A stretch of 64,000 bases of DNA. Origin: Chloroflexota bacterium (lineage in GTDB: Bacteria; Chloroflexota; UBA6077; JACCZL01). Below the pieces are notes generated by a model. The model did no database searches and was not told where the DNA came from. It worked only from the letters and a program-made list of their open reading frames with translations. Shown here in pieces: positions 1 to 64,000 of this stretch. The position numbers were made by a program, and so were the translations under genes. Positions within the stretch are counted from its first letter, which is position 1, and each line of letters begins with the position of its first letter. Location of the stretch: assembly GCA_020850535.1 (NCBI GenBank), contig JADZEM010000063.1, positions 1 through 64,000 of the forward strand. The letters are read 5' to 3'.

Positions 1-100
1 CACGACCCACGACCCACGACCCACGACCCACGACCCACGACCCACGACCCACGACCCACGACCCACGACCCACGACCCACGACCCACGACCCACGACCCA
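1..100. repeat. 7-bp tandem repeat (CACGACC)n
   Basis: About 14 perfect head-to-tail copies of the 7-mer CACGACC run from the left edge to position 100 and may continue beyond it. A related array of CACGATC lies at 3414-3469. It lies just upstream of a promoter and is not coding in any convincing way. No spacers are present, so it is not CRISPR. Confidence 0.9.
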
Positions 101-112
101 TTCTGCCGGCCG

Positions 113-141
113 TTGACACTCGTTCGCCGCGCCCCTATCAT
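113..141 (+). promoter_or_regulatory. Sigma-70-type promoter for the binding-protein gene
   Basis: TTGACA at 113-118 and TATCAT at 136-141 are separated by exactly 17 bp. This is a near-consensus housekeeping promoter, directed at the gene starting at 210. The predicted transcript starts near 148, giving a leader of about 60 nt. Confidence 0.6.
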
Positions 142-209
142 CCGCCTAACGGTCAGGGACGAACCGCCCTTCCGGCGGCCCTGCCGTCGATGAATGTGGG
201 GGGCCTAGC

Positions 210-2036
210 ATGGCGAGCTCCGAACGTGTCGAGTTGCGCGGCCGGCTGCCGCGTCGCCAGTTCCTGCGCGGCGGCCTGCTGCTGACCGGCACGCTGTTGG
301 CATCCGGGCTTCTTCAGGCGTGCGGCTCGGGAGCCGCCCCGCCCAACCCGCCGACCCCGGCTGCCAAGCCTACGGAAGCGCCCAAGCCGGCCGCCCCGGC
401 TGCTGCCGCTTCCCCGGCCGCCGCTGCTCCAGCAGCAGCCTCGCCGGCTGCAGCCGCGTCACCCGCCGCCGCGGCCTCCCCGGCTGCATCGCCAGCAGCC
501 TCGCCGGCCGCCCAGGCCGCCCAGGCCGGCGCGCCTGCCGCTGCTGCGCCCAAGCCCGTCGCCGAGCCTGGCAAGCGTGGCGGTATCCTCGTCGTTGCCA
601 AGACGACGGAGGCCCCGAGCCTCGATCCGCACCGCGTCAACGCCGTCTCCCGCCAGCGCGTGACGCAGAACATCTACAGCTACCTCGTGCAGACGGACGC
701 CGGCATGCGCATCCAGCCGGATCTTGCCGAGAAGTGGTCCGTCTCTGGCGATGGCAAGCAGTACACCTTCAACCTCCGCAAGGGCATCAAGTTCCACAAC
801 GGCCGCGAGCTGGTCGCCGCCGACGTGAAGTACTCCATCGAGCGGATCAAGGATCCGGCCACGGCCTCACAGGGCGCGGGCCTGCTGCGCGCCATCACCG
901 GCGTGGACACGCCAGACCCGTACACCGTGGTGCTGAACCTCTCGGCGCCGGACTCCGGCCTGCTGGCGAGCCTCGCCTCCGCCTGGGGCGGCATCGTGGC
1001 GAAGGAGGTCGTCGAGAAGGCGAACGGCGACCTTGCCAACGCCGATGGCGGCAGCGGCCCCTTCATGCTCGAAGAGTGGATCCCGAACCAGACGCTCAAG
1101 CTGAAGAAGAACCCGAACTACTACATCCAGGGCCAGCCCTTCCTGGACGGCATCACCTTCCAGGTCATCCCGGAAGAGTCGGCCATCATCGCCCAGCTCC
1201 GCAGCGGCAATGTGGACATGGCGATGCTGGAGGACAACAAGAACTTCGAGATCGTCAAGGGGATCAACACCCTGGACGTGGTCCGTGGCCCGCGCCTCGG
1301 CTACGACTACGTGAACATCAACCACGCGATGGAGCCGTGGGGCAAGCTGGAGGTCCGGCAGGCGTTCTCCTACGCCATCGACCGGGCCGAGGTGATGCAG
1401 GTGGCAGCCTCGGGCCTCGGCTCGCTGATCGCGCCGATCCCGCCAGCCCTCTCGGAGTACGCGCTCGACCCGGCCAGCCTGCCGGAGTACAAGCCGGACA
1501 TCGCCAAGGCCAAGGAGCTGCTGACGAAGGCCGGCTTCCCGAACGGCTTCAAGTCCGAGCTGGAAGTGATCCCGACCTTCCCGACGATGGTCACCGGCTC
1601 GCAGGTGATCGTGGATCAGGTCAAGAAGGCTGGCATCGAGCTGGAGATCAAGCAGTACGAGTACGGCGTCTGGCTGGAGCGGTTCAACCGCAAGCAGTTC
1701 ACGACGACGATGAACATCACCGGCGGCAACGCCGACCCCGATACGCTCCTCTACAACCGCATCCGCTCGGCCCCGGCCGACGTCTCGGGCGTCAACCAGA
1801 ACAACTGGAAGGATGACGACGTCGACAAGCTGCTGGACGAGGGCAAGGGGCTGACGGACATCCCGAAGCGGAAGGATCTGTACACCCGCGTGCAGAAGCT
1901 CCTCGTCGAGCGGGTGCCGCAGATCTGGCTCTTCTCGGGCGACGTCATCACCGTCACCAAGAAGCGGGTCAAGGGCTACGAGTCAAATCCGTCCACGTTC
2001 ATGCAGGGCCTGGTCACAACCTGGCTGGACGCGTAG
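210..2036 (+). CDS. ABC transporter substrate-binding lipoprotein (peptide/nickel family 5)
   Basis: Extracytoplasmic solute-binding protein of the DppA/OppA (SBP_bac_5) family, 608 aa. It delivers a peptide or another small solute to membrane permeases. The N-terminus has a twin-arginine motif (RRQFLRGG, residues 15-22), a hydrophobic stretch and a lipobox LLQAC, so Cys38 is probably lipidated after Tat export. A low-complexity Ala/Pro tether (about residues 41-120) precedes the folded domain, which begins near GKRGGILVVAKTTE; FHNGRELVAADVKYSIERI is the typical family signature. The partner permeases are probably those encoded on the opposite strand at 3478-5389. The ligand cannot be told from sequence. 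The ATG at 210 follows a G-rich stretch and the promoter at 113-141. Confidence 0.9.
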   Translation: MASSERVELRGRLPRRQFLRGGLLLTGTLLASGLLQACGSGAAPPNPPTPAAKPTEAPKPAAPAAAASPAAAAPAAASPAAAASPAAAASPAASPAASPAAQAAQAGAPAAAAPKPVAEPGKRGGILVVAKTTEAPSLDPHRVNAVSRQRVTQNIYSYLVQTDAGMRIQPDLAEKWSVSGDGKQYTFNLRKGIKFHNGRELVAADVKYSIERIKDPATASQGAGLLRAITGVDTPDPYTVVLNLSAPDSGLLASLASAWGGIVAKEVVEKANGDLANADGGSGPFMLEEWIPNQTLKLKKNPNYYIQGQPFLDGITFQVIPEESAIIAQLRSGNVDMAMLEDNKNFEIVKGINTLDVVRGPRLGYDYVNINHAMEPWGKLEVRQAFSYAIDRAEVMQVAASGLGSLIAPIPPALSEYALDPASLPEYKPDIAKAKELLTKAGFPNGFKSELEVIPTFPTMVTGSQVIVDQVKKAGIELEIKQYEYGVWLERFNRKQFTTTMNITGGNADPDTLLYNRIRSAPADVSGVNQNNWKDDDVDKLLDEGKGLTDIPKRKDLYTRVQKLLVERVPQIWLFSGDVITVTKKRVKGYESNPSTFMQGLVTTWLDA

Positions 2037-2048
2037 CCGGAGGCGAAG

Positions 2049-2204
2049 CCCTCACCCCCCGACCCCCTCTCCCTGTGCGCGGGAGAGGGGGAGCGCGCGC
2101 AAACGATGGTCGTCGCTCGCCTGGACAATGCCTGGAAATGGTGCGCAAGCCCCGACCAACTCCCCTCTCCCGCGCACAGGGAGAGGGGCTGGGGGTGAGG
2201 GCCT
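2049..2204. repeat. Inverted repeat pair of the CTCACCCCC...GGGAGAGGGG type
   Basis: Two arms of about 40 bp (about 2049-2092 and 2159-2204) are near-perfect reverse complements, separated by about 65 bp. Each arm is itself a hairpin around CCCTCTCCCTGTGCGCGGGAGAGGG. The element fills the space between two convergent genes and could act as a bidirectional terminator. Repeats of this composition are frequent intergenic elements in Chloroflexota genomes (knowledge of the group, not checked here). Confidence 0.75.
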
Positions 2205-3110
2205 CTACTCGGGCAAACGTAGCTCCACGCCGACGCGCTCCTCGATCAGCTTGACCACCACGTCGGCGTGCAGGCCGCCCCAGCCGCGTGACTGCGCCTC
2301 GATGAATCGCTGCTCGACAAGGTTGGCGATGTCGAGCGGCATCCCCAGCTCCTTGGCGAGCGAGGTGCCGAGCCGCAAGTCCTTCGCCCCGAGATCGAGC
2401 GCGAAGCCCGGCTCGAAGTTCCCCTTGAACAGGAACTTCGGGTAGTTGTTGCCGAGCTTCCAGGTCGCCCCGCTGCTGCTCTGGACCACGTCCACCAGCG
2501 TGGCGAGGTCCACCCCGGCCTTCACGCCGAGCGCCAACGCCTCCCCGAGCAGCATGTTCAAGCTCAGGGAGATCATGTTGTTCACGAGCTTGGTGGCCGA
2601 TCCCGTCCCCGAGGCTCCGCAGTAGACGACGTGGTCGCCGATGGCGTCGAAGAGGGGCTTGCAGCGGTCGAAGGCTGCGCGGTCGCCGCCGACCATGATC
2701 GCCAGCCGCCCGGACTCCGCGCCGAACACCCCGCCGGAGACCGGCGCATCGAGTACGGCGACGCCGCGTTCTGCGCCGGCCTCGGCCAGCTTCCGCACGA
2801 CGGTCGGGGAGTTGGTCGAGAGATCGACCAGGATGCCGCCGTCCGGCAGATTCGCCAGGACGCCGCGCTCGCCCAGGGCGACGGCTTCGACCTGCGGCGG
2901 CCCCGGCAGTGACGTGAAGACGATGTCGCTCGCTTCGGCAAGCTCGGCCGGCGACTCGGCCCAGCCTGCGCCGGCCCCTTCGAGCGCTTCGGCGGCGGCG
3001 CGGCGGGTGTCGTGAACGGTCAGCGGATGGCCGGCTTCCAGCAGGTGCCGAGCCATGTGGCGGCCCATGTTGCCGGTGCCAATGAATCCGAGACGCGGCC
3101 CCTCTGCCAT
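2205..3110 (-). CDS. NAD(P)-dependent beta-hydroxyacid dehydrogenase (3-hydroxyisobutyrate dehydrogenase family)
   Basis: Cytoplasmic oxidoreductase of 301 aa, the usual length of the family, which oxidises beta-hydroxyacids such as 3-hydroxyisobutyrate or reduces tartronate semialdehyde. The Rossmann dinucleotide motif GFIGTGNMG lies at the N-terminus, the substrate signature DAPVSGG is near the middle, and the catalytic Lys sits in TKLVNNMISL. The ATG at 3110 is preceded by a good GGAGGG ribosome-binding site. The gene is convergent with the upstream binding-protein gene and separated from the permease genes by a repeat-rich gap, so it may be transcribed alone. The exact substrate cannot be assigned. 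Confidence 0.88.
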   Translation of the reverse strand: MAEGPRLGFIGTGNMGRHMARHLLEAGHPLTVHDTRRAAAEALEGAGAGWAESPAELAEASDIVFTSLPGPPQVEAVALGERGVLANLPDGGILVDLSTNSPTVVRKLAEAGAERGVAVLDAPVSGGVFGAESGRLAIMVGGDRAAFDRCKPLFDAIGDHVVYCGASGTGSATKLVNNMISLSLNMLLGEALALGVKAGVDLATLVDVVQSSSGATWKLGNNYPKFLFKGNFEPGFALDLGAKDLRLGTSLAKELGMPLDIANLVEQRFIEAQSRGWGGLHADVVVKLIEERVGVELRLPE

Positions 3111-3123
3111 GGTCCCTCCGTGG

Positions 3124-3172
3124 ATGCTGGGTTTCAGGTTTCAGGATTTGGGGTTTCGGGTTTCGGGTTTCG
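3124..3172. repeat. Short degenerate (GGGTTTC)n tandem repeat
   Basis: Imperfect 7-bp units related to GGGTTTC/AGGTTTC are repeated about six times, just upstream of the dehydrogenase start. It has the same unit length as the CACGACC and CACGATC arrays nearby. No coding potential was recognised. Confidence 0.6.
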
Positions 3173-3240
3173 GGGGTGGATCGTGGAAGTATGCCTGCTG
3201 ACGCGCGCTGCGGCATCGTAGCAAACACGCAACTCCCCCA

Positions 3241-3380
3241 TGTCATCCTGAGCGCAGCGAAGGACCTCACCCGCTGACCGTCAAGTTCGCGTCATCTGCT
3301 GACCGTCAACTCTCGCAACATCCGTTAGCGCTCAACGCTCACGTCAGCGGGTGAGATCCTTCGCTGCGCTCAGGATGACA
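3241..3380. repeat. Long inverted repeat with TGTCATCCTGAGCGCAGCGA arms
   Basis: Arm 1 (3241-3279) and arm 2 (3342-3380) are reverse complements over about 38 bp with a single mismatch, flanking a 62-bp loop that contains two copies of CTGACCGTCAA. It resembles a dispersed, non-coding, MITE/REP-like element; no target-site duplication was identified. With the arrays at 3124-3172 and 3414-3469 it accounts for most of the 367-bp gap between the dehydrogenase and the permease genes. Confidence 0.75.
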
Positions 3381-3413
3381 ATTGCGATTTGCATGCTTTC
3401 ACCCCAACATTCG

Positions 3414-3469
3414 CACGATCCACGATCCACGATCCACGATCCACGATCCCCGATCCACGATCCACGAAA
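3414..3469. repeat. 7-bp tandem repeat (CACGATC)8
   Basis: Eight 7-bp units of CACGATC, one with a C substitution and the last degenerate, end 8 bp before the stop codon of the permease gene on the minus strand. The unit differs by one base from the CACGACC array at 1-100, suggesting a common origin or slippage-driven spread. Confidence 0.85.
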
Positions 3470-3477
3470 CCCAGCAC

Positions 3478-4374
3478 CTATTCCGCGCGGGTGCGGGGGT
3501 CCAGCACGTCGCGGATGCCGTCGCCCAGCAGGTTGAACGCCAGCACGGCGGTTACGATGGCGAGGCCGGGGAAGATGCTCATCCAGGGCGCCGTCTCCAA
3601 GAACGTCCGCCCTTCCTGCAGCATCGAGCCCCAGGAGGGCGTCGGCGGCTGCGGCCCGAGGCCCAGGAAGCTGAGGTACGCCTCCAGCAGGATCGCGTGC
3701 GAGAAGGTGATCGTCGCCTGGACCGTCAGCGGCGACAGCACGTTCGGGAAGACGTGGAAGAGCAGCACGTGCCAGGAGGGCGCGCCGAGCACCCGCGCGG
3801 CCTCGACGTACTCCTTGCCCCGCTCCACCAGCGTCGGGCCGCGAATCACCCGCCCGAAGAGCGGCGCGTACACCACCGAGATCGCGATAACCGCGTTGGT
3901 CAGGCCCGGGCCGAGCATCGCGGCGATGCCGATGGCCAGCAGCAAGGCCGGAAAACTGAACAGCACGTCGAAGATGCGGCCGATGATCGTGTCGGTCCAG
4001 CCGCCGTAGAAACCGCTGACCAGACCGAGCGTTACACCTAACAGCGCCGAAATCGTGACGCTGCACACCGCGACCAGCAGCGTCGTCTGGCTACCCCAGA
4101 TGACCCGGCTGAAGACGTCACGGCCGAAGCGGTCCGTGCCGAAGAGGTAGAGACCGGATGGAGGCTGCGTGGCTGCTCGGACGTTGTTGGCGATGGGGCT
4201 GTACGGCGCGATCAGGCCAGCCAGCGCTGCCGTCACGATTAGGCCGACGACCATGATCGCGCCAGCCAGCACCAGCCGATTGCGCGTCATGATGCGAATC
4301 GTCCGCTGGAGCCGGGTGCGCTGCATGCGGCCGACCGGCCCGGCCACTGCTGCCGCGGAGGCCGTCGTCACCAT
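3478..4374 (-). CDS. ABC transporter permease, DppC/OppC family
   Basis: Inner-membrane permease of 298 aa for a peptide/nickel-type importer. An N-terminal cytoplasmic stretch leads to a first membrane span (LVLAGAIMVVGLIVTAALAG). The family signature GTDRFGRDVFSRV follows, then the binding-protein-dependent EAA loop (AARVLGAPSWHVLLFHVFPN) that contacts the ATPase. The ATG at 4374 has a GAGGTGG ribosome-binding site a few bases upstream. It is the second gene of a two-gene unit with the DppB-type permease ending at 4430. No ATP-binding subunit gene lies in the window, so the ATPases must be encoded elsewhere or shared. Confidence 0.9.
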   Translation of the reverse strand: MVTTASAAAVAGPVGRMQRTRLQRTIRIMTRNRLVLAGAIMVVGLIVTAALAGLIAPYSPIANNVRAATQPPSGLYLFGTDRFGRDVFSRVIWGSQTTLLVAVCSVTISALLGVTLGLVSGFYGGWTDTIIGRIFDVLFSFPALLLAIGIAAMLGPGLTNAVIAISVVYAPLFGRVIRGPTLVERGKEYVEAARVLGAPSWHVLLFHVFPNVLSPLTVQATITFSHAILLEAYLSFLGLGPQPPTPSWGSMLQEGRTFLETAPWMSIFPGLAIVTAVLAFNLLGDGIRDVLDPRTRAE

Positions 4375-4429
4375 GCTGCCACCTCGGGGGGGTGAACGCT
4401 GGTGGGGTGAAACGTGTGATCGGCGGCCA

Positions 4430-5389
4430 TCAGTCGTACCGAATGCGCGGGTCGAGATAGGCGTAGCACAGATCCACCAGCAGGTTGCTCAGCATGAACA
4501 GCGCGGCGATGAACAGGATCGCGCCCTGGATCAGCGGGTAGTCCCGCTGGTAGACCGCGTTCAGCATCAGCCGGCCGACGCCCGGCAGGGTGAAGACCTC
4601 TTCCGTGACCACCGCGCCGCCGAGCAGGTAGCCGACCTGCACGCCGATCACGGTGATGATCGGGATCAGCGAGTTCTTGAAGGCGTGGCGGCTCACCACG
4701 ATCCGCTCGGCCAGCCCCTTGGCGCGGGCCGTCCGTACGTAGTCCTGCCGCATGATCTCCAGCAGCGAGGAGCGGGTCATCCGCATCACCTGGGCCGCCA
4801 CGACCGTGCCCAGCACGATGCACGGCAGGATCATCTGCTTGAGATTGGCGACCGGGTCTTTGAGCGGCGAGGCGTACTCGACGGGCGGCACCCAGTTGAA
4901 CCACATCGAGAACGCCAGGATCAGCATCGCCGCCTGCCAGAAGATCGGGATCGAGAGGCTGAACAGGCTGGCGATCCGCGCGACATGGTCGAGCGGGGTG
5001 TTCTCCTTGACCGCCGACAGCACGCCCAGCGGGATGCCGACGATCAGCGCGATCAGCAGCGCCCCGAGCGTCAGTTGCAGCGTCACGCTGAGACCGTTCC
5101 CGAGCAGCTGCGAGACCGGCAGGCCCAGCCGCCAGCTCTTGCCGAGGTCGCCCTGCACGATGCCGCCAGCCCAGTGGGCATATTGGATGTGCAGCGGCTG
5201 ATCCAGCCCGAAGAAGGCGCGCATCTGCGCCTTCGTCTCCTCGGTGGCGCGGGCCTCCGCCCCGAGCATCTGCTCCACGATGCTGCCAGGGATCATCCGC
5301 ACCATCAAAAAGACCAGAATCGTCACGCCAACCAGGGTCGGAACGAGGGACAAGGACCGTTTCAGGAGATATGTTCTCACGGCCGGCAT
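4430..5389 (-). CDS. ABC transporter permease, DppB/OppB family
   Basis: Inner-membrane permease of 319 aa, partner of the DppC-type permease. The start MPAVRTYLLKRSLSLVPTL gives the typical N-terminus, in which the positive YLLKR segment precedes the first membrane span (VGVTILVFLMVRMIPG). An in-frame upstream start would add 15 atypical residues and was not used. The DppB hallmarks are present: LGKSWRLGLPVSQLLGN, then the EAA loop around TARAKGLAERIVVSRHAFKN, and the C-terminal DLCYAYLDPRIRYD. It is divergent from the phytase-like gene at 5635. Confidence 0.9.
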   Translation of the reverse strand: MPAVRTYLLKRSLSLVPTLVGVTILVFLMVRMIPGSIVEQMLGAEARATEETKAQMRAFFGLDQPLHIQYAHWAGGIVQGDLGKSWRLGLPVSQLLGNGLSVTLQLTLGALLIALIVGIPLGVLSAVKENTPLDHVARIASLFSLSIPIFWQAAMLILAFSMWFNWVPPVEYASPLKDPVANLKQMILPCIVLGTVVAAQVMRMTRSSLLEIMRQDYVRTARAKGLAERIVVSRHAFKNSLIPIITVIGVQVGYLLGGAVVTEEVFTLPGVGRLMLNAVYQRDYPLIQGAILFIAALFMLSNLLVDLCYAYLDPRIRYD

Positions 5390-5467
5390 GGTACTACACG
5401 TCCAGCCGGCCAGGGCCAGGGACGCCAGCAACAACCATCAGAAGACCGGGTCTGGACATGAATGACG

Positions 5468-5496
5468 TTGACACGGCCCACCGGCTACCGTATGGT
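5468..5496 (+). promoter_or_regulatory. Sigma-70-type promoter for the phytase-like gene
   Basis: TTGACA (5468-5473) and TATGGT (5491-5496) are separated by 17 bp. The predicted leader is about 130 nt. This supports placing the translation start well downstream of the first in-frame ATG. Confidence 0.5.
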
Positions 5497-5634
5497 GATG
5501 GGCTATCTGGTTCCAGCAGCGTTCTGCCTCCTGGGAAGGGGCGCAGATCGTGGGAAGCAGACAGACCAGGGGCGCCAGGACACACGGCGGGCACCGTGAC
5601 GGCGCAGGGCAGGCGAATCACGGAGAGGTCGGGA

Positions 5635-7683
5635 TTGAAGCAGGCGAGACGAGTGGGTGCACGGGGTGCGGCGCGGCGCGCGCCGCTGGTCTGGCGGCTC
5701 GCGGTGGCGTTGCTGCTGGTGCTCGGGACGGTCAGCAGCCCGCTTGGGCGGGCCGAGACGACGTTCGCGGCGGGGCCGATGCCGGACCTGCGCTCGATCG
5801 TGCTGCAGGGCAGCGAGCTGCCCGGCTACGCGTCAGACGCCGGCCGCACGGCGCTGCAGGAGCGCCCCGACGGCACCGCCACGTACGACGCGGTCTTCCT
5901 GCGCCAGAGCGCTGCCACCGGCTCCGGGCCGGCCGAGATCCGGATGGCTGCCGCCCGCACCGCCTCCGGCAAGGCCAGCGCCCAGGCGCTCGTGGCGACC
6001 CGCGACGCCCTCCAGGCGGCCGGCTGGACCCTCCGCGACGTGCCGCTGCTCGGCGACGAGGCCATCGGCTTCGAGGCGAGCGGCACAGCGGCCGGCGGCC
6101 CGTCGAACGCGGGCTACGGCTACGTCTTCCGCTTCGGCCGCCACCTGATCGGCGCGGTCCTCTCCGGTCCGTCCGCCGCAACGTCCTTCGATCAGGCGCT
6201 CGGGTACGCCGTCCAGATGTCGGCGCGGCTCGACGCGATGCTGGCACTCGCGCCCGTCCCGGACCCCGATCCGGCCCCGGCCGGCACCGTGGTGGCGGCG
6301 GCCCCGCCGCCCGCCGCGAGCCAGCAGCCGTCAGTGGCCGCGAGCGCCGCCTCGGCCGCCAGCGCGCCGGCCTCTGGCGGGACCACGGCCAACGCGCGCT
6401 CCGGCGGGGCCGCCGAGGGTTCGACCGCCGCTGCCGTGCCGCCCTCGACCCGCCCGGCCGTCACGGCGGCGATGGTCTCCACGGACGTGCGGCTGGAGAA
6501 CGCCCCGGAGCTGCAGAACGGCTTCAAGATCGGCGGCTTCTCGGGGCTGGTCGCGCCCGACCCGAGCGGGACCGTCTTCTTCACCACCACCGACCGTGGC
6601 CCGAACGGCGAGATCAAGGTGGACGGGAAGAAGGAGATCGCCTTCCCGCTGCCTCACTACACGCCGCGCATCCTGAAGCTCAAGCTGGAGAGCGGCAAGC
6701 TCCAGGTCGCGGACCAGATCACCCTCAAGACGCCGAACGGCTACACCGATCCGGTGACGAAGACCCAGGATATCACCGGCTTGCCGGCCTTCGACGGCGC
6801 GGGTGAGGAAGCGTACTCGCCGGACGGCAAAGAGGCGTACGGCACCGACCCGTACGGCGTGGACACCGAGGGCATCGCCTACGATTCGCGTGACGGCAGC
6901 TTCTGGCTGGGCGACGAGTACGGCCCGAGCATCGTGCACGTGGCGGCGGACGGCACCCTGCTGATGCGGATCACGCCGAAGGGGCTGGGGCTGTCGATGC
7001 CCGGCGTGGCCGTGCGCGAGCTGCTGCCGGAGACCTTCCGCAAGCGCAAGCCGAATCGTGGCTTCGAGGGCATCTCGATCTCGCCAGACGGCACGCGCCT
7101 CTTCGTGATGCTCCAGAGCCCGCTGCTCTACCCTGACGCGAAGGCCGGCGAAGCATCCCGCCACATCCGGGTGGCCGTCTTCGATACGTCCGACGGGGAC
7201 AACCCGAAGCTGGCCGGCATCTACATCTACCAGTCGCAGTCGGCATCAGAAGTTGGCGCAAAAGACCAGGACGAGATCAAGATCGGTGATATCGCAGCCG
7301 TGAGCCGGACCCGCTTCCTGGTCGGCGAGCGCGACAGCGCCGAGGGCGGCAGCCACAAGAAGGTCTACCTCGTCGATATCGAGGGCGCGACGGACATTAC
7401 CGACAAGGACAAGATCGACGGCAAGACCGTCGAGCAGGCCAGCGAGTCCGATCTCAAGAAGGCCGGCGTCGCCTACTTGAAGAAGTCGATGGTGGTGGAT
7501 CTGGCCAGGCTCGGGTTCAGCCCCGACAAGTTCGAGGGGCTGGCGTTCATCGATCCGACCACCCTCGCCGTCGTCAACGACAACGACTTCGGCGTCTCGG
7601 CCATCGACTCGCGGGGCAAGGTGGTCCGCGAAGGGCAGGCGCCCAGGCTGGTGATCGTCCGCGTGCCAGAACCGATCCAGTAG
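5635..7683 (+). CDS. Exported esterase-like/phytase-family protein
   Basis: Secreted or membrane-anchored protein of about 682 aa. The C-terminal two thirds resemble the 'esterase-like activity of phytase' beta-propeller family: FKIGGFSGLVAPDPSG, TTTDRGPNGE, NRGFEGISISPDG and KFEGLAFIDP are the typical repeat blades, and many Asp residues could bind calcium. I place the start at the TTG at 5635, preceded by GGAGAGG with 6-bp spacing; this gives a basic N-terminus followed by a hydrophobic export signal (VWRLAVALLLVLGTV). An in-frame ATG at 5371 would overlap the divergent permease gene and the promoter. An N-terminal domain of unknown function (about residues 40-215) is joined by an Ala/Pro/Ser linker (about 220-280) to the propeller. 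The substrate is unknown; phosphoester hydrolysis is possible but not shown. Confidence 0.8.
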   Translation: MKQARRVGARGAARRAPLVWRLAVALLLVLGTVSSPLGRAETTFAAGPMPDLRSIVLQGSELPGYASDAGRTALQERPDGTATYDAVFLRQSAATGSGPAEIRMAAARTASGKASAQALVATRDALQAAGWTLRDVPLLGDEAIGFEASGTAAGGPSNAGYGYVFRFGRHLIGAVLSGPSAATSFDQALGYAVQMSARLDAMLALAPVPDPDPAPAGTVVAAAPPPAASQQPSVAASAASAASAPASGGTTANARSGGAAEGSTAAAVPPSTRPAVTAAMVSTDVRLENAPELQNGFKIGGFSGLVAPDPSGTVFFTTTDRGPNGEIKVDGKKEIAFPLPHYTPRILKLKLESGKLQVADQITLKTPNGYTDPVTKTQDITGLPAFDGAGEEAYSPDGKEAYGTDPYGVDTEGIAYDSRDGSFWLGDEYGPSIVHVAADGTLLMRITPKGLGLSMPGVAVRELLPETFRKRKPNRGFEGISISPDGTRLFVMLQSPLLYPDAKAGEASRHIRVAVFDTSDGDNPKLAGIYIYQSQSASEVGAKDQDEIKIGDIAAVSRTRFLVGERDSAEGGSHKKVYLVDIEGATDITDKDKIDGKTVEQASESDLKKAGVAYLKKSMVVDLARLGFSPDKFEGLAFIDPTTLAVVNDNDFGVSAIDSRGKVVREGQAPRLVIVRVPEPIQ

Positions 7684-7742
7684 CCCGATACTAGCGCAGG
7701 CTCCGGCTGGAGTCTGCGCGGATCGGCTCACTGGAGGTGCGC

Positions 7743-8126
7743 GTGGCCCGCGTCCTGATCATTGAGGACGAGCCCGAGATTCTCGATCTCCTCGGCGACC
7801 TGCTCACGCTCGAAGGGTACGACGTTCATCAGCTGCGGCGGATACCGCTGGGGCTCGATCAGGTGCGGGTGCTCGCGCCAAACGCCATCGTCCTCGACCT
7901 CAGGCTGCCGGGGCTTGGCGGCATGGAGCTGGTGCGGCTGCTGGCAGCGGACCGGCAGTTGCGCCGCACGCCGGTCGTCATCTGCTCGGGGGCGGACGAC
8001 CTCACCAGCATCTACCGGCAGGAGCTGACCAGCCTCGGCTGCGAGATCGTGCCGAAGCCGTTCGAGCTGGAAGACCTGATCGGCAGCGTGCGGCGGGCCG
8101 TCTGGAGCAGCCAGAGCTGCTGGTGA
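7743..8126 (+). CDS. Stand-alone response-regulator receiver protein
   Basis: Single REC domain of about 127 aa with no output domain. It has the acidic pair (IIEDE near the N-terminus), the phospho-acceptor Asp in IVLDLRLPG, the switch Ser in VVICSG and the conserved Lys in PKPFE. The GTG at 7743 follows GGAGG at 5-bp spacing and gives VARVLIIEDE; a GTG six bases upstream overlaps the ribosome-binding site. No histidine kinase is encoded nearby, so it is an orphan (CheY/Spo0F-like) that must signal by protein contact. It starts 59 bp after the phytase-like gene and may be co-transcribed with it. Confidence 0.85.
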   Translation: MARVLIIEDEPEILDLLGDLLTLEGYDVHQLRRIPLGLDQVRVLAPNAIVLDLRLPGLGGMELVRLLAADRQLRRTPVVICSGADDLTSIYRQELTSLGCEIVPKPFELEDLIGSVRRAVWSSQSCW

Positions 8127-8217
8127 CGGCTGCCCGCGCCGCGCCGGATCGACGGCCTGTCGCGCAGGACGGCATCACAACCCCATCCGGCCGGAACTTT
8201 TTCGACGATCCGCGCGT

Positions 8218-8223
8218 TATACT
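8218..8223 (+). promoter_or_regulatory. Candidate -10 box for the MFS leader transcript
   Basis: TATACT at 8218-8223 is a good -10 element. The -35 region (T-rich, around 8195-8201) is weak. Transcription would begin near 8230, just at the 5' edge of the riboswitch-like sequence. Confidence 0.35.
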
Positions 8224-8229
8224 CCCTGT

Positions 8230-8400
8230 GGCGGGTCCACCCACCCGCTACGGCCGAGCCCTTTCTCATGACGATGATGTGCATGTGCAAGGGGCGGGGG
8301 AACCGACTCCAGGGCGAATGACGCGCAAGCGTCTAGGGCAGCCTCTTCCGTCCGAGCCCAATGCTTACCCCGTAGGCCTGCGAAGAGGGGCGTTCAGCTC
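8230..8400 (+). promoter_or_regulatory. Candidate cyclic-di-AMP riboswitch (ydaO/yuaA type)
   Basis: The 335-bp gap before the MFS gene contains, in the right order, sequence blocks typical of the ydaO/yuaA class: GGGGGAACC (8296-8304), GGGCGAATG (8312-8320), AGGGCA (8335-8340), CCGAGCCC (8352-8359) and GCTTACCCCGTAGGC (8363-8377). The last block matches the highly conserved 3' segment with only small changes from the usual CAGCTAACCTCGTAGGC-like form. The class binds cyclic di-AMP and usually turns genes off at high ligand. Here the aptamer would control the MFS transporter starting 62 bp after the last-listed base. Identification is by eye against remembered consensus; a covariance-model search would decide. 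Confidence 0.7.
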
Positions 8401-8461
8401 CTAGGTTGAACCGGCCCTGTTTTGCAGGCACAAACTTTTACGGGTGTAGGTCTTCCCCCTC

Positions 8462-10147
8462 ATGGTACGTATGGTCTCGGCGTTCTCGCTCGGGCGCGGT
8501 GCGACCGGAGCGGCAGCCGAGCGGCGCCGTAATCTCATCGCCATCAGCGTCGTCTCGTTCTTAGCCTCCGTCGGCTTCATGGTCGTGATGCCGTTCCTGC
8601 CGGTCCTCCTCCGCGAGGTCACTGGCGGTGATGCTGCCAGCGCCGGCCTCTGGCTGGGCCTGGCGATCAGCGTCGCGCCCCTGATGACGGCGCTGACCGC
8701 CCCGATCTGGACGGCGATCGGCGACAGATTCGGTCGCAAGGCGATGCTCGAGCGGTCGGTAGTGTGCATCGGCATCGGCATCGGGCTGATGGCGGTGGCC
8801 TCGACGGCGTGGCATGTGGTGGCGTTGCGGGCCGTCGTCGGCGGCCTCGGCGGCGTCTCGGTGGCGGCCCTGGCGGCGATCACGGCAACCACCCCCCGGC
8901 GCGAGCTTGGCCCGGCGGTCGGCACGCTCCAGGCGGCGCAGACCGCCGGCGCGATGTTCGGCCCGCTGATGGGCGGCGTGCTCGGCTCGATGCTCGGCAT
9001 GCGCGAGGCGTTCGTCCTGGCCGCGCTGATCTTCGTCCTGGCGCTCGGCCTGATCCACGTGCTGTTCACGGACATGCCGGCCCTGGTCGAGCCGCCCGTG
9101 CGCCCGACCACCCGCGAGCAGTCCCGCTCGGCCGGCGCGCTCGGCGTCGGCATCGCAGTGGCCCTGACGGCCGCCTTCCTGCTCCAGTTCATCGAGGGCA
9201 GCTTCCTGATCCTCTTCCCGATCGAGCTGGAGCGGCTGGGCGTGGCGGACGAGCACTTCGCGATGGTGTTCGGCGTCGGCCTCTCGCTGGTATACCTCGC
9301 CGCGACGATCTCGGCAGCGGTGGCCGGCCGGCTGACCGGCCGCTGGTCCGCGATGACCCTGATGGCCGGCATGGCGGCACTGGCCGTCCTGATTCTGGCG
9401 CCGATGCTCTTCGTGACGACCTACTGGCAGTTCATCGGGCTGCGGGTGCTGCTGGCGGCGCTGGCTGGCGCCGGCCCGACGCTCGCCTACGCGGCGGTAG
9501 CGGCAAGCTGCTCGCCGGAGCGGCGCGGCCAGATGGTCAGCCTGACGTCGAGCGCGGCGACGCTCGGCTGGGCGGCCAGCCCGCTGATCGCCGGCGCACT
9601 GATCCAGATCAGCCCGGCCCTGCTGGTGCTGATGAACATGGGCATCTTCGGCATCGTGGCGCTGCTGCTGATCGGCGGGCAGCGCGGGCTGTTCGATCCG
9701 CTGGGGACGCTGGTGGAGGGGCGCGGGATGCCGAGCTTCCCACGCGCCGGCCTCGCCGCGCTGCGCCCGAGCCTGGCCGGGCCGCGCGGCCTGCTCGACC
9801 GTCTCCACGCCCCGGCCACGCTGATGCCCGCGCGCAAGGTGCAGCAGCCGCGTTTCACGACCGCCGAGGTCGAGGCCGCGCTGCTGGGGCGTTCGCACGG
9901 GTCCCGGGCCCAGTCGGCGCTCGACATGGCGGCCCAGACCGCCCGCTGGATGCCGACCGAGCCACGGAAGGCGTTCCGCGAGGTGGGGCGGTACGCGGAC
10001 CGGGTGCCGGCGATCCTCTACCAGATGCGGAACGGCGGCGATCCTGAGATGATCGGGCGGGAGTTGAGCCCGCTGGGCGGCAGCTGGCCGGTCCGGCGGA
10101 CGGTCGAGATCGCGGCGGACCTGATCGCGCGGGAGCTGAACCGGTAG
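8462..10147 (+). CDS. MFS transporter with a long C-terminal extension
   Basis: Major facilitator superfamily permease of 561 aa, probably a drug/metabolite proton antiporter of the DHA1 type. The first span (LIAISVVSFLASVGFMVVMP) and the loop 2-3 signature (DRFGRKAMLERS, canonical G-x-x-x-D-R-x-G-R-R/K) are clear, followed by spans up to about residue 405. The last ~155 residues (from RGLFDPLGTLVEGRG onwards) are soluble and absent from ordinary MFS proteins of about 400 aa; I do not recognise this domain. The ATG at 8462 closely follows the candidate riboswitch, so expression may respond to cyclic di-AMP. A perfect hairpin terminator follows at 10203. Confidence 0.85.
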   Translation: MVRMVSAFSLGRGATGAAAERRRNLIAISVVSFLASVGFMVVMPFLPVLLREVTGGDAASAGLWLGLAISVAPLMTALTAPIWTAIGDRFGRKAMLERSVVCIGIGIGLMAVASTAWHVVALRAVVGGLGGVSVAALAAITATTPRRELGPAVGTLQAAQTAGAMFGPLMGGVLGSMLGMREAFVLAALIFVLALGLIHVLFTDMPALVEPPVRPTTREQSRSAGALGVGIAVALTAAFLLQFIEGSFLILFPIELERLGVADEHFAMVFGVGLSLVYLAATISAAVAGRLTGRWSAMTLMAGMAALAVLILAPMLFVTTYWQFIGLRVLLAALAGAGPTLAYAAVAASCSPERRGQMVSLTSSAATLGWAASPLIAGALIQISPALLVLMNMGIFGIVALLLIGGQRGLFDPLGTLVEGRGMPSFPRAGLAALRPSLAGPRGLLDRLHAPATLMPARKVQQPRFTTAEVEAALLGRSHGSRAQSALDMAAQTARWMPTEPRKAFREVGRYADRVPAILYQMRNGGDPEMIGRELSPLGGSWPVRRTVEIAADLIARELNR

Positions 10148-10202
10148 CGCTCCCCGGGTCGGGGCTTGACGACGAGTGACGAATTACCGCGGCGCTCCAG
10201 AT

Positions 10203-10227
10203 CTCCCACCCGACGGACGGGTGGGAG
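10203..10227. terminator. Hairpin between convergent MFS and nadR-like genes
   Basis: A perfect 10-bp stem CTCCCACCCG / CGGGTGGGAG encloses a 5-nt loop. It lies 55 bp after the MFS stop and between two convergent genes, so it could terminate either strand. There is no clear U-tract. Confidence 0.55.
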
Positions 10228-10360
10228 GCTGACCCGTTCTCCGTGTGCTGCCCTCTCCGCGTCGGAGATGATGTCGGCGAAGTCGATATGTGCGCCGCGC
10301 AGCGGGTTGGGAGTGAGGTCTTACCGGACGCAACTACCGATGATTCTCAGCCAGCGTGTT

Positions 10361-11377
10361 CTATTCCAGGGTTGGCGTGCAGCCAGGAGGCGTCTCCGGG
10401 TCGGCGTCGGACAGGAGGCGGTCGATGGCGACCGTGGCGGCGGCCAGCCGCTCGTCGGGGCGGCCATGCACCTCGACGAACGGTCGGTGCGAGCGGGTCA
10501 GCTCCTCGCGGAAACGGCTCTGGAACCAGGCGCGGCGGTGCGGCTGATCGCGGGTGCCATCATCCTCCCAGGCGATCTCCTCGCCCGTCAGGATGTGGAG
10601 GACGTGGCGGTGGCGCTCGGCGATCTGCCGGACGGCCGGCGCATCCTGGCCCATGTACAGCTCGTGCCAGAGCCAGGTGGTGAAGGCGTCGGTGTCGCAG
10701 ATCAGGACACGGTTGGCATGTCGGGCGAGCATGTCCTCCATCGCCTGCTGGGTCCGCGCGATGTGCACGAAGTCCTGGGTGCTGTAGGCCGTGGCGGCCG
10801 ACGGCAGCAGGCCATCCCAGTAGGGCCGGCCGTACTCGGGAACCCAGGCCGTCTGGTAGTGGGCGGCCAATGCTCGAGCCAGGGTCGTCTTGCCGGTCGA
10901 TTCCGCCCCGACCAGCACCACGCGCGGCACGAAATAGGCCCGTACCGGCGGCTCCAGGTAGTCGAGATGGGCCAGCGGCCGAGCCAGAATCTGCGAGGCC
11001 GAGATCGGGACGGTCGTACGGTCGGGGTCCAGGCAGACGTGATCGCAGCCGAGGTAGCCCGCGTAGGCCTCGCCGTAGCTCTCGGAGGTGAAGACCACGT
11101 CCGGCGCGCCGGGCAGCCACTCCCGCGTCAGCCGCGCCCAGAGCGCCGAGTCGTGCGGGTCGTGGTCGGCGGAGTCCCAGATGCGGACGTCCACCGTCGG
11201 GAACAGCTCGCGGAGCCAGTCGGCCCGCAGCTCGACCGGGATCGTGTCGGAGGCGTGGCGGCAGACCACCAGCGTCAGCCGCTCGACCTGCTCCAGGGCG
11301 GTGCGAATCAGGTAGCTGTGGCCCGTGTGCGGCGGGCGCAGCTTCCCGACGATCAGGCCGTGCTGCCAGCGCGTCAT
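10361..11377 (-). CDS. nadR: Bifunctional NMN adenylyltransferase/ribosylnicotinamide kinase (NadR-like)
   Basis: Cytoplasmic NAD-salvage enzyme of 338 aa. The N-terminal nucleotidyltransferase domain has GKLRPPHTGH (HxGH at residues 17-20) and the SISAS-like segment PISASQIL, and joins NMN to ATP to make NAD. The C-terminal P-loop kinase domain (Walker A GAESTGKT, residues 157-164) phosphorylates nicotinamide riboside. Unlike enterobacterial NadR there is no N-terminal DNA-binding domain, so it is an enzyme only. I use the ATG at 11377, which overlaps the pnuC stop as ATGA (translational coupling); an upstream in-frame start would run into pnuC. With pnuC it forms a riboside uptake-and-trapping pair. 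Confidence 0.88.
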   Translation of the reverse strand: MTRWQHGLIVGKLRPPHTGHSYLIRTALEQVERLTLVVCRHASDTIPVELRADWLRELFPTVDVRIWDSADHDPHDSALWARLTREWLPGAPDVVFTSESYGEAYAGYLGCDHVCLDPDRTTVPISASQILARPLAHLDYLEPPVRAYFVPRVVLVGAESTGKTTLARALAAHYQTAWVPEYGRPYWDGLLPSAATAYSTQDFVHIARTQQAMEDMLARHANRVLICDTDAFTTWLWHELYMGQDAPAVRQIAERHRHVLHILTGEEIAWEDDGTRDQPHRRAWFQSRFREELTRSHRPFVEVHGRPDERLAAATVAIDRLLSDADPETPPGCTPTLE

Positions 11378-12099
11378 GCGCCAGCCTCCCGGACGGCCAG
11401 GGCCGGGATGACAGTCGTACGCGCGGACTGCTGCCGCCGCATGATGGCGCGCCACTCCACCAGCCCGCGCAGGCACACCAGCAGGAACACGGCGTAGAGG
11501 ACGGCGGTCAGCGGCAACTCACGGGAGACGTACATCGGCACGTAGATGATGTCCGCGGCGATCCAGGCGTACCAGTTCTCGACGAAGCGACGCATCAGCA
11601 GCCACTGCGCCACCACGCTGATGCCGGTGGTGATGGCGTCCAGGGCCGGCGCGGCGCTGTCGAGCAGGATGCCGCCGTGCCACATCAGGGCGGTCAGGGC
11701 CGCGCCGCCAGCCAGGACGCCGACCGCTTCGAGCGGGCCGACGTGGCCGATCGGCTTCTCGGTGCGGCCGGCCCCGCCGTAGGTCCAGGCCCACCAGCCC
11801 CACAGGCCCGAGAGCACGTAGAAGACGTTCAGGCTCATATCGAAGTAGAGGCGCGCGCCGAAGAACAGGACGACGAAGAGGGCCGAGTTGGCGACGCCAA
11901 TCGGCCAGTTCCAGACGTTGTTGCGGGCCGCCAGCCAGACCGTCCAGGCGCCCGTGACGAAGGCCAGCAGCTCGGTGGCGTCGAGCGGGACGGGCAGCAG
12001 GCCGAGCCAGTGCCCGGCGACGACGCCGACCGAGAGCAGGGCGGCCAGGACGTAGAGCGCGACCGTGAGTTGAGGTGAGGGCGAGCGAGACACAGGCAT
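11374..12099 (-). CDS. pnuC: Nicotinamide riboside transporter PnuC
   Basis: Integral membrane protein of about 241 aa, PnuC family, a facilitator for nicotinamide riboside that is trapped by NadR phosphorylation. The family core is clear: an aromatic/Asn-rich stretch (NNVWNWPIGVANS), then FDMSLNVFYVLSGLWGWWAW and later ENWYAWIAADIIYVPMYV. An extra hydrophobic span (LTVALYVLAALLSVG) precedes the core. I prefer the ATG at 12099; an in-frame GTG at 12144 would add a hydrophobic 15-residue tail and leave only about 11 nt of leader from the predicted promoter. The stop overlaps the nadR start by 4 bp. Confidence 0.88.
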   Translation of the reverse strand: MPVSRSPSPQLTVALYVLAALLSVGVVAGHWLGLLPVPLDATELLAFVTGAWTVWLAARNNVWNWPIGVANSALFVVLFFGARLYFDMSLNVFYVLSGLWGWWAWTYGGAGRTEKPIGHVGPLEAVGVLAGGAALTALMWHGGILLDSAAPALDAITTGISVVAQWLLMRRFVENWYAWIAADIIYVPMYVSRELPLTAVLYAVFLLVCLRGLVEWRAIMRRQQSARTTVIPALAVREAGA

Positions 12100-12161
12100 G
12101 AGCAAGGCCCCCGACGCGAGCAGCAGAGGCGCCGCACCCACCACTCGCCGAATTCAACTCT

Positions 12162-12191
12162 AGTCTAGTCTAACTTGGTTGACAGGTCAAC
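12162..12191 (-). promoter_or_regulatory. pnuC-nadR promoter with overlapping palindromic operator
   Basis: On the minus strand TTGACC (12190-12185) and TAGACT (12167-12162) are 17 bp apart. The perfect palindrome GTTGAC-CT-GTCAAC (12178-12191) covers the -35 box, the expected place for a repressor. The regulator is not encoded nearby; an NAD-responsive repressor (NrtR/NiaR type) is a guess from context. Confidence 0.5.
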
Positions 12192-12309
12192 TGCCCGCTT
12201 CGCCCTGGCCGCGGCACGGCCGTCGGCATCGGATCGACGGGGGCATCGTCAGGCACACCCTCCGCCAGCTCCCCACGCCAGCCCCTGCCCGTCGCCAGTG
12301 TATGCTCGC

Positions 12310-12460
12310 TCAGTCCACCGGCCGCCGCTCCTTCTGGACGGCGTTCATCACGTCCCGCCGGGTGGCCATGTGCAGGTAGCCGAGGAGCGAGGCCTTCGTC
12401 GGATCGTACTACGCGGGCCGGCGGGCGACGGCGAGCAGCAGCCGCCGATGCAGCGCACGG
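12310..12460 (-). pseudogene. Remnant of a sigma-70/ECF-like sigma factor gene
   Basis: Reading the minus strand through one TAG codon (12411-12409) gives HRRLLLAVARRPA-stop-YDPTKASLLGYLHMATRR and then DVMNAVQKERRPVD ending at TGA 12312-12310. The part after the stop matches the pattern of region 2 of short sigma factors (YDPxxxxLxxYLxxxARRDxLNxLRxERR). The same reading frame continues on both sides, so a CAG/GAG to TAG change is the simplest cause. Both ends are missing: there is no region 4 and no convincing start. The rest of the 12192-12633 gap holds nothing else I can recognise. Confidence 0.45.
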
Positions 12461-12618
12461 TCGCCTGCTTGCTCGGGACCGTCGCCGAGGCTGCTCCCCG
12501 CCGCGGCCACGCCTGTGCCCCCTTGCTCACCGTGCACGGCATTGTGACACGCCGACGATCCGCATGAGGATGTCGCACGCACGAGAGCGCCAACAGTGTC
12601 GCGCATTCAGAACATCTG

Positions 12619-12627
12619 TGCTATGCT
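12619..12627 (+). promoter_or_regulatory. Extended -10 element before the radical SAM gene
   Basis: TGC-TATGCT is an extended -10 motif. It ends 6 bp before the ATG at 12634, so the transcript could be leaderless or nearly so. No -35 match was seen. Confidence 0.3.
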
Positions 12628-12633
12628 GGAGGC

Positions 12634-13578
12634 ATGCCTCGCCCCGAGTACGTCCCGATCCAGTGCAAATCGGCCCTCAACCGCGTCCAGGGGATGCCGT
12701 TCAAATGGTCGTTGAACCCGTACGCGGGGTGCGTGCACGCCTGTGTGTACTGCTATGCCCGCTCGCACTATCAACTGGCGGGGCACGGTGATGCCGGGCG
12801 GGAGTTCGAGACCCGGATCCTGGTCAAGTCCAACATCGCGGAGGTGCTGCGGCGCGAGCTGCGGCGGCCGTCGTGGTCGTTCGAGCTGGTGTCGCTCGGG
12901 ACGGTGACGGACTGCTACCAGCCGGCCGAAGGGCGCTTCCGAGTCACGCGGGCCTGCCTGGAGACCCTGGCCGACTGTGCCAACCCGCTCGGCATGGTGA
13001 CGAAGTCGCCGCTGGTCCTCCGCGACCTGGACATCCTGGCCCCGCTGGCCCGGCAGGCGAAGGTCAGGATCTTCTTCACCATCACGACCGTCGATCTGGA
13101 CCTCTGGCGCACCATCGAGCCGGGCACGGCAAACCCGTTCAAGCGGCTCGCGGTGATGCAGCGGCTCAACGAGGCAGGCGTGCCGGCGGGGGTGCTGCTC
13201 GCGCCGATCCTGCCCGGGCTGACGGACTCGTCGGCCTCGCTGGAGGCGGTCGCGCAGGCGGCCGCCGAGCACCGAGCGGCCTTTCTCGGCACCAGCACCT
13301 TGCGGCTTGCGCCCGTCGTCAAGGAACAGTACCTCGGGTTTGTGGACCGCGAGCACCCGGATCTGCTGCCTCGCTACGAGCGCGCCTACCCGGGCCGCGA
13401 GGCGCCCCAGGCGTACCAGCAGGCGCTGGATGCGCGCGTCGAACGGATCCGCGAGCGCTACGGCTTCGCGGAGCGCTCGATGCGGAAGGCTGGCCTCAGC
13501 TCGGCGGCCGAGCCGCTGCCTGCGGACCCGCTCCCGCGGCGCGTCGGGCCGCAACTGCTGCTCCCGATGATCTCGTAG
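12634..13578 (+). CDS. Radical SAM protein, Rv2578c/SplB-like family
   Basis: Iron-sulfur S-adenosylmethionine radical enzyme of 314 aa, related to the spore photoproduct lyase-like COG1533 proteins. The 4Fe-4S-binding cluster CVHACVYC (C-x3-C-x2-C) follows the conserved N-terminal block KSALNRVQGMPFKWSLNPYA. The reaction is unknown for this subfamily. The ATG at 12634 is kept because the conserved block begins directly after it, although GGAGG lies only 1 bp upstream. The last ~97 codons are duplicated at 21844-22134 with six differences, all silent, so this copy appears to be the functional one. Confidence 0.85.
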   Translation: MPRPEYVPIQCKSALNRVQGMPFKWSLNPYAGCVHACVYCYARSHYQLAGHGDAGREFETRILVKSNIAEVLRRELRRPSWSFELVSLGTVTDCYQPAEGRFRVTRACLETLADCANPLGMVTKSPLVLRDLDILAPLARQAKVRIFFTITTVDLDLWRTIEPGTANPFKRLAVMQRLNEAGVPAGVLLAPILPGLTDSSASLEAVAQAAAEHRAAFLGTSTLRLAPVVKEQYLGFVDREHPDLLPRYERAYPGREAPQAYQQALDARVERIRERYGFAERSMRKAGLSSAAEPLPADPLPRRVGPQLLLPMIS

Positions 13579-13697
13579 CCGGCCGGCACGTCGGGGTTCT
13601 ATCTGCTGCTGGAGGAGTGCGCACGGGCCTGGCGGGCTCGCGCGCGACCGCTGTCCCAGACATCTGGGTTCGCAAGCCGGTGTGGGCGCTCGCCAGC
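13288..13697. repeat. 410-bp direct repeat, copy A (left end of catabolic island)
   Basis: This segment covers the 3' end of the radical SAM gene and the last 33 codons of the convergent hydroxyacid dehydrogenase gene. It recurs in direct orientation at 21844-22253 (offset 8556 bp) with about seven substitutions. Recombination between the copies would remove 8556 bp. Confidence 0.9.
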
Positions 13698-14615
13698 CAG
13701 GAAACGGTCGATGTTGTCGAGCGTCAACGGGGTCTTGTACTGCTCGCTCTCGAAAGAACCACCGGCCACATGGGGCGTCGCGACGACGTTGTCGAGTGCG
13801 AGCAACGGATTGTCCGGTGGAGTCGGCTCGACCTCGAAGGTGTCCAGTCCGGCCGCCAGGATGCGACGCTCGGCGAGCGCTCGGTAGAGGGCCGACTCGT
13901 CGATGACTCGCCCACGGGCGGCATTGATCAGGATGGCCGTTGGCTTCATCAGGCTCAGCTCACGCTCGCCGATCATACGGTCGGTGTCCCTGGTGTGCGG
14001 CACGCACAGCACCACGATGTCTGACTCTCGGAGCAGGGTGTCAAGGGACACGGAGCGGATGCCCGCCAGAATCATGCCGTCCGGTCGGGAGGTCCGCTGG
14101 TAGGAGATGGAGTGGGCGCCGAAGCCTGCCACGCGTTTCGCGACGTGCAGGCCGATGTGCCCCAGCCCGATGATACCAACCGTCTTGCCGGCCAGTTCAT
14201 ACGGTGGTCGTGGCGGATCGACACGGTCCCAGATGCCCATCCGCATGTTGATGATGTCGCGCGCCGCATTTCGCAGGCAGAGTAACGTGAGCATCAGAAT
14301 GTGGTCGGCGACCGACGACGCATTCATCCCGACATTCAGCGTCAGCAGGATGCCGTGATCGCTGAGCGCCTCGACATCAAAATGGTCCGCTCCGGAGCCA
14401 CCTTTGACCAGCAACTGGAGGTTCGGAAGCTGCTCGATCATCTCGCGGCTGAGCACGTACGGGCCAGACCGACCCGACAGGAGGATCTCGCAATCCCGAA
14501 TCTGGTCGATCAAGACATCAGCCGCGGTCGTCTCGGTCCGCACGAACACGATATCGTGGCCGACGAAGCGTCCGTCTACCGCCTCTCGATAGCGCTCGTC
14601 AATCGCGAGACGCAT
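13599..14615 (-). CDS. D-isomer-specific 2-hydroxyacid dehydrogenase
   Basis: NAD(P)-dependent oxidoreductase of 338 aa (phosphoglycerate dehydrogenase/glyoxylate-hydroxypyruvate reductase family). The nucleotide-binding motif GIIGLGHIG is central. The catalytic Arg (INAARGRVID), Glu (FEVEPTPPDNPL) and His (ATPHVAGGSFES) are all present. The ATG at 14615 has a GGAGGGGAGG ribosome-binding site; upstream in-frame codons would overlap the transporter gene and are rejected. It lies 85 bp after the binding-protein gene and is probably co-transcribed from the Crp-type promoter at 16433-16475. The C-terminal 33 codons lie inside direct repeat copy A. In context it probably reduces a 2-ketoacid formed from the imported sugar acid. 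Confidence 0.88.
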   Translation of the reverse strand: MRLAIDERYREAVDGRFVGHDIVFVRTETTAADVLIDQIRDCEILLSGRSGPYVLSREMIEQLPNLQLLVKGGSGADHFDVEALSDHGILLTLNVGMNASSVADHILMLTLLCLRNAARDIINMRMGIWDRVDPPRPPYELAGKTVGIIGLGHIGLHVAKRVAGFGAHSISYQRTSRPDGMILAGIRSVSLDTLLRESDIVVLCVPHTRDTDRMIGERELSLMKPTAILINAARGRVIDESALYRALAERRILAAGLDTFEVEPTPPDNPLLALDNVVATPHVAGGSFESEQYKTPLTLDNIDRFLAGERPHRLANPDVWDSGRARARQARAHSSSSR

Positions 14616-14700
14616 GGCACCCTCCCCTCCTGCACACACGGGGCAGTCCCGCTCGCGCCAGGCAAGCGGGACCACGACGTGAGCGTCGGCGACGCTACAG

Positions 14701-16392
14701 TCAGTCCTGAAGCTGCATCTCGTTGAACTTCCACAGGTTGTCGGTTCGCGGCGTCCAGACGAGCTTCGCCGACGCACCGTGAATGTAGTCCAGCCCGAAG
14801 AGCGGCAGCACCCAGTAGTTGTCGTAGGCGGTCTTCCACAGCTCTTCGTACAACTTCCGCCGCTCGTCGCCACTGGCAGCAGATGCCTGGGCCATCTTCT
14901 TGGTGAATGCCTCGTCGCAGAAGTGGGAGAAGCGACCTTCACAGCCGTAGTAGGCGTCCATCACGCGCGATGAATCGAACGTCGGGTTGGACGCTGCCGT
15001 CATGAACGTGTCGGATCGCTTCTCGCCCGGCTTGACTGCGAACAGCGTCTCCCGCCACTGGCCGGCTTCCATGATCCGAGGCGTCATCTTGAGGCCGGTG
15101 CTCGCACTCACCGCGTTCGCCACCGCCTCGCCCAGTTCCGAGATGCGGGCGAAGTTCGCCTCACGGATCACCAGTTCGAGTGCCGTGCCACTTGCCCCGG
15201 CCTCCTGCACCAGTTGCTTCGCCTTTGCAGCATCAACCGGATACGGCTTGAGGGTCGGGCTGGAGCCGAACGACTGGCCGCGCACCATCTGACCATTCGC
15301 GCTGGTGGAGAAACCCGGGTAGAACGCCTCCATCAGCATGTTGGTGTCAATGGCGTACGCAATGGCCTGGCGAACACGGATGTCCTTCAGCGCCGGGTGC
15401 TCGGTGTTGAGGCGGATACCGACCATCTCGGTGGTCTTCTCGACCACCGACTTCGGCATCTGCTTCGCCATCTCTGTCGGGATCGAGAATGCCAGTTGCG
15501 CCTCGCCAGCCTGGACCATTGAAGCGCGGACGCTAGCTTCCTTGCGGGGAATGATCTTGACCTCGGCGATAGTCGGCTTTGGCGTGCCCCAGTACTCGGG
15601 GTTGGCCTTGAGCGTGATGTAGCTGCCACGCTGCCAGTCACTCAGGGAGTACGGGCCGGTGCCGACGGCCGTCACCGACATCTTGTCTTCCGACGTCTCC
15701 TTGAGCCACTTCGCCGGCGCGATCTTGAACTTGATGAGCTTATTCGGCAGGATCGGGTCCGGAGCAGTGGTCGTGAGATCGACGGTGTAGTCATCCACCT
15801 TCGTGGCCGGAAAGCCGAGCGTCGAATAGTCGCCGTTGCAGCGGTTCGTACGCGTCGACGGGTTCAGCTCATGGTCGACGGTCTCCACCACCGAGTCGGC
15901 ATTCATCGGCTCACCGTTCTGGAACTTGATCCCCTGCCGAAGTTTGAAGCGCCAGGTCGTGGGGCTGGTCTGTTGCCAGCTCTCAGCGAGTAGCCCGACG
16001 ATCTTGCCGTCGTTGTCGATACTGGTCAACGATTCGTAGATGTTGCGGACGGTGAAGTCGGCAAGGAGGGAGCAGCCCATCTTCGGCATCAAGCCGTTCT
16101 CAGGCTCGCCTTCGACGGCGATGACCAGTTGGCCCCTCGGGGCGGCTGCTGGCTTGGCCGCTTCGGCTGGCTTCGCGGCGGCGGGAGCCACCGTGGGCTT
16201 CGCCGCCTCGGCGGGTTTCGCGGCCTCGGCAGACTTCGCCACCTCGGTCGGCCTGGCCGGCGAGACCGCCTCGGCGGGTTTCGCGGGCGCCGTTGTTGCG
16301 GCGGGTGGTGTGGGCTGAGCGCAGCCGGTCACCATTGTCGCGACCAGCGCCGCAAGAACAACGCGTCGAGCGCGCGGCGAGAACAGTCGCAT
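14701..16392 (-). CDS. ABC transporter substrate-binding lipoprotein (family 5)
   Basis: Solute-binding lipoprotein of 563 aa, DppA/OppA fold. The start at 16392 (GGGAGAGG ribosome-binding site) gives a classical Sec/lipobox leader MRLFSPRARRVVLAALVATM with lipobox VTGC, Cys24. A tether built of repeated A-K-P-A-E-A units (about residues 25-95) precedes the folded domain at RGQLVIAVEGEPENG. Longer in-frame readings add unconvincing residues. The permeases at 16542-18423 are its likely partners. A Crp-type site with a matching -10 box sits 68 bp upstream of the start. In this locus the ligand is more likely a sugar acid or oligosaccharide than a peptide (inference from neighbours). Confidence 0.9.
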   Translation of the reverse strand: MRLFSPRARRVVLAALVATMVTGCAQPTPPAATTAPAKPAEAVSPARPTEVAKSAEAAKPAEAAKPTVAPAAAKPAEAAKPAAAPRGQLVIAVEGEPENGLMPKMGCSLLADFTVRNIYESLTSIDNDGKIVGLLAESWQQTSPTTWRFKLRQGIKFQNGEPMNADSVVETVDHELNPSTRTNRCNGDYSTLGFPATKVDDYTVDLTTTAPDPILPNKLIKFKIAPAKWLKETSEDKMSVTAVGTGPYSLSDWQRGSYITLKANPEYWGTPKPTIAEVKIIPRKEASVRASMVQAGEAQLAFSIPTEMAKQMPKSVVEKTTEMVGIRLNTEHPALKDIRVRQAIAYAIDTNMLMEAFYPGFSTSANGQMVRGQSFGSSPTLKPYPVDAAKAKQLVQEAGASGTALELVIREANFARISELGEAVANAVSASTGLKMTPRIMEAGQWRETLFAVKPGEKRSDTFMTAASNPTFDSSRVMDAYYGCEGRFSHFCDEAFTKKMAQASAASGDERRKLYEELWKTAYDNYWVLPLFGLDYIHGASAKLVWTPRTDNLWKFNEMQLQD

Positions 16393-16432
16393 CTTGCCTC
16401 TCCCTTGAAGCGAGGTTTCGGTTCCTGCCGTG

Positions 16433-16475
16433 AGCATAGGGGGGGTCGGGGACGATTTCTGTCGGCCGGCCGACA
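16433..16475 (-). promoter_or_regulatory. Crp-type promoter 1 (binding protein and dehydrogenase)
   Basis: The perfect palindrome TGTCG-GCCGGC-CGACA lies at 16460-16475. A -10 box TATGCT (minus strand 16438-16433) follows after 21 bp. With +1 at 16426 the site centre is at -41.5, the class II Crp activator position. No -35 box is present, as expected for an activator-dependent promoter. Confidence 0.65.
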
Positions 16476-16541
16476 ACTCTGACGAGGAGGTCTGCCGTGA
16501 GTTGACGGTTCCTGTCGGGGCTGGCGTGGCCAGCGCGGCGT

Positions 16542-17489
16542 TCAGACGTTCAGCCAGCGCCATCGCTGGACGGGATCGCTGACGGCACGCAGCCACGTCG
16601 AGAGCAGGTTCACCGAGAGCGTCGTGAGGAAGATGGCGAAGCCCGGAAAGCCGACGAGCCACCAGGCCGTCGTGATGTACTCACGGCCCTGAGAGAGCAT
16701 CAAGCCCCAGGACGATTCTGGCGGCTGGATGCCGACGCCCAGGAAGCTGAGGGCCGCTTCCGAGAGCATCGCGCGAGCAAACTCCAGCGTGCCCAGCACC
16801 AGGATCGGCGAGAGAAGGTTGGGCAGCATATGTCGCAGCATCAGCCGCCCGTCGCTCGCGCCGACGACCCGTGCCGCTTCGATGTACGGCGACTCTCGGA
16901 CCGACAGCGCCATCGCCCGCGTCACCCGGGCCATGACCATCCACCGCGTCAGGGCCAGGACGATGATCAGGTTCTGGAAGCCCGGCCCGGCCGTGTAGAG
17001 CACGATCAGCGCGAGCAGCAGCGACGGGAACCCCATCTGAATGTCGACGAGGCGCATCAGCAGATCGTCGACCTTCCCGCGATAGAAGCCGGCAACCAGC
17101 CCGACTGTGACGCCAATCAGACCTGAGCAGATCACCGTGGCCAGCCCGACGCTCAGCGACACCCGCGCGCCAACCAGCACGCGAGACAGCACGTCACGTC
17201 CCAGTTGATCGGTGCCGAGCAGGTGGAACGATCCATCCCGCGCAAAGCCGGGCGCCGAGTTACGCAGAAGCAGACTCTGGGCGTTGGGTGCAGGGAGGAC
17301 GCAGACGGACACCAGCAGGTCGGCGCTGGCGCACATGGCCAGGAGGACGATGAGAAAGACGGCTGCCAGGAGGCTGATCGGCTCACGGACGAGCGCGCGG
17401 AGCAACACGGACAGCCGAGCGGCCAGACTGGCGCCTTCGAGGCGCGGGGCTGAGGACGGCTCAGTCAGGATCTCGGCTGTCGGATTCAT
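16542..17489 (-). CDS. ABC transporter permease, DppC/OppC family
   Basis: Inner-membrane permease of 315 aa. A charged N-terminus leads to the span LLAAVFLIVLLAMCASADLL. GTDQLGRDVLSRVLVGARV is the family signature, and the EAA loop is AARVVGASDGRLMLRHMLPN. The ATG at 17489 has GGAGG 9 bp upstream and lies 16 bp after the stop of the DppB-type gene, so the two form one transcription unit. It partners the binding protein at 14701-16392, which has its own promoter. No ATPase subunit is encoded in the island. Confidence 0.9.
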   Translation of the reverse strand: MNPTAEILTEPSSAPRLEGASLAARLSVLLRALVREPISLLAAVFLIVLLAMCASADLLVSVCVLPAPNAQSLLLRNSAPGFARDGSFHLLGTDQLGRDVLSRVLVGARVSLSVGLATVICSGLIGVTVGLVAGFYRGKVDDLLMRLVDIQMGFPSLLLALIVLYTAGPGFQNLIIVLALTRWMVMARVTRAMALSVRESPYIEAARVVGASDGRLMLRHMLPNLLSPILVLGTLEFARAMLSEAALSFLGVGIQPPESSWGLMLSQGREYITTAWWLVGFPGFAIFLTTLSVNLLSTWLRAVSDPVQRWRWLNV

Positions 17490-17505
17490 CGTCGCGCAGC
17501 CTCCA

Positions 17506-18423
17506 TCACTTGTACCGAATGCGCGGGTCGAGGTAGGCGTACGTCAGGTCGACTGCCAGATTGATCGCCACGACCAGCGTGGCCACGATCAAGACGTCGG
17601 CCTGAATCAGCGGGAAGTCCCGACGCTCGATGGCGCTGATCGCCAGCAATCCGATCCCTGGCCAGCCGAAGATCACCTCGATCACGACGGACCCGTTGAC
17701 GAGGCCCGCGATCTCGTCGCCGGCGAGCGTGATGACCGGGATGGCCGCGTTGCGCAACACGTGACGATAGACGGTGATCCGCTCCGGCAGGCCCTTTGAG
17801 CGCGCCGTCACCACGTACGCCTTGCTCAATTCGTCCAGCATGCAGGACCGCACCACCTGGGCGATCCGGCCGATGTGGTTGACGGCCAGGGCCAGGACTG
17901 GCAGGACGAGATACTCCACGCCGCCGTAGCCAGACGTCTTGAACCATCCAAGCTGGACGGCAAACAGAATGATCAACATCAGCGCGAGCCAGAAAGTCGG
18001 CATCGAGACGCCGACGATGGCCAGCGTCGTGGTCAGCCGGTCGACGAACGAGCGCGGGCTAAACGCCGACATCGCGCCCATCGGCACCGCCACAACCAGC
18101 GAGAAGCCAATCACTGAGACGGCCAGGAGCAGCGTGGCCGGAATCCGCTCCAGCACCAGTTGTCGGGCTGGCACCCGCTGCCAGATCGAGAGACCAAAGT
18201 CGCCGCGCACGAGGTCTCCGGCGAAGCCCAGGAACTGCACGTACAGCGGGTTGTCCAGGCCAAGCTCAGCCCGCAGGCTCTGGTACTGCTCCTCGGTGGC
18301 CTCAATGGGGAGCATCAGTCGCGCGGGATCGCCGACGGTGCGCGTCACCACGAAGATGACGATTGCCAGCCCCAGCAGCACAAACACCGAGTGCACGAGG
18401 CGCCGAGCAATGTAGGCAGTCAT
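17506..18423 (-). CDS. ABC transporter permease, DppB/OppB family
   Basis: Inner-membrane permease of 305 aa with the standard N-terminus MTAYIARRLVHSVFVLLGL (basic stretch then first span) and the conserved C-terminus DLTYAYLDPRIRYK. The EAA loop is around ARSKGLPERITVYRHVLRN. The ATG at 18423 has AAGGAG upstream. It is the first gene of the permease pair and is preceded by the second Crp-type site (18508-18529). Confidence 0.9.
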   Translation of the reverse strand: MTAYIARRLVHSVFVLLGLAIVIFVVTRTVGDPARLMLPIEATEEQYQSLRAELGLDNPLYVQFLGFAGDLVRGDFGLSIWQRVPARQLVLERIPATLLLAVSVIGFSLVVAVPMGAMSAFSPRSFVDRLTTTLAIVGVSMPTFWLALMLIILFAVQLGWFKTSGYGGVEYLVLPVLALAVNHIGRIAQVVRSCMLDELSKAYVVTARSKGLPERITVYRHVLRNAAIPVITLAGDEIAGLVNGSVVIEVIFGWPGIGLLAISAIERRDFPLIQADVLIVATLVVAINLAVDLTYAYLDPRIRYK

Positions 18424-18482
18424 ACGGACGTAGTGGCTCCTTGACCACAGCCGAGGCTCGTCGTGGCCCCAGCGACCAGCCC

Positions 18483-18529
18483 AGCATACGGGTACCGGTC
18501 AGCGTCCGTTTGTCGTCGCGCCGACAAAC
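18483..18529 (-). promoter_or_regulatory. Crp-type promoter 2 (permease operon)
   Basis: TGTCG-TCGCGC-CGACA at 18511-18526 extends to an outer palindrome GTTTGTCG...CGACAAAC (18508-18529). A -10 box TATGCT (minus strand 18488-18483), identical to that of promoter 1, follows after 22 bp. The site centre is at about -42.5. Confidence 0.65.
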
Positions 18530-18604
18530 ACGCGGATACGTCGAATTAGCGCCTGCCGACCCGCTGGATGCCTCCTGGCGGCGCCGCCCCGGAGGCTCAG
18601 GCGA

Positions 18605-19309
18605 TCACGGGCGGAGCTCGGCGCACTCCTGCAAGCCGACCCACTCCTGAATGACGATGGCCCGTGACCTGAGGGCCAGGAATCCCTCAGATTCCAGACG
18701 GTCAAGCTCACTGGTAACCGTCTGCCTCGTCATGCCGCAGAGGCGGCTCAACTGCTCGTGCGTCACCCGAATGTCGATGGACGTTGCATGGTCCAGCGCC
18801 GCTCCGCTGCGCCGCGCCAGATAGACCAGCGACGCCGCCACCCGTCGCCGAGCCGAGGTCCCGATGAGGCTCGTCTTCATCGTCTGCTGCTCAATGCCCC
18901 GATGGAGCGCGCTGTTGAGCAGGGCCAGCGTGATCTCGGGCCGGTCGACGATGAGCGTGAACAGCACATCTCTTGGGACCACCCACAGCTCGATATCGTC
19001 GAGGGCGCGCATGCTTCGCGCCCGCTCGTGCCCGAGCAGGATCTCCGCGATGCCGAACACCTCGTGTGGATGACGGATCGAGTGTCCGATCTCGCGCCCA
19101 GACTCCGAGATGCTCAGCAGCTCGACACGGCCGGACTTGACGGCGTAGGCGGCCGTGGGCTGCTCGCCCTGAAGGAAGATAAACGCGTTGCGTCGATACG
19201 GGCGTAGCTGCCCAAATTCGGCGAAGCTCTCGTAGGCGACCTGTCGCCACACCTCGACGGGCCGGACAAGGCTGTCCCTCACCGGACGTAGCGCCCTCGT
19301 GGCGTTCAC
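18605..19309 (-). CDS. Crp/Fnr-family transcription regulator
   Basis: DNA-binding regulator of 234 aa: an N-terminal cyclic-nucleotide-binding-like beta-barrel (about residues 25-140), a dimerisation helix, and a C-terminal winged helix (about 165-225). The ligand pocket keeps an E-R-A-R-S element comparable to the phosphate-binding R-S of CRP, but no Cys cluster of the Fnr type. The recognition helix reads CGMTRQTVTSELDRLE: relative to E. coli CRP the Arg180 equivalent is kept, while Glu181 becomes Gln and Arg185 becomes Ser. Those residues read the inner base pairs of TGTGA, and the local sites are TGTCG. The start is GTG at 19309 with GGGAGGG at 6-bp spacing. It probably activates the three operons of the island. 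Confidence 0.85.
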   Translation of the reverse strand: MNATRALRPVRDSLVRPVEVWRQVAYESFAEFGQLRPYRRNAFIFLQGEQPTAAYAVKSGRVELLSISESGREIGHSIRHPHEVFGIAEILLGHERARSMRALDDIELWVVPRDVLFTLIVDRPEITLALLNSALHRGIEQQTMKTSLIGTSARRRVAASLVYLARRSGAALDHATSIDIRVTHEQLSRLCGMTRQTVTSELDRLESEGFLALRSRAIVIQEWVGLQECAELRP

Positions 19310-19351
19310 GCCGTCCCTCCCTGGTGCTGCGTCTCCTGTGCCACCGGCGTT

Positions 19352-19394
19352 TGTCGGCCGGCCGACAGAACGCCCCCCACAGCGGCCCTACGAT
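19352..19394 (+). promoter_or_regulatory. Crp-type promoter 3 (dehydratase operon)
   Basis: TGTCG-GCCGGC-CGACA at 19352-19367, identical in sequence to site 1, is followed after exactly 21 bp by TACGAT (19389-19394). With +1 at 19401 the site centre is at -41.5. It faces the gene starting at 19507. No -10 box was found at the mirrored distance toward the divergent regulator gene. Confidence 0.6.
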
Positions 19395-19506
19395 TATCGT
19401 CCACGGCGGACGTTATTCCCAGGAGCGTGCCGGCGAGCCAGTGCCGGCCAACGAGGGCTCCCACGCTGCTTGGCAACCGACCGCAGCGACGCGGAGGAGG
19501 ATAGTC

Positions 19507-20649
19507 ATGAAAGTTGACCGCATCGAGACACTCACCTTCTGGGGTGAGTGGAAGAACTGGGTCTTCGTCAAAGTTTCGACTGACGATGGCCTGTACGGCT
19601 GGGGCGAGGCCTCGCTCGCGGGCGCCGTCAAGGCGGTCGAGAGCGCCGTCCACGAACTGGGAGCGGTCCTGATCGGGGAGGATCCCGGCGGCGTCGAGCG
19701 TCACTGGCTCCGGATGTACCACGCCTGGCGCTGGCGGGGCGGTGCGATCCAGACGACGGCCCAGGCCGCGCTCGACATCGCCCTCTGGGATCTTGAAGGC
19801 AAGCGCCTCGGCGTGCCGTCATACCGGCTGCTGGGTGGGCCATACCGGGATCGCATCCGTGCATACGCCAGCCACTGGCTCATCGGCGCGGATACCCCTG
19901 AGAAGGTGCGCGAGCAGGTCCGCGAGGTCAAGCGGCGCGGCTTCGATGCCTTCAAGTGGAGTCCGTTCGATCAGCGGAGCCTCCGCGAGAATGAGAACGC
20001 CGCCATCGAGAAGGCGCGGCAGTTGATGGAGGTCGCGCGCGATGAAGCTGGTCCGGAGATGGATATCTTTGTCGAGTGCGGCGAGAAACTCTCACTGCGA
20101 ACGGCCCCAATCGCGGCCCAGGCGTTTCTGCCATACCGTCCTGGCTGGTTTGAGGAGCCAATCCCCTGCGAGAACGCGAAGGCGATGGTCGAACTCCAGC
20201 ACACGCTTCCCGTCCCCATCGCCACCGGCGAGCGTCTCGTCACGCGGTGGGAATACCGCGAGTTACTCGAAGGGCAGGGTTGCCGGATCATTCAGCCGGA
20301 CCTGACCCACTGCTCGGGCATCACCGAGGTCAAGCGCATTTGCTCCATGGCGGACACCTACTACATCAGCGTGGCGCCCCATAACTCGGCGGGTCCCATC
20401 GGCACGCTCGCGGCTCTCAACCTGGCTGCCGCGATTCCGAACTTCTTCATCCTCGAACAGATGGAGGAGGAGCGGAGCATGCGGGATGCCATCTGTACTG
20501 TGCCGCTGAAGTTCGAGAACGGGTCGTTCGAGCTGCCGACGGCACCGGGCCTAGGCACCGACCTCAAGCTCGACGTGCTGCTCGAATCCGAGGCTCGGGC
20601 GGCGCGAGCCACGCCGTTGCGTGGCGGCACCGAGCGAATCTGGCGCTAA
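19507..20649 (+). CDS. Enolase-superfamily sugar-acid dehydratase (mandelate racemase/muconate lactonizing family)
   Basis: Mg-dependent enzyme of 380 aa that would abstract the proton alpha to a carboxylate, typically dehydrating an aldonic or aldaric acid. The ATG at 19507 has GGAGGAGG upstream and gives MKVDRIETLTF. The N-terminal capping domain precedes the barrel. Metal ligands are Glu in DIFVECGEK, Glu in WFEEPIPCEN and Glu in IATGERLV. The general acid/base side has Asp in QPDLTHCSG and His in SVAPHNSAG. At the strand that carries KxK or the D-x-H of D-galactonate dehydratase this protein has FKWSPFD and VECGEK, so the exact reaction is unclear. It is first in an operon with the malate/lactate-type dehydrogenase. 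Confidence 0.85.
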   Translation: MKVDRIETLTFWGEWKNWVFVKVSTDDGLYGWGEASLAGAVKAVESAVHELGAVLIGEDPGGVERHWLRMYHAWRWRGGAIQTTAQAALDIALWDLEGKRLGVPSYRLLGGPYRDRIRAYASHWLIGADTPEKVREQVREVKRRGFDAFKWSPFDQRSLRENENAAIEKARQLMEVARDEAGPEMDIFVECGEKLSLRTAPIAAQAFLPYRPGWFEEPIPCENAKAMVELQHTLPVPIATGERLVTRWEYRELLEGQGCRIIQPDLTHCSGITEVKRICSMADTYYISVAPHNSAGPIGTLAALNLAAAIPNFFILEQMEEERSMRDAICTVPLKFENGSFELPTAPGLGTDLKLDVLLESEARAARATPLRGGTERIWR

Positions 20650-20680
20650 CCCACCGTCTACAGAGCCACACAGGAGGAGG

Positions 20681-21763
20681 ATGCCCGTGCCCACGTTCAC
20701 TGCCGAGCGACTCGGCGCATTTATCGAGACGGTCCTGACCCGTGCTGGGCTGCAGGCCGACGAGGCTCGGCACTGCGCCGAGGCGGCAGTGTTCGCAAAC
20801 CTGCGTGGCACCGAGACGCATGGAATCGTCTACATCGTCCCCCGCATGCTCAAGAGCCTTCAGGAGGGGAAGACAACGCCAGGTGCTCGCCACGTGGTGG
20901 TCCGCGAGAGCGGCGGGTCAGCCTTGCTCAAGGCAAACGGACAGGCCGGGCCGATGCTCGGCTACGAGGCGATGCAGGTCGCGGTGAAGAAGGCACGCGA
21001 GCAGGGCGTCGGAGCGGTTGTCACGATCAACGGTGGCCCGCTCGGCATGCTCGGCTACTTCGCGGATCTGGCTGCTCGGCAGGGACTGATCGGCATGGTG
21101 GCGGCCAACACGTCGCCGAATGTGGCCCCCTACGGGAGCAGCACGCCGGTATTCGGCACGAACCCGTTTGCCTACGCTGCGCCTGCGGCATCCGCACCGA
21201 CGCTCCTCCTAGACATCGCCACGAGCGTGGCGGCGTCCGGCAAACTGGCCAGCGCTCGTCGTCGACAGGAGCAGTTGCCCGAGGGCTGGATCGTCGACGC
21301 CGATGGCGCCTGGATCACAGACCCGATGCGGTCGGGCGATGGGGCGATGCTGGCATTTGGTGGGCACAAAGGGTCAGGCATTGCGCTGTTGGTACATGTG
21401 CTGACTGGCATGCTGGGGGGCACAACGGTCGGCGGCGAGGTTACCCACGAGAACTCTGATCCCGATGTTCGGGGGCAGTCGGTCTTCTACCTCGCCATCG
21501 ACCCGGAGCATTTCGCGTCGCGTGAGGTGTTCGAGCGCCTGGCCGACCGCCAGATCGAATACATCCAGGCAGCACGGCCACTGCCAGGCTTCGAAGAGGT
21601 GCTGTCCCCCGGGATGCGCGGCGCCCGCACGGCGGCAGGCCGGTCAAGCCAGGGCATCCCGGTACCAGAGCCGGATTGGGCGGCCGTTCTGAAGGCGGTG
21701 CAGGCGGCAGGACTGCCCGTAGACGAGATAGTTGATGAGGTCACTGTGGCTCCTGCATCGTAG
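20681..21763 (+). CDS. Malate/L-lactate dehydrogenase family (Ldh_2) oxidoreductase
   Basis: NAD(P)-dependent dehydrogenase of about 360 aa, of the Ldh_2 family that acts on malate, L-lactate, ureidoglycolate or L-gulonate-type 2-hydroxyacids and is structurally unrelated to classical LDH. Signatures are GTETHGIVYIVPRML (catalytic His), APYGSSTPVFGTNP, and LAFGGHKGSGIALLVHVL near the C-terminus. It follows the dehydratase by 31 bp. The ATG at 20681 touches AGGAGGAGG; the GTG at 20687 has better spacing and may be the true start. In context it oxidises or reduces an intermediate of the sugar-acid pathway. Confidence 0.87.
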   Translation: MPVPTFTAERLGAFIETVLTRAGLQADEARHCAEAAVFANLRGTETHGIVYIVPRMLKSLQEGKTTPGARHVVVRESGGSALLKANGQAGPMLGYEAMQVAVKKAREQGVGAVVTINGGPLGMLGYFADLAARQGLIGMVAANTSPNVAPYGSSTPVFGTNPFAYAAPAASAPTLLLDIATSVAASGKLASARRRQEQLPEGWIVDADGAWITDPMRSGDGAMLAFGGHKGSGIALLVHVLTGMLGGTTVGGEVTHENSDPDVRGQSVFYLAIDPEHFASREVFERLADRQIEYIQAARPLPGFEEVLSPGMRGARTAAGRSSQGIPVPEPDWAAVLKAVQAAGLPVDEIVDEVTVAPAS

Positions 21764-21811
21764 GCGGTCGGGTGTCAGAATCTCGGCTCTATTGAACTCA
21801 GGGCGCCCCCA

Positions 21812-22134
21812 CTGGCCGACTGTGCCAACCCGCTCGGCACGGCGGCACCAGCACCTTGCGGCTTGCGCCCGTCGTCAAGGAGCAGTACCTCGGGTTCGTG
21901 GACCGCGAGCACCCGGATCTGCTGCCTCGCTACGAGCGCGCCTACCCGGGCCGCGAGGCGCCCCAGGCGTACCAGCAGGCGCTGGATGCACGCGTCGAGC
22001 GGATCCGCGAGCGCTACGGCTTCGCGGAGCGCTCGATGCGGAAGGCTGGCCTCAGCTCGGCGGCCGAGCCGCTGCCTGCGGATCCGCTCCCGCGGCGCGT
22101 CGGGCCGCAACTGCTGCTTCCGATGATCTCGTAG
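21812..22134 (+). pseudogene. Truncated second copy of the radical SAM gene
   Basis: 21812-21839 matches 12967-12994 of the radical SAM gene, then the match jumps to 13288 and runs to the stop codon (21844-22134), so about 290 bp are missing internally and the 5' half is absent. The iron-sulfur motif is lost and it cannot be functional. The six base differences in the coding part are all silent, showing that this sequence diverged while still under selection. Confidence 0.85.
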
Positions 22135-22253
22135 CCGGCCGGCACGTCGGGGTTCTATCTGCTGCTGGAGGAGTGCGCACGGGCCTGGCAGGCTCGCGCG
22201 CGACCGCTGTCCCAGACATCTGGGTTCGCAAGCCGGTGTGGGCGCTCGCCAGC
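21844..22253. repeat. 410-bp direct repeat, copy B (right end of catabolic island)
   Basis: Direct repeat of 13288-13697. It includes 3' radical SAM sequence, the 20-bp intergenic spacer, and a fragment (22155-22253) of the 3' end of the hydroxyacid dehydrogenase gene. It stops 9 bp short of the stop codon of the SGNH hydrolase gene. With 21764-21811, in which I recognise nothing, it fills the 499-bp gap. Confidence 0.9.
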
Positions 22254-22262
22254 GCCGTCAGG

Positions 22263-23321
22263 TCAGCGACCGGCGCCAAGCCCGGCGATGTCCAGCATCT
22301 CCTGCTCGGAAAACGGCTCGATGCACACACCGAAGTGCTCACGCAGTGGGCGAACAACCAGTTCATTCGCCATCATGCTGCTGGCGATCGTCCCAGGATG
22401 GCCGGCGCCATCCTGAAGGCGGAAGTGCCGGGGATCGTTGCCCGACGTTAGTGCGTCAACGGCAACGCCTCCGACCAGCAGCTGGTACGTGCCGTCAGCC
22501 TGCTGAAGCAACGACTGCCCAAAGCGATTCATGTCCACCAGCGGTACCGTCCGGTCCGCGGCCAGGCCGGCGAGACGGCTATTCACGCGGTCGATTGCCT
22601 GGGTGACAAGACGTCGCTGGCTCGCAACTGGGTGGGACGCAATCACCTCGGGACTTTGCCCCATATCTGGGATGCTGGTCACCAGTACATGGATGTCGCC
22701 TGCGGCCAGCACCGTATCCAGCGCGACGGTGAAGTTCTCGACGATGCGGTCAAGCCTGGCATCCAACGCCGCGCCGCTCAGCGTTCCATGGTAAACCCGA
22801 GCGTAGCCACCGCTCCAGAGCTGGAAATCGTTCACGCCGATCTGGACGATCACGTACTGAACGTGTCCGGCGGCAATCTGTTGGGCGAGTCCGGTGTGCT
22901 GTCCGCCGCGGATCATATCGTCCGTCGTGGCGCCAGAGCGCGACCAGTTGTATGCGTACCCCGTCCGTCGAGGTTCACCCCAGACGCCCCACGGCCCGAA
23001 GTTCAGGCCCCGTCGTTGCACAAGCTGCTCAACCCAGTTCAGCGTGGTCGAGGCGAAGGGGCCGCCGCGCGCGTCGTCAGCACGGTACTCGTCCGAGTTG
23101 CTGTCGCCGAGCACGCCGAACCCGACATCCGGCCCGACCGGTCGGCAAGCAGCCGACGCCGCTCGCAGGGCGGTGGGTCGGACGGATGCAGTGTCTGCCC
23201 CCGCCGCGAGGTGTGCGCGGCCGGGGATGGGCAGGGGTATGCTCCCCCACTGGCTCCCGAGCAACAGCATCGTCGCTCCAACCGCGAGAAACAGCATGGG
23301 AAGCACCCTACCCAATCGCAT
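22263..23321 (-). CDS. Exported SGNH/GDSL-family hydrolase
   Basis: Predicted secreted or membrane-tethered esterase/lipase-like protein of 352 aa. A signal-anchor (VLPMLFLAVGATMLLLGS) is followed by block I with the nucleophile Ser (GVLGDSNSDEY), block III (VIVQIGVNDF), and a C-terminal block V around QDGAGHPG, where the spacing between Asp and His is one residue longer than usual. The ATG at 23321 overlaps the end of the upstream hydrolase gene by 14 bp, so it is the last gene of the NRPS transcription unit. It might trim or transfer an acyl group on the product outside the cytoplasm; this is inference. Confidence 0.82.
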   Translation of the reverse strand: MRLGRVLPMLFLAVGATMLLLGSQWGSIPLPIPGRAHLAAGADTASVRPTALRAASAACRPVGPDVGFGVLGDSNSDEYRADDARGGPFASTTLNWVEQLVQRRGLNFGPWGVWGEPRRTGYAYNWSRSGATTDDMIRGGQHTGLAQQIAAGHVQYVIVQIGVNDFQLWSGGYARVYHGTLSGAALDARLDRIVENFTVALDTVLAAGDIHVLVTSIPDMGQSPEVIASHPVASQRRLVTQAIDRVNSRLAGLAADRTVPLVDMNRFGQSLLQQADGTYQLLVGGVAVDALTSGNDPRHFRLQDGAGHPGTIASSMMANELVVRPLREHFGVCIEPFSEQEMLDIAGLGAGR

Positions 23322-24297
23322 AGTGCGCTGAGGCCATCGACTGTGGAGAGGCAGGCGTCCGCGCTTCGGTCACGAGCTGCCGCACCGCATCACGCACAAT
23401 GCGCTGCGCCGCCAGCGAGCTGAAACCATGATCGGACTCGGGAATCGTGCGGAGGCCGACACGCCCCGCGCGAACGAGCGCGTCAAAGCGTCCTGCCGTC
23501 TTCGCACTGACGTACGCCCGCCCTGGATTCTGCTCGGAGAAGACGAAGGAGACGCCGACACCACGCGCCAGCAGCCGCTCGAGATCGAGCGACTCGTGGG
23601 GGCTGGCCTCCGCGGCCTGCGACGATGTGAGCGGTGCGGACCGCCCAAGACGAGCCGCGATGCCCGCCCTCAGCCTGAACGTCGCAGCTTGCGCAGCCCC
23701 ACGTAGGATGCCGCGTATCAGGTTGCTGGAGATACGGCGATACGAAACCTGTCCGGAAAGAAAGCGGCGCCACTTCTCACGGCTTTTCATTGCTCCGTCC
23801 AGGTAGTATCGAAAGTACAGCCGTGCTGCTTTCTCCTCGCGGTCCACAGACGTCCAGTCAGGCGCGAGCGGCGACGTATAGTTCAGCGCGATCACCTGTC
23901 GAACCTGTGCAGCCTGCTGCGCAACGTAACAGGCGAGGAACGCTCCCGAACAGTGCCCGACGAGCGTGCAGGAATCCACGCCGAGAGACATCCGCATGAA
24001 GGCGAGCGCATCATCCACGTCGGCGAGCACACTGCTCTCAAGCGCCATCTGCTCGTCGCGCCGCGCGCTGTCCCCCAGACCTGCAAAGTCGAAGCGCAGC
24101 ACTGGCAACCCCATCGCCGCGAGATCACGCGCCAGACTGACATACAGTCGGTTGGGGCCTACCCGATGCACGAGCCCGGCGCTCAGCAGGAGAACGCCGT
24201 GCGAAAAGCCCGGCTGCACAGCGCCCGGTGGGTGCGTCACAACGCCGACGAGCGCCCCGCCAGGGCCAAAACGGACCACGCGCTCTGTTATGGACAC
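23308..24297 (-). CDS. Alpha/beta hydrolase, exosortase-A-associated hydrolase 1-like
   Basis: Alpha/beta hydrolase of about 329 aa. RFDFAGLGDS and the nucleophile elbow GHCSGA are intact, with a C-terminal His in ESDHGFSSL, so it should be catalytically competent. I place the start at GTG 24297 (VSITERVVRFG), which has GGAGG just upstream; an ATG at 24312 is also in frame. The gene overlaps its upstream neighbour by 10 bp. Paired genes of this type accompany exosortase and acyl-carrier gene clusters. Here they follow a TE-less NRPS and may release or edit the carrier-bound acyl chain. Confidence 0.78.
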   Translation of the reverse strand: MSITERVVRFGPGGALVGVVTHPPGAVQPGFSHGVLLLSAGLVHRVGPNRLYVSLARDLAAMGLPVLRFDFAGLGDSARRDEQMALESSVLADVDDALAFMRMSLGVDSCTLVGHCSGAFLACYVAQQAAQVRQVIALNYTSPLAPDWTSVDREEKAARLYFRYYLDGAMKSREKWRRFLSGQVSYRRISSNLIRGILRGAAQAATFRLRAGIAARLGRSAPLTSSQAAEASPHESLDLERLLARGVGVSFVFSEQNPGRAYVSAKTAGRFDALVRAGRVGLRTIPESDHGFSSLAAQRIVRDAVRQLVTEARTPASPQSMASAHYAIG

Positions 24298-25127
24298 TGG
24301 GCCTCCAGCCACATCGCGATGCGCTCCAGCGTGGGCCGTGGCACCAGCCCCTTATCGATGTCCTCGCCCCAGATCGTGAACGTGGGCAGCACGGCATACT
24401 CAACAGCGTGGCCATCGTCGCCACGTTGCCGCTGCCAGGCGTCCAGGCGAGACTCAGGCAGATTGTCGACGATCAGCAGCGGACTGGCCCAGGCTGGCGC
24501 CAAACTGAGCCGGAACGACTGAAGATCCTGCAACAGTTCGGAAGACACCGGAAATCCCAACAACTCGTGAACGGCGTCCCCGGTCGCGGCGTCTGGCACG
24601 GATGGGAAATGCTGCCAGAGCATGGCGCGATGATGCTCTCGCAGCTCGGCGAGATACTCGGCGCCGTCAAGCACCGGTTGCCAGAGCACCAGGCCGCTGA
24701 CATCATCATGTTCGGTGCTGGCTCGCATGGCCAGGGAGGCGCCGAGCCGCAGCCCGATCAGGCAGATCTGCTCAGGCATGGCTCGTTCGCGAAGCTCATC
24801 CAGCGCCGTGGCGATATCGTCGATCCAGGTTGACAGGCCGTCGCTCGCGCCGTCCCCCGCCGAGTCACCAGTGCCACGGTAGTCGAACCTCAGCACGGGG
24901 TACCCGAGTCCCGACAGCAGCTCAGCAAGCTGCCGAAAGGCTCGGTGCGACGGCAGATACTCCTTACCCCACGGATAGCAGAGCAACACGGCGGAATCTC
25001 GAGTTCGGTCCGAGCGCGGCGGATGATAGCTGCCGAAAAGCTCCTGGCCCGGCGCACCGAAGAAGAAGTACTCGGTATCGCCCGGATGCGATGTCGAGCC
25101 GATGCGTGTCAGATCGAGATCAGTCAT
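24288..25127 (-). CDS. Alpha/beta hydrolase-fold protein, exosortase-A-associated hydrolase 2-like (no nucleophile Ser)
   Basis: Alpha/beta-hydrolase fold protein of 279 aa. It has the fold signature RFDYRGTGDS, but the nucleophile elbow reads GLRLGAS, with Arg where GxSxG requires Ser. The same substitution is, to my recollection, usual in the hydrolase-2 family found next to hydrolase 1 in exosortase loci, so it may be a partner or scaffold rather than an enzyme. It lies 71 bp after the NRPS gene and overlaps the hydrolase-1 gene, forming one transcription unit. Confidence 0.78.
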   Translation of the reverse strand: MTDLDLTRIGSTSHPGDTEYFFFGAPGQELFGSYHPPRSDRTRDSAVLLCYPWGKEYLPSHRAFRQLAELLSGLGYPVLRFDYRGTGDSAGDGASDGLSTWIDDIATALDELRERAMPEQICLIGLRLGASLAMRASTEHDDVSGLVLWQPVLDGAEYLAELREHHRAMLWQHFPSVPDAATGDAVHELLGFPVSSELLQDLQSFRLSLAPAWASPLLIVDNLPESRLDAWQRQRGDDGHAVEYAVLPTFTIWGEDIDKGLVPRPTLERIAMWLEAQCP

Positions 25128-25198
25128 TGGCTGTGGCGCTCCTCTGGCAGTTCTTCATCTGGCTGCGGCTTCGACATCCCTGCATGAATGCGGAGGGC

Positions 25199-28100
25199 TT
25201 AGCCAGATCCGCCGGGAAGAAGCCGTCGTGCCGCGCCGAACAGACGTGAACGCAGCGCGGCCCGAGGCGCCATCACCTCCGTGGTCCCCGCCGACTCCTC
25301 GTCACGAGTTGATGTCCGCGCAGGCAGCGGCGTGGACTCGCCCTCATGGTCCGGCAGCAGGCCGCCACACGAGTCGGCGAGTTGTGCCAGCGATTGCATG
25401 AGTACGAGCGTCGGGTTCAGCTCGACACCGAGCTGTTGCTTGATGGCGGCTGCCACCTGTGCCGCCAGCAGCGAGTGTCCGCCCAGATCGACGAACGAAT
25501 CGTCGGGATCAACACGGGGGACACCGAGCGCCCGCTCCAGGATCGGCGCAAGGCGCTCCTCAAGCGGCGTCCGTAGGCGAACCACCGGCCGATCCACGCC
25601 CAGGCTGCCGAGATTGGGGACGGGCAGACTCCGGGTGTCGAGCTTTCCATTCGGCGTGAGCGGGAGGGCATCCAGCCTGACGAAAACGCTGGGCGTCATA
25701 TACTCGGGCAGCTGCCCTTTGAGGAACCGGCGCAACGCCGGCGGCGACGGGTCAGGCGCGCCAGACGCGACGACATACGCGACCAGCCGGGCGTCACCGG
25801 GGGTGTCCTCACGAACGATGACCGCCGCCTGCTTCAGCCCATCGTGGCGCAACAGCGCCGCCTCGATCTCAGGCAGCTCAATGCGGTACCCACGGAGCTT
25901 CACCTGACGGTCAAGGCGCCCCAAAAGCTCGACGGTTCCATCGGCACGATATCGCGCCAGGTCTCCCGTCCGATAGAGGGACGCACCCTCACGGCCGCTG
26001 AGGCGGTCGGGAACAAAGCGCTCAGCCGTCAGGTTCGGGCGATCGAGGTAGCCGCGTGCGAGGCCATCGCCTCCGACCAGGAGCTCGCCGGCCACGCCCA
26101 CGGGGACCGGCTGCCCGGCAGGATCGACGATGTACAACTGCTCGTTCGCAAGCGGCGCCCCGATCAAGCTGGCGGTCGCCGCGTCCTCAACCTCACGAAC
26201 CGCGGACCAGACGGTCGTCTCTGTCGGTCCGTACATGTTGAAGATGCGCGCAGACGTGAACGTCGTGACGTCGCGAACGAGCAGCTCGGTGACCGGCTCA
26301 CCCCCCAGCAAGAGCAACTGGAGGCGCTGCAGGCTCTGCGCACGCTCTTCGTCCTCCAAGATGAAGCGGAGCAGGGACGGCGTACACTGAAGAATGTTGG
26401 CGCCGTCGCGGAGGGCCCGGGTCAACGAACGGTCCTGACGTCGGCTGTCGCCGGCGTTCTGTCGCCCGGCTCGGCGCACCATCGGATCTGACACCACGAC
26501 GGTGCGGGCGCCACGGATGAGTGGCCAGAAGAGTTCGAGCAGAGCGATATCGAACGAGACGCTGGTCACCGCGCAGACCACATCCGTGGTAGCGTGAGGC
26601 AGTGCCGAGTCGAGCGACGTCAGGAAGTTGACAGCCGCTCGGTGCGGGATCATCACACCCTTCGGCCGCCCGGTCGAGCCGGACGTGTAGATCACATAGG
26701 CAAGGTCATCGGCACCGGGGTCCGTCGAACGCGCTCCGTCGGGCCGGCCCGACTCCGTCGATTCCTCGGCCTCCCCATCGCCAGGCCCGTGGAGCAGCAG
26801 CGTCCGGTCCGATGAGACTGGCAGGCTGGGGGCGGTCTCAGCATCGGTCACGATGACGGCGACGCCAGCATCTTCAAGCATCAGCCCAAGGCGCTCGGCC
26901 GGATACGCCGGATCGAGCGGGAGGTATGCGCCGCCGGCCTTCAAGATGCCCAGGAGTCCGACCACCAGCGCTTCCGTGCGCTGCACGCTCAGGCCGACCA
27001 GGACGCTTGGACCAACGCCGCGCCGCCTGAGCGCCCGAGCAAGTACCTCGGCCCGAGCTTGTAGCTCCCGATACGTGAGCTGGATGTCACCGCAGAGCAC
27101 CGCGACCGCGTCCGGTGTGCGCCGCACCTGCGCGTCGACCAGTCCGTGGATGGTCTGATCCTTCGGGTACGGGGCGTCGGTGGCGTTCCAGGTGCGGAGG
27201 ATCTTCTGTTGCTCCGAGTCCGTGAGCAGCGGCAATGCCGCGACCGGACACTCCAGGTCCAGAACGATGCCCTGAAGCAGCACCTGGTAGTGTGCCAGCA
27301 TCTGGACGGCCGTCTCACGGTCGAACAGGTCCGTCGCGTACCGGAGCGCACAGACAAACGTCTCACCGACATCGATGACATCCAGCGCGAGGTCGAGCAG
27401 GCCCTCGTCCTGCGGCACAGGAAACGGCGTCAGGCGGAAGCCGTTCGCTGGCAGATCCTGGGCCGACGCAGATGCGCCTGTCGAGTTCCGCGCGGACACC
27501 CGGCTGAGCGAGAGCATGTTGAACATCACGTCGGCGATGAGCGAGCGACGCGCATCCCGTGGTGGATTCAGCCGCTCGACGAGGAGCGGGAACGGAAAGT
27601 CCTGATGCTCGAGCGCCCCGAGGACGGTGTCATGCGTATCCTGAAGCAACTGACGAAACGATTGATCGCCTGAACAAGGCGTTCTGAGCACACTCGGACT
27701 CACGAAGTAGCCGACGGTGCGCTCAAACTCCGAACGGCCACGGCCAGCCATCGGCGCAAGCACCAGCAGATCAGTCTGACCACTGTAGCGGTAGAGCAAT
27801 GCGTGGAACGCGGCAAGCATCAGCGAATAGACCGTGACGTGCGCGCCTCGGGCCACCTCTCGCAGCCGCCCGGTCACGGCCCCGTCGAGTGAGAGAAACT
27901 CGGTTGCTCCAACGGACTTGCGCACGGCCGGCCGCGCATGGTCAAGCGGCAGGTCCAGGCGTGGAAGATCTCCCGCCAGCCGCGCAAGCCAGTACGCCGA
28001 CAGCTCGGCGCCGCGCGGCCCGCTCAACGTTGTGGCCTGCCAATGCACAAAGTCCGCGTACTTGCGAGGCACAGGCAGGGACGCCTGGTCGCCGTCCAGA

Positions 28101-28648
28101 GCACACCGGTACAGGCTGCTGAACTCGTCCATAAGGATGCCGAGCGACCAGGCGTCGATCGCAATGTGATGCGCGACGAACAGGAGCACCGCGTCGCTCG
28201 CAGCACGGCGCAGCAGATAGACGCGCAGCAGCGGGCCTTCCGCCAGACCGAACGGCACAGCGTGCAGCTCGCGTATGCGTGCGAGCAGCTCCTCATCACT
28301 CCAGGCGCCATCCTCCACACAGAGCGGGATAGACATCTCAGTGTGGACCTGCTGGAGCGGCTGACCATCGCGAATCTGGACGGTGGATCGGAGCACGGCG
28401 TGCCGGTCAACAAGCTGCCGAACGGCTTGCTCCAGCGCCGGCCCCGCGACGGTGCCTTCAATCCGTACCGCGTAGGCCACGTTGTACGCGGCGCTCATCG
28501 GATCGGACTGGTGGATGAACCAGAGCGCCCGCTGGCCGTAGGACAGCGGGTAGGCTGGCGTGTCTACCCGCTCCCGCAGCAGCTTCGCGAGCAGAGCTCG
28601 GCGCTCAATCATGGTGAGATCGCTGGCGGAGTCCTGCTGAGGGCTCAT
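25199..28648 (-). CDS. Nonribosomal peptide synthetase module C-A-PCP (predicted glycine)
   Basis: Single-module NRPS of 1149 aa. The condensation domain (about 30-460) has the active motif HHIAIDAWS (residues 160-168). The adenylation domain (about 485-990) has YTSGSTGRPKG (~656) and later YRTGDLARY. The carrier domain has DLGGHSLL (phosphopantetheine Ser ~1059). Reading the A-domain pocket by alignment to GrsA gives D-I-L-Q-L-G-M-V-W-K, close to the known glycine code DILQLGLIWK. A ~50-residue tail follows with no thioesterase or reductase domain. The ATG overlaps the stop of the upstream PKS as ATGA, so the C domain should accept that module's polyketide chain and make an N-acyl-glycine thioester. 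Release must come from a separate protein. Confidence 0.9.
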   Translation of the reverse strand: MSPQQDSASDLTMIERRALLAKLLRERVDTPAYPLSYGQRALWFIHQSDPMSAAYNVAYAVRIEGTVAGPALEQAVRQLVDRHAVLRSTVQIRDGQPLQQVHTEMSIPLCVEDGAWSDEELLARIRELHAVPFGLAEGPLLRVYLLRRAASDAVLLFVAHHIAIDAWSLGILMDEFSSLYRCALDGDQASLPVPRKYADFVHWQATTLSGPRGAELSAYWLARLAGDLPRLDLPLDHARPAVRKSVGATEFLSLDGAVTGRLREVARGAHVTVYSLMLAAFHALLYRYSGQTDLLVLAPMAGRGRSEFERTVGYFVSPSVLRTPCSGDQSFRQLLQDTHDTVLGALEHQDFPFPLLVERLNPPRDARRSLIADVMFNMLSLSRVSARNSTGASASAQDLPANGFRLTPFPVPQDEGLLDLALDVIDVGETFVCALRYATDLFDRETAVQMLAHYQVLLQGIVLDLECPVAALPLLTDSEQQKILRTWNATDAPYPKDQTIHGLVDAQVRRTPDAVAVLCGDIQLTYRELQARAEVLARALRRRGVGPSVLVGLSVQRTEALVVGLLGILKAGGAYLPLDPAYPAERLGLMLEDAGVAVIVTDAETAPSLPVSSDRTLLLHGPGDGEAEESTESGRPDGARSTDPGADDLAYVIYTSGSTGRPKGVMIPHRAAVNFLTSLDSALPHATTDVVCAVTSVSFDIALLELFWPLIRGARTVVVSDPMVRRAGRQNAGDSRRQDRSLTRALRDGANILQCTPSLLRFILEDEERAQSLQRLQLLLLGGEPVTELLVRDVTTFTSARIFNMYGPTETTVWSAVREVEDAATASLIGAPLANEQLYIVDPAGQPVPVGVAGELLVGGDGLARGYLDRPNLTAERFVPDRLSGREGASLYRTGDLARYRADGTVELLGRLDRQVKLRGYRIELPEIEAALLRHDGLKQAAVIVREDTPGDARLVAYVVASGAPDPSPPALRRFLKGQLPEYMTPSVFVRLDALPLTPNGKLDTRSLPVPNLGSLGVDRPVVRLRTPLEERLAPILERALGVPRVDPDDSFVDLGGHSLLAAQVAAAIKQQLGVELNPTLVLMQSLAQLADSCGGLLPDHEGESTPLPARTSTRDEESAGTTEVMAPRAALRSRLFGAARRLLPGGSG

Positions 28649-31600
28649 GGCGTCATCTTCGCTTCCGTCAGCATGGTGTTGAGGAGCGAATTGACCTCAT
28701 CGTCGGACAAACGATCGATCTCGGCCAGAAGGCGGAGCGCCTCCGCGTCGGCGTCAATCGGTTGGTCAACCTCCCCGCCGTCGCCGCGCTCCTCCAGTTG
28801 TTCACGCAAGACGACCACGAGGTCACGTGACGTCGGACCGGCAAGGAAGTCGCTGAGAGGCGGCGCACTGCCAAACTCTGCCTCGAGGCGGTTCCGCAGC
28901 TCGACCGCCATCAGCGAGTCGAGGCCGTAGTCGCTGAGCGAGCGGCCTGGATCGATGGCTGACGTGTCGCTCAGCCCGAGCACCGCGCACAGATGCCGCG
29001 AGACGGTTTCGGTGAGGAGGGCAGTCCGCTGCTCGTCGGATGCCTCCCTGAACGCACGAAGACGCTCGGCGGGATCGACAGCCCGACTGTCGCCGCTGCC
29101 TGCGCCGGTCGCCGTGCGAGCCACGTCGGCGAACAGCGGTGGCGCGCTCCCGGGCGGATACTGCTTCAGGAACCGAGGCCAGTCCACCGGAATGACGACG
29201 ACCTGCGCCGGCGCGCCCCGCAACATCTCACCGAGCGCCGAGAGACCTTGCTCTGGCTCGATCAGGGAGATGCCCCGACCCGTCAGACGCGTCTGCTGCC
29301 GCGTGTCCATGCGGGCCGCCATACCAGACTGCCCCCACGCGCCCCAGTTGATGCTGAGCGCAGGAAGCCCGGCGGCGCGTCGGGCATGCGCCAGCGCATC
29401 GAGGTACGCATTGCCGGCCGCGTAGGCGCCCTGGCCAGGAGATCCGAAGACCGCCGACGCTGACGAGAACAGGACGAAGTAGTCAAGGGAAGCGTCGGCG
29501 CTCAGCGCATGAAGCGCCTGGCTTCCCGCCACCTTGGGCCGCAGTACTGCCGCGAAGCGCTCAGCGTCTTGCTGCAACAGCAGGCCATCGTCGATCAGCC
29601 CCGCGGCATGGAAGATCCCGCGAAGTGGGGGATGGGAATACCGCAGCTCTGCAAAGAGGCGGTCCATCTCCTCGGGGACGGCCACGTCAACCTGACGCGT
29701 CAACACGGAAGCGCCGGCAGTGGTGAGCCGACCGATCGTCTGCTGCGCGTCCTCAGCGGGCGCCCGCCGGCCGGTCAGCACAAGGTGTCGTGCGCCCTGC
29801 TCCACGACCCAGGTCGCAAGCTGCAAGCCCAGGGCGCCGAGCCCGCCGGTGATCAGATACGTCCCGTCCTCGCGGAAGCGCGGCGTCGCTGGTATCTCGG
29901 CGTCAGCAGGTGCGAATGCGTGGATCAGAACCACCTTGCCGATGTGCCTGGCCTGCGCCATGAATCGGAAACCCGCCTCCATGTCGTCCATCGAGAAGGT
30001 GTCATACGGCAACGGCGCCAGCGTGCCGTCCGCGAGGTCGGCGACCAGGCTGGTCAGCATCTCGCCAATCAGACCGGGCTGATATACCAGCGCATCGCCG
30101 AGGTCGTACAGGTAGTACGCGACATCCGGCCGCTCATCCGCCATCCGCTCAGCGGTCCAGACGTCACGCTTTCCGATCTCCAGGAAGCGGCCACCGGGCG
30201 CCAGCGTTGAGAGGCTCTTCGGAATGAACTCCCCAGAAAGAGCGTTCAGGACGATGTTGACACCCTGCCCGCCGGTCGCCGCGCGTATCTCGTCGGCAAA
30301 GTTAAGCGACCGCGAGTCGTAGACATGCGTAACGCCCATCGCGCGCAGGAACTCGCGCTTAGCCGGGCTGCCGGCCGTCGCATGCACTTCGGCGCCCAGC
30401 TTCTGGGCGAGCCGCACCGCCGCCTGACCGACGCCACCGGCCGCGGAATGGATCAGCACGCGCTCGCCAGCCTTGAGGCCGGCAAGCTCCTGCAGCCCGT
30501 ACATCGCCGTCAAGTATGCAATTGGGATCGTCGCCGCGTCCTCAGGCGAGAGGTTTGCTGGCCGACGCGTCACCAGCTCCGCAGGCGTCACCACGAAGGA
30601 GCTGAACGCTTCGGGCGCAATCCCGAGCACGGCATCGCCAGGAACGAGCGTGGTGACGTCCTTGCCAACAGCCACCACCCGGCCCGTGCATTCCAGGCCC
30701 GGCGGCCCTGGATCGCCTGGGTACATACCGAGGACATTGAGCACGTCGCGAAAGTTGAGGCCGGTGACTTCGACTTCGATCTCGACCTCGTGCGGCTCCA
30801 GCGCACGGTGTGTCAGCGGCGCCAGCTGCATGCCGTCCAACGTGCCGCGCGCCAGGATCTCCAGACGGTACGGCTCGCCGGGCGTGCGTGACGCCGCGGC
30901 AGGCCGATCAGCGCCGACCACTGCGCGGGCCAGCCGCGCCGCGTATCGCTTCCCGCCACGCCAGGCAACCTGGGTTTCGCGATCGACAGCGTCCAGCTCC
31001 AGAATCAGAGCGGCCCAGTCGGCCGCCGCGTCCGGATCGAGATCGACAAGATGTGGATGCAGCGAGGGATGCTCGGCAGCAACGACGCGTGTCATCCCCC
31101 AGAGCGCTGCCTGCGATGCACACGCGGGTGCACTGTCCTCGACGACGGCCTGGGCGCCACGAGTGACAACCCACAACGGCGCCTGAATGTTCTCGCTGGC
31201 GGCCGCCTGCACCAGTTCAAGGAGCCACGAGAGTGCAACGGAGGGATCCCGCTCCGCCCGCTGGAGGCCATCCTGAGCGCCGGCGCCCGGCACGTAGATG
31301 AGCCCACGGATCGCCGTCGGGCCCGCCTTGAGCCGCTCGACGATGCCGGCGCGCAGGCTGCCGAACTCGCTCGTTGCCCGTGGCTGCGCCGTGCCGTCGG
31401 TATTCTCAGTCGCGAGATCACCAGCGAACGCATCCACCAGGATGCAGGCGTCTCCCCGCGCCATCAACTGCGACACCAGGTCGGCGCCGGGGCCACCGCG
31501 GCCGGATACGATGAGCCAGGCGCCATCAACAGACCCAGCACCCTCAACGGACGCGATGCCCGCCGCCTTTTCCAGCAGCGGGGCCGACCGCCATGCAACC

Positions 31601-34600
31601 TCATAGGTGTGGTCAGTCAGCCGCGTATTGTCGGTGAGTCGGAGCGCCGCGCGGCTCGCTCGGCCGAGCTGAAGCCCGCGCACCTCCGCGACACACCCTC
31701 CCTGCGAGTTGTACAGGCACAGCTCGCCCCGCAGGATCGGCGCATCGGCTGACGGGTCGGCGTCCACGGTCGCGTGGCACCAGACATCCGCGACGCCGGG
31801 CTGGTGTACCTGGAGCGCATCCAGGCCAATCGGCACATAGATTGGCGCCTCAGCATCGTTCTCGCCGGGCAGCGCCGCGCCGAGCACCTGGAAGCATGCG
31901 TCGAGCAGCGACGGATGGAGCCGATACGCCGCGAGGTCTGCCTGGAAGCCCGCTGGCAGCGCAACTCGCCCCAGAGACTCGCGTGTCCCTCGGCGGAGCG
32001 CGGTGATTCCGCGAAAGCTCTCTCCGTACTCAAGACCAAGCTCCGCAAGCTGCTGATAGTAGTCCGCGACGGACAGCTCCTCCGTCAGGCGGTCGAGCAA
32101 GCGTGCGAGCGTGTCGTCCTCCGCGGCTGGTGCGCCTTGCCGGCTCATCCTGCGGGCGGTTCCGCTCGCGTGCAGTGTCCACGCCGAAGGTTCGTTCGCC
32201 GGATCGTCGTCCTGGTGAGACAAGCTGATGATCTTGAAGGAAGCGACATCGGCCGCCTCTGGCGTGAGAACGACCTGCAGTCTCCGTTCCTCGTCGTCTG
32301 GGAGCATAAGGGGCTGCTGAATGCTGAGCCCCTCGACGCAGCCATCCGTCAGACTGAGTGTCGCCGCCGCTTGCAGCGCCATCTCCATGTACCCAGAGCC
32401 TGGGAACACCGCGACGCCGAACAGCCGATGATCGTTCAGGAACGCCGGCGACGAGGTGCTGACAGTCGTCTCGAAGAAACGCTCGCGAACGAGCGGCGAT
32501 GCACGCCGTGCGCCCAACAGCCGTGGCTGCCCGTCTGCCACCTGAAATGACACCTGCGAGCGCCGGCGCGCGGTGTCCGTGGGCAGCCAGTAGCGCTGTC
32601 GCTCAAACGGGGAGGTCGGCAGAGCGCACCGCATCCGCGTGTGGTCGCGATCAAACCCAACCCAATCGACGTCGGCGCCATGGACGTACAGCGCGCCGAG
32701 ACTGTCGAGCAGCGTCTGCCAATCGCTGGCCCCGCGTCGGAGTGACGGCAGCCAGAGCAGATCGTCCGCAGGGAGGATCTGCCGCCCGAAGCCCGTGAGC
32801 GTCGGGTGCGGTCCGATCTCTACGAACGCCGTGGCATGGAGATCGCCCAACGAGTGAAGCCCCGCGGCGAACTCGACGGTCTGGCGAACGTGCCGCACCC
32901 AGTATGACGGCTCCAGAAGCTCTCCTCGCCCCACCTGACGGCCGGTCATATCTGACACAAAGGCGATGCGCGGCTCGGCGAACCGCACGCCTGCCAGCTC
33001 CGATTCGAACGCGGACAGCATCGGCTCCATCAGCGGCGAGTGGAAGGCGTGCGACACTGTCAGTGGGCGAGCCTCGATCCCGCGCGCCGCCAACCGAGCC
33101 AGCACGGACTCGACCGCTGCGGCCGGGCCGGAGATCACGGTGCTGCGCGGCGCATTTGCCGCCGCGATCTCGACGTTCGGCTCGCCACTCACCAGCGAGC
33201 CCACGGTCTCACGATCCGCCAGGACGGCCGCCATCGCGCCACCCGCTGGGAGCGCCTGCATGAGCCGCCCTCTGGCAGCCACAACGCGGCACCCATCCTC
33301 CAATGAGAGGGAGCCGGCCACATGGGCCGCCGCGAACGCGCCGATGCTGTGCCCGAGCACGGCAGACGGCTCAATGCCCCACGAGCGCCAGAGCGCCGCG
33401 AGCGCCACTTGCACCGCGAAAAGGGCGGGCTGCGCCCAGCCCGTCTGGTCGATCCGTCGATCTGTCGGGTCGGTGGGAAAGAGCACGTCGAAGAGCGGCG
33501 CCGGCAAGTGCAGATCGAGAAGCTCCGCGCAACGGTCCAGGGTACGGCGGAACGTCGGCTGCGTCTCGTACAGCTCACGCCCCATGTTGACTGACTGGGC
33601 GCCCTGACCCGTGAACAGAAAGGCGAGCTTTGGCGGCGCTGTCACCGCCGGCTGGCTCGGCGCCGCGGCCCCGGCGCCACGCACTGACGCCGACTCAAGG
33701 GCGAGCCGCAGTTCGTCGGATGAGCTGCCGGTCACGGACAACCGATGCTTCAGATGCGCGCGCCCGGTATTCGCCGAGTAGCAGGCATCTCCCAGTCCGA
33801 TCGACGGGTTCGCTGCCAGGTGCGCGGCAAAGCGCTTCGCCAGCTCGTTCAGGGCGGTAGACGTCCGCGCCGAAAGTGTCAGCACGTGGCGCGGCCGCTC
33901 AGGCAGAGCGGCATTCAGGGCGGACGGAGTACTGGCCGGAGCCTCTCCAAGAATGACGTGGGCATTCGTTCCACTGAAGCCAAAGCCACTGACGCCAGCC
34001 AGGCGTGGCCGGTCCGTGCGCGGCCACGCCACCGGGTCGCTCGTCACGGCGAGCGGCAGCGTGTCCCAGGCGATGCGCGGATTCGGCTCGCTGAAGTGCA
34101 GTTGACGAGGGATCTCGCCGTGCTGAAGTGCCAGCACCACCTTCATGATGCCGGCAACGCCCGAGGCCGATTCGAGGTGACCGAGGTTCGTCTTGACCGA
34201 TCCGATGAGCAGCGGCCGGTCTGCCGGCCGCCCCTCCCCATACACGATACCCAGCGCCTCAGCTTCAATCGGGTCACCGAGCATGGTGCCGGTGCCGTGC
34301 GCTTCGACGTAGCCGACGGCGGACGGGGCCACCCGGGCGCTGGCGAGCGCCTGCCGAACGAGCGCCTGCTGTGCGAGCCCATTCGGCACCGTCAGGCCGC
34401 CGCTGCGGCCATCTTGATTCACGGCGGACCCATGGATGACGGCGAGGATCTGGTCGTTCCGCGCGACGGCATCCGAGAGCCGGCGCAGAAGCAAAGCTCC
34501 ACAGCCCTCACCGCGCACGAATCCGTCGGCGCTGGCATCGAAGGTCTTGCAGCGCCCGGTCGGCGACAGCGCCCCCCACCCTTTCATGATCGCAAACGCG

Positions 34601-35316
34601 TTCGGAAGCAGCATGGCGTTGACGCCAGCGGCCAACGCCGCGTCGCTCTCCCGCGTCCGCAAGCTCTGACACGCCAGGTGGACGGCGACGAGCGACGACG
34701 AACAGGCGGTATCGACCGCGAAGCACGGTCCCTGAAGCCCCAGCGTGTACGCGATGCGGCCTGCCGCCGCGTTCAAGGCGGTGCCCGTGGCAACATAGAT
34801 GTTGTCTTGCGGACCGCGTTCGTGGGACATCAGCCCGTACTCCTGGGCCGTGATGCCGACGAACACACCGGTCTTGCTTCCGACAAGCTCTCGCGGATCC
34901 TGGCCCGCTCGCTCCAGCGTCTCCCAGGCGACCTCAAGGAGAAGACGCTGCTGCGGGTCCATCGTCGAGGCTTCACGCGGAGAGATGCCAAAGAACTGCG
35001 GATCGAACGTGTCGACTCGATCCAGGAAGCCGCCGACAATCGGCGTGTCGGTTCCGAATCGATCCGCGTCGTCCCAGCGGTCACCGGGATCTTCGCGGAC
35101 CGCGTCGATCCCGCGATGCATCAGGTCCCAGTACGCTTCCGGATTGTCGGCGCCGCCAGGAAAACGGCAGCCCATGCCGACGATAGCAATCGGCTCATGG
35201 TGAGCGTGCTCCGAGGCGTCGATGCGCGCTTGCAGCTCGTCGATGGCGCGGAGGGCATCCTGCAAGAGACTACGACGATCCGCGGGAGCAGTCATGCTCG
35301 GCTGTACTGTACTCAT
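28645..35316 (-). CDS. Type I PKS module KS-AT-DH-ER-KR-ACP
   Basis: Fully reducing module of 2223 aa (called M5 here). A short N-terminal coiled coil (about 15-38) may dock to the previous module. KS has DTACSSS (Cys205), HGTGT and KTNLGH. AT has GHSIG (~657) and HAFH (~760), typical of malonyl-CoA. DH has [10 protein letters not shown] (~963) and DACFQ (~1141). ER has [11 protein letters not shown] (~1625). KR has GGLGALG (~1823), Tyr ~1963 in [10 protein letters not shown], and a B-type IDD motif. ACP has [10 protein letters not shown] (Ser ~2132). All catalytic residues checked are present, so it should add a saturated two-carbon unit. It opens the second minus-strand transcription unit, separated from the other PKS genes by the exporter and thioesterase genes, and hands its chain to the NRPS. 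Confidence 0.95.
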
Positions 35317-35500
35317 CGGTGAGATCTTTCACGCCCTTCAAAACAGAACCGAGGTCGTCGCGAGGTACGGTGAGATGACAGGGCAGTCGCTGACGAACAC
35401 CCTGGGGCCGTCACGAGCCCGGCATTCGCCTGACCCTGGGGACCGCCTGCAAGCGAAGCCCTTGGCTGAGCCAGGCTCGCTGTGCAACACTCCGCTTCCA
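35317..35500. other. Divergent intergenic region between PKS M5 and type II thioesterase
   Basis: 184 bp separate the two divergent starts, so promoters for both directions should lie here. I found no convincing -35/-10 pair or palindrome. The thioesterase lacks a clear ribosome-binding site. Confidence 0.4.
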
Positions 35501-36283
35501 ATGTCCACACTGCCGTTTGACTCGGGTGATCTCGCGCACTGGATGGCTCGCCCAGAGCCTTTGCCCGATCCAGCGGTACGGCTGATCTGCTTCCCGTACG
35601 CAGGCGGCGGCGTCGCGCAGTACCTCCCATGGCGAGCGCTGCTGCCGCCACGAGTTGAGTTGTGCGCGTGGAAGCTGCCGGGGCGTGAGAGTCGCTTACG
35701 CGAACCGCCCGCGACGCGGCTGACGGCGCTTGCCGCGATGCTGGCGCAGACGCTCCTGCCCTTGACGGACCGGCCGTTCGCGTTCTTCGGACACAGTCTC
35801 GGCGCCCTCGTTGCCTTCGAGACGGCCCAATCGCTGCGTCGCGCGGGGCTCCCGATGCCGGAGTGGTTGTTCGTCTCGGGTCGAGCGGCTCCGCACATCG
35901 TGTCCACTGCCCCCCCGATCCACCAGTTGCCCCCGGCGGCCTTTGTTGCCGAGATCGTGCGGCGCTATGACGGGATCCCACGGGCTGTGCTTGCGGAGCC
36001 CGCGCTCCTGAGGCTGCTCCTGCCGACGCTCCGTGCGGACCTTGCCATGCTCGAGACGTACCACTACGCGCAAGAAACGCCTCTGCCCTGCCCCATCTCC
36101 GTCTTCGGCGGTCGCCAGGATCAGCACACCCCCATTCCGTCGCTCCAGGAGTGGCAGCGCCAGACGTGCAACACGTTCCGCGTCGAGACGTTTCCTGGCG
36201 GCCATTTCTACTTGCAGACCGAGCGCACCGCCCTGGTGGATACGCTGACGCGCGACCTGACCCCGTTGCTTGAGCAGCCGTAG
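35501..36283 (+). CDS. Type II (editing) thioesterase
   Basis: Stand-alone thioesterase of 260 aa, GrsT/RifR family, which removes stalled or mis-primed acyl groups from PKS and NRPS carrier domains. The N-terminal signature RLICFPYAGGG is followed by GHSLGA (nucleophile Ser99), Asp in GGRQDQHTP and His in PGGHFYL, completing the triad. The ATG at 35501 gives MSTLPFDSGD; longer in-frame readings add unrelated residues. It is the only biosynthetic gene on the plus strand, convergent with the exporter gene (42-bp gap). It could in principle also release the final product, since the terminal NRPS lacks a thioesterase domain. Confidence 0.9.
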   Translation: MSTLPFDSGDLAHWMARPEPLPDPAVRLICFPYAGGGVAQYLPWRALLPPRVELCAWKLPGRESRLREPPATRLTALAAMLAQTLLPLTDRPFAFFGHSLGALVAFETAQSLRRAGLPMPEWLFVSGRAAPHIVSTAPPIHQLPPAAFVAEIVRRYDGIPRAVLAEPALLRLLLPTLRADLAMLETYHYAQETPLPCPISVFGGRQDQHTPIPSLQEWQRQTCNTFRVETFPGGHFYLQTERTALVDTLTRDLTPLLEQP

Positions 36284-36325
36284 TGGCAGGGGCAGTCGCA
36301 GCCGCGTGGGCACTCGTTGCGGTGT

Positions 36326-37234
36326 TCACGCTCGTCTCATCTCCATCACCACGTAGCCCCCGATTCCGGCCGCAACCGTCAATGCCCCAACCGCCACGAA
36401 CAGGTTGGGTGTCCGGCCGGTCAGTAGGCCGAGCAGCACAAACCAGAGCGGCTGCGTGAATGCGAGTGGCGCCACCGTGCTGGCCGGCGCGACGCTCAGG
36501 GCATAGTCGAGCATCCAGAGCAGGACGAATCCCATGCTGCCGACCCCCATCATGGCGATCAGTGCGTCGAAGTCTGGCGCGCGCCAGAAGAACGGAAGCA
36601 CCGCGCTGAGCACCACAAACACAACCGCCGCCGTGTAGAAGAGGTTGGTCGTCGGGGCTTCGTTACGCAGGATGCGGGTGCAGATCACATACACGCCGAA
36701 CGAGAGCGCCATGCCGAGCGCCAGCAGCAGCGGCCGCCAGAAGAGGTGAGACGCGGGCTGCAGGATGAGGACGACACCGACAAATGCGATCGCGGCGCAC
36801 AGATACTGGCCCGGCTGCACCCGTTCTCCAAGCACCAGCCCCCCGAACAACACGACCAGCAACGGCGAGATCCAGAAGACAGCGAGAATGTCGTTCGGGG
36901 GCAGCAGCCTGGCGGCGAACAGGAAGCAGGCTGGCATCCCAAGCATCAGGGCGCCACGTCCAAGTTGCAGCCACAATCTGGACGTTCGCACCAACGCTGT
37001 CCGCCTTCGTGGGGCGAACACCACGAGCATGAGGGCCAGGTGTGTGCCGTACCGAGCCCAGACAACCTCAAAGCCGGAGTAGCCTGCCAGCGCCTGCGCC
37101 GCGCCGACCTCAATGAACGCCCAGATCGCCATGGCAAGACACATGGCGCCGCGCGCGAGCCAGAGCCGCCGCGAATCGGGAGACACGCCCGCAGGCTGGT
37201 CGGCTGTCACCGCTGACATCGCGGGGAGACTCAT
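36326..37234 (-). CDS. EamA/DMT-family transporter
   Basis: Integral membrane protein of 302 aa with about ten hydrophobic spans arranged as two EamA repeats (for example AVFWISPLLVVLFGGLVLGE in the first and LAFTQPLWFVLLGLLTGR in the second). Drug/metabolite transporters of this type export amino acids and small metabolites. The ATG overlaps the stop of the upstream PKS gene as ATGA, so it is translated with the assembly line and is a good candidate for exporting or protecting against the product. It is the last gene of the first minus-strand unit. Confidence 0.85.
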   Translation of the reverse strand: MSLPAMSAVTADQPAGVSPDSRRLWLARGAMCLAMAIWAFIEVGAAQALAGYSGFEVVWARYGTHLALMLVVFAPRRRTALVRTSRLWLQLGRGALMLGMPACFLFAARLLPPNDILAVFWISPLLVVLFGGLVLGERVQPGQYLCAAIAFVGVVLILQPASHLFWRPLLLALGMALSFGVYVICTRILRNEAPTTNLFYTAAVVFVVLSAVLPFFWRAPDFDALIAMMGVGSMGFVLLWMLDYALSVAPASTVAPLAFTQPLWFVLLGLLTGRTPNLFVAVGALTVAAGIGGYVVMEMRRA

Positions 37235-40200
37235 GGCATGCGCGCCAGTCTGGCCGACAGGAGTTCGGCAAGCTCATGCTCGGAGAGATCGTACGGATCC
37301 GTCTCGGCATGCATGGACGTGGTCTCAGCGTCTTTCGCGTGCATCTCCTCGCCAGACCCGCCGGCGTCTGCCTGCGGCAGCAGGTGTGCGACCTTCGTGA
37401 GCAGGACATCCGTCAGCGCGGAGATGTTCGGGTAGTTGAACGTGAGGCTCGTCGGCAGAGGCTGACCGACGGCTTCCTCCAGGCGCGCGCGCAGCTCCAC
37501 CGCCATGAGCGAATCCATGCCGAGGTCAAAAAGCCCCCGGTTCGGATCGATCTCCCGCGTCAGATCGATACGCAGCACCCGCCCCACGGTGCGTGCGACA
37601 AACGCGAGTGCGAGCGGGCGCCGTTCGGACTCTGGGGCCCCAACGAGTCGATCGAGCAACGTCGATACGGCGGATGCTGGCGCCTCCCGAGCGGCGCGCT
37701 TGTCCACGGTCAAGTGCGCCAGGAGGGGCCGCCTTCGGCGGGCCTCATAGACCGGCTTCAACACGCTCCAGTCGATGGACGCGACCGTCGCCTGGCAGCG
37801 GGCAGGATCGGAGAGCAATCCCCCCAGCGCGGACAGCGCCGCGGAGGTCGGCATTGGACGCAGCCCAACAGACCCATAGCTCGACCGCTGCTCGGCAGTC
37901 GTCGCCCGCATCTCCTCCCAGGTCCCCCAGCAGACGCTGAGCGCTGGATACCCCTGTGCTCGACGATAGTGAGCGAACACATTCAGGAATTCGTTCGCTG
38001 CCGCGTAGTGCGCCATGCCGTTGACGCCCAACAACGAGGCCGTGGATGAGAACAGGACGAAGAAGTCGAGATCCAGGGCGCCGGTCAGCTCGTGCAGCAG
38101 CCAGGCGCCTGTCACCTTTGGTCGGAGCATTCGCGACAGGGCGTCCACGGTGAGATCGCGGACCGCGCTGAGATCAAGCGCTGCCGCCGCGTGGATGACG
38201 CCGCGCAGCGGTGGAAGATCGCTGCCGAAGCGGTCGAACAGCGCCACCATATGCGCCCGGTCGGCGACATCCCCCTTGACGACGGTCACCGAGGCCCCCC
38301 GCGCTTCGATCACGCGGATCGCCTCGACCTGCGCATGCGCTCGACTCGTCGGGTCCAGGTCCGCCCAGTCCGAGCGCTCCGGAAGACCAGTTCGAGATTG
38401 CAGCACGAGGTGGCGTGCGCCTTGATCGGCCATCCAACCGGCCAACTTGAGGCCCAGGCCGCCAGGCCCACCCGTGATGAGATAGCTTGCCTGTGCGTCC
38501 CAACGGAGTGGCTGCCCGGCCTGCACGCTGTCCGGCGTCAGCCGCGCCACCAGCCGTCGGCCGCCCCGAATGGCGATCTGGTCCTCGTCGCTCGCCAACA
38601 CGAGCGTCTCGTAGACCGCCCGTGCGGACGTCTGCATCGAGTCCTTGCCGCTGAGGTCGAGCAGCCCGCCCCAGATGTCGGGATGTTCGAGCGCGATCAC
38701 CCGGCCGAAACCCCACAGTGGAGCCTGCGCCACCGCGAGTCCGATGGCCTCGCCGTCGTGGACCGTGAGCGGCTGCGCCTCTCGGGTCACGAGCCAGAGA
38801 GACGACGTGCTGGTACCGGCCATTTGAACCAGTGCCTGCGTCAGCAGCAGCGCGCTCGCGCATCCGAGATCGTTCGCCGACGTACGCGTCTGCTCGTCAA
38901 CATGGTCGCCAGGAGCGATATCAAGGCTCCACAGATGCACCACGCGGCGCGCTTGTCCAGCAGGCAGACCCGTCGCGTTGAGCGCACGCGCATAGTCCGC
39001 TTTCGAGGACGGATCAATCTGTACGCGGCCGGGAGCTAGCTCGGCGTACTGCGCTCCTCGAACGACGATCCGGCACGACTCGCCGCGCGTGGCGATCAGG
39101 GCGGCCAGCGTGTCACCCACACCGCTGTCGTCGGCAAAGATCGTCCAGTGCGGCTTTGGCGTGGCCGGTGCGATGGGAAGGTTTTCGGCGGGCGGTCGCT
39201 GCGCCAGGAGCACCGTCTGTCCGACCCCGATGCCGAGGGATGGGCCGTGCGGAAGCGCCAGGGCTTCGACGAACCCGGCGTCCGCGAGCGTGTCGAGCCA
39301 GCGATCTGGCGCCAAGAGCGGATGGTCTGGCCGCCGATCATGGTCAGCGAACTTCCACCATCCTTCAGTGAGGCCAAAGGTCAGGTCCACCCAGTGCAAC
39401 GGCATCGTTGCTTCGAGGACCAGCAGCAGCCCACCCGGGGCGAGCAGATGCTTTGCGTGCCCCAGCGTGCGCCCGAGATCCTCCGTCGCATGGAGCACAT
39501 TCGCGGCGATGATGATGTCGAACGACTCCGCTGCAAACCCCTGCGGCTCAGGATCACGCTCGGCGTCAAGACGCTGGAAGCGCACGCACGGCGCTTCGGA
39601 GAATCGTGCCTCAGCCTGAGCCAGCAGCGTCGGCGAGATATCGGTGAACACGTACTCGGTCCGATCCACTGGAAGGACCGAGAGCAGGCTCGCTGTCGTC
39701 GCGCCGGTGCCAGCGCCGATCTCCAGTACGCGAAGCCGTCGATCCGCCGGCAGCCCACCGAGGGAGGTTTCGAGGCACGCGCGAAGCAGACGGTGACTGA
39801 ACTGTGCGGACGGCGAGGATTCGTACAGTGGCTGCACAAGTTCGGAGGAGCCATCTGGGAAGAGCAGGTGCAGCGGATCGACATCGCCCCGTAGCACATC
39901 GGCGAGACGCTCGCCGCAACGGATCAGCAGCCGTGCCTCAGACGCCACGCATGGGAAGTCGGCCTCAACGGCGCGCGCCGCGTCACCAGCCGGGCCGGGC
40001 TCAGCGTGACCATCGACACTCCCTGCGGGCATCGTGGCCGACGTGGGCGCGTGACGATCCTGGCGAAGCCAGCCGAGCATGCGGTGGAAGAGGCGTCGGT
40101 GACGGGGCGCCACCCCAAGCGCTTGCGCCGTCATCTCAGGCGCATCGTCGGCCGGGAGCCGCCGCTGCCCGAGCGCCTGGATCGCCTGACGGGCGTACTG

Positions 40201-43200
40201 GACGGCCACCGCCTCAAGCCGAGGCATCGCCGCGAGGAACTCGGCGAGGGCGCCGTCTGCCGAGGCAACGGTGGCAACTTCCTCCAGCCTCGCATCGAGG
40301 CGCTCACGGGATGGGAGCCAGGTAGCCAGCGGCTCAAGCGCACCGTCAACGGCAGCGGCGTCCGCCGGCTCCCAACGCAGCTGATGCAGCCACGCTTTCC
40401 ATGCGCCGCTGGAGGCATGCAGCAGCGCCGCGCGGCTCGCCCGGCGGATCGCAAGCCCTTCGACGATGGCGACTGTGCCTCGGCCGACATCGTACAACCA
40501 GGCGTCGGCTATGAAAGCATCACCACCGGCGAGCGTCGTCGGCCGCAGCTGAATATGGCTGCGAAGTTGCCGGCTCGGCCGGCCCAGGACGCGGAGCCGG
40601 TCGAAACTGACCAGGAGGTACGCGTCCTCCGTCGTCGTGGTGGGAATGGCAGCGCCCATCGCCTGAAGACAGGCGTCGAGCACGGCCGGATGGAGCCAGT
40701 ATGCGCCGGCCTCACCCTCCAGTGACTCCGGCAGGGTGATATCGGCCAGCGCCTCACCCTCGCCTCGCCAGATTCGCTGGATACCACGGAAGGCCGGACC
40801 AAACGCGAGGCCGAGTCCTGCGAGCCGCTCATAGTAGGTGGGGCCGTCGATCTCCTCCTGACACCGCGACTGAATCTCTTCGAGTGGCGTCGGGGGCGGA
40901 ACGGACGCACTGTGCAGGTCGCCAGCGGCTCGGCTGATGCGCACGTCAGTATGAAGCTGCCAGGTGTCGCTGCCATCATCCCGGCTGTACACCGCACAGG
41001 CCGTGGCCCCGTCAGGCATCTGCTGGAGCACCGTCTGCACGAGCCGGGGCGCTTCATCCGAAAGGATCAGTGGCTCGCGGATCGTGAAGTTCTCTAGCTG
41101 CAACATCGTCGAGCCGTACTCAGACGCCCCCGCCGCCAGCGCCATCTCGACAAAGGCCGGGGATGGCAGGATGACTGCATCGAACACGCGATGATCCGCC
41201 AGGAACCACGGGCTGTCTGCGCGCATGGCGCGTTCAAACACGGCGCCGCTGATGGCCGGTGAGCGTAGCCGCCCTCCCAGGAGCGGATGCTCATCGCGGG
41301 ATGAGGCCGGCTGTGTGCGCTCGGCCGGCGCCGCGGATGTCTCGATCCAGTAGCGTTCGCGCTGGAACGGATACGTGGGCAGCGCGATCTTCCGTAGCTC
41401 ATAGTCACGGTCAAAGCCGGCCCAGTCGACGGCAACCCCTTCCGCGTACAGCGCGCCCAGTGACGTGAGCAACTGCTCCCAGTCATCGATGCCCCGCCGA
41501 AGAGACGGGAGCCAGACGCCGAAGTCCCCGGAGAACACCTGCTGGCCCAGGCCGGTCAACACCGGCGCGGGTCCGATCTCGACGAAGTGTCGGTACCCTT
41601 GCGCCCGGAGCGTCTGGAGCGCCCGCGCAAACTGGACCGCCTCACGAGCGTGCCGCCGCCAGTACGACGGCGTCCCGAGCTCCTCTCGGACCATATCGCC
41701 GGTCATGCCCGAGACGACATCGATCCCCGGTTCCTGCCAGGTGACGCTCGCCGCGGCGCGCTCGAAGGCATCGAGCATGGGATCCATCAACGGCGAATGC
41801 GAAGCAATCGAGATGGCAAGCTCCCGCACCTCGAGCCCTTGAGCCTGCAACACCGCCAGCGCCGAGCGAAGCGCACCACGCTCGCCGGCAATGGTGACGT
41901 TCTCCAGGCCGTTGACCGCGGCGACCGAAACCTTGCCGCCGATGCCAGCCAGCGCGCGCCGGACTGTTTGCTCATCGGTGCGCACCGATGCCATGGCGCC
42001 TGGCGGGGTCAGCGTCTGCATCAGATGTCCTCGCTCAGCAACCAGACGCAGCCCGTCTTCAAGGCTGAGTGCCCCAGCCACGCATGCCGCTACCAGTTCG
42101 CCTGCGCTGTGGCCGAGCACGGCTGATGGCCTGATTCCCCAGCTTCTCCAGAGCTCGGTCAGTGCGTACTGGACGGCAAAGAGGGCCGGCTGGGTGTACA
42201 TGGTCTGATCGAGCAGACCGGCCGCCGCGTCCATTGACTCCTCGTCAGCGGTCCAGATAATGGAGAGCAGCGGCCGGTCCAGATGTGGCTCCAGGAGCGT
42301 CGCGCACAGGTCCAGCGCACGACGAAACGTGGGCTGCGTCTCGTACAGACGTCGCCCCATGTCTCGATACTGCGCACCTTGAGCCGTGAACAGGAAGGCC
42401 ACATCCGGAGGCATGTTCCCAGAGGGATGCCCGACGATCAGCCCGTCCGACGGGGTTCCCGTGTGCAGCGCCGCCAGCGCGTCACGGACGCCTGCGTGCG
42501 AGGCTGCCACGATGGCCGCTCGATGATCGAAGTCTGATCGCCCGGCGTTGGCAGTGTGCGCGAGATCTGCCAGCGCAACGTCTGGATTGCGCTCGAGAAA
42601 TGTGTGCAACTGCTCGGCCATCGTCCGCAGTGCTGGCTGGGTTCTGGCCGAGAGGCTCACGAGATGGCGCGGACGCTCGACACGGTTGACCCGGACATCC
42701 GATGCGGGGGCCGCCTCAACCACGATGTGGGCGTTCGTACCGCTGAATCCGAACGAGCTGACCCCGGCGATACGTCGTCCCCGCGGGTGGTTCGGCCACT
42801 GCGTCAGCCGATCGACGACGCTGATGCCGAGACGATCCCAGTCGACGTGCGGGCTGGGCGTCTGGAAGTGTAGTTGGCGCGGCAACACCCCCTGCTGAAG
42901 CGAGAGGATCACCTTGATCAACCCGGCGATGCCGGCGGCGGACTCCAGATGCCCCAGATTGGTCTTGACCGACCCGATCAGCAGCGGCCGGTCTTGCGGG
43001 AGGCCACTGCCGATGGCTGCCCCGAGCGCCTGCACTTCGATGGGGTCGCCCAGCGCGGTCCCGGTCCCGTGCGCCTCGACATAGCTCACGTCAGATGGTT
43101 CGACGCCAGCGTCTGCCAGCGCCTGTCGGATGACCGCCACCTGCGATGGGCCGTTCGGTGCCGTGATGCCGTTACTGCGGCCATCCTGGTTCGTCGCCGA

Positions 43201-44097
43201 GCCCCGGATCACCGCCAGGATCGTGTCGCCCTCAGACTCGGCGTCGGCCAGGCGCTTGAGCACCACGAAGCCGCATCCCTCTGAGCGCACAAAGCCATCC
43301 GCTGCCGCGTCAAACGCCTTACAGCGGCCATCTGAGGACATCATGTGCGCGCGCGAGAGCGCGATGGTCGTCGCAGGGGATAGGATGGCGTTCACGCCGC
43401 CGGCCAGGGCCATCCGACAGTCACCGGAACGGAGTCCCTGCACGGCCAGGTGGACCGCGACCAGTGACGACGAGCAGGCCGTGTCAACGGAGATACTCGG
43501 CCCTTGCAACCCGAGTACGTACGACAGCCGGCCCGAGGCGACACTGTAGGCGTTCCCGGTCGCTGCGTAGGTATCGAGCAACTCAGGCTCCTGGGAAAGG
43601 AGCGTCCGGCCGTAGTCGCCATTGCAGATGCCCAGGAAGACACCCGTCGCGGAGCCATGCAGCCGGTCGGGCGCATACCCGGCGTGCTCGAGCGCCTCCC
43701 ACCCGACTTCGAGGGTGAGCCGCTGCTGCGGATCGAGGCTACGCGCCTCGCGTGGCGACATCCCGAAGAACTCGGCGTCGAACCGGTCCACGTTCGTCAG
43801 GAAGCCACCCCACCGGCTCGCCACCTTTCCCGGCGCGTCCGGATTCGGATCGAAAAGTGCATCGGCATCCCAGCGCGAGCGTGGCGTCTCTTCGATGGCG
43901 TCCCGCCCTTCGGCCAGGAGATCCCAGAATTGCGCCGGACCGTGCACGCCCCCGGGGAACCGGCAGCCGAGGCCGATCACCGCGATCGGCTCCGGCTGGC
44001 TCGGCTTGCCAGCCCCCAGCTTGGCCTGAAGGTCCAGCACCAGAAGCGCCAGACGGTTCGGCGAAAGCCTGGTCAACCGCTCGTACAGACTACTCAT
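37231..44097 (-). CDS. Type I PKS module KS-AT-DH(degenerate)-cMT-KR-ACP
   Basis: Module of 2288 aa (M4). KS is intact (DTACSSS, Cys208). AT has GHSAG (~665) and IASH (~765) instead of HAFH, which points to methylmalonyl-CoA or another branched extender. The DH motif reads [10 protein letters not shown] (~969), with the conserved Gly replaced by Asp, though the second Asp (DACLQ, ~1141) is kept. A C-methyltransferase follows ([10 protein letters not shown], ~1462; NVLHAT). KR has GGPGGLG (~1877) and Tyr ~2027 (HYAAANEF) but no LDD motif. There is no ER. ACP Ser ~2194 ([10 protein letters not shown]). Methylmalonyl plus methylation would give a quaternary carbon that cannot be dehydrated, matching the altered DH; a beta-hydroxy gem-dimethyl unit is predicted. 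Start overlaps the upstream stop (ATGA). Confidence 0.95.
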
Positions 44098-47000
44098 CGG
44101 TCGCGCTCCAGCATCCGCTTCACGCCCAGACGTTCGACCTCGTCCTCGGAGAGGTCTTCGAGCGCCGCGAGCAAGACCTCTATCGCCCGTCCATCGTCCA
44201 CATCAGAACCGGTGTCGCTCGGCAGATCGTCGCCGAGAAGGAACTCACGACCGGGCAGCGTCGAAGCGTCCGGCAGCCGGGAGGCGGCCATCTGCAGGAG
44301 CGGGATGCTGGCCGCGAGGTAGTCCGTCAGCGCCTCGCTGGTCGGGTGATCGAAAACGAGGGTGGCGGGGAGCGCACGATCCTCACCAAGCCCATGGGCC
44401 AGAACGTTGCGCAGCTCGACGGCCATCAGAGAGTCCAACCCAAGTTCATGGAGCGGCACACGCTCGCCGACTTGCTCAGGCCGCAGTCCCAGGATGCGAG
44501 CGCACTGCTCCTGCACGTAGGCAAGCAGCACACGCCGTCGGCGCTCCGGCGCCGCCGCTGCAAGGCGGTCGTGAAGATCGCTCGATGGCGCCGGTGCCGT
44601 ATCGGCCACGGCGACTGGCATCTGGACTGCCTGAACTCGACGAAAGAACGGGGGCCGCGGCTGGCTTCCATACCGCTCAAGGAATCGCGGCCAATCGACC
44701 GGCAGCACACCAACCTGCGCCGCTCCGTCCGCGAGCAGACGCTCGAAAGCCGTCAGCCCCTCGCCCGGCGAGATAGTCCCGACGCCACGCTCGGCAAGGC
44801 GCTCACGCACATCAGTGCCGGCTGCCGCCCCGACCTCCGACCAGCCACCCCAGTTGACGCTGGTCGCCGGTAGCCCCAGACCGTGACGATGATGCGCCAG
44901 GGCGTCCAGAAAGGCGTTGGCAGCGACATGATTGCCCTGTCCGGCGGACCCTACCAGCGAGGCCGCCGACGAGAACAGCACGAAGAAGTCGAGCGGCCGT
45001 GACCGCGTTGCGGTATGCAGGAGCCAGCTCCCGCCCACCTTCGGGCTGAGCACGTGCTGGAACCGCTCCCAGGTCTGCTGACCCAGCACGCCATCATGCA
45101 GCACGCCGGCCGAATGCACGACGCCGCGCAGCGGTCGCGTGGGGGTGTGCGCGAGCGTGAGCGCGCGCTCAACATCGGCCTCACAGGAGACATCGCCCTG
45201 GACCACCACGATCTCGGCCCCGGCCCGCGCCAGCCGCGCGATCTCTGCCCGAGCGCTGTCCGTAGGCAGGCTTCTCCCCATGAGCACAAGGCGCTGAGCG
45301 CCCCGTGCGACCAGGAGCTGTGCGACCTCCAGTCCCAGTCCCCGCAGGCCCCCCGTGATCAGGTAGGTGGCGTCTGCGCGGATTGCCGCTCCCGCTGCCG
45401 CAGCGCCTGCGCCCTGACTCAGGACGATCTTTCCGATGTGCCTGGCTTGCGCCATGAAGCGGAAGGCGTCCACGGCCTGATCGAGCGGGAAAGTCTGGGT
45501 CGGCAGTGGCGTCAGGGCTCCCTGCTCCGCCGCGCGCAGCAGATCGACGAGCATCGCGCGGATCACGTGCGGCTGCTCACGCGCTGTCTCACCCCAATCG
45601 ATGATGAAGTACTCGATGCGCCGCCCAAGCTGGCGTAGTTGCTCGGCGGCTACCTGCTCTTGCTTGCCGAGCTCCAGAAACCGGCCGCCGTCGCGCAACA
45701 ACGACAGGCTGAGCGGGATTGCCTCGCCGGTCAGAGCGTTGAGCACCAGATCCACGCCCTGACCGTCCGTAGCCTCGCGGATTTCGTGCGCAAATCCGAG
45801 CGACCGTGAGTCGAACACGTGTCGGACTCCCAGTGCCCTGAGATACCCCCGCTTTTCCACACTGCCCGCCGTGGCGAAGATCTCCACACCGGCTTGCAGC
45901 GCCAGTCGGACGGCAGCCAGCCCGACGCCCCCGGCCGCCGCGTGGATCAGCACTCGCTCGCCGGCCCGCATGTGGCCAAGATGGCTCAGGGCAAACTGGG
46001 CAGTGATGAAGGGGATCAGGAAGCCGGCCGCCTCCGCGAACGTGAGATTGTCCGGCTTCCGCGCGACCATGCTCGCCGGGGCCGTCACAAACGTGCCGAA
46101 AGCCCCAGGCGCCAACGCCACAACGGCGTCGCCCGGTATCAGCCCCTCGACGCCCGCGCCAACCGCGACAACGAACCCAGAGCACTCGCCACCGAGCGGC
46201 CCAGGGTCGCCCGGGTACATGCCGAGCACGTTGAGCACGTCCTTGAAGTTCAGACCAGTCCCCAGGACTTCGATTTCGATCTCACCCGCATCGGGCTGCC
46301 GCCGCGCCGCCGGCGCGAGCCGAAGATTGTCGATGGTTCCGCGTGCGCTGAAGCCGAGACGCACTGGCGTGTCGTTCGGCCGCTCGCGTGTCCGCAGCTC
46401 CGATGCCGGTGGTTCGCGACGTGTCAGACGCGCCACCAGCCGACGGCCAGCGCGCCAGGCCACCTGATCCTCTTCGTCGGGGCGAGTCACCTCGTCAAGG
46501 AGCACCTCAGCACACTGCCTCGACGGGGAATCGTCCAGGTCAATACGGATGGCGCGAAGCTCTGGGTGCTCAAGTGAAATCGTCCATCCCAGTCCCCACA
46601 ACGGCGACTGGCTGACATGAACAACAGGCCGTTCATCCTCCACCTGTGGGACAGCCTGGGCGTTTCGGGTCACGAGCCAGAGGCGTGGAACCTGGGCAAA
46701 CCCAGCCGCGCTGAGCTCCTGTACAAGATGGAGAGCGCTCCGGGAGGAATGTGCAATCGCCCGATCGAGGTCGGCTTCGCTGCTCCGCTCATCCGCGGCG
46801 CTGTCGAGGCTCCAGAGGTGCACCACGCCCGCGAGCGACGGCCCGTGTGACACGCGGATATCGGCCAGCAGCCGGCGAAAGTCAGCGGGCGCCGCCGGGG
46901 CAACTTCAACCCGCTGCCCGCCGTGCGCGCCGTAGGAAGCTCCAGGCACGACAACGGTTACCCGATGTCCATCGGACCGCAACGCCGCGGCCAGGGCATC

Positions 47001-50000
47001 GCCGACGCCGCCCCGATCGGCCAGGATGATCCAGGCACCCGGCTCCCCCTTCGATGATGCCGGCGCGCGCCGAGCGTCCAGCAGCTTCTGCGCCAGCAGC
47101 AGCGCCTGCCGCGGCGCACCGTCCGCCCGGTCAAACGGACCGGACGCGGCTGGCCTGGGCAGCGCCACCGCCTCCTCGAAACCGGCCGCTCCGAGCGCAG
47201 CATGCCACTGTGCGCGATCAAGCAATGGATAGTCGGATCGTAGATGCCGGTCAGTGAATCGCCACCAACCATCGGTCAGACCGAAGGTGATATCGATCCA
47301 GCGCTGTCGCTCTGTAACTTCGAGGAGCGCAAGCAGCCCCCCCGGCCGCAGAAGACGGTGGATGCATCCCAGACTGCGGGCCAGGTCGGCGGTGGCGTGG
47401 ACGGCGTTTGCCGAGACGATCACGTCAAACTGGCCGGGCTGAAAACCCTGCTCCTCGGGATCGCGCTCAAGATCCAGGCTCTCGTATCGCACCTGCGGAT
47501 AGGCCCGAAACTTCTCACGCGCCCGGCTCAGGAAGTGCGGCGAAACGTCCGTAAAGGCGTACTCGGTCCGGTCGGCAGGCAGGTGAGGAAGCAGGTGCGC
47601 CGTCGTCCCACCCGTGCCGGCGCCGACCTCCAGAATCCGGATCGTACGGTCGACGGGCGACTGGTTGACGAACCGCGTCACCGCTTCCTGCACCAGCGAG
47701 TTGTAGGCCACGGCCGAGGGCGAATTCAGGTACAGGCTCTCGGCGAGATCGAGCGAGCCGCCCGGGAACAGCACCTGAAGCGGGTCGATCTCGCCACGCA
47801 GAATGCCGGCAAGCTGGCTGCCGCACCGACGCGTCAGCGCGATCTGGCTGGACGTCTCGGGAAACTCGGAGAGCAGGGCCTCACAGGCCCGTGTGGGGTC
47901 ATCAGGTGTTTGGGGAGCCCGGAGCACACACCAGCCATCGCCGTCACGCCGAACGACGCCTTCTTCTTCGAGGATCGCCAAGAACCGTTCGAGTAGTTGA
48001 CCGTAACGCCCGTCGATCCGTAGTTGCGTCGCCAGCGCGTCCGTGGCAAAACGGTCACCTTCGCGCGCCTTCCAGCCAAGCGCGGACAGCGCTTGAAGGA
48101 TGTACTCGAAGCTGACCTGTTCCAGGCGCAGCACGAACGGCTCGAAGCGCGCCAGGACACATGCTTCGCGCACGGCTGGTGCACGCAGATCGACACCCGA
48201 GGCGATCCTGGGTAGCTCGATGACCGGCGGCGCGGCACGCACGCCGTCGTCCGGAGCTACGTCACGGCCACCGACTTGCCATTGCACCTCGTAGTAGAGA
48301 TCTCGACGATCGTCAGACGCCGGTCCCTCAAGCTTCTCCAGGTGCACGCGTCGCAACTGAAGCTCGCCGATCTCTGCCACCAGGCGGCCATCGTCATCCA
48401 TCAATTCCAGGTCGGCCAGCAGCAGCTCCTGAGATCGAGAGGCCACGGCGCCCTGGCTGCCGTCCCGCAGGCGCGCATGACACCAGATTCGTGCGCCCGG
48501 CTCGCAGTGCAATTGGAATCGTTGAAGCCCCAGCGGCAGATACGCCGTCTGTGGATCGGAGACCGCCGCGGCAAGAACCTGCAATGCAGCATCCAACAAT
48601 GCAGGGTGGACTCCGTACGCACCCCCGTGCTTGGCCGCTGTGGGTAGCTCCAGGAGGCCAAGCGCCGCGCCATCGCCGTACCAGAGCTGCCGCACGCCCT
48701 GGAGGCTCGCACCCAGATCGATGCGGCGCGCTCCAAGTCGGGCGTAGTGATCGGCCGGGTCGAGCGACTGCGGCAGACCGCGCTGGATCTCGGCAGGCGT
48801 GGCACGGTAGCGCCTCGCACGCTCATCGTTCGTGGAGACCGATCGCACGACGCTGGCGGTGGCCTGAAGCTGCCAGCCGTCGTCTTCGTCAGTCGAACCG
48901 TACACGCGGACGACCGCTTGGTCTTGACCATCCGGCTCGATGAGCGTTTGTACGACGCGGACCTCGCCCGGGGTGCAGGTCAGGCGGCGTGGAATCGCCA
49001 GATCCCGCACCAGGTGCGCTCCCGCACCGAAGGCGGCGTCGGCGGCAGCCCGTACCAACTCAATAAAGCCCGCGGCCGGGAGAATCGGAAGTCCGCCAAC
49101 ATGATGATCTCGAAGATACGGCAGCGTCTCACACGCGAGCTCAGCCTCAAATTGGCGCGTCGTCAGCGCAGAGCGCAACTTCCCACCGAGCAGCGGATGC
49201 GTTCCAGCATGAGGGGAGTGCACAGCCGGGCGCGGCTGGGCGGCTGGCAACCAGTGACGTTCCCGCTGAAATGGGTACGTCGGGAAGTCCACGATGCGGC
49301 GAGCGCGACCGCGGTCGAAGCCGGCCCAGTCGACATTGACGCCGAGCGTGTAGAGACGACCGAGACTCTGCAGTATCTGCTGCCATGCATCGCGACCACG
49401 CCGCAGCGACGGCAGGGCGGTGAGCGCGATCTCACCGCCGATGGCCGTCGTCATGCCCGCCAACACCGGATGCGGTCCGATCTCGACGAAGGTGCGATAG
49501 CCCTCGTGCAGCAGTGTCGCCACTCCATCCGCGAACCGAACTGGCTGGCGAGCGTGCTCCCGCCAGTACGCCGGCCGCAGCAGTTCCCCCTTCGCCAGTA
49601 GTCCAGTCAGGTTTGAGACCATCCGGATCTGGGGCGCAGCGAGCGCGATCTCGCCAACTCGGCGTTCGAGCGCGTCGAGCATCGGATCGAGCAGCGGCGA
49701 ATGGAACGCGTGAGACGTCGCCAGCGGGCGCGTGCGGATTCCGTTCGCTTCGAGTTGGCACACAACCGCCTGGACGGCCTCACGGTCGCCAGACAGCACC
49801 ACGTGTTCCGGCCCGTTCATTGCCGCGATGGCAAGGTGATCGGCCGCAACCGCCACCAGCGGTTCGACCTGGGACACCGGCGCGAACACAGCAGCCATCG
49901 TTCCGCCCGCCGGCAACGCCTGCATCAACCGTCCGCGCTCCGCGACCAGGCGCAGCCCATCGTCGAGGGTGAACACGCCAGCCAGGCAGGCGGCCACATA

Positions 50001-52010
50001 CTCCCCGAGACTGTGCCCCAGCAGGGCGCCCGGCTTGATCCCCCAGCTTTCCCAGAGCCGGGCCAGCGCGTACTCAACCGCGAACAGGGCCGGCTGGGCG
50101 TAGGCCGTCCGATCGAGCAGCGCGCCGGCAGGATCGCCCGGCGTCAGGAGTGTGAGCAGCGGACGGTCGAGCTCGCCGGCCAGCGCGTCGGCACACTGAT
50201 CGAGCGTCGCCCGGAACGTAGGCTCAGACTGGTAGAGCTGCCAGCCCATGCCGGCGTATTGCGCTCCTTGTCCGGTAAACAGGAACGCGACCCTCGGCGG
50301 GTCAGCCATCTCGCTCCGGCCCGACGTCAGCACCGGGCTGTCATGGCCGTTGAGATACGCGCGCAGCCCCGAGCCAAGCTCTGAGCGGCTCGTACCGACG
50401 ACGGCGAGCCGCTCGCGCAGATGGGCCCGCCCAGTATTCGCCGTGTAACAGAGATCGCCGAGCCCGCTGTCCGGAGCGGCCTCGACAACGGACGCAACCT
50501 GCGCCACGAGCGCACGGAGCGCCGCGCCGTCCCGCGCAGAGAGCGCCATCACCTGAACGGGCCGCACCGGCGCCGAGGAGGCGTCCCGTGGGGCCGGTGC
50601 TTCTTCCAGCACCACGTGGGCATTCGTTCCACTGAAGCCGAACGAGCTGACGCCAGCAATACGCGGCGATCCACCTGGCGTCCAGACGTCGTGGCCCGTC
50701 TGGACGGCGATCCGCGCCTCGTCCCAGGCAATATGGGGGCTGGGTGTGTTGAAGTGGAGGGTGGCCGGCAGCTCACCATGCTGCAGCATCAGCACCGTCT
50801 TGATCAGACCTGTGATGCCGGCCGCTGCTTCGAGATGCCCGAGATTCGTCTTCGCCGACCCGACACGCAACGGGTTGTCATACGCGCGTCCAGGCCCAAA
50901 CACGTCGCCGAGGGCACCGGCCTCGATGGGGTCGCCCAGCGCCGTGCCAGTCCCATGCGCTTCGACGTACCCGACCTGATGCGGTGAGACACCACCATCC
51001 GCAAGCGCCTGTCGAATGACCGCTACCTGTGACGGGCCGTTGGGGGCCGTCAGGCCGCTGCTGGCCCCGTCCTGATTCAACGCCGAGCCACGGATCACTG
51101 CCAGGACCCGGTTTCCATCTCGGACAGCGTCCGCGAGCCGCTTCAGCACGACAATGCCACAACCCTCGCCCCGCCCGAAGCCGTCCGCGGCAGCATCAAA
51201 CGCCTTGCAGCGGCCATCTGACGCCAACATGTGATACCTGGAGAACGTGATCCCGTTCTCCGGCGAAAGCATCAGGCTGACGCCACCCGCGAGCGCCATG
51301 GCACTCTCGCCGGACCGCAAGCTCTGGCAGGCGAGGTGAACCGCGACAAGGGACGATGAGCAGGCGGTGTCAACCGCGAGGCCAGGCCCTTGCAGCCCGA
51401 GCACGTACGAAACGCGTCCTGCCGCGACACTTTCGGCCATGCCGGAGGCGTAGTAGGCGTTGAGCCCCTCGTGGCCATGGCTCTGGTGATACAGGCGGGC
51501 GTAGTCCACCCCGGTCAGACCGAAGAAGACACCCGTCTTGCTTCCAGACAGTCGATCGGGCGCCAGACCAGCATGCTCGAGCGCCTCCCACGTCACTTCG
51601 AGAAGCAGGCGCTGCTGTGGGTCCATCAGCGCGGCCTCGCGGGGGGCGATACCGAAGAAGCCAGCGTCGAAGCGGTCCACGTTCGAGATGAAGCCGCCCC
51701 ACCGAGTGCTCATCTTGCCCGGGGCATCGGGGTTGGCGTCATAGTAGGCATCGACATCCCAGCGGTCGGCGGGGATCTCAGTGACTGCGTCGACCCCATC
51801 GCAGAGCAGCCGCCAATACTCCGCTGGCCCCATGACGCCGCCAGGCAGCCGGCACCCGATCCCGATCACCGCAATCGGGTCGTGCCGCGCCCGCTCGGCC
51901 TGAGCGAGGCGAGCCTGAAGGTCCTCAATGGCGAGGAAGGCGCGCTTCAACGGTGACAGCGCCAACTCCGGCTGTCCGTCGGTGGGCAGGCCCGGCTGTC
52001 CTTGGTGCAT
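44094..52010 (-). CDS. Type I PKS module KS-AT-DH-cMT-ER-KR-ACP
   Basis: The largest module, 2638 aa (M3). I chose the ATG at 52010 (AGGAG, 8-bp spacing) over an in-frame GTG at 52049. KS Cys217; AT GHSLG (~665) and HAFH (~770) indicate malonyl-CoA; DH HHVGGLPILP (~968) and DAALQ (~1138) look intact; C-methyltransferase EVGAGTGGTT (~1462); ER HAAAGGVGLAA (~2025); KR GGLRGLG (~2222). At the KR catalytic Tyr position the sequence is GQGNHVAANAF (~2360), with His replacing Tyr. ACP Ser ~2527 ([10 protein letters not shown]). If the KR works, the module adds a saturated unit with an alpha-methyl branch; if not, the DH and ER would be idle and a beta-ketone would remain. Confidence 0.95.
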   Translation of the reverse strand: MHQGQPGLPTDGQPELALSPLKRAFLAIEDLQARLAQAERARHDPIAVIGIGCRLPGGVMGPAEYWRLLCDGVDAVTEIPADRWDVDAYYDANPDAPGKMSTRWGGFISNVDRFDAGFFGIAPREAALMDPQQRLLLEVTWEALEHAGLAPDRLSGSKTGVFFGLTGVDYARLYHQSHGHEGLNAYYASGMAESVAAGRVSYVLGLQGPGLAVDTACSSSLVAVHLACQSLRSGESAMALAGGVSLMLSPENGITFSRYHMLASDGRCKAFDAAADGFGRGEGCGIVVLKRLADAVRDGNRVLAVIRGSALNQDGASSGLTAPNGPSQVAVIRQALADGGVSPHQVGYVEAHGTGTALGDPIEAGALGDVFGPGRAYDNPLRVGSAKTNLGHLEAAAGITGLIKTVLMLQHGELPATLHFNTPSPHIAWDEARIAVQTGHDVWTPGGSPRIAGVSSFGFSGTNAHVVLEEAPAPRDASSAPVRPVQVMALSARDGAALRALVAQVASVVEAAPDSGLGDLCYTANTGRAHLRERLAVVGTSRSELGSGLRAYLNGHDSPVLTSGRSEMADPPRVAFLFTGQGAQYAGMGWQLYQSEPTFRATLDQCADALAGELDRPLLTLLTPGDPAGALLDRTAYAQPALFAVEYALARLWESWGIKPGALLGHSLGEYVAACLAGVFTLDDGLRLVAERGRLMQALPAGGTMAAVFAPVSQVEPLVAVAADHLAIAAMNGPEHVVLSGDREAVQAVVCQLEANGIRTRPLATSHAFHSPLLDPMLDALERRVGEIALAAPQIRMVSNLTGLLAKGELLRPAYWREHARQPVRFADGVATLLHEGYRTFVEIGPHPVLAGMTTAIGGEIALTALPSLRRGRDAWQQILQSLGRLYTLGVNVDWAGFDRGRARRIVDFPTYPFQRERHWLPAAQPRPAVHSPHAGTHPLLGGKLRSALTTRQFEAELACETLPYLRDHHVGGLPILPAAGFIELVRAAADAAFGAGAHLVRDLAIPRRLTCTPGEVRVVQTLIEPDGQDQAVVRVYGSTDEDDGWQLQATASVVRSVSTNDERARRYRATPAEIQRGLPQSLDPADHYARLGARRIDLGASLQGVRQLWYGDGAALGLLELPTAAKHGGAYGVHPALLDAALQVLAAAVSDPQTAYLPLGLQRFQLHCEPGARIWCHARLRDGSQGAVASRSQELLLADLELMDDDGRLVAEIGELQLRRVHLEKLEGPASDDRRDLYYEVQWQVGGRDVAPDDGVRAAPPVIELPRIASGVDLRAPAVREACVLARFEPFVLRLEQVSFEYILQALSALGWKAREGDRFATDALATQLRIDGRYGQLLERFLAILEEEGVVRRDGDGWCVLRAPQTPDDPTRACEALLSEFPETSSQIALTRRCGSQLAGILRGEIDPLQVLFPGGSLDLAESLYLNSPSAVAYNSLVQEAVTRFVNQSPVDRTIRILEVGAGTGGTTAHLLPHLPADRTEYAFTDVSPHFLSRAREKFRAYPQVRYESLDLERDPEEQGFQPGQFDVIVSANAVHATADLARSLGCIHRLLRPGGLLALLEVTERQRWIDITFGLTDGWWRFTDRHLRSDYPLLDRAQWHAALGAAGFEEAVALPRPAASGPFDRADGAPRQALLLAQKLLDARRAPASSKGEPGAWIILADRGGVGDALAAALRSDGHRVTVVVPGASYGAHGGQRVEVAPAAPADFRRLLADIRVSHGPSLAGVVHLWSLDSAADERSSEADLDRAIAHSSRSALHLVQELSAAGFAQVPRLWLVTRNAQAVPQVEDERPVVHVSQSPLWGLGWTISLEHPELRAIRIDLDDSPSRQCAEVLLDEVTRPDEEDQVAWRAGRRLVARLTRREPPASELRTRERPNDTPVRLGFSARGTIDNLRLAPAARRQPDAGEIEIEVLGTGLNFKDVLNVLGMYPGDPGPLGGECSGFVVAVGAGVEGLIPGDAVVALAPGAFGTFVTAPASMVARKPDNLTFAEAAGFLIPFITAQFALSHLGHMRAGERVLIHAAAGGVGLAAVRLALQAGVEIFATAGSVEKRGYLRALGVRHVFDSRSLGFAHEIREATDGQGVDLVLNALTGEAIPLSLSLLRDGGRFLELGKQEQVAAEQLRQLGRRIEYFIIDWGETAREQPHVIRAMLVDLLRAAEQGALTPLPTQTFPLDQAVDAFRFMAQARHIGKIVLSQGAGAAAAGAAIRADATYLITGGLRGLGLEVAQLLVARGAQRLVLMGRSLPTDSARAEIARLARAGAEIVVVQGDVSCEADVERALTLAHTPTRPLRGVVHSAGVLHDGVLGQQTWERFQHVLSPKVGGSWLLHTATRSRPLDFFVLFSSAASLVGSAGQGNHVAANAFLDALAHHRHGLGLPATSVNWGGWSEVGAAAGTDVRERLAERGVGTISPGEGLTAFERLLADGAAQVGVLPVDWPRFLERYGSQPRPPFFRRVQAVQMPVAVADTAPAPSSDLHDRLAAAAPERRRRVLLAYVQEQCARILGLRPEQVGERVPLHELGLDSLMAVELRNVLAHGLGEDRALPATLVFDHPTSEALTDYLAASIPLLQMAASRLPDASTLPGREFLLGDDLPSDTGSDVDDGRAIEVLLAALEDLSEDEVERLGVKRMLERDR

Positions 52011-52090
52011 GCAAGCTGCTCCTGGTGGGGCGAGGTCTCGCAGAAACACCGTCTCACATGGTGGTTGCTGCGTTGTACGGATGCAGTGGT

Positions 52091-55000
52091 CTAGAGGTTC
52101 TCAAGCTTTGCCAGCAGCAACGCCTCGACCTCGTCGTCGGAAAGCGAGCCGACGTCGGTCCGACCGGCCGCCATACTGGCCGATCTGTCGGCGGCTCCTT
52201 GTTGCGGGACCGGCGCGGCGTGCGGCGCCGCCAGAGCGCCTCCCAGATACGATGCAATCGCATCGATTGTGGGAAAGTCGAAGACGAGGGTGGCCGGCAG
52301 CCTGCGCTCCAGGCCGAGCATGCGCGTCAGCCGATCGCGCAGCTCAATAGCCATCAGCGAATCGAGCCCGAGTTCCATCAACCCGAGATGCCGGTCGAGC
52401 GGCTGGCTCGGTTCGAGCCGTAGTGTCTGCAACACCTGGGCACGCACTGTCGTGACGAGCTGCTCATGGCGCTCGTCAGGCAGCATCTCCCTGAGGCGCT
52501 GCAGCCCGCCTGATACGGCTGATTCCGCCTGGCTCGCGGCAGATCCCGTTGGGGGTGGCTCGACACGCGCAGTGAGGGGGCCTGGCACGGACGACGCAGG
52601 AGGTTGCAGACGATCTCGGGCTGCAGATGGACACCTCGCCAGGATGACGTGCTGCCCCAAGATCGCAGCCGGCGAGGTCGAGCGAGGAAGCGCAAGAACC
52701 TCGTCGAAACCGGCGGTCCTGAGCGCAGTGTCCCAGCGTTCGGCAGTCAGCAGCGGATGGTTACCGCGCCACGCATCCTCGAATCGCTGCCAGCCTTCGA
52801 TCAGGCCAGTTGTCACGTCCATCCAGCGCGGATGGGTGGTGGTCTCGTAAAGAACCAGCAGGCCACCAGGACTTAGCAGGTCACGCGCATGCGCCAGAGC
52901 CGCGTCGAGATCGCGCGCCGCATGCACCACGTTGGCGCCGACCACCACATCGTAGCTGCCACTCGCGTACCCCTGCTCGGCTGGCACACACTCAAGATCG
53001 TAGCGTCCGTACTGCACAAACCCGTATGCGGCGAACCGCTCCTGGGCACGCGTCAGGAAGAAGTCCGAGACGTCGGTGAACTGGTACTCCGCCGTCCAGC
53101 CATCAAGCGCGGGCAGCAGCGACGCCGTCGTGCCACCCGTGCCGGCGCCGATCTCAAAGACTCGGAGCATCCCGCCGCTGTTCCGGCGAGGCCTGCTCTC
53201 CACTACGGAGCGGACGATGCCGTTGAAGTATCGCGCCAGCGACCACTGCTGATAGATGAAGTCAACCGTCTCGCAGGAGCCAGCGGGGAAGAGGGTCTCA
53301 AGTGAACTCTCGGCCCCGGAGATGACAGCGGCAAGGCTTTGTCCACAGCGGCGCATCCAGTCGAGAACCTGTGGCGCGTCGGCCAGGACGGCGGCGGCCT
53401 CCCGATCGAGGTCGCTCAACGGCGGCGCCGGCAAGGGCTGAAGACAGCGATAGTGCGCCTCGACCTCCACCACCAGCCCATCCTCGACAAGGTGACCAAG
53501 CCACCGCTCGATGAGCGACCGGTACGTCGGGGCTGCGCGACATTGCGCCATCACCTCGTCGAGCGTGAGCGACTCGCCCACCCGGCTGAACAGGCCGAAC
53601 GAACGCAGTGCCTGCACCACGTACGCGGTCGCCAGCCGATCCATCCGCGCCCAGATCTCACTGAAGCGGTCCACATGCAGATCAAGCGGGGCCAGTCCCG
53701 CCTGTCGCTCAGCAGCGGAGACAGTCGCAGTCCACGCAGCGCCTGCCACGGGAGGCTCGTCTGTCGCCTCAGTTCGATGCTGGCCGGCGTCGACGATCCA
53801 GTCTGCCCAGTACCGCTGCCGATCCCAGGGATAGGTGGGCGCGGACGTACGACGACGGGGGTAGTCTCTGTCGAAGCCTTCCCAGTCGAGTGACACACCG
53901 TTGACGTAGAGCGCCCCGACGCTCTCGAGCAGTTGCTCCCAGTCTGCCCGGCCACGGCGCAGCGACGGCGCCCACACACCGCGAGCCTCATGGTCGGCTC
54001 GCTGAACCGTACCGATGAGCACCGGGTGCGGGCCGATCTCAATGAATGCGTCACACCGTTGCGCCAGGACGGTTCGGTAGGCGTCGGCGAATCGGACTGG
54101 CTGACGGAGATGTTGTCCCCAGTAGTCCGGACGGCCGGCTTCTCGTTCCGAAACCAGTTGCCCAGTCATGCTCGAGACGAGCGCGAGACGTGGCGGGCGA
54201 AAGGCCACATCGGCCGCAGCGCGCACGAGGTCGTCCACCACCGGATCCACGAGCGGCGAATGCGAGGCCTGTGCGATGCGCAGGCGGCGCACCTCGATTC
54301 CGGCCGACCTGAGATCGGTGAGAACAGCGTCCAGCGCCGCCACCGGCCCTGAGATCACGGTACTGTCACTCGCATTCACGGCTGCAATCGTCACCTGCCC
54401 CCGGTGCCGCGCAATCGCAGTCGTCACGAGACCTTCGTCGGCGAAGACAGCAGCCATGGCGCCGTGCTGGGGGATTGACTGGAGAAGTCGGCCGCGAGCA
54501 GCCGTTAACCGAAGCCCATCCTCCAGCGAGAACAAGCCCACCACGCAAGCGGCAGCGTACTCGCCAATGCTGTGACCCACGACGACGGTCGGCTCGACAC
54601 CCCACGAGCGCCATAGCTCGGACAGTGCGTACTGCAGCGCGAACAGCGCCGGCTGACCGTACGCCATCTGATCCAACCAGGAGCCATCGCCGTCTGACGG
54701 GTACAGGATCTCGAACAGAGACCGCCCGAGGATCGGCTGAAGCACCGCATCACAGCGTTCGAGAGCGGCCCGAAACGTCGGCTGCGTCTCGAACAGGTGA
54801 TACCCCATCTGAACGTACTGGGCGCCGTGCCCGGTGAACAGGAATGCAACGGAGGGCGGTTCCGGCCGTGCGGTCGTCCCGCGCGCCATGCCCGGTAGTT
54901 CCTGGCCGGCGGTGAATGCGGTCAGCCGCGCGTTGATCTCACCGGCGCTGGAGCCGCTCACCGCGAGCCGGTGCTCGAAGTGACTGCGCCCGGTGGCCGC

Positions 55001-56554
55001 CGTGAAGCAGATATCTGCCAGGCGCGCTGGCGTGGCTTCGACCGCGCCGGGCGACAGGGTGTGCCGGTAGCGCTCCACGAGCGCCTGGAGTGCGGTGTCG
55101 GACTTCGCGGAGAGTGGCAAGATATGGAGCGGACGCTCCCGATCGGCAGGGTCGAGGCCGCTGTCTGGCGCAGCCGCCAGCACGACATGGGTGTTCGTGC
55201 CGCTGAATCCGAACGCGCTGACCGACGCAATACGGCCAGATGGTCCGGCTGGCCAGTGCTGATGGGTCGTCGGCACGGCCAGCGGGAACTGTTCCCATGG
55301 AATCAAGGGATTCGGCGTCGAAAAGTGCAGATTCGGCGGAATCTCGCCATGCCGCAGCACGAGCACGGCCTTCAGCAGGCCGGCGACGCCCGCCGCAGCC
55401 TCGAGATGACCGATGTTCGTCTTCGCCGCCCCCAGCATGAGCACCTGATCGGCGGATCGCCCCCGGCAGAGCACCTCGCCAAGCGCCTGCACCTCGATGG
55501 GATCGCCGAGCGAGGTGCCCGTGCCATGCGTCTCCACGTACCCAACATGCTCGGGAGCGACGCCAGCATCCGCGAGCGCCTCGCGGATGACCGACACCTG
55601 CGATGGTCCGTTCGGCGCTGTCAGACCGTTGCTCCGGCCATCCTGGTTGATCGCTGATCCCCGAACAACAGCAAGGATGCGGTCACGATTCGCCAGCGCG
55701 TCTGAGAGGCGCTTCAGGACAACGACGCCGCACCCTTCTCCGCGCACGTAGCCGTCGGCACGGGCATCGAAGGTCTTACACCGCCCATCCACCGCCATCA
55801 TCTGTGCCTTCGAGAAGGTGACGTTGATCTCTGGTGAGAGGATCAGGTTCACGCCGCCGGCCAGAACCAGGTCACACTCGCGAGCGCGAAGGCTCTGACA
55901 GGCCAGGTGCACCGCGGTCAGCGAGGACGAGCAGGCGGTATCGACGGTAACGGCTGGCCCCTCGAGGCCGAGCAGATACGCGATGCGGCCGGCCGCCACG
56001 CTCGGTGCATTGCCCGTCGCGAAGTACACGTCGAGACGCCCCGGATCGCGCGCGAGCATCCGTCCATAGTCGCTGTTGCCGAGGCCGATGAAGACGCCGG
56101 CCCTGGCCCCGCTCAGGCGCTCGGCTGACTGCCCGGCGTGCTCCAGCGCCTCCCAGGCCACCTCCAACAGCAGACGCTGCTGTGGGTCCATGCTCGCGGC
56201 CTCGCGCCCGTTGATCCCAAAGAACGATGGCGAGAACACGTCCACCGCATCGAGAAACCCGCCGTGGCGCGTGTACATCCGTCCGGGCGTGACAGGGTCG
56301 GCGTCGTACCACTGGTCGATGTCCCAGCGAGTGGGAGGAACCTCGGTGATGGCGTCCCGGCCAGACCGCAGCAGATCCCAGTACGATTCGAGATCGTGGA
56401 CGCCACCCGGAAGACGTAGGCCCGCGCCGACGATGGCGATCGGCTCGGTGCGCTGTTGCTCGATCTTGCCAAGACGGGCACGCAGCTCGCGAATCTCCAG
56501 GATCGCACGCTTCATCGGAGTCAACTGGTCGGCGCTGTCGATGATCGGTTGCAC
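52091..56554 (-). CDS. Type I PKS module KS-AT-cMT-ACP (no reductive domains)
   Basis: Non-reducing module of about 1487 aa (M2). The start is probably the GTG at 56554, 10 bp after the upstream stop and preceded by AGGA; longer in-frame readings lie inside the upstream gene. KS Cys208 (DTACSSS) and HGTGT are intact. AT has GHSIG (~661) but QASH (~764) instead of HAFH, again methylmalonyl-like. A C-methyltransferase (EIGAGTGGTT, ~1135; ANVVHA) follows directly, then ACP (GLDSLMAIEL, ~1399). No DH, ER or KR is present and there is no room for them. The module should leave a beta-ketone next to a methylated, possibly gem-dimethyl, carbon. The ~80 bp gap to the next gene is one of the few non-overlapping junctions in the cluster. 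Confidence 0.94.
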   Translation of the reverse strand: MQPIIDSADQLTPMKRAILEIRELRARLGKIEQQRTEPIAIVGAGLRLPGGVHDLESYWDLLRSGRDAITEVPPTRWDIDQWYDADPVTPGRMYTRHGGFLDAVDVFSPSFFGINGREAASMDPQQRLLLEVAWEALEHAGQSAERLSGARAGVFIGLGNSDYGRMLARDPGRLDVYFATGNAPSVAAGRIAYLLGLEGPAVTVDTACSSSLTAVHLACQSLRARECDLVLAGGVNLILSPEINVTFSKAQMMAVDGRCKTFDARADGYVRGEGCGVVVLKRLSDALANRDRILAVVRGSAINQDGRSNGLTAPNGPSQVSVIREALADAGVAPEHVGYVETHGTGTSLGDPIEVQALGEVLCRGRSADQVLMLGAAKTNIGHLEAAAGVAGLLKAVLVLRHGEIPPNLHFSTPNPLIPWEQFPLAVPTTHQHWPAGPSGRIASVSAFGFSGTNTHVVLAAAPDSGLDPADRERPLHILPLSAKSDTALQALVERYRHTLSPGAVEATPARLADICFTAATGRSHFEHRLAVSGSSAGEINARLTAFTAGQELPGMARGTTARPEPPSVAFLFTGHGAQYVQMGYHLFETQPTFRAALERCDAVLQPILGRSLFEILYPSDGDGSWLDQMAYGQPALFALQYALSELWRSWGVEPTVVVGHSIGEYAAACVVGLFSLEDGLRLTAARGRLLQSIPQHGAMAAVFADEGLVTTAIARHRGQVTIAAVNASDSTVISGPVAALDAVLTDLRSAGIEVRRLRIAQASHSPLVDPVVDDLVRAAADVAFRPPRLALVSSMTGQLVSEREAGRPDYWGQHLRQPVRFADAYRTVLAQRCDAFIEIGPHPVLIGTVQRADHEARGVWAPSLRRGRADWEQLLESVGALYVNGVSLDWEGFDRDYPRRRTSAPTYPWDRQRYWADWIVDAGQHRTEATDEPPVAGAAWTATVSAAERQAGLAPLDLHVDRFSEIWARMDRLATAYVVQALRSFGLFSRVGESLTLDEVMAQCRAAPTYRSLIERWLGHLVEDGLVVEVEAHYRCLQPLPAPPLSDLDREAAAVLADAPQVLDWMRRCGQSLAAVISGAESSLETLFPAGSCETVDFIYQQWSLARYFNGIVRSVVESRPRRNSGGMLRVFEIGAGTGGTTASLLPALDGWTAEYQFTDVSDFFLTRAQERFAAYGFVQYGRYDLECVPAEQGYASGSYDVVVGANVVHAARDLDAALAHARDLLSPGGLLVLYETTTHPRWMDVTTGLIEGWQRFEDAWRGNHPLLTAERWDTALRTAGFDEVLALPRSTSPAAILGQHVILARCPSAARDRLQPPASSVPGPLTARVEPPPTGSAASQAESAVSGGLQRLREMLPDERHEQLVTTVRAQVLQTLRLEPSQPLDRHLGLMELGLDSLMAIELRDRLTRMLGLERRLPATLVFDFPTIDAIASYLGGALAAPHAAPVPQQGAADRSASMAAGRTDVGSLSDDEVEALLLAKLENL

Positions 56555-56564
56555 GCTTCCGTTC

Positions 56565-59500
56565 CTATCCAGCCAGGCCAAGCTCGGCCAGCAGCACCTG
56601 CTCAGCCTCCTGGTCGGAGAGCTGCGCCAGTTCATGCACAGCCTTCGTTCGCGCAGATGCGTCCGCGGACGAAGGCGTCTTCGGGAGCTCCGCCGCACCG
56701 TCCAGGTGGTCCGTCAGCAGGTGTCCAACCAGCGCGTCGATGGTTGGGCACTCGAAGAGCAGCGTCGGGGAGAGCGCCAGTCCCAGGCCGGCAGCCAGAC
56801 TGTTTCTCAGCTCGACGGCCATCAGCGAGTCAAGCCCGAGCTCTGACAGCGGGCGGGTCGGATCGACTATGAGCGAGGGGTCGAAGTTCATGACCCGCCC
56901 TACATGCTCGCGTACGAACACCTGCACGAGGGAGCGGCGCTGGCTCGGCGGCGCATCGGCGATCCGCTGCTGCACACCCGGGGGCATGGCCTTTGACTCT
57001 TGAGCAGGGTTGGACTGCGCCAGGTCCTGGAAGAGCGTTGGCACGCCGCCGTGCGCGGCGAGTTCGCTCAGTGCGCGCTGGTTCAGCGGCAGCGCGGCGA
57101 TCTGTGGCACGTCGAGCGTGAGCGACTGCTCAAGCGCTGCGAGGCCGTCCGCAGTTGAAAAGCTGAGCAGCCCGGCATCGGATAGGCGCTGCCGGTCTTG
57201 CGAACGGAGAGACGCCGTCATCCCCGTCTCCGCCCACGGCCCCCAGTTGATGCTGAGCGCTGGAAGCCCCTGACGCTGCCGCCAGTGTGCAAACCCGTCA
57301 AGGAAAGCGTTTGCCGCGACGTAGCTGCTCTGCCCGGCCGCGCCAGTCAACGCCGCGCCGGCCGAGCAGAGGACAAAGAAGTCCAGATCACGCTCACGCG
57401 TGAACGTGTGCAGGTTCACCGTCCCGCTGAGCTTTGGTGCAAGCACCTGTGCGAAGCGTTCCCAGGTTTGCTCTTGCAGCACGCCATCGTCGAGGACACC
57501 GGCCGCGTGGATCACACCGCGAAGCGGCAGGCCGGTCTGGTCGATCAGCGCGAAGACCTCGGCAAGTTGATCCAACGCTGCCACGTCAGCCTGGCAGACC
57601 AGGACGCGGCTGCCAGCGTTTTGCAGCGCCGCGATCTCCTTGGCCGCGTGCTCCGACGGGGTGCGCCGCCCCACGAGGGCGATCAAGCCAGCGCCCTGTT
57701 CGGCCAGCGAGCGAGCGGCCGCCAGGCCTATTCCTCCGAGGCCGCCCGTGATGAGGTACGCCCCATCACCCCGCGCGGCGGCCGGGTGTTGACGCCCGCG
57801 TGAGGCGTCGGCGCACAAGACAAGCTTCCCGATGTGCCTCGCCTGGGCCATCTGGTGGAACGCCTGCCTGGCCTGTGCGAAGCGAAACGCTCGGAGCGGA
57901 AGGGGTGCGAGTGTTCGCTGGCCCACCTGATCCACGATCTCGCGCAGCGCCGCGCCGATCATCTCGGGGTCGCGCTGGCAGACCTCGCCCAGCAGAAACG
58001 GCAGATACGCGATATCAGGGCGACGTGCTGCAACGCTCTCCGGCGTCCAGATGCCACGCCGCCCGATCTCGACGAAACGGCCACGTGCAGCGACGCAGTC
58101 GATGCTCCGCGCCAACAGCTCGTCCGTCAGTGAGTTGAGCACGACGTCGACACCCTCGCCACCTGTCGCCGTCATCACCTCGCCGTAGAAGTCCGTCGTG
58201 CGTGAATTGAAGATGTGCCGCACGCCGAGATGCTGCAGGTGAGCGCGCTTCTCGACGCTGCCGGCTGTCGCGAAGACTTCTGCGCCAAGCTGCTGTGCGA
58301 GCCGCACGGCAGCCAGCCCAACGCCTCCCGTGGCCGCATGGATGAGGACGCGCTCGCCCGACTTCAGCCGGGCGAGGGTTCGCAGCCCGTACCAGGCCGT
58401 GAGGTAGGCGATTGGGAGCGTCGCCGCCTCCTCAAAGCTCAGCTCAGCGGGCTTCGGCACGCTCAAACGGGCGTCTGCCAGCACGAACGACCGGTGGCTG
58501 CCTTCCGCGACGGCGATGACCTCGTCGCCCACCCGCGGCCCGGTGACAGCGGCGCCCACCCGTACGACGACGCCAGCGCACTCGTTGCCGAGGCGGTCCA
58601 CGCCACCGGGGTACAGATCGAGGACGGCCAGGACATCTCGGAAGTTGAGTCCGCTCGCACGAACCTCGATCTCTACCTCTCCGGATCCGGGCGCACGGCG
58701 AGCGAGCGGAAGCAGGGTCAAATGGTCGAGCACACCCCTCCGTGGGGCATCGAGGTACACGGGCTGGGTGTCTGACAGGGTCCGACGCGGTCGCAGCCGC
58801 GGGCACAGGCGCTGGCCGGCGCGGAGCGCGATCTCCCGCTCGTCGCCGTCAGCCAGGAGCTCCGCCAGAAGCGCATCAACCGAGCCCATCGGATCGGCGG
58901 GATCGAGGTCGACAGCGGTCGCCCGCGTCTCCGGCCGCTCCCGGAGGATGGTCCTCGACAGTCCCCAGAGCGGCGCCTGATCGACGGCGATCTCCACCCC
59001 GTCGTTGACTGCCTGTGCCCCGCTGGTCACCAGCCAGAGCCGCGTCCCGAGATGACCGGCGAGCGCCTGGGCGATGTGGAGCGTGCTCTGGCACGCCGGG
59101 GCCTGCACCTCGACGTGCGAACTGGCTCCGGCCGCAAGCCCGTCCGGGCCGGTCCGCGGATCGAGCCCCCAGCACTGAATGATGCCGCGCCATGGCTCGG
59201 CATCCTCCTTCGCCGCACACAGAAGCGTCACCAGATGCGACGGGTTGCCAGGATCGACGGTCCATGAGCGCTGACCGTGCTGCGCCAGCGCCGAGCCCGC
59301 CGAGACCTGAACCACTGACGCACCGCGCGCCTCAAGCCTCCGAGCCAGCAGATCGCCGACGCCTTGCCGATCGGTGAAGACCAACCAGCGCCCCCCCTCG
59401 GTCAGCGTGTCCGCCCGGTCTGGCAGGATGGAGGCGGCCGGCTTCCAGTTGATCTCGTAGAACCAATCAGTCTGCGCGTGCTGATCAGAACCTGCTCGCC

Positions 59501-62500
59501 GGGCCAGTCGTTCCAACGCTTCACGCGACGCCCGCTTGAAATGCACACCCAATGCGTGGACACACAGCCGCCCGTCGGCGTCGTAGACCCAGAGATCGCC
59601 GACGAGCATGCCGGCGCGGTCGTCGTGATGCTCAAGGCGAACGTAGACCCGGACCTCTCTCCCCGGCCGTGCGGTGATGGTGAACCGCTCGATGCTCACG
59701 GGCACGAAGATCGGCTTCTCGGCTTCGTCCTCCCCGCTCGGCAGGGCAGCTACGAACGTCTGCAGGCACGCATCGAGGAGTACAGGATGAATCTGGTAGC
59801 AGTCAGCATCATCAACGTGCGCCGGCAGCACGACCAGCCCGACCGCCTGACGGTCACCATGTCGCAGCTCCCGAAGCCCGCGAAACCGATGCCCGTACGC
59901 CATCCCCTGTCGCTCGACTCGACGGTAGAACGCGTCCAGGTTCAGCGATTCCGGGCACGCCGCCTCGCCCGCGGCAATGGAGGGGGCAGCGGAGGTCTCA
60001 CCCTCACTTGGGTGCGACGTCGCCAGCTCACGGCGAAGCCGTCCACTGGCATGAAGCCGCCAGTTGCCCTTGGCCGACTGCGAATCGGCTGGAGGCGGCG
60101 CCGCGCTGAACACCTCGAAGGTCACCATCTCGTCGGACGCAGCGCGCACAATGACCTGGACGCGCTGGGGGACGCCCGATCCGAGTTCCAGGGCCTCCTG
60201 GATCAGGATGTGCTCCATCTGGAGCGGGCCAGCCCCGAACAGGTCATGTGCCGCCGCCGCTGCCTGCTCGATGTACGCGGCCGCCGGAACGACCGGAACG
60301 CCGTGGAGGCGGTGCTCATCGAGAAAGACGGGCCAGGACGGGCTGATCTGCGTCTCGAAGATCGCGCCGTCAACGATAGGGGAGTCAATCCTCCGGCCGA
60401 GCAAGGGGTGTGCGCCGCCTTGAGCCACCACAGGCAGCGACGCCGGTCGCGCTGCCTGTTCTGCCGATTCATACCAACAGCGCTGCCGTTGGAACGGGTA
60501 GGTGGGCACGCGCACAGGCCGATACCCATATGGCCGACTGAACCCAGACCAGTCTACATCGACGCCACGGACGTACAGTGCGGCCAGGCTTTCAAGCAAA
60601 GCTTGCCAGTCGTCAGCGCCCCGCCGAAGAGACGGGACGGACTGCGCCTCGCCCTCAGGCAGCGAGCGGGCAGCAGCAGCCGAGAGTGCCGGTGTGGGGC
60701 CGATCTCCAGAAACAGCTGGTGTCCCGCACGATGCAGCGCAACGACGCCATCAGCGAAGCGCACCGCCTCGCGCACCTGACGCTGCCAGTACTCGGCAGT
60801 CGGCGCCTCGCCAGCCGGCCAGAGCTGTCCGGTCACATTCGAGACCAGGGGAATCTCGGGCGGTCGATACGCGATGGACTCGGCAACGTTCCCGAACTCC
60901 TGGAGCATCGGCTCCATCAAGGGAGAGTGGAACGCGTGTGAGACGGTCAGCCGCCGATGCTTCACCGCCCCGGCAAGCAATTGCTCCAGCACGGCGTCGA
61001 GCGCACTGCTCTCACCCGAGATGACAACCTGACCAGGCTCGTTGATCGCGGCGATAGACAGACGGTCCTCGTACCCACTGAGGACAGCGCTGACATGCGC
61101 CTCGGAGGCAAACACGGCAGCCATCGCCCCGCCCGCCGGGAGCGCTTGCATGAGTCGACCGCGCGCAGCGACCAGCCGCGCCGCATCCTCAAGGCTGACG
61201 ACGCCCGCCACGCAGGCTGCCACGTACTCGCCGATGCTGTGTCCGAGCACCGCCGCCGGGACGATCCCCCAGCTTCGCCACAGCTCAGCCAACGCGTACT
61301 CCAACGTGAAGAGGGCTGGCTGGGTGTAGGCCGTCCGATCGACCAGCGCGGCAGCACCACCATCGGCGAACAGCACGTCGCGAATGGGCCGTTCCAGCAG
61401 CGGATCGAGCAGCACCGCGCACCGGTCGACGGCGTCGCGGAACACGGACTGAGATTCGTAGAGTTGTCGCCCCATCCCAGCGTATTGCGATCCTTGCCCC
61501 GTGAACAGAAACGCGACCGACGGCGCCGCCCGGCTGACCCCGTTTCCCATCACGAGGCCGGTGTCGCTGGCCGCCCCATCACCGTGAGAGAACCGAAGGA
61601 GACGGTCAGCCATCTCCGCCGGCATCTCCGCAACGACGGCGAGGCGGCGCTCGAACGAGGTGCGGCCCGCGTTGGTGGTATGGCAGATATCGCCCAGAGC
61701 AGCAGGGTCGGCAGCGGCCACGAAGGCGGCGAACTGCTGGGCCTGTGCCTTGAGCGCCTGCTCGTCTCTGGCTGACAAGGTGAGAAGCTGTCGGCTGGGT
61801 GTGAGAGGAAGGGCCGCAGGCTCCGCCAGCCCTGGCGAATACGACTCAAGAATAACGTGGGCGTTGGCGCCACCAAACCCGAACGAGCTCACGCCAGCCA
61901 GGCGCGTCCCGTCGTCGGACGTCCATGGCGTCAGTCGATCCTGGACCCGCAAGCCCAGCCGCTCATAGGGGATCTCCGGATTCGGCTCCGCGTAGTGCAG
62001 ACTCGCAGGAAGCTCGCCGTGGTGGAGCGACAACGCCAGCTTGATCAGCCCGGCGATGCCCGCGGCCGCTTCGAGATGACCGACATTGGTCTTGACCGAC
62101 CCAACGGCGCAGATGTCGCCTGCTGCCCTGCCAGCACCCAGCGCCGCACTGATGGCGTGCAGCTCGATAGGGTCCCCAAGGCGCGTGCCCGTACCGTGCG
62201 CCTCGACGTAGCTGATCCGATGCGGCTCCACCTGCGCATCAGCGAGCGCCTGGCTGATCAACGCCTGCTGCGCGACACCGTTGGGTACGGTCAGGCCGCT
62301 GCTGTAGCCATCCTGGTTGGTGGCGGACCCTCGAATGACAGCGTAGATGCGGTTGCCATCGGCTTGCGCCCGTGCCAGCGGCTTGAGCGTGACGACCGCG
62401 GCACCTTCGGCGCGCACGTAGCCGTCTGCGCGGGCGTCGCCGAACTTGCAGCGGCCGTCGGGGGCGAGGAACTTGGCGAGGCTGATCGACGTAGACGGAC

Positions 62501-63230
62501 CGAGAATGACGTTCGCGCCCCCCGCGAGTGCAAGCGAACACTCGCCGTTGCGAAGGCTGCGCACCGCCTGATGGACTGCCACGAGCGACGACGAGCAGGC
62601 CGTGTCGATCGCCATGCTCGGCCCGCGAAGGTCCAGCGTGTACGAAAGCCGATTCGCCGCGATGCAGAAGGCGTTTCCGCTGGTCACGTAGATGTCGATC
62701 AGCTCCGGGCACAGCGTCTGATCGACAACCTGGAGCTTGCCGTAGTCATTCAGGCCGATGCCGATGAAGACTCCGGTTGGACTGCCGGCAAGACGTGACG
62801 GCACGCACCCGGCGTCTTCGAGCGCCTCCCAGGCGGCTTCCAGCAGGAGCCGCTGCTGAGGGTCCATCGCTCTCGCTTCGCGGGGCGAGATGCCGAAGAA
62901 GTGCGGGTCGAACCCCGCGATGTCGTCCAGGAAACCGCCGTAGCGCGAAGGAATCTTTCCGGGAACGTTCGGATCGTCTGCATGCGTCGAATCAATCGGC
63001 CAGCGGTCCGCCGGTACCTCGGAGATCGCGTCGCGCCCATCGCGCAGCAGGTCCCAGAACGCATCTGGGCCATACACGCCGCCGGGAAAGCGGCAACCGA
63101 TGCCAACGATGGCGATGGGCTCGGATCGCGCCCGTTCGAGCTCATCGAGCCGCGACCGTACCCGCCGGAGCGCAAGCAGCGCCCGTTCCAATTGTTCTCG
63201 ATCGTTCGCGGATCGGCTCTGATCGGTCAC
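56565..63230 (-). CDS. Type I PKS module KS-AT-DH-ER-KR-ACP
   Basis: Fully reducing module of 2221 aa (M1). The start is GTG at 63230, overlapping the upstream TGA as GTGA. An N-terminal charged coiled coil (about 8-36) is a likely docking helix. KS Cys212, AT GHSIG (~663) and HAFH (~765, malonyl), DH HRLHGVPVVP (~973) and DACLQ (~1153), ER HAATGGVGLAA (~1634), KR GGLGGIG (~1830) with LDD (B-type) and Tyr ~1970 (SYVAANAF), ACP Ser ~2136 ([10 protein letters not shown]). All motifs look functional, so a saturated unbranched two-carbon unit is predicted. It follows the partial module at the right edge. Confidence 0.95.
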   Translation of the reverse strand: MTDQSRSANDREQLERALLALRRVRSRLDELERARSEPIAIVGIGCRFPGGVYGPDAFWDLLRDGRDAISEVPADRWPIDSTHADDPNVPGKIPSRYGGFLDDIAGFDPHFFGISPREARAMDPQQRLLLEAAWEALEDAGCVPSRLAGSPTGVFIGIGLNDYGKLQVVDQTLCPELIDIYVTSGNAFCIAANRLSYTLDLRGPSMAIDTACSSSLVAVHQAVRSLRNGECSLALAGGANVILGPSTSISLAKFLAPDGRCKFGDARADGYVRAEGAAVVTLKPLARAQADGNRIYAVIRGSATNQDGYSSGLTVPNGVAQQALISQALADAQVEPHRISYVEAHGTGTRLGDPIELHAISAALGAGRAAGDICAVGSVKTNVGHLEAAAGIAGLIKLALSLHHGELPASLHYAEPNPEIPYERLGLRVQDRLTPWTSDDGTRLAGVSSFGFGGANAHVILESYSPGLAEPAALPLTPSRQLLTLSARDEQALKAQAQQFAAFVAAADPAALGDICHTTNAGRTSFERRLAVVAEMPAEMADRLLRFSHGDGAASDTGLVMGNGVSRAAPSVAFLFTGQGSQYAGMGRQLYESQSVFRDAVDRCAVLLDPLLERPIRDVLFADGGAAALVDRTAYTQPALFTLEYALAELWRSWGIVPAAVLGHSIGEYVAACVAGVVSLEDAARLVAARGRLMQALPAGGAMAAVFASEAHVSAVLSGYEDRLSIAAINEPGQVVISGESSALDAVLEQLLAGAVKHRRLTVSHAFHSPLMEPMLQEFGNVAESIAYRPPEIPLVSNVTGQLWPAGEAPTAEYWQRQVREAVRFADGVVALHRAGHQLFLEIGPTPALSAAAARSLPEGEAQSVPSLRRGADDWQALLESLAALYVRGVDVDWSGFSRPYGYRPVRVPTYPFQRQRCWYESAEQAARPASLPVVAQGGAHPLLGRRIDSPIVDGAIFETQISPSWPVFLDEHRLHGVPVVPAAAYIEQAAAAAHDLFGAGPLQMEHILIQEALELGSGVPQRVQVIVRAASDEMVTFEVFSAAPPPADSQSAKGNWRLHASGRLRRELATSHPSEGETSAAPSIAAGEAACPESLNLDAFYRRVERQGMAYGHRFRGLRELRHGDRQAVGLVVLPAHVDDADCYQIHPVLLDACLQTFVAALPSGEDEAEKPIFVPVSIERFTITARPGREVRVYVRLEHHDDRAGMLVGDLWVYDADGRLCVHALGVHFKRASREALERLARRAGSDQHAQTDWFYEINWKPAASILPDRADTLTEGGRWLVFTDRQGVGDLLARRLEARGASVVQVSAGSALAQHGQRSWTVDPGNPSHLVTLLCAAKEDAEPWRGIIQCWGLDPRTGPDGLAAGASSHVEVQAPACQSTLHIAQALAGHLGTRLWLVTSGAQAVNDGVEIAVDQAPLWGLSRTILRERPETRATAVDLDPADPMGSVDALLAELLADGDEREIALRAGQRLCPRLRPRRTLSDTQPVYLDAPRRGVLDHLTLLPLARRAPGSGEVEIEVRASGLNFRDVLAVLDLYPGGVDRLGNECAGVVVRVGAAVTGPRVGDEVIAVAEGSHRSFVLADARLSVPKPAELSFEEAATLPIAYLTAWYGLRTLARLKSGERVLIHAATGGVGLAAVRLAQQLGAEVFATAGSVEKRAHLQHLGVRHIFNSRTTDFYGEVMTATGGEGVDVVLNSLTDELLARSIDCVAARGRFVEIGRRGIWTPESVAARRPDIAYLPFLLGEVCQRDPEMIGAALREIVDQVGQRTLAPLPLRAFRFAQARQAFHQMAQARHIGKLVLCADASRGRQHPAAARGDGAYLITGGLGGIGLAAARSLAEQGAGLIALVGRRTPSEHAAKEIAALQNAGSRVLVCQADVAALDQLAEVFALIDQTGLPLRGVIHAAGVLDDGVLQEQTWERFAQVLAPKLSGTVNLHTFTRERDLDFFVLCSAGAALTGAAGQSSYVAANAFLDGFAHWRQRQGLPALSINWGPWAETGMTASLRSQDRQRLSDAGLLSFSTADGLAALEQSLTLDVPQIAALPLNQRALSELAAHGGVPTLFQDLAQSNPAQESKAMPPGVQQRIADAPPSQRRSLVQVFVREHVGRVMNFDPSLIVDPTRPLSELGLDSLMAVELRNSLAAGLGLALSPTLLFECPTIDALVGHLLTDHLDGAAELPKTPSSADASARTKAVHELAQLSDQEAEQVLLAELGLAG

Positions 63231-64000
63231 GGGAGACTCCTGGCGTCCAGCGACTCAAGCTCTCGATCGAGAAGATCGCGGAGCTCGTCGTCAGACATCT
63301 GGCTGAAGTCGGCGTCGGCGCTCGCATCGGGCTCGGGTGTCGTCTGCGGACACTCGGGCTCAGGAAAGAGCCGCTGGACAAGAAACGTTGCGAGAGTGAC
63401 CGGCGTCGGGTAGTCAAAAGCCACCGTCGACGGCAAGGTGATGCCAAGGCGGGTTTCGAGGCGTTGCCGCAACTCGATCGCGGTCAGCGAATCCAGGCCC
63501 ATGGTGAAGAAGCCACGGTGCTCGGCGATGGTGTGGGTGGGTCGATACCCCATCACCCTGGCAGCTGCTTCAACAACGGTGTCGGTGAGCAGCCGCACAC
63601 GGTCCGAGGGCGCAGCCACCTCGAGCTGCTGTCGCAGCCGCGCAGCATCGGCGTGTTCCGACGTGCGCCCGGACGCAGGCTCTCCGCGAACCGCGCCCCG
63701 GTGCACACTGTCACGCTCGTCGACTGATGTTGTCTCACCTGGCTGGCGCGCAACCCTGGCCGCACCGGCGTCAGCACCGGCCGCAGCAACCTCGCCTCCA
63801 GGAAGCTCGCAGAAAAGCGCCGCGCTGGCTGCTGCTGGATAGGCGGCGCGCCAGGCATCTACGTCGAACGGCATGACGACAGCGGAGACGGCGCCCGCAT
63901 CAAGAAGGTGTCCCATCACCCCGAGCGCCTGCGTCGGATCCAGGCTGCCAATGCCTCGCGCAACGAGTCTCTCGCCGCGGTCAGCATGCGCGGCTGCGAG
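63227..64000 (-). CDS. C-terminal part of a type I PKS module (KR end and ACP), truncated by the window
   Basis: The reading frame is open to the right edge of the window. The visible part begins with the end of a ketoreductase domain (RLVARGIGSLDPTQALGVM... then VVMPFDVDAW, the usual KR tail). A ~90-residue linker and an ACP follow (GFFTMGLDSLTAIELRQ, phosphopantetheine Ser near 63490). The C-terminal tail is acidic (DDELRDLLDRELESL) and probably docks to M1, whose GTG overlaps the stop codon. Domains to the left of the KR and any loading module are outside the window. Confidence 0.9.
   Translation of the reverse strand, partial: LAAAHADRGERLVARGIGSLDPTQALGVMGHLLDAGAVSAVVMPFDVDAWRAAYPAAASAALFCELPGGEVAAAGADAGAARVARQPGETTSVDERDSVHRGAVRGEPASGRTSEHADAARLRQQLEVAAPSDRVRLLTDTVVEAAARVMGYRPTHTIAEHRGFFTMGLDSLTAIELRQRLETRLGITLPSTVAFDYPTPVTLATFLVQRLFPEPECPQTTPEPDASADADFSQMSDDELRDLLDRELESLDARSLP

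Follow-up and report, generated by a model that had tools for sequence, protein, structure and literature searches.

Direct repeats around a catabolic gene block in a Chloroflexota bacterium point to a probable recombination scar

Introduction

In an uncultured Chloroflexota lineage, a block of catabolic genes lies between two long direct repeats. This raises the question of whether the repeats are the borders of an island that can still move, or the remains of another kind of recombination. The window analysed here comprises the first 64,000 nucleotides of contig JADZEM010000063.1 (assembly GCA_020850535.1). The initial annotation had read the locus as an excisable catabolic island that may have arrived by Campbell-type integration, with a duplication of a convergent gene pair followed by deletion as the alternative. 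The features on which the argument turns are:

12634..13578, + strand: intact radical SAM gene (radSAM), 314 aa, GC3 0.914, genome-typical
12967..12997, + strand: radSAM part recurring as the first piece of copy B (at 21812-21842)
12998..13286, + strand: 289 bp of radSAM absent from copy B
13287..13697, + strand: repeat copy A, made of the radSAM 3' end, a short intergenic stretch and the last 99 bp of the dehydrogenase open reading frame
13599..14681, - strand: D-2-hydroxyacid dehydrogenase, last 32 codons and stop inside the repeat, start codon provisional
21812..22253, + strand: repeat copy B, a 5'-truncated, internally deleted radSAM-dehydrogenase junction fragment, no function expected
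22263..23321, - strand: GDSL/SGNH hydrolase, first gene of a lower-GC3 NRPS/PKS-like region, stop codon 9 bp right of B

Results

The repeat pair and the structure of copy B

The direct repeat is a real, non-chance feature. A repeat search and blastn both paired 13288-13697 with 21844-22253 (offset 8556), and the alignment is ungapped. The aligned stretch (13287-13697 with 21843-22253) measures 411 bp with 7 mismatches, that is 98% identity, and its blastn E-value of 0.0 excludes chance by a wide margin. The longest exact run common to A and B is 92 bp, and these are the only two copies in the assembly (7,653,396 bases in 227 contigs). All seven differences are transitions. Six fall on third codon positions of radSAM and are silent (13326, 13341, 13434, 13443, 13527 and 13563); the seventh, at 13634, lies past the radSAM stop codon and replaces an R by a C near the dehydrogenase C-terminus. 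The coordinates, the offset and the six radSAM-silent substitutions among seven given in the initial annotation were thereby reproduced. Its excision arithmetic is also borne out: recombination between A and B, simulated at eight crossover points, removed 8556 bp and left an identical radSAM protein in all eight. From their sequences, A and B could still recombine and delete these 8556 bp.

The right part of the repeat is coding. Ten of the 11 dehydrogenase homologues inspected align into the C-terminus that lies there, and an NP (asparagine-proline) motif at this C-terminus is common to nine of them. The dehydrogenase end within the repeat is thus native. The parental order was accordingly radSAM and dehydrogenase in convergent orientation, and B is a fragment broken from a junction of this kind. 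The coding character of this part did not feature in the initial annotation.

Copy B extends further left than the aligned stretch. Its first piece, 21812-21842, equals 12967-12997 of radSAM with one mismatch (T12995C, codon 121 Met to Thr). This 31-bp piece abuts 21843, the equivalent of 13287, with neither gap nor overlap. B therefore consists of 12967-12997 plus 13287-13697 of A, with order and strand kept and with non-homologous edges, and it is missing 289 internal bp as well as the first third of radSAM. With this extra piece, the paired region must once have extended over 731 bp or more of copy A. A 7-bp repeat, CTCGGCA, is found near both ends of the 289-bp gap (12988-12994 and 13285-13291). 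Neither the leftward extension nor the internal deletion featured in the initial annotation.

Divergence between the two radSAM versions

Among random transitions in the 291 radSAM bases inside the repeat, 35% are expected to be silent, and the observed six of six in the main segment have a probability of about 0.002. When T12995C and the R to C change in the dehydrogenase tail are added, six of eight are silent, a weak excess (P about 0.026); both tests rest on these small counts. Divergence amounts to roughly 8% per silent site, and the GC-ending codons at the six sites are divided equally, three in A and three in B, a split that drift in both lineages would give. Because the radSAM differences are silent only, the sequences suggest that the two versions diverged in separate lineages while both were working, before B broke. 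The earlier claim that silent divergence points to a separately evolving genome is therefore supported by the main segment, but weakly by all eight differences. The six silent sites could not be polarised with the radSAM relatives, whose protein identity did not exceed 69%.

Gene content and putative operators

Between the dehydrogenase and copy B lie six further genes, and all block genes have metabolic, transport or regulatory roles. Families were assigned by Pfam and NCBIfam profiles:

14701..16395, - strand: solute-binding protein, family 5 (SBP_bac_5)
16542..17489, - strand: ABC permease, DppC/NikC type
17506..18423, - strand: ABC permease, DppB/NikB type
18605..19309, - strand: Crp/Fnr-type regulator (cNMP_binding and HTH_Crp_2)
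19507..20649, + strand: mandelate-racemase/enolase superfamily protein, galactonate-dehydratase-like
20681..21763, + strand: Ldh_2 family dehydrogenase (malate/L-lactate/sulfolactate/ureidoglycolate-type)

The regulator exceeds the cut-offs of both PF00027 and PF13545. The dehydratase belongs to its superfamily, and its score against the galactonate dehydratase model NF010624 is 302.1, under the cut-off of 311. Profiles of the Rv2578c/PA0069 families are the nearest NCBIfam models for radSAM, also with scores under their cut-offs. The block probably serves the uptake and the dehydration or oxidation of a sugar acid. It had been described as a complete uptake, regulation and catabolism set. A substrate-binding protein, two permeases, the regulator and catabolic enzymes are indeed there, but a transport ATPase gene is absent among the block genes, so the uptake set is incomplete. 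The block genes likewise include no integrase or recombinase gene, and the window holds no tRNA. An origin from a transposon or phage was considered and rejected, as the block had no megablast match in 72,556 plasmid and 50,697 phage records.

An 18-bp palindrome occurs before the solute-binding protein gene and before the permeases, and a third time where the regulator and dehydratase genes diverge:

16459..16476, - strand: putative operator TTGTCGGCCGGCCGACAG, its centre about 72 bp before the start of the solute-binding protein gene
18510..18527, + strand: putative operator TTGTCGTCGCGCCGACAA, its centre about 95 bp before the permease operon
19351..19368, + strand: putative operator TTGTCGGCCGGCCGACAG, in the divergent regulator/dehydratase region

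Crp-type operators have a TGT-N10-ACA geometry, and the palindrome shares it. The pattern TTGTCGNCNNGCCGACA covers all three sites and occurs three times in 7.65 Mb, each time in the block; the reversed control pattern does not occur in the genome. Since TTGTCGNCNNGCCGACA was derived from these sites, the evidence lies in its absence elsewhere in the genome and not in the fit. The block forms one putative regulon, with a Crp-type operator upstream of its transcription units.

Composition and relatives

The nine ORFs left of A have a median GC3 of 0.906, like that of 114 ORFs sampled from ten stretches of the genome (0.90). The median is 0.81 for the seven ORFs of the block and 0.77 for the twelve right of B. 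All ORFs were picked by script without homology and form an approximate set. The block differs from the genome sample, as expected of horizontally acquired DNA (Mann-Whitney P 0.002), and so does the right side (P 6e-6), while block and right side compared with each other gave P 0.056. The GC comparison with the flanks that the initial annotation had proposed gives a mixed answer: the block is unlike its left flank but resembles its right one. The composition step sits at repeat A (third-position GC 0.91 to 0.81), and low GC3 persists past B, which makes B a seam between two accessory blocks. Right of B are giant ORFs, classed as NRPS/PKS-like on visual inspection of their translations. The putative scar separates the catabolic gene cluster from this large NRPS/PKS-like (secondary-metabolite) cluster.

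A search of 40 genomes returned 24 others with a radSAM match, none from the same genus; the best named match, from which the phylum was judged, was a Chloroflexota MAG (68% identity over radSAM). None of five order-level radSAM loci shared the gene order of the window, two of them having less than 1 kb of downstream sequence. Neither the dehydrogenase nor the SGNH gene was near radSAM in these five, three of which alone extend more than 2 kb downstream. Dehydrogenase relatives in 29 genomes of the class reached at most 43% identity.

Dehydratase orthologues (54-66% identity) were present in seven other genomes. Their loci (3 to 19.5 kb) held none of the other block genes, save a weak dehydrogenase match in L059, and none of the operators near the dehydratase. 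The idea that the block is a conserved cluster elsewhere was dropped, given that these seven loci do not have its gene set. Locus L056 has a second dehydratase-type match. Among 400 sampled genomes, the regulator was found at E <= 1e-38 in one, which is the genome of the window itself.

Discussion

Judged by its anatomy, copy B is best explained as a recombination scar and not as an attachment site. On what we regard as about an even call, a radSAM-dehydrogenase junction was imported from a sister strain and joined by illegitimate recombination, and copy B is the scar of this event.

The mobile island, either a circle integrated by homologous recombination (Campbell) or an integrase-less island that can still be excised, is decidedly improbable. 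It would account for the bracketing of the block by 411-bp direct repeats at 98% identity, for the unchanged radSAM protein that excision would restore, for a GC3 below that of the left flank, and for a putative regulon that is self-contained, its operators being absent from the rest of the genome. However, the border repeats of an integrative island should lie outside its cargo genes, and repeat A holds the 3' end of the cargo dehydrogenase. Campbell integration should leave two full-length copies of the homology at the borders, and B lacks both the 289 bp and the 5' part of radSAM. Furthermore, the block has neither a recombinase gene nor a phage or plasmid match, and the composition of the right flank departs from the genome as much as that of the block does. 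Campbell-type integration is therefore not supported, because the dehydrogenase whose C-terminus lies in the repeat belongs to the island itself, and because B is truncated and internally deleted, with non-homologous edges. From the excisable island, the repeats and the excision arithmetic stand, but its right border is a junction fragment, and an integrase is missing. With the dehydrogenase C-terminus inside the repeat, an "empty" chromosome would itself bear a dehydrogenase stub; the anatomy does not require that a radSAM-SGNH chromosome without the block ever existed. Neither the anatomy nor the gene content gives any sign that the repeats serve as a mobility device.

A partial copy in the same orientation with non-homologous edges, such as B, is what either a duplication or an import followed by deletion should leave. 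The duplication-deletion alternative of the initial annotation indeed fits the truncated, deleted B better than a Campbell circle does. In its in-genome form, a tandem duplication from about 12967 to 21811 was followed by loss of most of the second unit, with no foreign DNA. One joint (21811/21812) and two deletions, of 289 bp in radSAM and of the dehydrogenase body through to the SGNH gene, then explain the order, the orientation and both edges of B. Yet B has no radSAM function, so that differences arising on its side after duplication should be mostly non-silent, and all six in the main segment are silent. Decayed remnants of the second unit were also not seen to the right of B. When the remainder of the contig was searched with the block by blastn, two matches only came up, both to a paralogous permease operon in the left arm. 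We consider this course of events unlikely, and sibling-strain import is favoured over it. A chimera of two strain haplotypes, produced by assembly or library preparation at 21811/21812, is quite improbable. The joints lack the overlap that a k-mer assembler needs (the 31-bp piece directly abuts 13287), the longest exact run between A and B is 92 bp, and no other near-identical redundancy was found in the block or in 12 kb of another contig. In favour of a chimera are the fragmented, bin-like assembly with 4.58% contamination, the exact repeats at the ends of several of its contigs, and the possibility that each side of B represents a different haplotype.

We infer the sibling-strain origin and the order of events as follows. 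The original order would have been radSAM, convergent with the dehydrogenase, followed by transporter, regulator, dehydratase and Ldh_2. A slightly diverged second radSAM-dehydrogenase junction may then have come from a sister lineage, which the silent-only differences would place in the same species or one very close to it, and may have joined downstream of Ldh_2 by illegitimate or homology-assisted recombination. During joining or soon after, the 5' end of this junction and an internal 289 bp would have been lost, together with all sequence beyond dehydrogenase codon 329 (numbered from the C-terminal side of the gene's minus-strand copy that lies in the repeat). Against sibling import speak the lack of a second strain in the assembly, where neither the repeat pair nor the block has a further copy, the small counts, and the weak excess of silent changes among all eight differences. 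An in-genome duplication with subsequent allele replacement would give the same picture.

The process behind the scar is an ordinary one. The e14 prophage inserts at the 3' end of icd and replaces this end with a silent-variant copy. The likeness lies in an intact gene at one border, a displaced 3' fragment at the other, and mostly silent differences; in contrast, an integrase is absent here, and B includes, besides the 3' end of one of the island's genes, a piece from further upstream in radSAM. Homology-facilitated illegitimate recombination is named as a route to species-level variation (PMC2884548). In the present case, 8.1 kb separates the fragment from its homologue, the fragment has a second, internal deletion, and the event is read from one genome. 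The microcin H47 island of E. coli lies between long imperfect direct repeats and has no recombinase of its own (PMC3191183, PMC5426353), and our block shares both traits. The microcin repeats, however, which measure 148 and 144 bp, are attachment sites with demonstrated excision and integration, whereas ours is a gene-junction fragment with predicted excision. A limited literature search found no Chloroflexota counterpart.

It is conceivable, with a very low probability, that the radSAM 3' end repeatedly receives accessory blocks, which would build up serially with fragments of donor radSAM junctions at their seams. If so, regulons with private operators would be gained and lost by housekeeping-gene recombination, integrase-free. 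The scar is a readable case of accessory blocks being stitched together in an uncultured lineage without transposases or integrases, in which a fragment records the join. The more useful part is the private Crp-type regulon, a clean, testable catabolic module with its own regulator and putative operators. It resembles other local Crp/Fnr regulons in domain architecture and in operator geometry (TGTCG-N6-CGACA here), and differs in that its operator sequence is confined to the block within its genome.

Putative operators of the catabolic block

The catabolic gene set between the two repeat copies carries three palindromes of Crp type, which lie upstream of its transcription units and are absent elsewhere in the 7.65-Mb genome:

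16459-16476, putative Crp-type palindromic operator
18510-18527, putative Crp-type palindromic operator
19351-19368, putative Crp-type palindromic operator

Neighboring genes

Besides the permeases of this block, the window holds a second dppC-dppB-like permease pair (3478-5434), whose DNA-level kinship to the block's permeases is distant; a family 5 SBP-like protein (210-2036) lies close to this pair. Left of the intact radical SAM gene, a NadR-like gene adjoins a PnuC gene (10361-12144), together forming a nicotinamide riboside salvage pair. To the right of copy B, a long, mostly minus-strand NRPS/PKS-like cluster (22263-64000) continues to the contig end. Two of its hydrolases resemble an exosortase-associated pair, with scores below the cut-offs, and asparagine-synthase-like, flippase-like and glycosyltransferase-like genes were recognized in it by eye.

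Dispersed repeats

Heptamer arrays (CCACGAT/CCACGAC) with flanking segments form a dispersed repeat family, present in the window at 1-100 and 3241-3467, and in a further locus, L161, at about 4478-4944. Genome-wide, the family turns up at roughly 40 sites spread over about 30 contigs; this count comes from scoring 40 of the 1206 candidates and is a lower bound. Several contigs, including the window's own, start or end within it.

Follow-up and report, generated by a model that had tools for sequence, protein, structure and literature searches.

Three members of the Crp/Fnr superfamily are among the closest described systems to the locus considered here. In Escherichia coli CRP, base contacts are made by the side chains of Arg180, Glu181, and Arg185 (PMC12531629), and the operator, TGTGA-N6-TCACA, is a palindrome of 16 bp whose half-sites are spaced like those of the sites described below. 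The CO sensor CooA has the operator consensus TGTCGGCnnGCCGACA (PMC545781). NtcA, the 2-oxoglutarate-sensing member of the family in cyanobacteria, uses the corresponding pocket for 2-oxoglutarate. The locus examined here lies in a 64-kb window (the whole stretch of DNA that was analyzed) from a Chloroflexota bacterium, and consists of transport and acid-sugar genes surrounding a Crp/Fnr-type gene. The results described below indicate that this adjacent regulator very probably turns on the cluster via three sites that carry the CooA operator word.

Gene content and promoter geometry of the cluster

The coordinates of the cluster genes, sites, and predicted promoter elements are collected in Table 1. 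The initial annotation placed the palindromes ahead of a binding-protein gene, a permease operon, and a dehydratase operon, and these gene identities are borne out by Pfam domains. The regulator gene sits between sites 2 and 3. No ABC ATPase gene is present in the cluster, while many are found elsewhere in the genome; the one nearest to the ATPase of the Neorhizobium galegae cluster discussed below is on contig C175 (62% identity). The cluster is flanked by a 411-bp direct repeat whose copies are 98% identical, which fits the insertion of a transferred cassette. We infer that positions 13599-21763 form a self-contained cassette for the uptake and catabolism of what is probably a sugar-acid-like compound.

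Table 1. Features of the cluster (positions in the window; promoter elements are predictions).
Feature	Position	Strand	Basis or remark
Direct repeat, first copy	13287-13697		flanks cluster
D-2-hydroxyacid dehydrogenase, 3' in binding-protein operon	13599..14618	-	2-Hacid_dh_C; same place after binding protein in N. galegae
Family-5 solute-binding protein	14701..16392	-	SBP_bac_5
Predicted -10 TATGCT, binding-protein promoter	16433..16438	-	spacing to site 1; start expected near 16426
Site 1, TGTCGGCCGGCCGACA	16460..16475	-	exact match; upstream of binding-protein operon; -10 TATGCT 21 bp on
Dpp/Opp-type ABC permease 2	16542..17489	-	BPD_transp_1
Dpp/Opp-type ABC permease 1	17506..18423	-	BPD_transp_1
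Predicted -10 TATGCT, permease promoter	18483..18488	-	spacing to site 2
Site 2, TGTCGGCGCGACGACA (read towards permeases)	18511..18526	-	exact match; -10 TATGCT 22 bp on
Crp/Fnr-family regulator, 234 aa	18605..19309	-	Pfam cNMP_binding and HTH_Crp_2; fold model
Site 3, TGTCGGCCGGCCGACA, between divergent regulator and dehydratase genes	19352..19367	.	exact match; predicted dual role
Predicted -10 TACGAT, dehydratase promoter	19389..19394	+	21 bp on from site 3
Predicted regulator -10 GATAAT	19393..19398	-	overlaps opposing dehydratase -10; nested likewise in N. galegae
Enolase-superfamily acid-sugar dehydratase, near galactonate dehydratase	19507..20649	+	MR_MLE domains; PRK14017 302 bits, cut-off 311
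Ldh2-type dehydrogenase, dehydratase operon	20681..21763	+	PF02615
Direct repeat, second copy	21843-22253		flanks cluster

The three TGTCG-N6-CGACA sites reported in the initial annotation were confirmed to the base by an exact-match search of the window, which returned these three and no fourth. The first TAnnnT element in the direction of the downstream gene begins 21, 22, and 21 bp past sites 1, 2, and 3, respectively, reproducing the -10 boxes proposed earlier and placing the site centers at -41.5, -42.5, and -41.5 relative to them, which is the position of class II Crp-type activators. A recognizable -35 hexamer at the usual spacing is absent from all three promoters, as expected if these promoters are activator-dependent. 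An alternative is that the bound regulator blocks the -35 regions and so represses all three operons until an inducer releases it. Repression from such positions is possible, as the sites overlap those of the -35 elements, and the effect predicted for site 3 on the regulator's own gene is itself repression. However, the lack of -35 hexamers is what would be expected of activator-dependent promoters, and a spacing of ~21-22 bp is held both here and at loci selected by the operator word elsewhere, including coo operons whose CooA is an activator. Repression of the operons is therefore considered unlikely.

The possibility that the sites are chance palindromes of a GC-rich genome was evaluated using motif counts. 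Pentamer counts predict 0.14 matches per 64 kb, so that three or more sites have a probability of 4e-4 in the window as a whole and of 4e-8 within the 2.9-kb segment that holds them. Furthermore, when the gap between the pentamers is varied from 0 to 20, N6 gives three matches in the window and no other length more than one. The occurrence of TAnnnT at these distances from three of three sites has a chance probability of ~5e-7 (a figure uncorrected for the -10 having been looked for in the initial annotation). The initial annotation suggested a genome scan for the motif. The count of the bare pentamer motif is uninformative, as the 7.65-Mb genome contains 11 exact sites compared with ~18 expected from the window's dinucleotides, and relatives without the regulator contain 0-11; in contrast, a class II -10 is seen only at the three local sites, the eight exact sites elsewhere in the genome being flanked by no TAnnnT at 21-22 bp in either direction. 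Consequently, the case rests on position and clustering, the longer operator word, promoter geometry, and comparison between genomes. Chance would account for a motif that is genome-wide no commoner than expected, but it is extremely unlikely to account for the clustering and the -10 geometry, or for the association of word with helix and the recurrence of the same three site positions in N. galegae described below. One site elsewhere (L012:7210) points towards a CARDB-like gene and is followed 21 bp on by GATGCT, but by no TAnnnT; we do not count it as part of the regulon. Separately, the two sites of a pair on L013 have in common a different downstream element, 43 bp on.

The regulator and its recognition helix

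The presence of a Crp/Fnr gene in the middle of the cluster is supported by both domain and structure predictions. The protein matches PF00027 (60.2 bits, cut-off 27.5) and PF13545 (51.3 bits, cut-off 27), placing it in the Crp/Fnr superfamily, and the predicted fold (mean pLDDT 84.5) retrieves Mycobacterium tuberculosis CRP, GlxR, and NtcA in a Foldseek search with TM-scores of ~0.8. The recognition helix, TRQTVTSELDRL, contains R195, Q196, T197, and S200. These are the residues anticipated in the initial annotation, wherein the equivalent of CRP Arg180 is kept while Gln replaces Glu181 and Ser replaces Arg185. The recognition helix of CooA, SRQTTSTALNSL (structure 1ft9), likewise carries Arg-Gln-Thr at the positions occupied by Arg-Glu-Thr in CRP. 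The CooA consensus is reproduced letter for letter by sites 1 and 3; as judged by this identity, the TGTCG word of the cluster is the CooA operator, until now known from the CO sensor CooA.

The genome encodes several further Crp/Fnr-type proteins, and it is conceivable that the sites serve one of these unlinked paralogues, or a regulator of a different family, with the adjacent Crp gene being incidental. The five others with a full helix-turn-helix match have R-A-S, R-P-T, R-P-R, L-S-T, and P-E-T at the recognition positions, and an R-Q helix was found in none of the paralogues whose helix is readable. This absence, the link between helix and word across genomes, and the joint conservation of the regulator and the site positions in N. 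galegae make a different regulator very unlikely. A protein search of genome_contigs with the regulator returned no relative. Additionally, a survey of 400 genomes from the phylum revealed no regulator orthologue, and searches at the level of order, class, and phylum returned only homologues of 26-31% identity.

The relationship between operator word and helix was probed in 84,980 species genomes with a query made up of TTGTCGGCnnGCCGACA, 21 or 22 bases, and TAnnnT, a search that uses DNA only and contains no protein information. The scan yielded 50 loci, and a Crp/Fnr-type gene, often divergent and adjacent, is present within a stretch no longer than 8 kb at 30 of these, a yield that is uncalibrated against shuffled words. 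Recognition helices are readable at 29 of the Crp/Fnr loci, and 28 of these are R-Q-T while the remaining one is R-S-T; R-Q-T occurs in none of 46 homologues chosen without the word, a background drawn from one phylum. The difference is significant by Fisher's test (p = 9e-20) and remains so when the Roseateles/Pelomonas group is excluded (17 of 18; p = 1e-14), with both p-values inflated by kinship. In a tree built by a quick method the R-Q-T proteins cluster, yet in several separate places; the labels of two rows are wrong (L026 as RQT and L108 as other), making the count of changes approximate. The R-Q-T proteins are thus partly related, and the 28 of 29 are not 28 independent events. Together with CooA, which combines the same word with R-Q-T, these results support the earlier proposal that the change in the helix matches the change from TGTGA to TGTCG.

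The loci recovered by the scan are varied. Positive controls include cooS operons and a hydrogenase-type operon adjoining a CooA-type regulator. Other loci contain a tripartite tricarboxylate transporter (a Rhodospirillales bacterium), a sulfotransferase and DASS anion transporter (a Myxococcota bacterium), an ABC ATPase (Cohnella), and DUF2332 genes (Roseateles/Pelomonas). Of the proteins from the scan, that of Cohnella is closest to the regulator (32% identity; the quick tree groups the two with 97% support), and its own promoter carries a site. Across 51 sites, the spacing is 21 bp in 39 cases and 22 bp in 12; at Crp-linked loci outside of the Roseateles/Pelomonas group the corresponding ratio is 14 to 4.

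The Neorhizobium galegae cluster

All seven genes of the cluster are found together on N. galegae plasmid pHAMBI540a (L155; an unannotated record) with identities of 38-62%: dehydratase 62%, permeases 62% and 58%, Ldh2 51%, binding protein 51%, D-2-hydroxyacid dehydrogenase 41%, and regulator 38%. Among the matches listed from the plasmid collection, the N. galegae dehydratase stands at 62% compared with at most 41% for the next, and the binding protein at 51% compared with at most 37%. The N. galegae regulator helix, SRQTVTTILGEM, is also R-Q-T. Sites occur at the same three promoters: TGTCGGCCATGTGACA before the permeases, with TATGAT 20 bp on; TGTCGCCCAGACGACG before the dehydratase, with TATTAT 22 bp on; and TGTCATCTGCTTGACA before the binding protein, with no clear -10. 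Two exact TGTCR-N6-YGACA matches are present where 0.025 are expected per 18.6 kb, and both fall in two gaps of ~100 bp (P ~4e-8). The N. galegae cluster differs from that of the window in its partly rearranged gene order, its less perfect sites, and the addition of an ABC ATPase and a DHDPS/aldolase-type gene. By its shared genes, R-Q-T regulator, and site positions, it is an orthologous cluster in another phylum.

This arrangement was not seen around other relatives. Seven genomes of the phylum encode dehydratase orthologues with 54-66% identity, and the surrounding stretches contain no match to the regulator, transporter, or Ldh2 and no exact site. Two further weak matches, to dehydratase and hydroxyacid dehydrogenase, were seen in these stretches. 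Regulator matches on rhizobial plasmids (~30% identity) were also considered; these have R-Q-W helices and no such sites.

Proposed mechanism and comparison with known systems

The local regulon under the adjacent Crp/Fnr protein that was proposed in the initial annotation is supported by the CooA precedent, the word-to-helix test, and the N. galegae cluster. In all likelihood, the locus is a cassette with its own Crp/Fnr regulator, which would combine CooA-type DNA specificity with a different sensor and act by class II activation with probable autolimitation. Binding of the regulator to the sites and activation of the operons are predicted from the sequence features described above. First, effector binding would allow the dimer to occupy the three sites at -41.5 or -42.5, over the missing -35 elements. 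Next, the bound dimer would activate the binding-protein, permease, and dehydratase operons from these class II positions. The same binding at site 3 would probably limit transcription of the regulator's own gene. Counted from the predicted start of the regulator transcript, site 3 falls at approximately +20 to +35, and the nesting is alike in N. galegae, where TTGACG-N16-GATAAT is followed by a site at +18 to +33. It is therefore predicted that a single site serves both to activate the dehydratase operon and to restrain the regulator, and this position suggests negative autoregulation at the divergent site in both clusters.

The sensor domain offers some insight into the signal. The phosphate-binding cassette, FGIAEILLGHERARS, has Ile, Arg, and Ala at the positions of CRP Glu72, Arg82, and Ser83, a set that departs from the one expected for cAMP binding; by these residues the pocket is not a standard cAMP pocket. 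The equivalent of Arg82 and an Arg of the C-helix are kept. The contacts to 2-oxoglutarate in NtcA comprise the FG motif, Arg88, Arg129, and Glu134. The regulator keeps the FG motif and both Arg equivalents, of which the one in the C-helix is widespread in the family, and lacks a counterpart of Glu134. The pocket appears to resemble the acid pocket of NtcA more closely than that of CRP, and the most economical guess is that the effector is an acid intermediate of the pathway. The enzymes and transporter of the cassette should help to identify it.

On balance, we lean slightly towards a broader reading, in which the R-Q-T helix and TGTCGGCnnGCCGACA form a reusable specificity module that occurs across Crp/Fnr lineages with unrelated sensors (heme in CooA, acid- or anion-type pockets, and the Roseateles group). 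The regulator would then be one of a number of unrecognized, dedicated Crp-type activators of carboxylate or anion uptake cassettes, which answer to an acid intermediate rather than cAMP and move between phyla with their cassettes. The recognition rule is testable in both directions, from R-Q-T helix to TGTCGGC operator within the Crp/Fnr family, and would allow operators to be predicted for uncharacterized Crp/Fnr regulators. Moreover, the operator of CooA alone does not mark CO regulation, and the findings suggest a role for Crp-type proteins as catabolic activators dedicated to acid-uptake cassettes.

Compared with CooA from Rhodospirillum and Desulfovibrio, the regulator has the same operator word and R-Q-T helix, and its class II spacing is that of the coo loci from the scan. 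Given this shared word and similar helix, the regulator could be thought to be CooA itself, acting as the heme CO sensor of an unusual regulon. However, the regulator has no His at the position aligned with the heme ligand His77 of CooA, and the loop matching CRP residues 72-82, which is deleted in CooA, is present (PMC12937710). CooA is linked to CO dehydrogenase, whereas the neighbors here are transport and acid-sugar genes unrelated to CO, and no match to TIGR01702 (the anaerobic CO dehydrogenase CooS) was found in the genome. By these features the regulator is not CooA, and a CO-sensing role for it is barely credible.

The cassette regulator, with its sensor distinct from that of CooA, shares with E. 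coli CRP its fold, class II position, and recognition Arg180. In contrast to CRP, it has Gln for Glu181, Ser for Arg185, and Ile for the ribose-contacting Glu; furthermore, CRP is a global regulator with a TGTGA operator, whereas the cluster regulator is local and its operator is TGTCG. The best sequence match among solved structures is NtcA (~25% identity), although the regulator scores 57.8 bits against the NtcA profile, with a cut-off of 245. Both proteins have the FG motif and a hydrophobic residue in place of the CRP Glu, and both keep the Arg82 equivalent and the C-helix Arg. NtcA differs in its recognition helix (TRVTVTRLL) and in its function, which is nitrogen control.

Direct repeat around the cluster

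The whole cluster, predicted to serve uptake and catabolism of a sugar-acid-like compound, is flanked by the two copies of a 411-bp direct repeat. The gene spanning 12634-13578 has its 3' end within this repeat. From the sequence, it looks as if the cassette had been inserted beside this gene, with duplication.

Coordinates of the direct repeat and of further exact sites in the same genome
Feature	Position	Remark
411-bp direct repeat	13287-13697 and 21843-22253	copies 98.3% identical
TGTCGACCGGCCGACA	L012:7210-7225	contig C32
two TGTCGGCnnGCCGACA words	L013:6272-6287 and 6792-6807	contig C143

Sites elsewhere in the genome

The single L012 site has GATGCT 21 bp on, lies 57 bp upstream of the gene for a CARDB-like secreted protein, and may represent a weak fourth target. 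Genes resembling D-2-hydroxyacid dehydrogenase and the enolase superfamily lie in the neighbourhood.

The L013 copies lie at a distance of 520 bp from each other, and both have CTGGGATACTG 43 bp further on. The pair lies close to genes for two small paralogous proteins (6814-7365 and 7527-8006) and is adjoined by an FMN-type 2-hydroxyacid dehydrogenase-like gene.

Related regulators in other genomes

A Chloroflexi group of Crp-type regulators (scan loci L095, L102, L115, L116, and L123) carries an FGEM[GS] sensor motif and an R-Q-T or R-S-T helix, with a site near the regulator gene; the downstream proteins tested gave zero matches in Pfam and NCBIfam. On rhizobial plasmids (L156, L157, and L158), a Crp-type regulator with an R-Q-W helix belongs to a conserved unit with a divergent ABC transporter, a HEAT-repeat protein, a ferredoxin, and a fumarate-reductase-like flavoprotein, and this unit contains no TGTCGGC sites.

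In Roseateles/Pelomonas relatives (L076, L080, L081, L083, L101, L107, L110, L121, L124, and L125), a DUF2332-type gene (DUF2332 identified in L076) is divergent from an R-Q-T Crp-type gene, and the site is followed 21 bp on by an invariant CCTATGCT. Together, regulator gene, site, and DUF2332-type gene form a predicted, uncharacterised Crp-type regulon.

Follow-up and report, generated by a model that had tools for sequence, protein, structure and literature searches.

The modules of epothilone (module 8), yersiniabactin (HMWP1) and disorazole (DisA) that contain a C-methyltransferase (cMT) domain make gem-dimethyl groups, and they share with the third PKS module (M3) of the assembly line described here the KS-AT-cMT-ACP layout that leaves the ketone in place. 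These systems differ from it in having ring-forming or thiazole modules, and they are not close in sequence, HMWP1 matching with 36.5% over 84% of M3. Among solved structures, the M3 cMT comes closest to that of CurJ from the curacin pathway (E 4.5e-54), which shares its His and Glu, and the DisA cMT ranks second; the KS-AT of CurL is among the nearest to the fourth module (M4). However, the GNAT loading, halogenase, cyclopropanase and sulfotransferase parts of the curacin system are absent from this line, and the curacin module order is presumably different as well. The PKS-NRPS loci on the plasmids Nostoc pNLP2 and Brasilonema pBOCT1 contain an M3-like PKS (43-46% identity over 90%) but have wholly different neighbours, namely a haloperoxidase, P450 or HlyD/ABC exporters, and no M4/M5-type chain. 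These best cyanobacterial plasmid matches were rejected as the same cluster because their gene order is unrelated.

Another likeness is found with the XrtA/PEP-CTERM exopolysaccharide loci, where a homologous hydrolase pair and an AsnB-like amidotransferase occur together with GT4 and Wzx. The present line differs in that there is no exosortase, its proteins stay under the equivalog cut-offs, and PKS modules take the place of a lone ligase and ACP. To our knowledge, few natural products are known from the Chloroflexota. The preliminary description of the locus had recognised no known pathway with its module order, and no characterised cluster with that order was found among PDB chains, plasmid records and open-access papers; literature searches on Chloroploca polyketides, a Chloroflexota PKS family and gem-dimethyl cMT modules turned up nothing relevant. 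As far as these sources show, the pathway is undescribed. The line itself belongs to the familiar modular PKS-NRPS type, of which it is a variant.

Gene and module content of the locus

The window, that is, the whole stretch of 64,000 nucleotides that was analysed, covers positions 1-64000 of a contig of 74831 bp; the remaining 10.8 kb were recovered as well. Its minus strand encodes, at 22263-64000, a C-A(Gly)-PCP module together with five complete PKS modules and the terminal part of another, in large ORFs that are all intact, with zero frame breaks. Pfam detects KS, AT, DH, cMT, ER, KR and ACP domains across the ORFs of 28645-63230 (-), with KS and AT E-values of 1e-60 to 1e-103, and C-A-PCP at 25199-28648 (-). 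Modules are numbered in their order of synthesis, and their assignments below rest on Pfam and active-site motifs.

22263..23321, minus: GDSL/SGNH hydrolase; signal-like segment at the N-terminus; orthologue within the Chloroploca cluster
23308..24312, minus: abh1, alpha/beta-hydrolase with Cys in the nucleophile position (GHCxG), candidate releasing enzyme; closest to hydr1_PEP (TIGR03100), under its cut-off
24288..25127, minus: abh2, alpha/beta-hydrolase lacking a nucleophile (GLRLGA); hydr2_PEP (TIGR03101) is the closest family, with a score under its cut-off
25199..28648, minus: NRPS C-A-PCP, specificity code DILQLGMVW (glycine type), without TE domain
28645..35316, minus: M6, KS-AT(malonyl, HAFH)-DH-ER-KR-ACP, fully reducing
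35501..36283, plus: type II thioesterase (GHSLG), antisense to the operon, between EamA and M6
36326..37234, minus: EamA-family (DMT) transporter (Pfam); its orthologues occupy the same position in the Chloroploca, L.E.CH.71, CFX2 and AMX57 clusters
37231..44097, minus: M5, KS-AT(IASH, non-malonyl type)-DH-cMT-KR-ACP
44094..52049, minus: M4, KS-AT(malonyl, HAFH)-DH-cMT-ER-KR-ACP
52091..56698, minus: M3, KS-AT(QASH, non-malonyl type)-cMT-ACP, non-reducing
56565..63230, minus: M2, KS-AT(malonyl, HAFH)-DH-ER-KR-ACP, fully reducing
63227..64000 (whole gene contig 63227-69040), minus: C-terminal part of M1, first of the line, KS-AT-degenerate DH-KR-ACP; KS Cys-His-His present, AT GHSMG/DVASH, DH without catalytic His
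contig 69100-71049, upstream of M1: AsnB-like (asparagine-synthetase-like) protein
contig 71063-72529, upstream of the AsnB-like gene: Wzx flippase
contig 72522-73886, upstream of Wzx: GT4 glycosyltransferase

In the order of synthesis, M1 to M5 are followed by EamA, M6, the NRPS, the two alpha/beta-hydrolases and the GDSL hydrolase. From GT4 to the GDSL gene, neighbours overlap or lie at most 71 bp apart, with the exception of the gap that holds the thioesterase. The true start of M3 is probably directly past the M2 stop (56565). Because it overlaps the plus-strand thioesterase, the minus-strand ORF at 35313-36329 is regarded as a reading-frame artefact and not as a gene. KS and ACP sites are intact in every module; each module has its own AT, the KS Cys-His-His and ACP DSL residues are in place and A and PCP domains are present, as in a cis-AT modular type I PKS-NRPS hybrid. 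In the C domain, the HHxxxDG motif reads HHIAIDA in the window copy, whereas DG is kept in the other five copies.

The preliminary description, a heavily C-methylating PKS-NRPS with a glycine-type terminus, is borne out by the Pfam domains and the A-domain code, as are its counts of at least six PKS modules (one partial), one NRPS module and three cMT domains, which fall in M3, M4 and M5. Its module order stands for M3 (non-reducing, with cMT) and M4 (cMT with a DH-ER-KR set). M5 was called KR-only but contains a DH, and M2 and M6, called reducing, both carry the full DH-ER-KR set and are fully reducing. The partial module at 63227-64000 is a genuine module end: after rightward extension, the M1 protein has 1937 aa, reaches contig position 69040 and comprises the whole module. 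Conversely, the loading module that had been placed outside the window did not appear there, as the rightward contig (to 74831) adds only the rest of M1, the AsnB-like protein, Wzx and GT4, and ends 0.9 kb upstream of the GT4 gene. No dedicated loading domain (KSQ, CoL, FAAL or GNAT) is present in contig 63227-74831 or at the start of the related cluster of Candidatus Chloroploca sp. Khr17, and a search for a starter-loading enzyme adjoining the Khr17, L.E.CH.71, ANAER1 and AMX57 clusters found none. The KS of M1 retains its Cys.

Two further elements of this genome may be recorded here. A c-di-AMP riboswitch (Rfam RF00379, 56.7 bits) lies at window position 8242-8394 (plus), upstream of an MFS transporter gene (8462-10147). 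A second PKS/NRPS locus (G000:C19:50182-74332, continuing to 81571) encodes PfaA-like and PfaD-like proteins, a FAAL-ACP-KS-ACP-C-A-PCP protein, a PPTase, a TEII and a KASIII-like protein.

Related clusters in other Chloroflexota

The host belongs to the Chloroflexota, as does Herpetosiphon aurantiacus DSM 785, a same-phylum relative that was recognised by its identity with plasmid CP000876. A first genome-wide scan with M3 peptides gave zero matches, and a search of 150 relatives with the M3 sequence gave only generic matches of 39-54%, none in the same family or order. The AsnB-like protein, which passed the threshold of E 1e-80 in four of the 301 genomes from the phylum, proved to be a better marker and led to the Khr17 cluster. 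This cluster, on contig NZ_RYFF01000026.1, is collinear over 14 genes with 35-56% identity to the window, in the order Wzx-AsnB-TE-M1-M2-M3-M4-M5-EamA-GDSL-M6-NRPS-abh2-abh1. The type II thioesterase is thus located between AsnB and M1, and a GT4 gene was not found by the cluster.

Long related clusters with the M3-M4-M5 core, M6, NRPS, abh2 and abh1 occur in L.E.CH.71 and ANAER1, and contig-cut ones in CFX2 and AMX57, with M6, NRPS, abh2 and abh1, and with M3, M4 and M5 where sequence is present. The early modules vary: L.E.CH.71 has additional ones. ANAER1 contains two M6-like modules, both on the opposite strand. One more Anaerolineales MAG (L083) encodes an M1-type module along with AsnB and TE. 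An AsnB-like protein and Wzx accompany the PKS in all six genomes (window, Khr17, L.E.CH.71, ANAER1, CFX2 and AMX57), and GT4 does so in all of these except Khr17. Since the same line, accompanied by genes for sugar transfer and a flippase, recurs in other members of the phylum, it represents a conserved pathway and not a one-off cluster. AsnB-like and Wzx genes (52-62% identity) are also found in MAG.66, close to a contig end, and in L.E.CH.5, where AsnB is cut by the contig end.

In a KS tree, the domains group by module position, which indicates that the line has been inherited as a unit. M1 and M5 each form a single clade (100/100 and 99/98), M3 (89/77) and M4 (90/75) each form one group with weaker support, and M3, M4 and M5 jointly form one group (87/97); the M3-M4-M5 core is therefore old and moves together. 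For the AT tree, the genomes are abbreviated W (window), K (Khr17), A (L.E.CH.71), B (ANAER1), C (CFX2) and D (AMX57). A single clade (96/98), separate from the M4 and M6 ATs, contains W_M3 along with the ATs of M3 and M5 from A, B, D and K; W_M5 does not clearly join it.

The AsnB-like protein has as its nearest solved relatives the hydroxyamidotransferase of PDB 7ylz and asparagine synthetase B (E 3e-27 and 5.6e-13). It differs from these at Cys2 of the class II glutaminase site, which is Ser, invariant in the seven aligned homologues and two further PKS-linked ones; on this residue it is not a glutamine-dependent asparagine synthetase B. In the seven aligned homologues, moreover, the SGGLDS motif reads SGGLDG.

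A proposed pathway and its alternatives

From domain content, catalytic residues, collinear conservation and gene linkage we infer the substrates, gem-dimethyl groups, release, glycosylation, export and biological role that are set out below. On balance, we hold it to be rather probable that a complete cis-AT PKS-NRPS line, inherited as a unit in the Chloroflexota, makes a methyl-branched acyl-glycine that is released in trans and then glycosylated or amidated and exported. M1 would take up an acyl starter delivered in trans, probably extend it with methylmalonate and leave a hydroxyl, and M2 would add a fully reduced C2 unit. M3 would then incorporate an alkylmalonate-type unit, C-methylate it and leave the ketone, giving a predicted C(=O)-CMe2. 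M4 would use malonate, with one C-methylation and reduction to CH2-CHMe; however, in the KR of each of the five M4 copies examined the catalytic Tyr is replaced by His, and full reduction is therefore not certain. M5 would C-methylate and ketoreduce another alkylmalonate-type unit, with CH(OH)-CMe2 as the predicted outcome, or an alpha-methyl alkene if the DH works. After a further fully reduced C2 unit from M6, the NRPS would cap the chain with glycine. This residue is predicted from the established Stachelhaus codes; the codes of Khr17 and ANAER1 look similar to that of the window, but the terminal code differs among the clusters, DLTKIGEVG of L.E.CH.71 looking Asn-type and those of CFX2 and AMX57 matching no assigned residue. 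Since the NRPS has no TE domain, a separate protein, most likely abh1, would have to release the chain or pass it on in trans, and the type II thioesterase would serve for editing; the abh1 Cys (GHCxG) and the missing abh2 nucleophile (GLRLGA) recur in six clusters. The most likely course after that is glycosylation or amidation of the product and its passage across the membrane, by means of GT4, Wzx and the AsnB-like ligase. The linkage of these genes suggests an exported, glycosylated polyketide-amino acid, but this is the weakest step of the proposal, being drawn from linkage alone.

The gem-dimethyl centres at M3 and M5, and the single methyl at M4, are predicted from the combination of non-malonyl-type ATs with cMTs that have intact motifs: ExGxGxG and the His/Glu pair that aligns with the CurJ cMT are conserved throughout the 13 cMT domains, as expected of C-methyltransferase modules. 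The AT motif, a rule of thumb for substrate, is HAFH in M2, M4 and M6 of every cluster, VDVA[SA]H in M1 and [QIVT]A[SA]H (xA[SA]H) in M3 and M5 of every cluster, and, on established AT signatures, loss of the Phe from HAFH-type motifs points to methylmalonyl or a similar extender. Nevertheless, there is an appreciable chance, if the lesser one, that M3 and M5 load malonyl-CoA, that their cMTs add a single methyl so that no gem-dimethyls arise, and that the M5 DH yields an alpha-methyl alkene. The M3 and M5 ATs retain GHS[VIAL]G, which is usual for malonyl enzymes. Retention of the catalytic His and Asp in the M5 DH of every orthologue also counts against the proposal, since formation of a gem-dimethyl product does not call for them. 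Such malonyl loading is at odds with the loss of HAFH from these ATs everywhere while it is kept in M4, likewise a cMT module, and in M2 and M6, and with the placement of most M3 and M5 ATs in a clade of their own.

It could be that AsnB, Wzx and GT4 are a polysaccharide cassette next door, as Chloroploca asiatica, C. mongolica and Viridilinea have a Wzx-AsnB-GT4 set without PKS nearby. We would give some credence, short of preference, to an ordinary secreted small metabolite such as an antibiotic or signal, exported by EamA or Wzx, with GT4 and AsnB tailoring it or unrelated, and no envelope lipid or polysaccharide involved. The architecture is typical of modular PKS-NRPS metabolite clusters, EamA lies within the operon, the distribution is patchy, and the variation in the terminal A code and the early modules resembles that of specialised metabolism undergoing diversification; yet the linkage of AsnB-like and Wzx genes survives rearrangement and strand changes across lineages, which would be surprising for unrelated genes. 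We also considered, and dismissed as highly improbable, that the cluster is part of an exosortase (XrtA/PEP-CTERM) exopolysaccharide system. The nearest NCBIfam families do point that way (hydr1_PEP for abh1, hydr2_PEP for abh2, and eps_aminotran_1 as second-nearest for AsnB), but with scores far under the curated cut-offs (105/168, 100/203 and 131/817 bits, respectively), and exosortase (PF09721) is absent from all eight genomes searched.

Collinearity between distant lineages, the fixed core of three cMT modules and the fixed AT pattern argue that the product of the proposed pathway is under selection and that this is not a stray cluster. Candidatus Chloroploca sp. Khr17 provides a named starting point for its isolation. 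As a more speculative and rather unlikely extension, it may be envisaged that this Chloroflexota family joins a C-methylated polyketide-amino acid to a sugar or amine by a glutaminase-less AsnB-type ligase, to be flipped by Wzx as an envelope glycoconjugate. If the glycosyltransferase, flippase and ligase do act on the product, modular PKS chemistry would be linked to cell-envelope or polysaccharide export.

Follow-up and report, generated by a model that had tools for sequence, protein, structure and literature searches.

Organization of the assembly line

The window (the whole 64,000-nucleotide stretch analysed) is one contig of a 7.65-Mb draft genome and carries a PKS cluster on its minus strand, in which modules M0, M1, M2, M3 and M4 are followed by an EamA transporter, M5, a C-A-PCP NRPS and two hydrolases (Table 1). 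M0 lies mostly beyond the window, an asparagine-synthase-like amidotransferase, a flippase and a glycosyltransferase are located upstream of it, and the type II thioesterase of the cluster is encoded on the opposite strand. M2 could plausibly start at the GTG at 56554, since M1 ends at 56565.

The AT motifs QASH in M2, IASH in M4 and HAFH in M3 were found where a preliminary description of this DNA had placed them. HAFH is also the motif of the M1 and M5 ATs, and M3 combines it with GHSLG. The C-methyltransferases (CMTs) reported for M2 and M4 are likewise present, and those of M2, M3 and M4 all carry the SAM motif and the catalytic His and Glu of CurJ. M2 had been described as devoid of reductive domains, and no KR, DH or ER was found in it.

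Table 1. Features of the assembly line in the window
Feature	Position	Strand	Domains and remarks
M0, 3' end	63227..64000	-	KS-AT(VASH, GHSMG)-pseudoDH-KR-ACP; continues outside the window at L014:3228-9041; canonical methylmalonyl AT
M1	56565..63230	-	KS-AT(HAFH)-DH-ER-KR-ACP
M2	52091..56554	-	KS-AT-cMT-ACP, without reductive domains; longest ORF 52091-56698, overlaps M1
M2 AT	53897..54844	-	GHSIG 54563-54577, QASH 54260-54271; malonyl-lineage AT with non-Phe motif
M2 C-methyltransferase	52604..53551	-	Catalytic His/Glu and SAM motif intact; M2-type signature YQQWSLARYFN, TGLIEGWQRF; closest solved structure CurJ CMT
M3	44094..52049	-	KS-AT(HAFH)-DH-cMT-ER-KR-ACP; predicted mono-methylating contrast module
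M3 C-methyltransferase	47070..48017	-	Domain of M3
M4	37231..44097	-	KS-AT-DH-cMT-KR-ACP
M4 AT	41434..42396	-	GHSAG 42100-42114, IASH 41797-41808; nearest solved AT is malonyl CurL 4mz0
M4 DH	40423..41289	-	Motif at 41164-41193 with Gly to Asp; HPAVLD intact; probably unused here
M4 C-methyltransferase	39178..40095	-	Catalytic residues intact
M4 KR	37912..38490	-	Has the Tyr but not the LDD motif; clusters with the KRs of M0, which are methylmalonyl modules
EamA transporter	36326..37234	-	Beside M4 in six homologous loci
Type II thioesterase	35222..36283	+	Opposite strand to the PKS genes
M5	28645..35316	-	KS-AT(HAFH)-DH-ER-KR-ACP; KS in the clade found downstream of non-Phe M4 modules
NRPS C-A-PCP	25199..28648	-	A-domain code DILQLGMVWK, conserved in the family
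Two alpha/beta hydrolases	23308..25127	-	Adjacency to the NRPS also kept in G266

Homologous lines in other genomes

The same M0-M5 line was found in seven other genomes, belonging to Chloroflexota, Hydrogenophaga, Rhizobacter, a Roseobacteraceae and Polyangiaceae, and fragments were recovered in addition. Complete lines are present in Rhizobacter, Hydrogenophaga, Polyangiaceae and Oceaniovalibus genomes, a phylum search with a CMT profile detected three-CMT lines in G266, G317 and G336, and partial copies were seen in L024, L096 and L098. The module order M0-M1-M2-M3-M4 is kept across lines, with M5 next wherever the contig extends that far. A relative of the NRPS is present in six of the seven other genomes, and its A-domain code is near-identical in five lines. 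The assembly-line family, which is uncharacterised, is spread over at least three phyla of bacteria.

For a wider comparison, the CMT alignment was used as query in a scan of 85,000 species, from which 79 loci with related CMTs were taken from named records. Other searches were less productive. A contig scan with the M2 protein as query gave no matches, M2-like CMTs that passed the cut-off were limited to two genomes in a phylum scan around the Polyangiaceae genome, and a plasmid search matched only distant cyanobacterial PKSs.

Distribution and origin of the AT motif change

Within the assembly-line family, the Phe of the AT motif has given way to Ser or Ala in all eight M2 modules and in 7 of the 11 M4 modules, the remaining four M4 orthologs retaining HAFH. 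Pooled, M2 and M4 have lost Phe at 15 of 19 positions, compared with none of 26 in M1, M3 and M5. The M2 motifs across at least three phyla are QASH, IASH, IAAH, QAAH, HAAH (twice), FAAH and, once, the textbook YASH. Counted by module, the position-specific loss has a p value of 1e-8; since related lines share ancestry, such Fisher values overstate independence, and the at least six changes of the Phe state required on the AT tree are the safer measure. That the motif has merely drifted, without consequence, is extremely improbable given this distribution and the number of changes, even though the first residue of the motif is free to vary (I, Q, H, Y, F, V, L).

The AT tree was built without the motif columns; in the trees of this analysis, several inner branches have low support. 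All M2 and M4 ATs fall on its malonyl side with CurL, while the M0 ATs group with DEBS AT3 (methylmalonyl). The remaining signatures of the M2 and M4 ATs are also malonyl-like, with GHSI/AG, and AYGQ/MYTQ instead of VDVVQ; GHSQ/MG together with VDVVQ, which characterizes the canonical methylmalonyl clade, was found only in M0. The M2 AT of G317 (IASH) is nested among the HAFH paralogs M3-M5 of the same line, and the Phe state therefore follows module position rather than descent. As judged from the tree, the non-Phe state is a convergent switch at particular module positions within malonyl-lineage ATs. A single origin of the non-Phe ATs had been considered when a first tree placed four of them in one clade, and was dropped when the wider set showed several origins.

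Across the window and the scan loci, the AT could be read in 79 CMT modules, of which 71 keep Phe, Tyr or Leu at the Phe position and eight do not; all 50 ER-containing modules of this set keep one of the three residues. A counter-example to the gem-dimethyl reading is G187:C118, where FAAH occurs in a CMT module whose DH-ER-KR loop is complete, though the AT of this module lies in another clade. In G266:C41, a non-Phe AT (MAAH) occurs in a module without a CMT.

The malonyl lineage of the M2 and M4 ATs raises the alternative that they load malonyl despite the altered motif and that the CMT methylates twice. The CMT of yersiniabactin HMWP1 is reported to supply both methyls of a gem-dimethyl group. 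The DisA CMT gem-dimethylates alone (Meinke et al. 2018, cited in PMC10512364), and its structure (6cca) was matched as a sequence relative, although the window ATs are altered and the CMT signatures differ from those of these two systems. We regard double methylation as unlikely here, since it leaves unexplained why Phe was lost repeatedly and independently in all M2 and most M4 modules while M3 keeps it. The AT change does not prove gem-dimethylation, and gem-dimethylation does not require the AT change because CMTs can dimethylate a malonyl-derived unit alone.

Extender choice

A precedent for the functional effect of the motif is available from epothilone synthase, where nine residues distinguish AT3, which takes malonyl, from AT4, which takes both extenders (PMC8058987). 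F310S was the sole one of five single changes that gave AT3 methylmalonyl uptake, from 0 to 36%, and S310F turned AT4 malonyl-only; acceptance of both extenders by AT4 leads to epothilones C and D (PMC8058987). Ala209 of EPOAT4 (Ile in AT3) lies 101 positions before Ser310, a spacing that places it at the x of GHSxG and gives this malonyl-like AT the same Ala/Ser pair as the GHSAG and IASH of M4 (PMC8058987). The likeness has limits, as M2 has Ile in GHSxG, the epothilone study concerns extender choice and not CMT methylation (PMC8058987), and other work indicates that the motif alone usually alters AT specificity only partly. Methylmalonyl-CoA supply had been proposed as a check, and the genome encodes a methylmalonyl-CoA mutase (both parts), an epimerase and an acyl-CoA carboxylase.

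The Phe to Ser change is recurrent and position-specific and, with the epothilone AT4 precedent, is probably functional; acceptance of methylmalonyl by the M2 and M4 ATs is likely. The preliminary description had read the change as the mark of a methylmalonyl-type AT, a label that is too strong for ATs of malonyl lineage. Because, motif aside, both belong to that lineage, they may be promiscuous like epothilone AT4, and not strictly methylmalonyl-specific. Carried further, this would mean that Phe loss simply relaxes the ATs and that mixtures of mono- and gem-dimethyl congeners are made. Epothilone AT4, with its Ala and Ser, does take both extenders (PMC8058987), but with the change retained in all eight M2 modules, and with CMT, KR and KS5 co-varying, the line seems to have been selected for one defined product, and we consider such mixtures quite improbable.

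Co-variation of CMT, KR and the downstream KS

The M2-type CMTs of all lines form one clade (99/92), which also holds a module of G333 with a canonical methylmalonyl AT (VASH) and a GAGH module. None of the aligned M2 and M4 CMTs has lost a catalytic residue. The M4 KRs of non-Phe lines, which have the Tyr and no LDD, group with KRs of methylmalonyl modules (96), whereas in HAFH lines the M4 KR carries His in place of the Tyr and clusters with the KRs of M3. The KS of M5 splits by the AT class of M4 and not by taxonomy, in two clades (95/96 and 99/96) of four sequences each, and a Chloroflexota-only M5 KS clade was rejected (p-AU 0.005). The KS of M5 must accept the M4 product.

The simplest reading of these trees is that M4 occurs as two exchangeable units, extending from AT4 to KS5, that would give different products and cut across phyla. 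We infer that the two versions differ as gem-dimethyl and mono-methyl. KR stereochemistry could contribute to the two-version pattern, and the pattern of KS5, KR4 and AT4 need not reflect methyl number, since an exchange of blocks or the stereochemistry of the KR could also account for it.

The M4 dehydratase

The Gly to Asp change reported in the HxxxGxxxxP motif of the M4 DH is present, and the catalytic His and Asp are retained (HPAVLD). The change had been taken to mark an inactive DH, an argument that fails against the other DHs: seven DHs of the set have Asp at the Gly position, two of them in ER modules (L078, L088), the fully reducing M5 modules of G266 and G403 have it as well, and Asp, Glu, Asn or a further residue occupies the position in many DHs. 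Decay of the DH was also expected to follow from a quaternary carbon, a causal link that the lines do not demonstrate. G317, G336 and G403, which have no M4 DH, are all HAFH lines; DH loss therefore does not track the AT motif. M3, proposed as an internal contrast with HAFH, a CMT and an intact DH, retains the first two and the first DH motif (HHVGGLPILP), but its second DH motif is LGASL where other DHs have YGPxF.

Family comparison is more informative than the single residue. The M4 DH is absent or broken in 6 of 10 lines, compared with none of the 27 DHs of M1, M3 and M5 (p 9e-5; lines related). Besides the three lines where it is missing, Pro is lost in G400 and L096, and both His and Pro are lost in G406; catalytic residues are intact in the other four. 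This suggests that the M4 DH is dispensable. KRs upstream of a DH usually have the B-type LDD motif. The absence of LDD in the M4 KR and the pattern of DH loss support a retained beta-hydroxyl at M4.

These data also bear on the alternative that only one methyl is installed, either by a methylmalonyl AT with an idle CMT or by a malonyl AT with one methylation, to give CHMe; the M4 DH might then form an alpha-methyl enoyl. The four lines with an intact M4 DH and the existence of HAFH M4 orthologs are in keeping with it. An idle CMT is nonetheless unlikely with catalytic residues intact in every aligned M2 and M4, malonyl with one methylation leaves the AT change unexplained, and dehydration is disfavored by the KR and by the six lines with a lost or broken DH. 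Overall we find a single methyl rather unlikely.

A proposed two-source model for gem-dimethylation

We propose that M2 and M4 are probably two-source gem-dimethylating modules. A malonyl-lineage AT, its pocket opened by the Phe to Ser change in HAFH, would load methylmalonyl, probably alongside some malonyl; condensation by the KS would give an alpha-methyl beta-ketothioester, and the CMT of the module would add a second methyl from SAM to form a quaternary alpha carbon. M2 would leave the beta-ketone, while in M4 reduction by the KR would yield a beta-hydroxyl that escapes dehydration, making the DH redundant there. M3, with a malonyl AT and a CMT, would add one methyl. We infer the extender choice, the number of methylations and DH inactivity from sequence. 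Gem-dimethylation is well supported by this evidence at M2 and likely at M4, where the case is weaker because 4 of 11 homologs keep HAFH.

Module 8 of epothilone synthase (EpoE) takes one alpha-methyl from the extender and one from SAM, and EPOAT8 is among the ATs that specifically incorporate methylmalonyl-CoA. The likeness to this module noted in the preliminary description extends to the non-Phe motif, the intact CMT and the two-source logic proposed here; it does not extend to the ATs, which lie outside the canonical methylmalonyl clade and have one motif residue changed within the malonyl lineage, or to the reductive domains, which M2 lacks. The closest solved relatives of the window CMTs and the M4 AT are from curacin, the CurJ CMT (5thy) and CurL AT (4mz0). 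The CurJ CMT mono-methylates, and the CurL AT is HAFH whereas the M4 AT of the window is IASH.

More tentatively, we suggest a broader picture in which gem-dimethylation arises through a one-residue, repeatedly evolved switch of malonyl ATs (HAFH to xA[S/A]H) together with a CMT, and the AT4-CMT4-KR4-KS5 unit exists in gem-dimethyl and mono-methyl versions exchangeable across phyla, within a widespread assembly-line family. If this is true, the family amounts to an experiment set up by nature on how the number of alpha-methyls (zero, one or two) is determined, and would yield a sequence rule for predicting gem-dimethyl groups. Matched M4 pairs (HAFH and xA[S/A]H), from lines that are homologous elsewhere, and the single-residue convergent change make the proposal directly testable. 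It also points to an orphan compound family in several phyla; among the named strains is Rhizobacter sp. Root1238, in which M4 has HAFH and M2 has HAAH.

Predicted product

Read colinearly, the line would give starter-CH(OH)-CHMe-CH2-CH2-CO-CMe2-CH2-CHMe-CH(OH)-CMe2-CH2-CH2-CO-Gly, the last residue following from the A-domain code, which is glycine-like. This structure could be matched to no known compound. The predicted M2 ketone is flanked by a delta-hydroxyl on each side, and a 6,6-spiroketal beside the gem-dimethyl carbon is therefore conceivable. Closure onto the M2 ketone is speculation on our part, and we presume that such a ring system would be comparable to that of aplysiatoxin.

Methyltransferase modules in other genomes

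In another genome, a module (G333:C69, locus L138) joins a canonical methylmalonyl AT (VASH) to a C-methyltransferase of the M2 type in the order AT-cMT-KR-ACP, with neither DH nor ER, and is a candidate epothilone-type gem-dimethyl module. An exception to the pairing of a non-Phe AT with a non-dehydrating cMT module was found in a third genome (G187:C118, L143), where a cMT module with the AT motif FAAH carries a complete DH-ER-KR set.

The expected catalytic Tyr of the KR was replaced by His (NHAAAN) in 53 of the 81 cMT modules, compared with 4 of 30 modules lacking a cMT; these counts cover the KR of M3 (window 44094-52049) and related loci. The majority of the KRs with this replacement sit in fully reducing modules, which should require an active KR.

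Cluster boundary and accessory genes

The window boundary falls inside the cluster at M0, past which lie amidotransferase, flippase and glycosyltransferase genes. Judged from below-cut-off family matches of the two hydrolases and the amidotransferase, the PKS cluster may have accessory genes in common with exopolysaccharide loci. The minus-strand ORFs overlapping the type II thioesterase region look spurious. Elsewhere in the source genome, another PKS locus was observed on contig C19 (G000:C19, 57054-58949 minus and 68930-70501 plus), accompanied by an NRPS in locus L016.

Features within and beside the cluster (L014, the part of contig C63 upstream of the window)
Feature	Location	Strand	Remarks
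Radical SAM protein	window 12634-13578	+	immediately outside PKS cluster
Oligopeptide ABC transporter genes	window 14701-18423		close to radical SAM gene
Two hydrolases	window 23308-25127		below-cut-off matches to exosortase/PEP-CTERM-associated families hydr1_PEP and hydr2_PEP
Type II thioesterase	window 35222-36283	+	opposite to PKS genes; overlaps M5 start
M0	L014:3228-9041		AT VASH and GHSMG (canonical methylmalonyl); DH degenerate
Amidotransferase	L014:9101-11050		below-cut-off match to exosortase/PEP-CTERM-associated XrtA amidotransferase family
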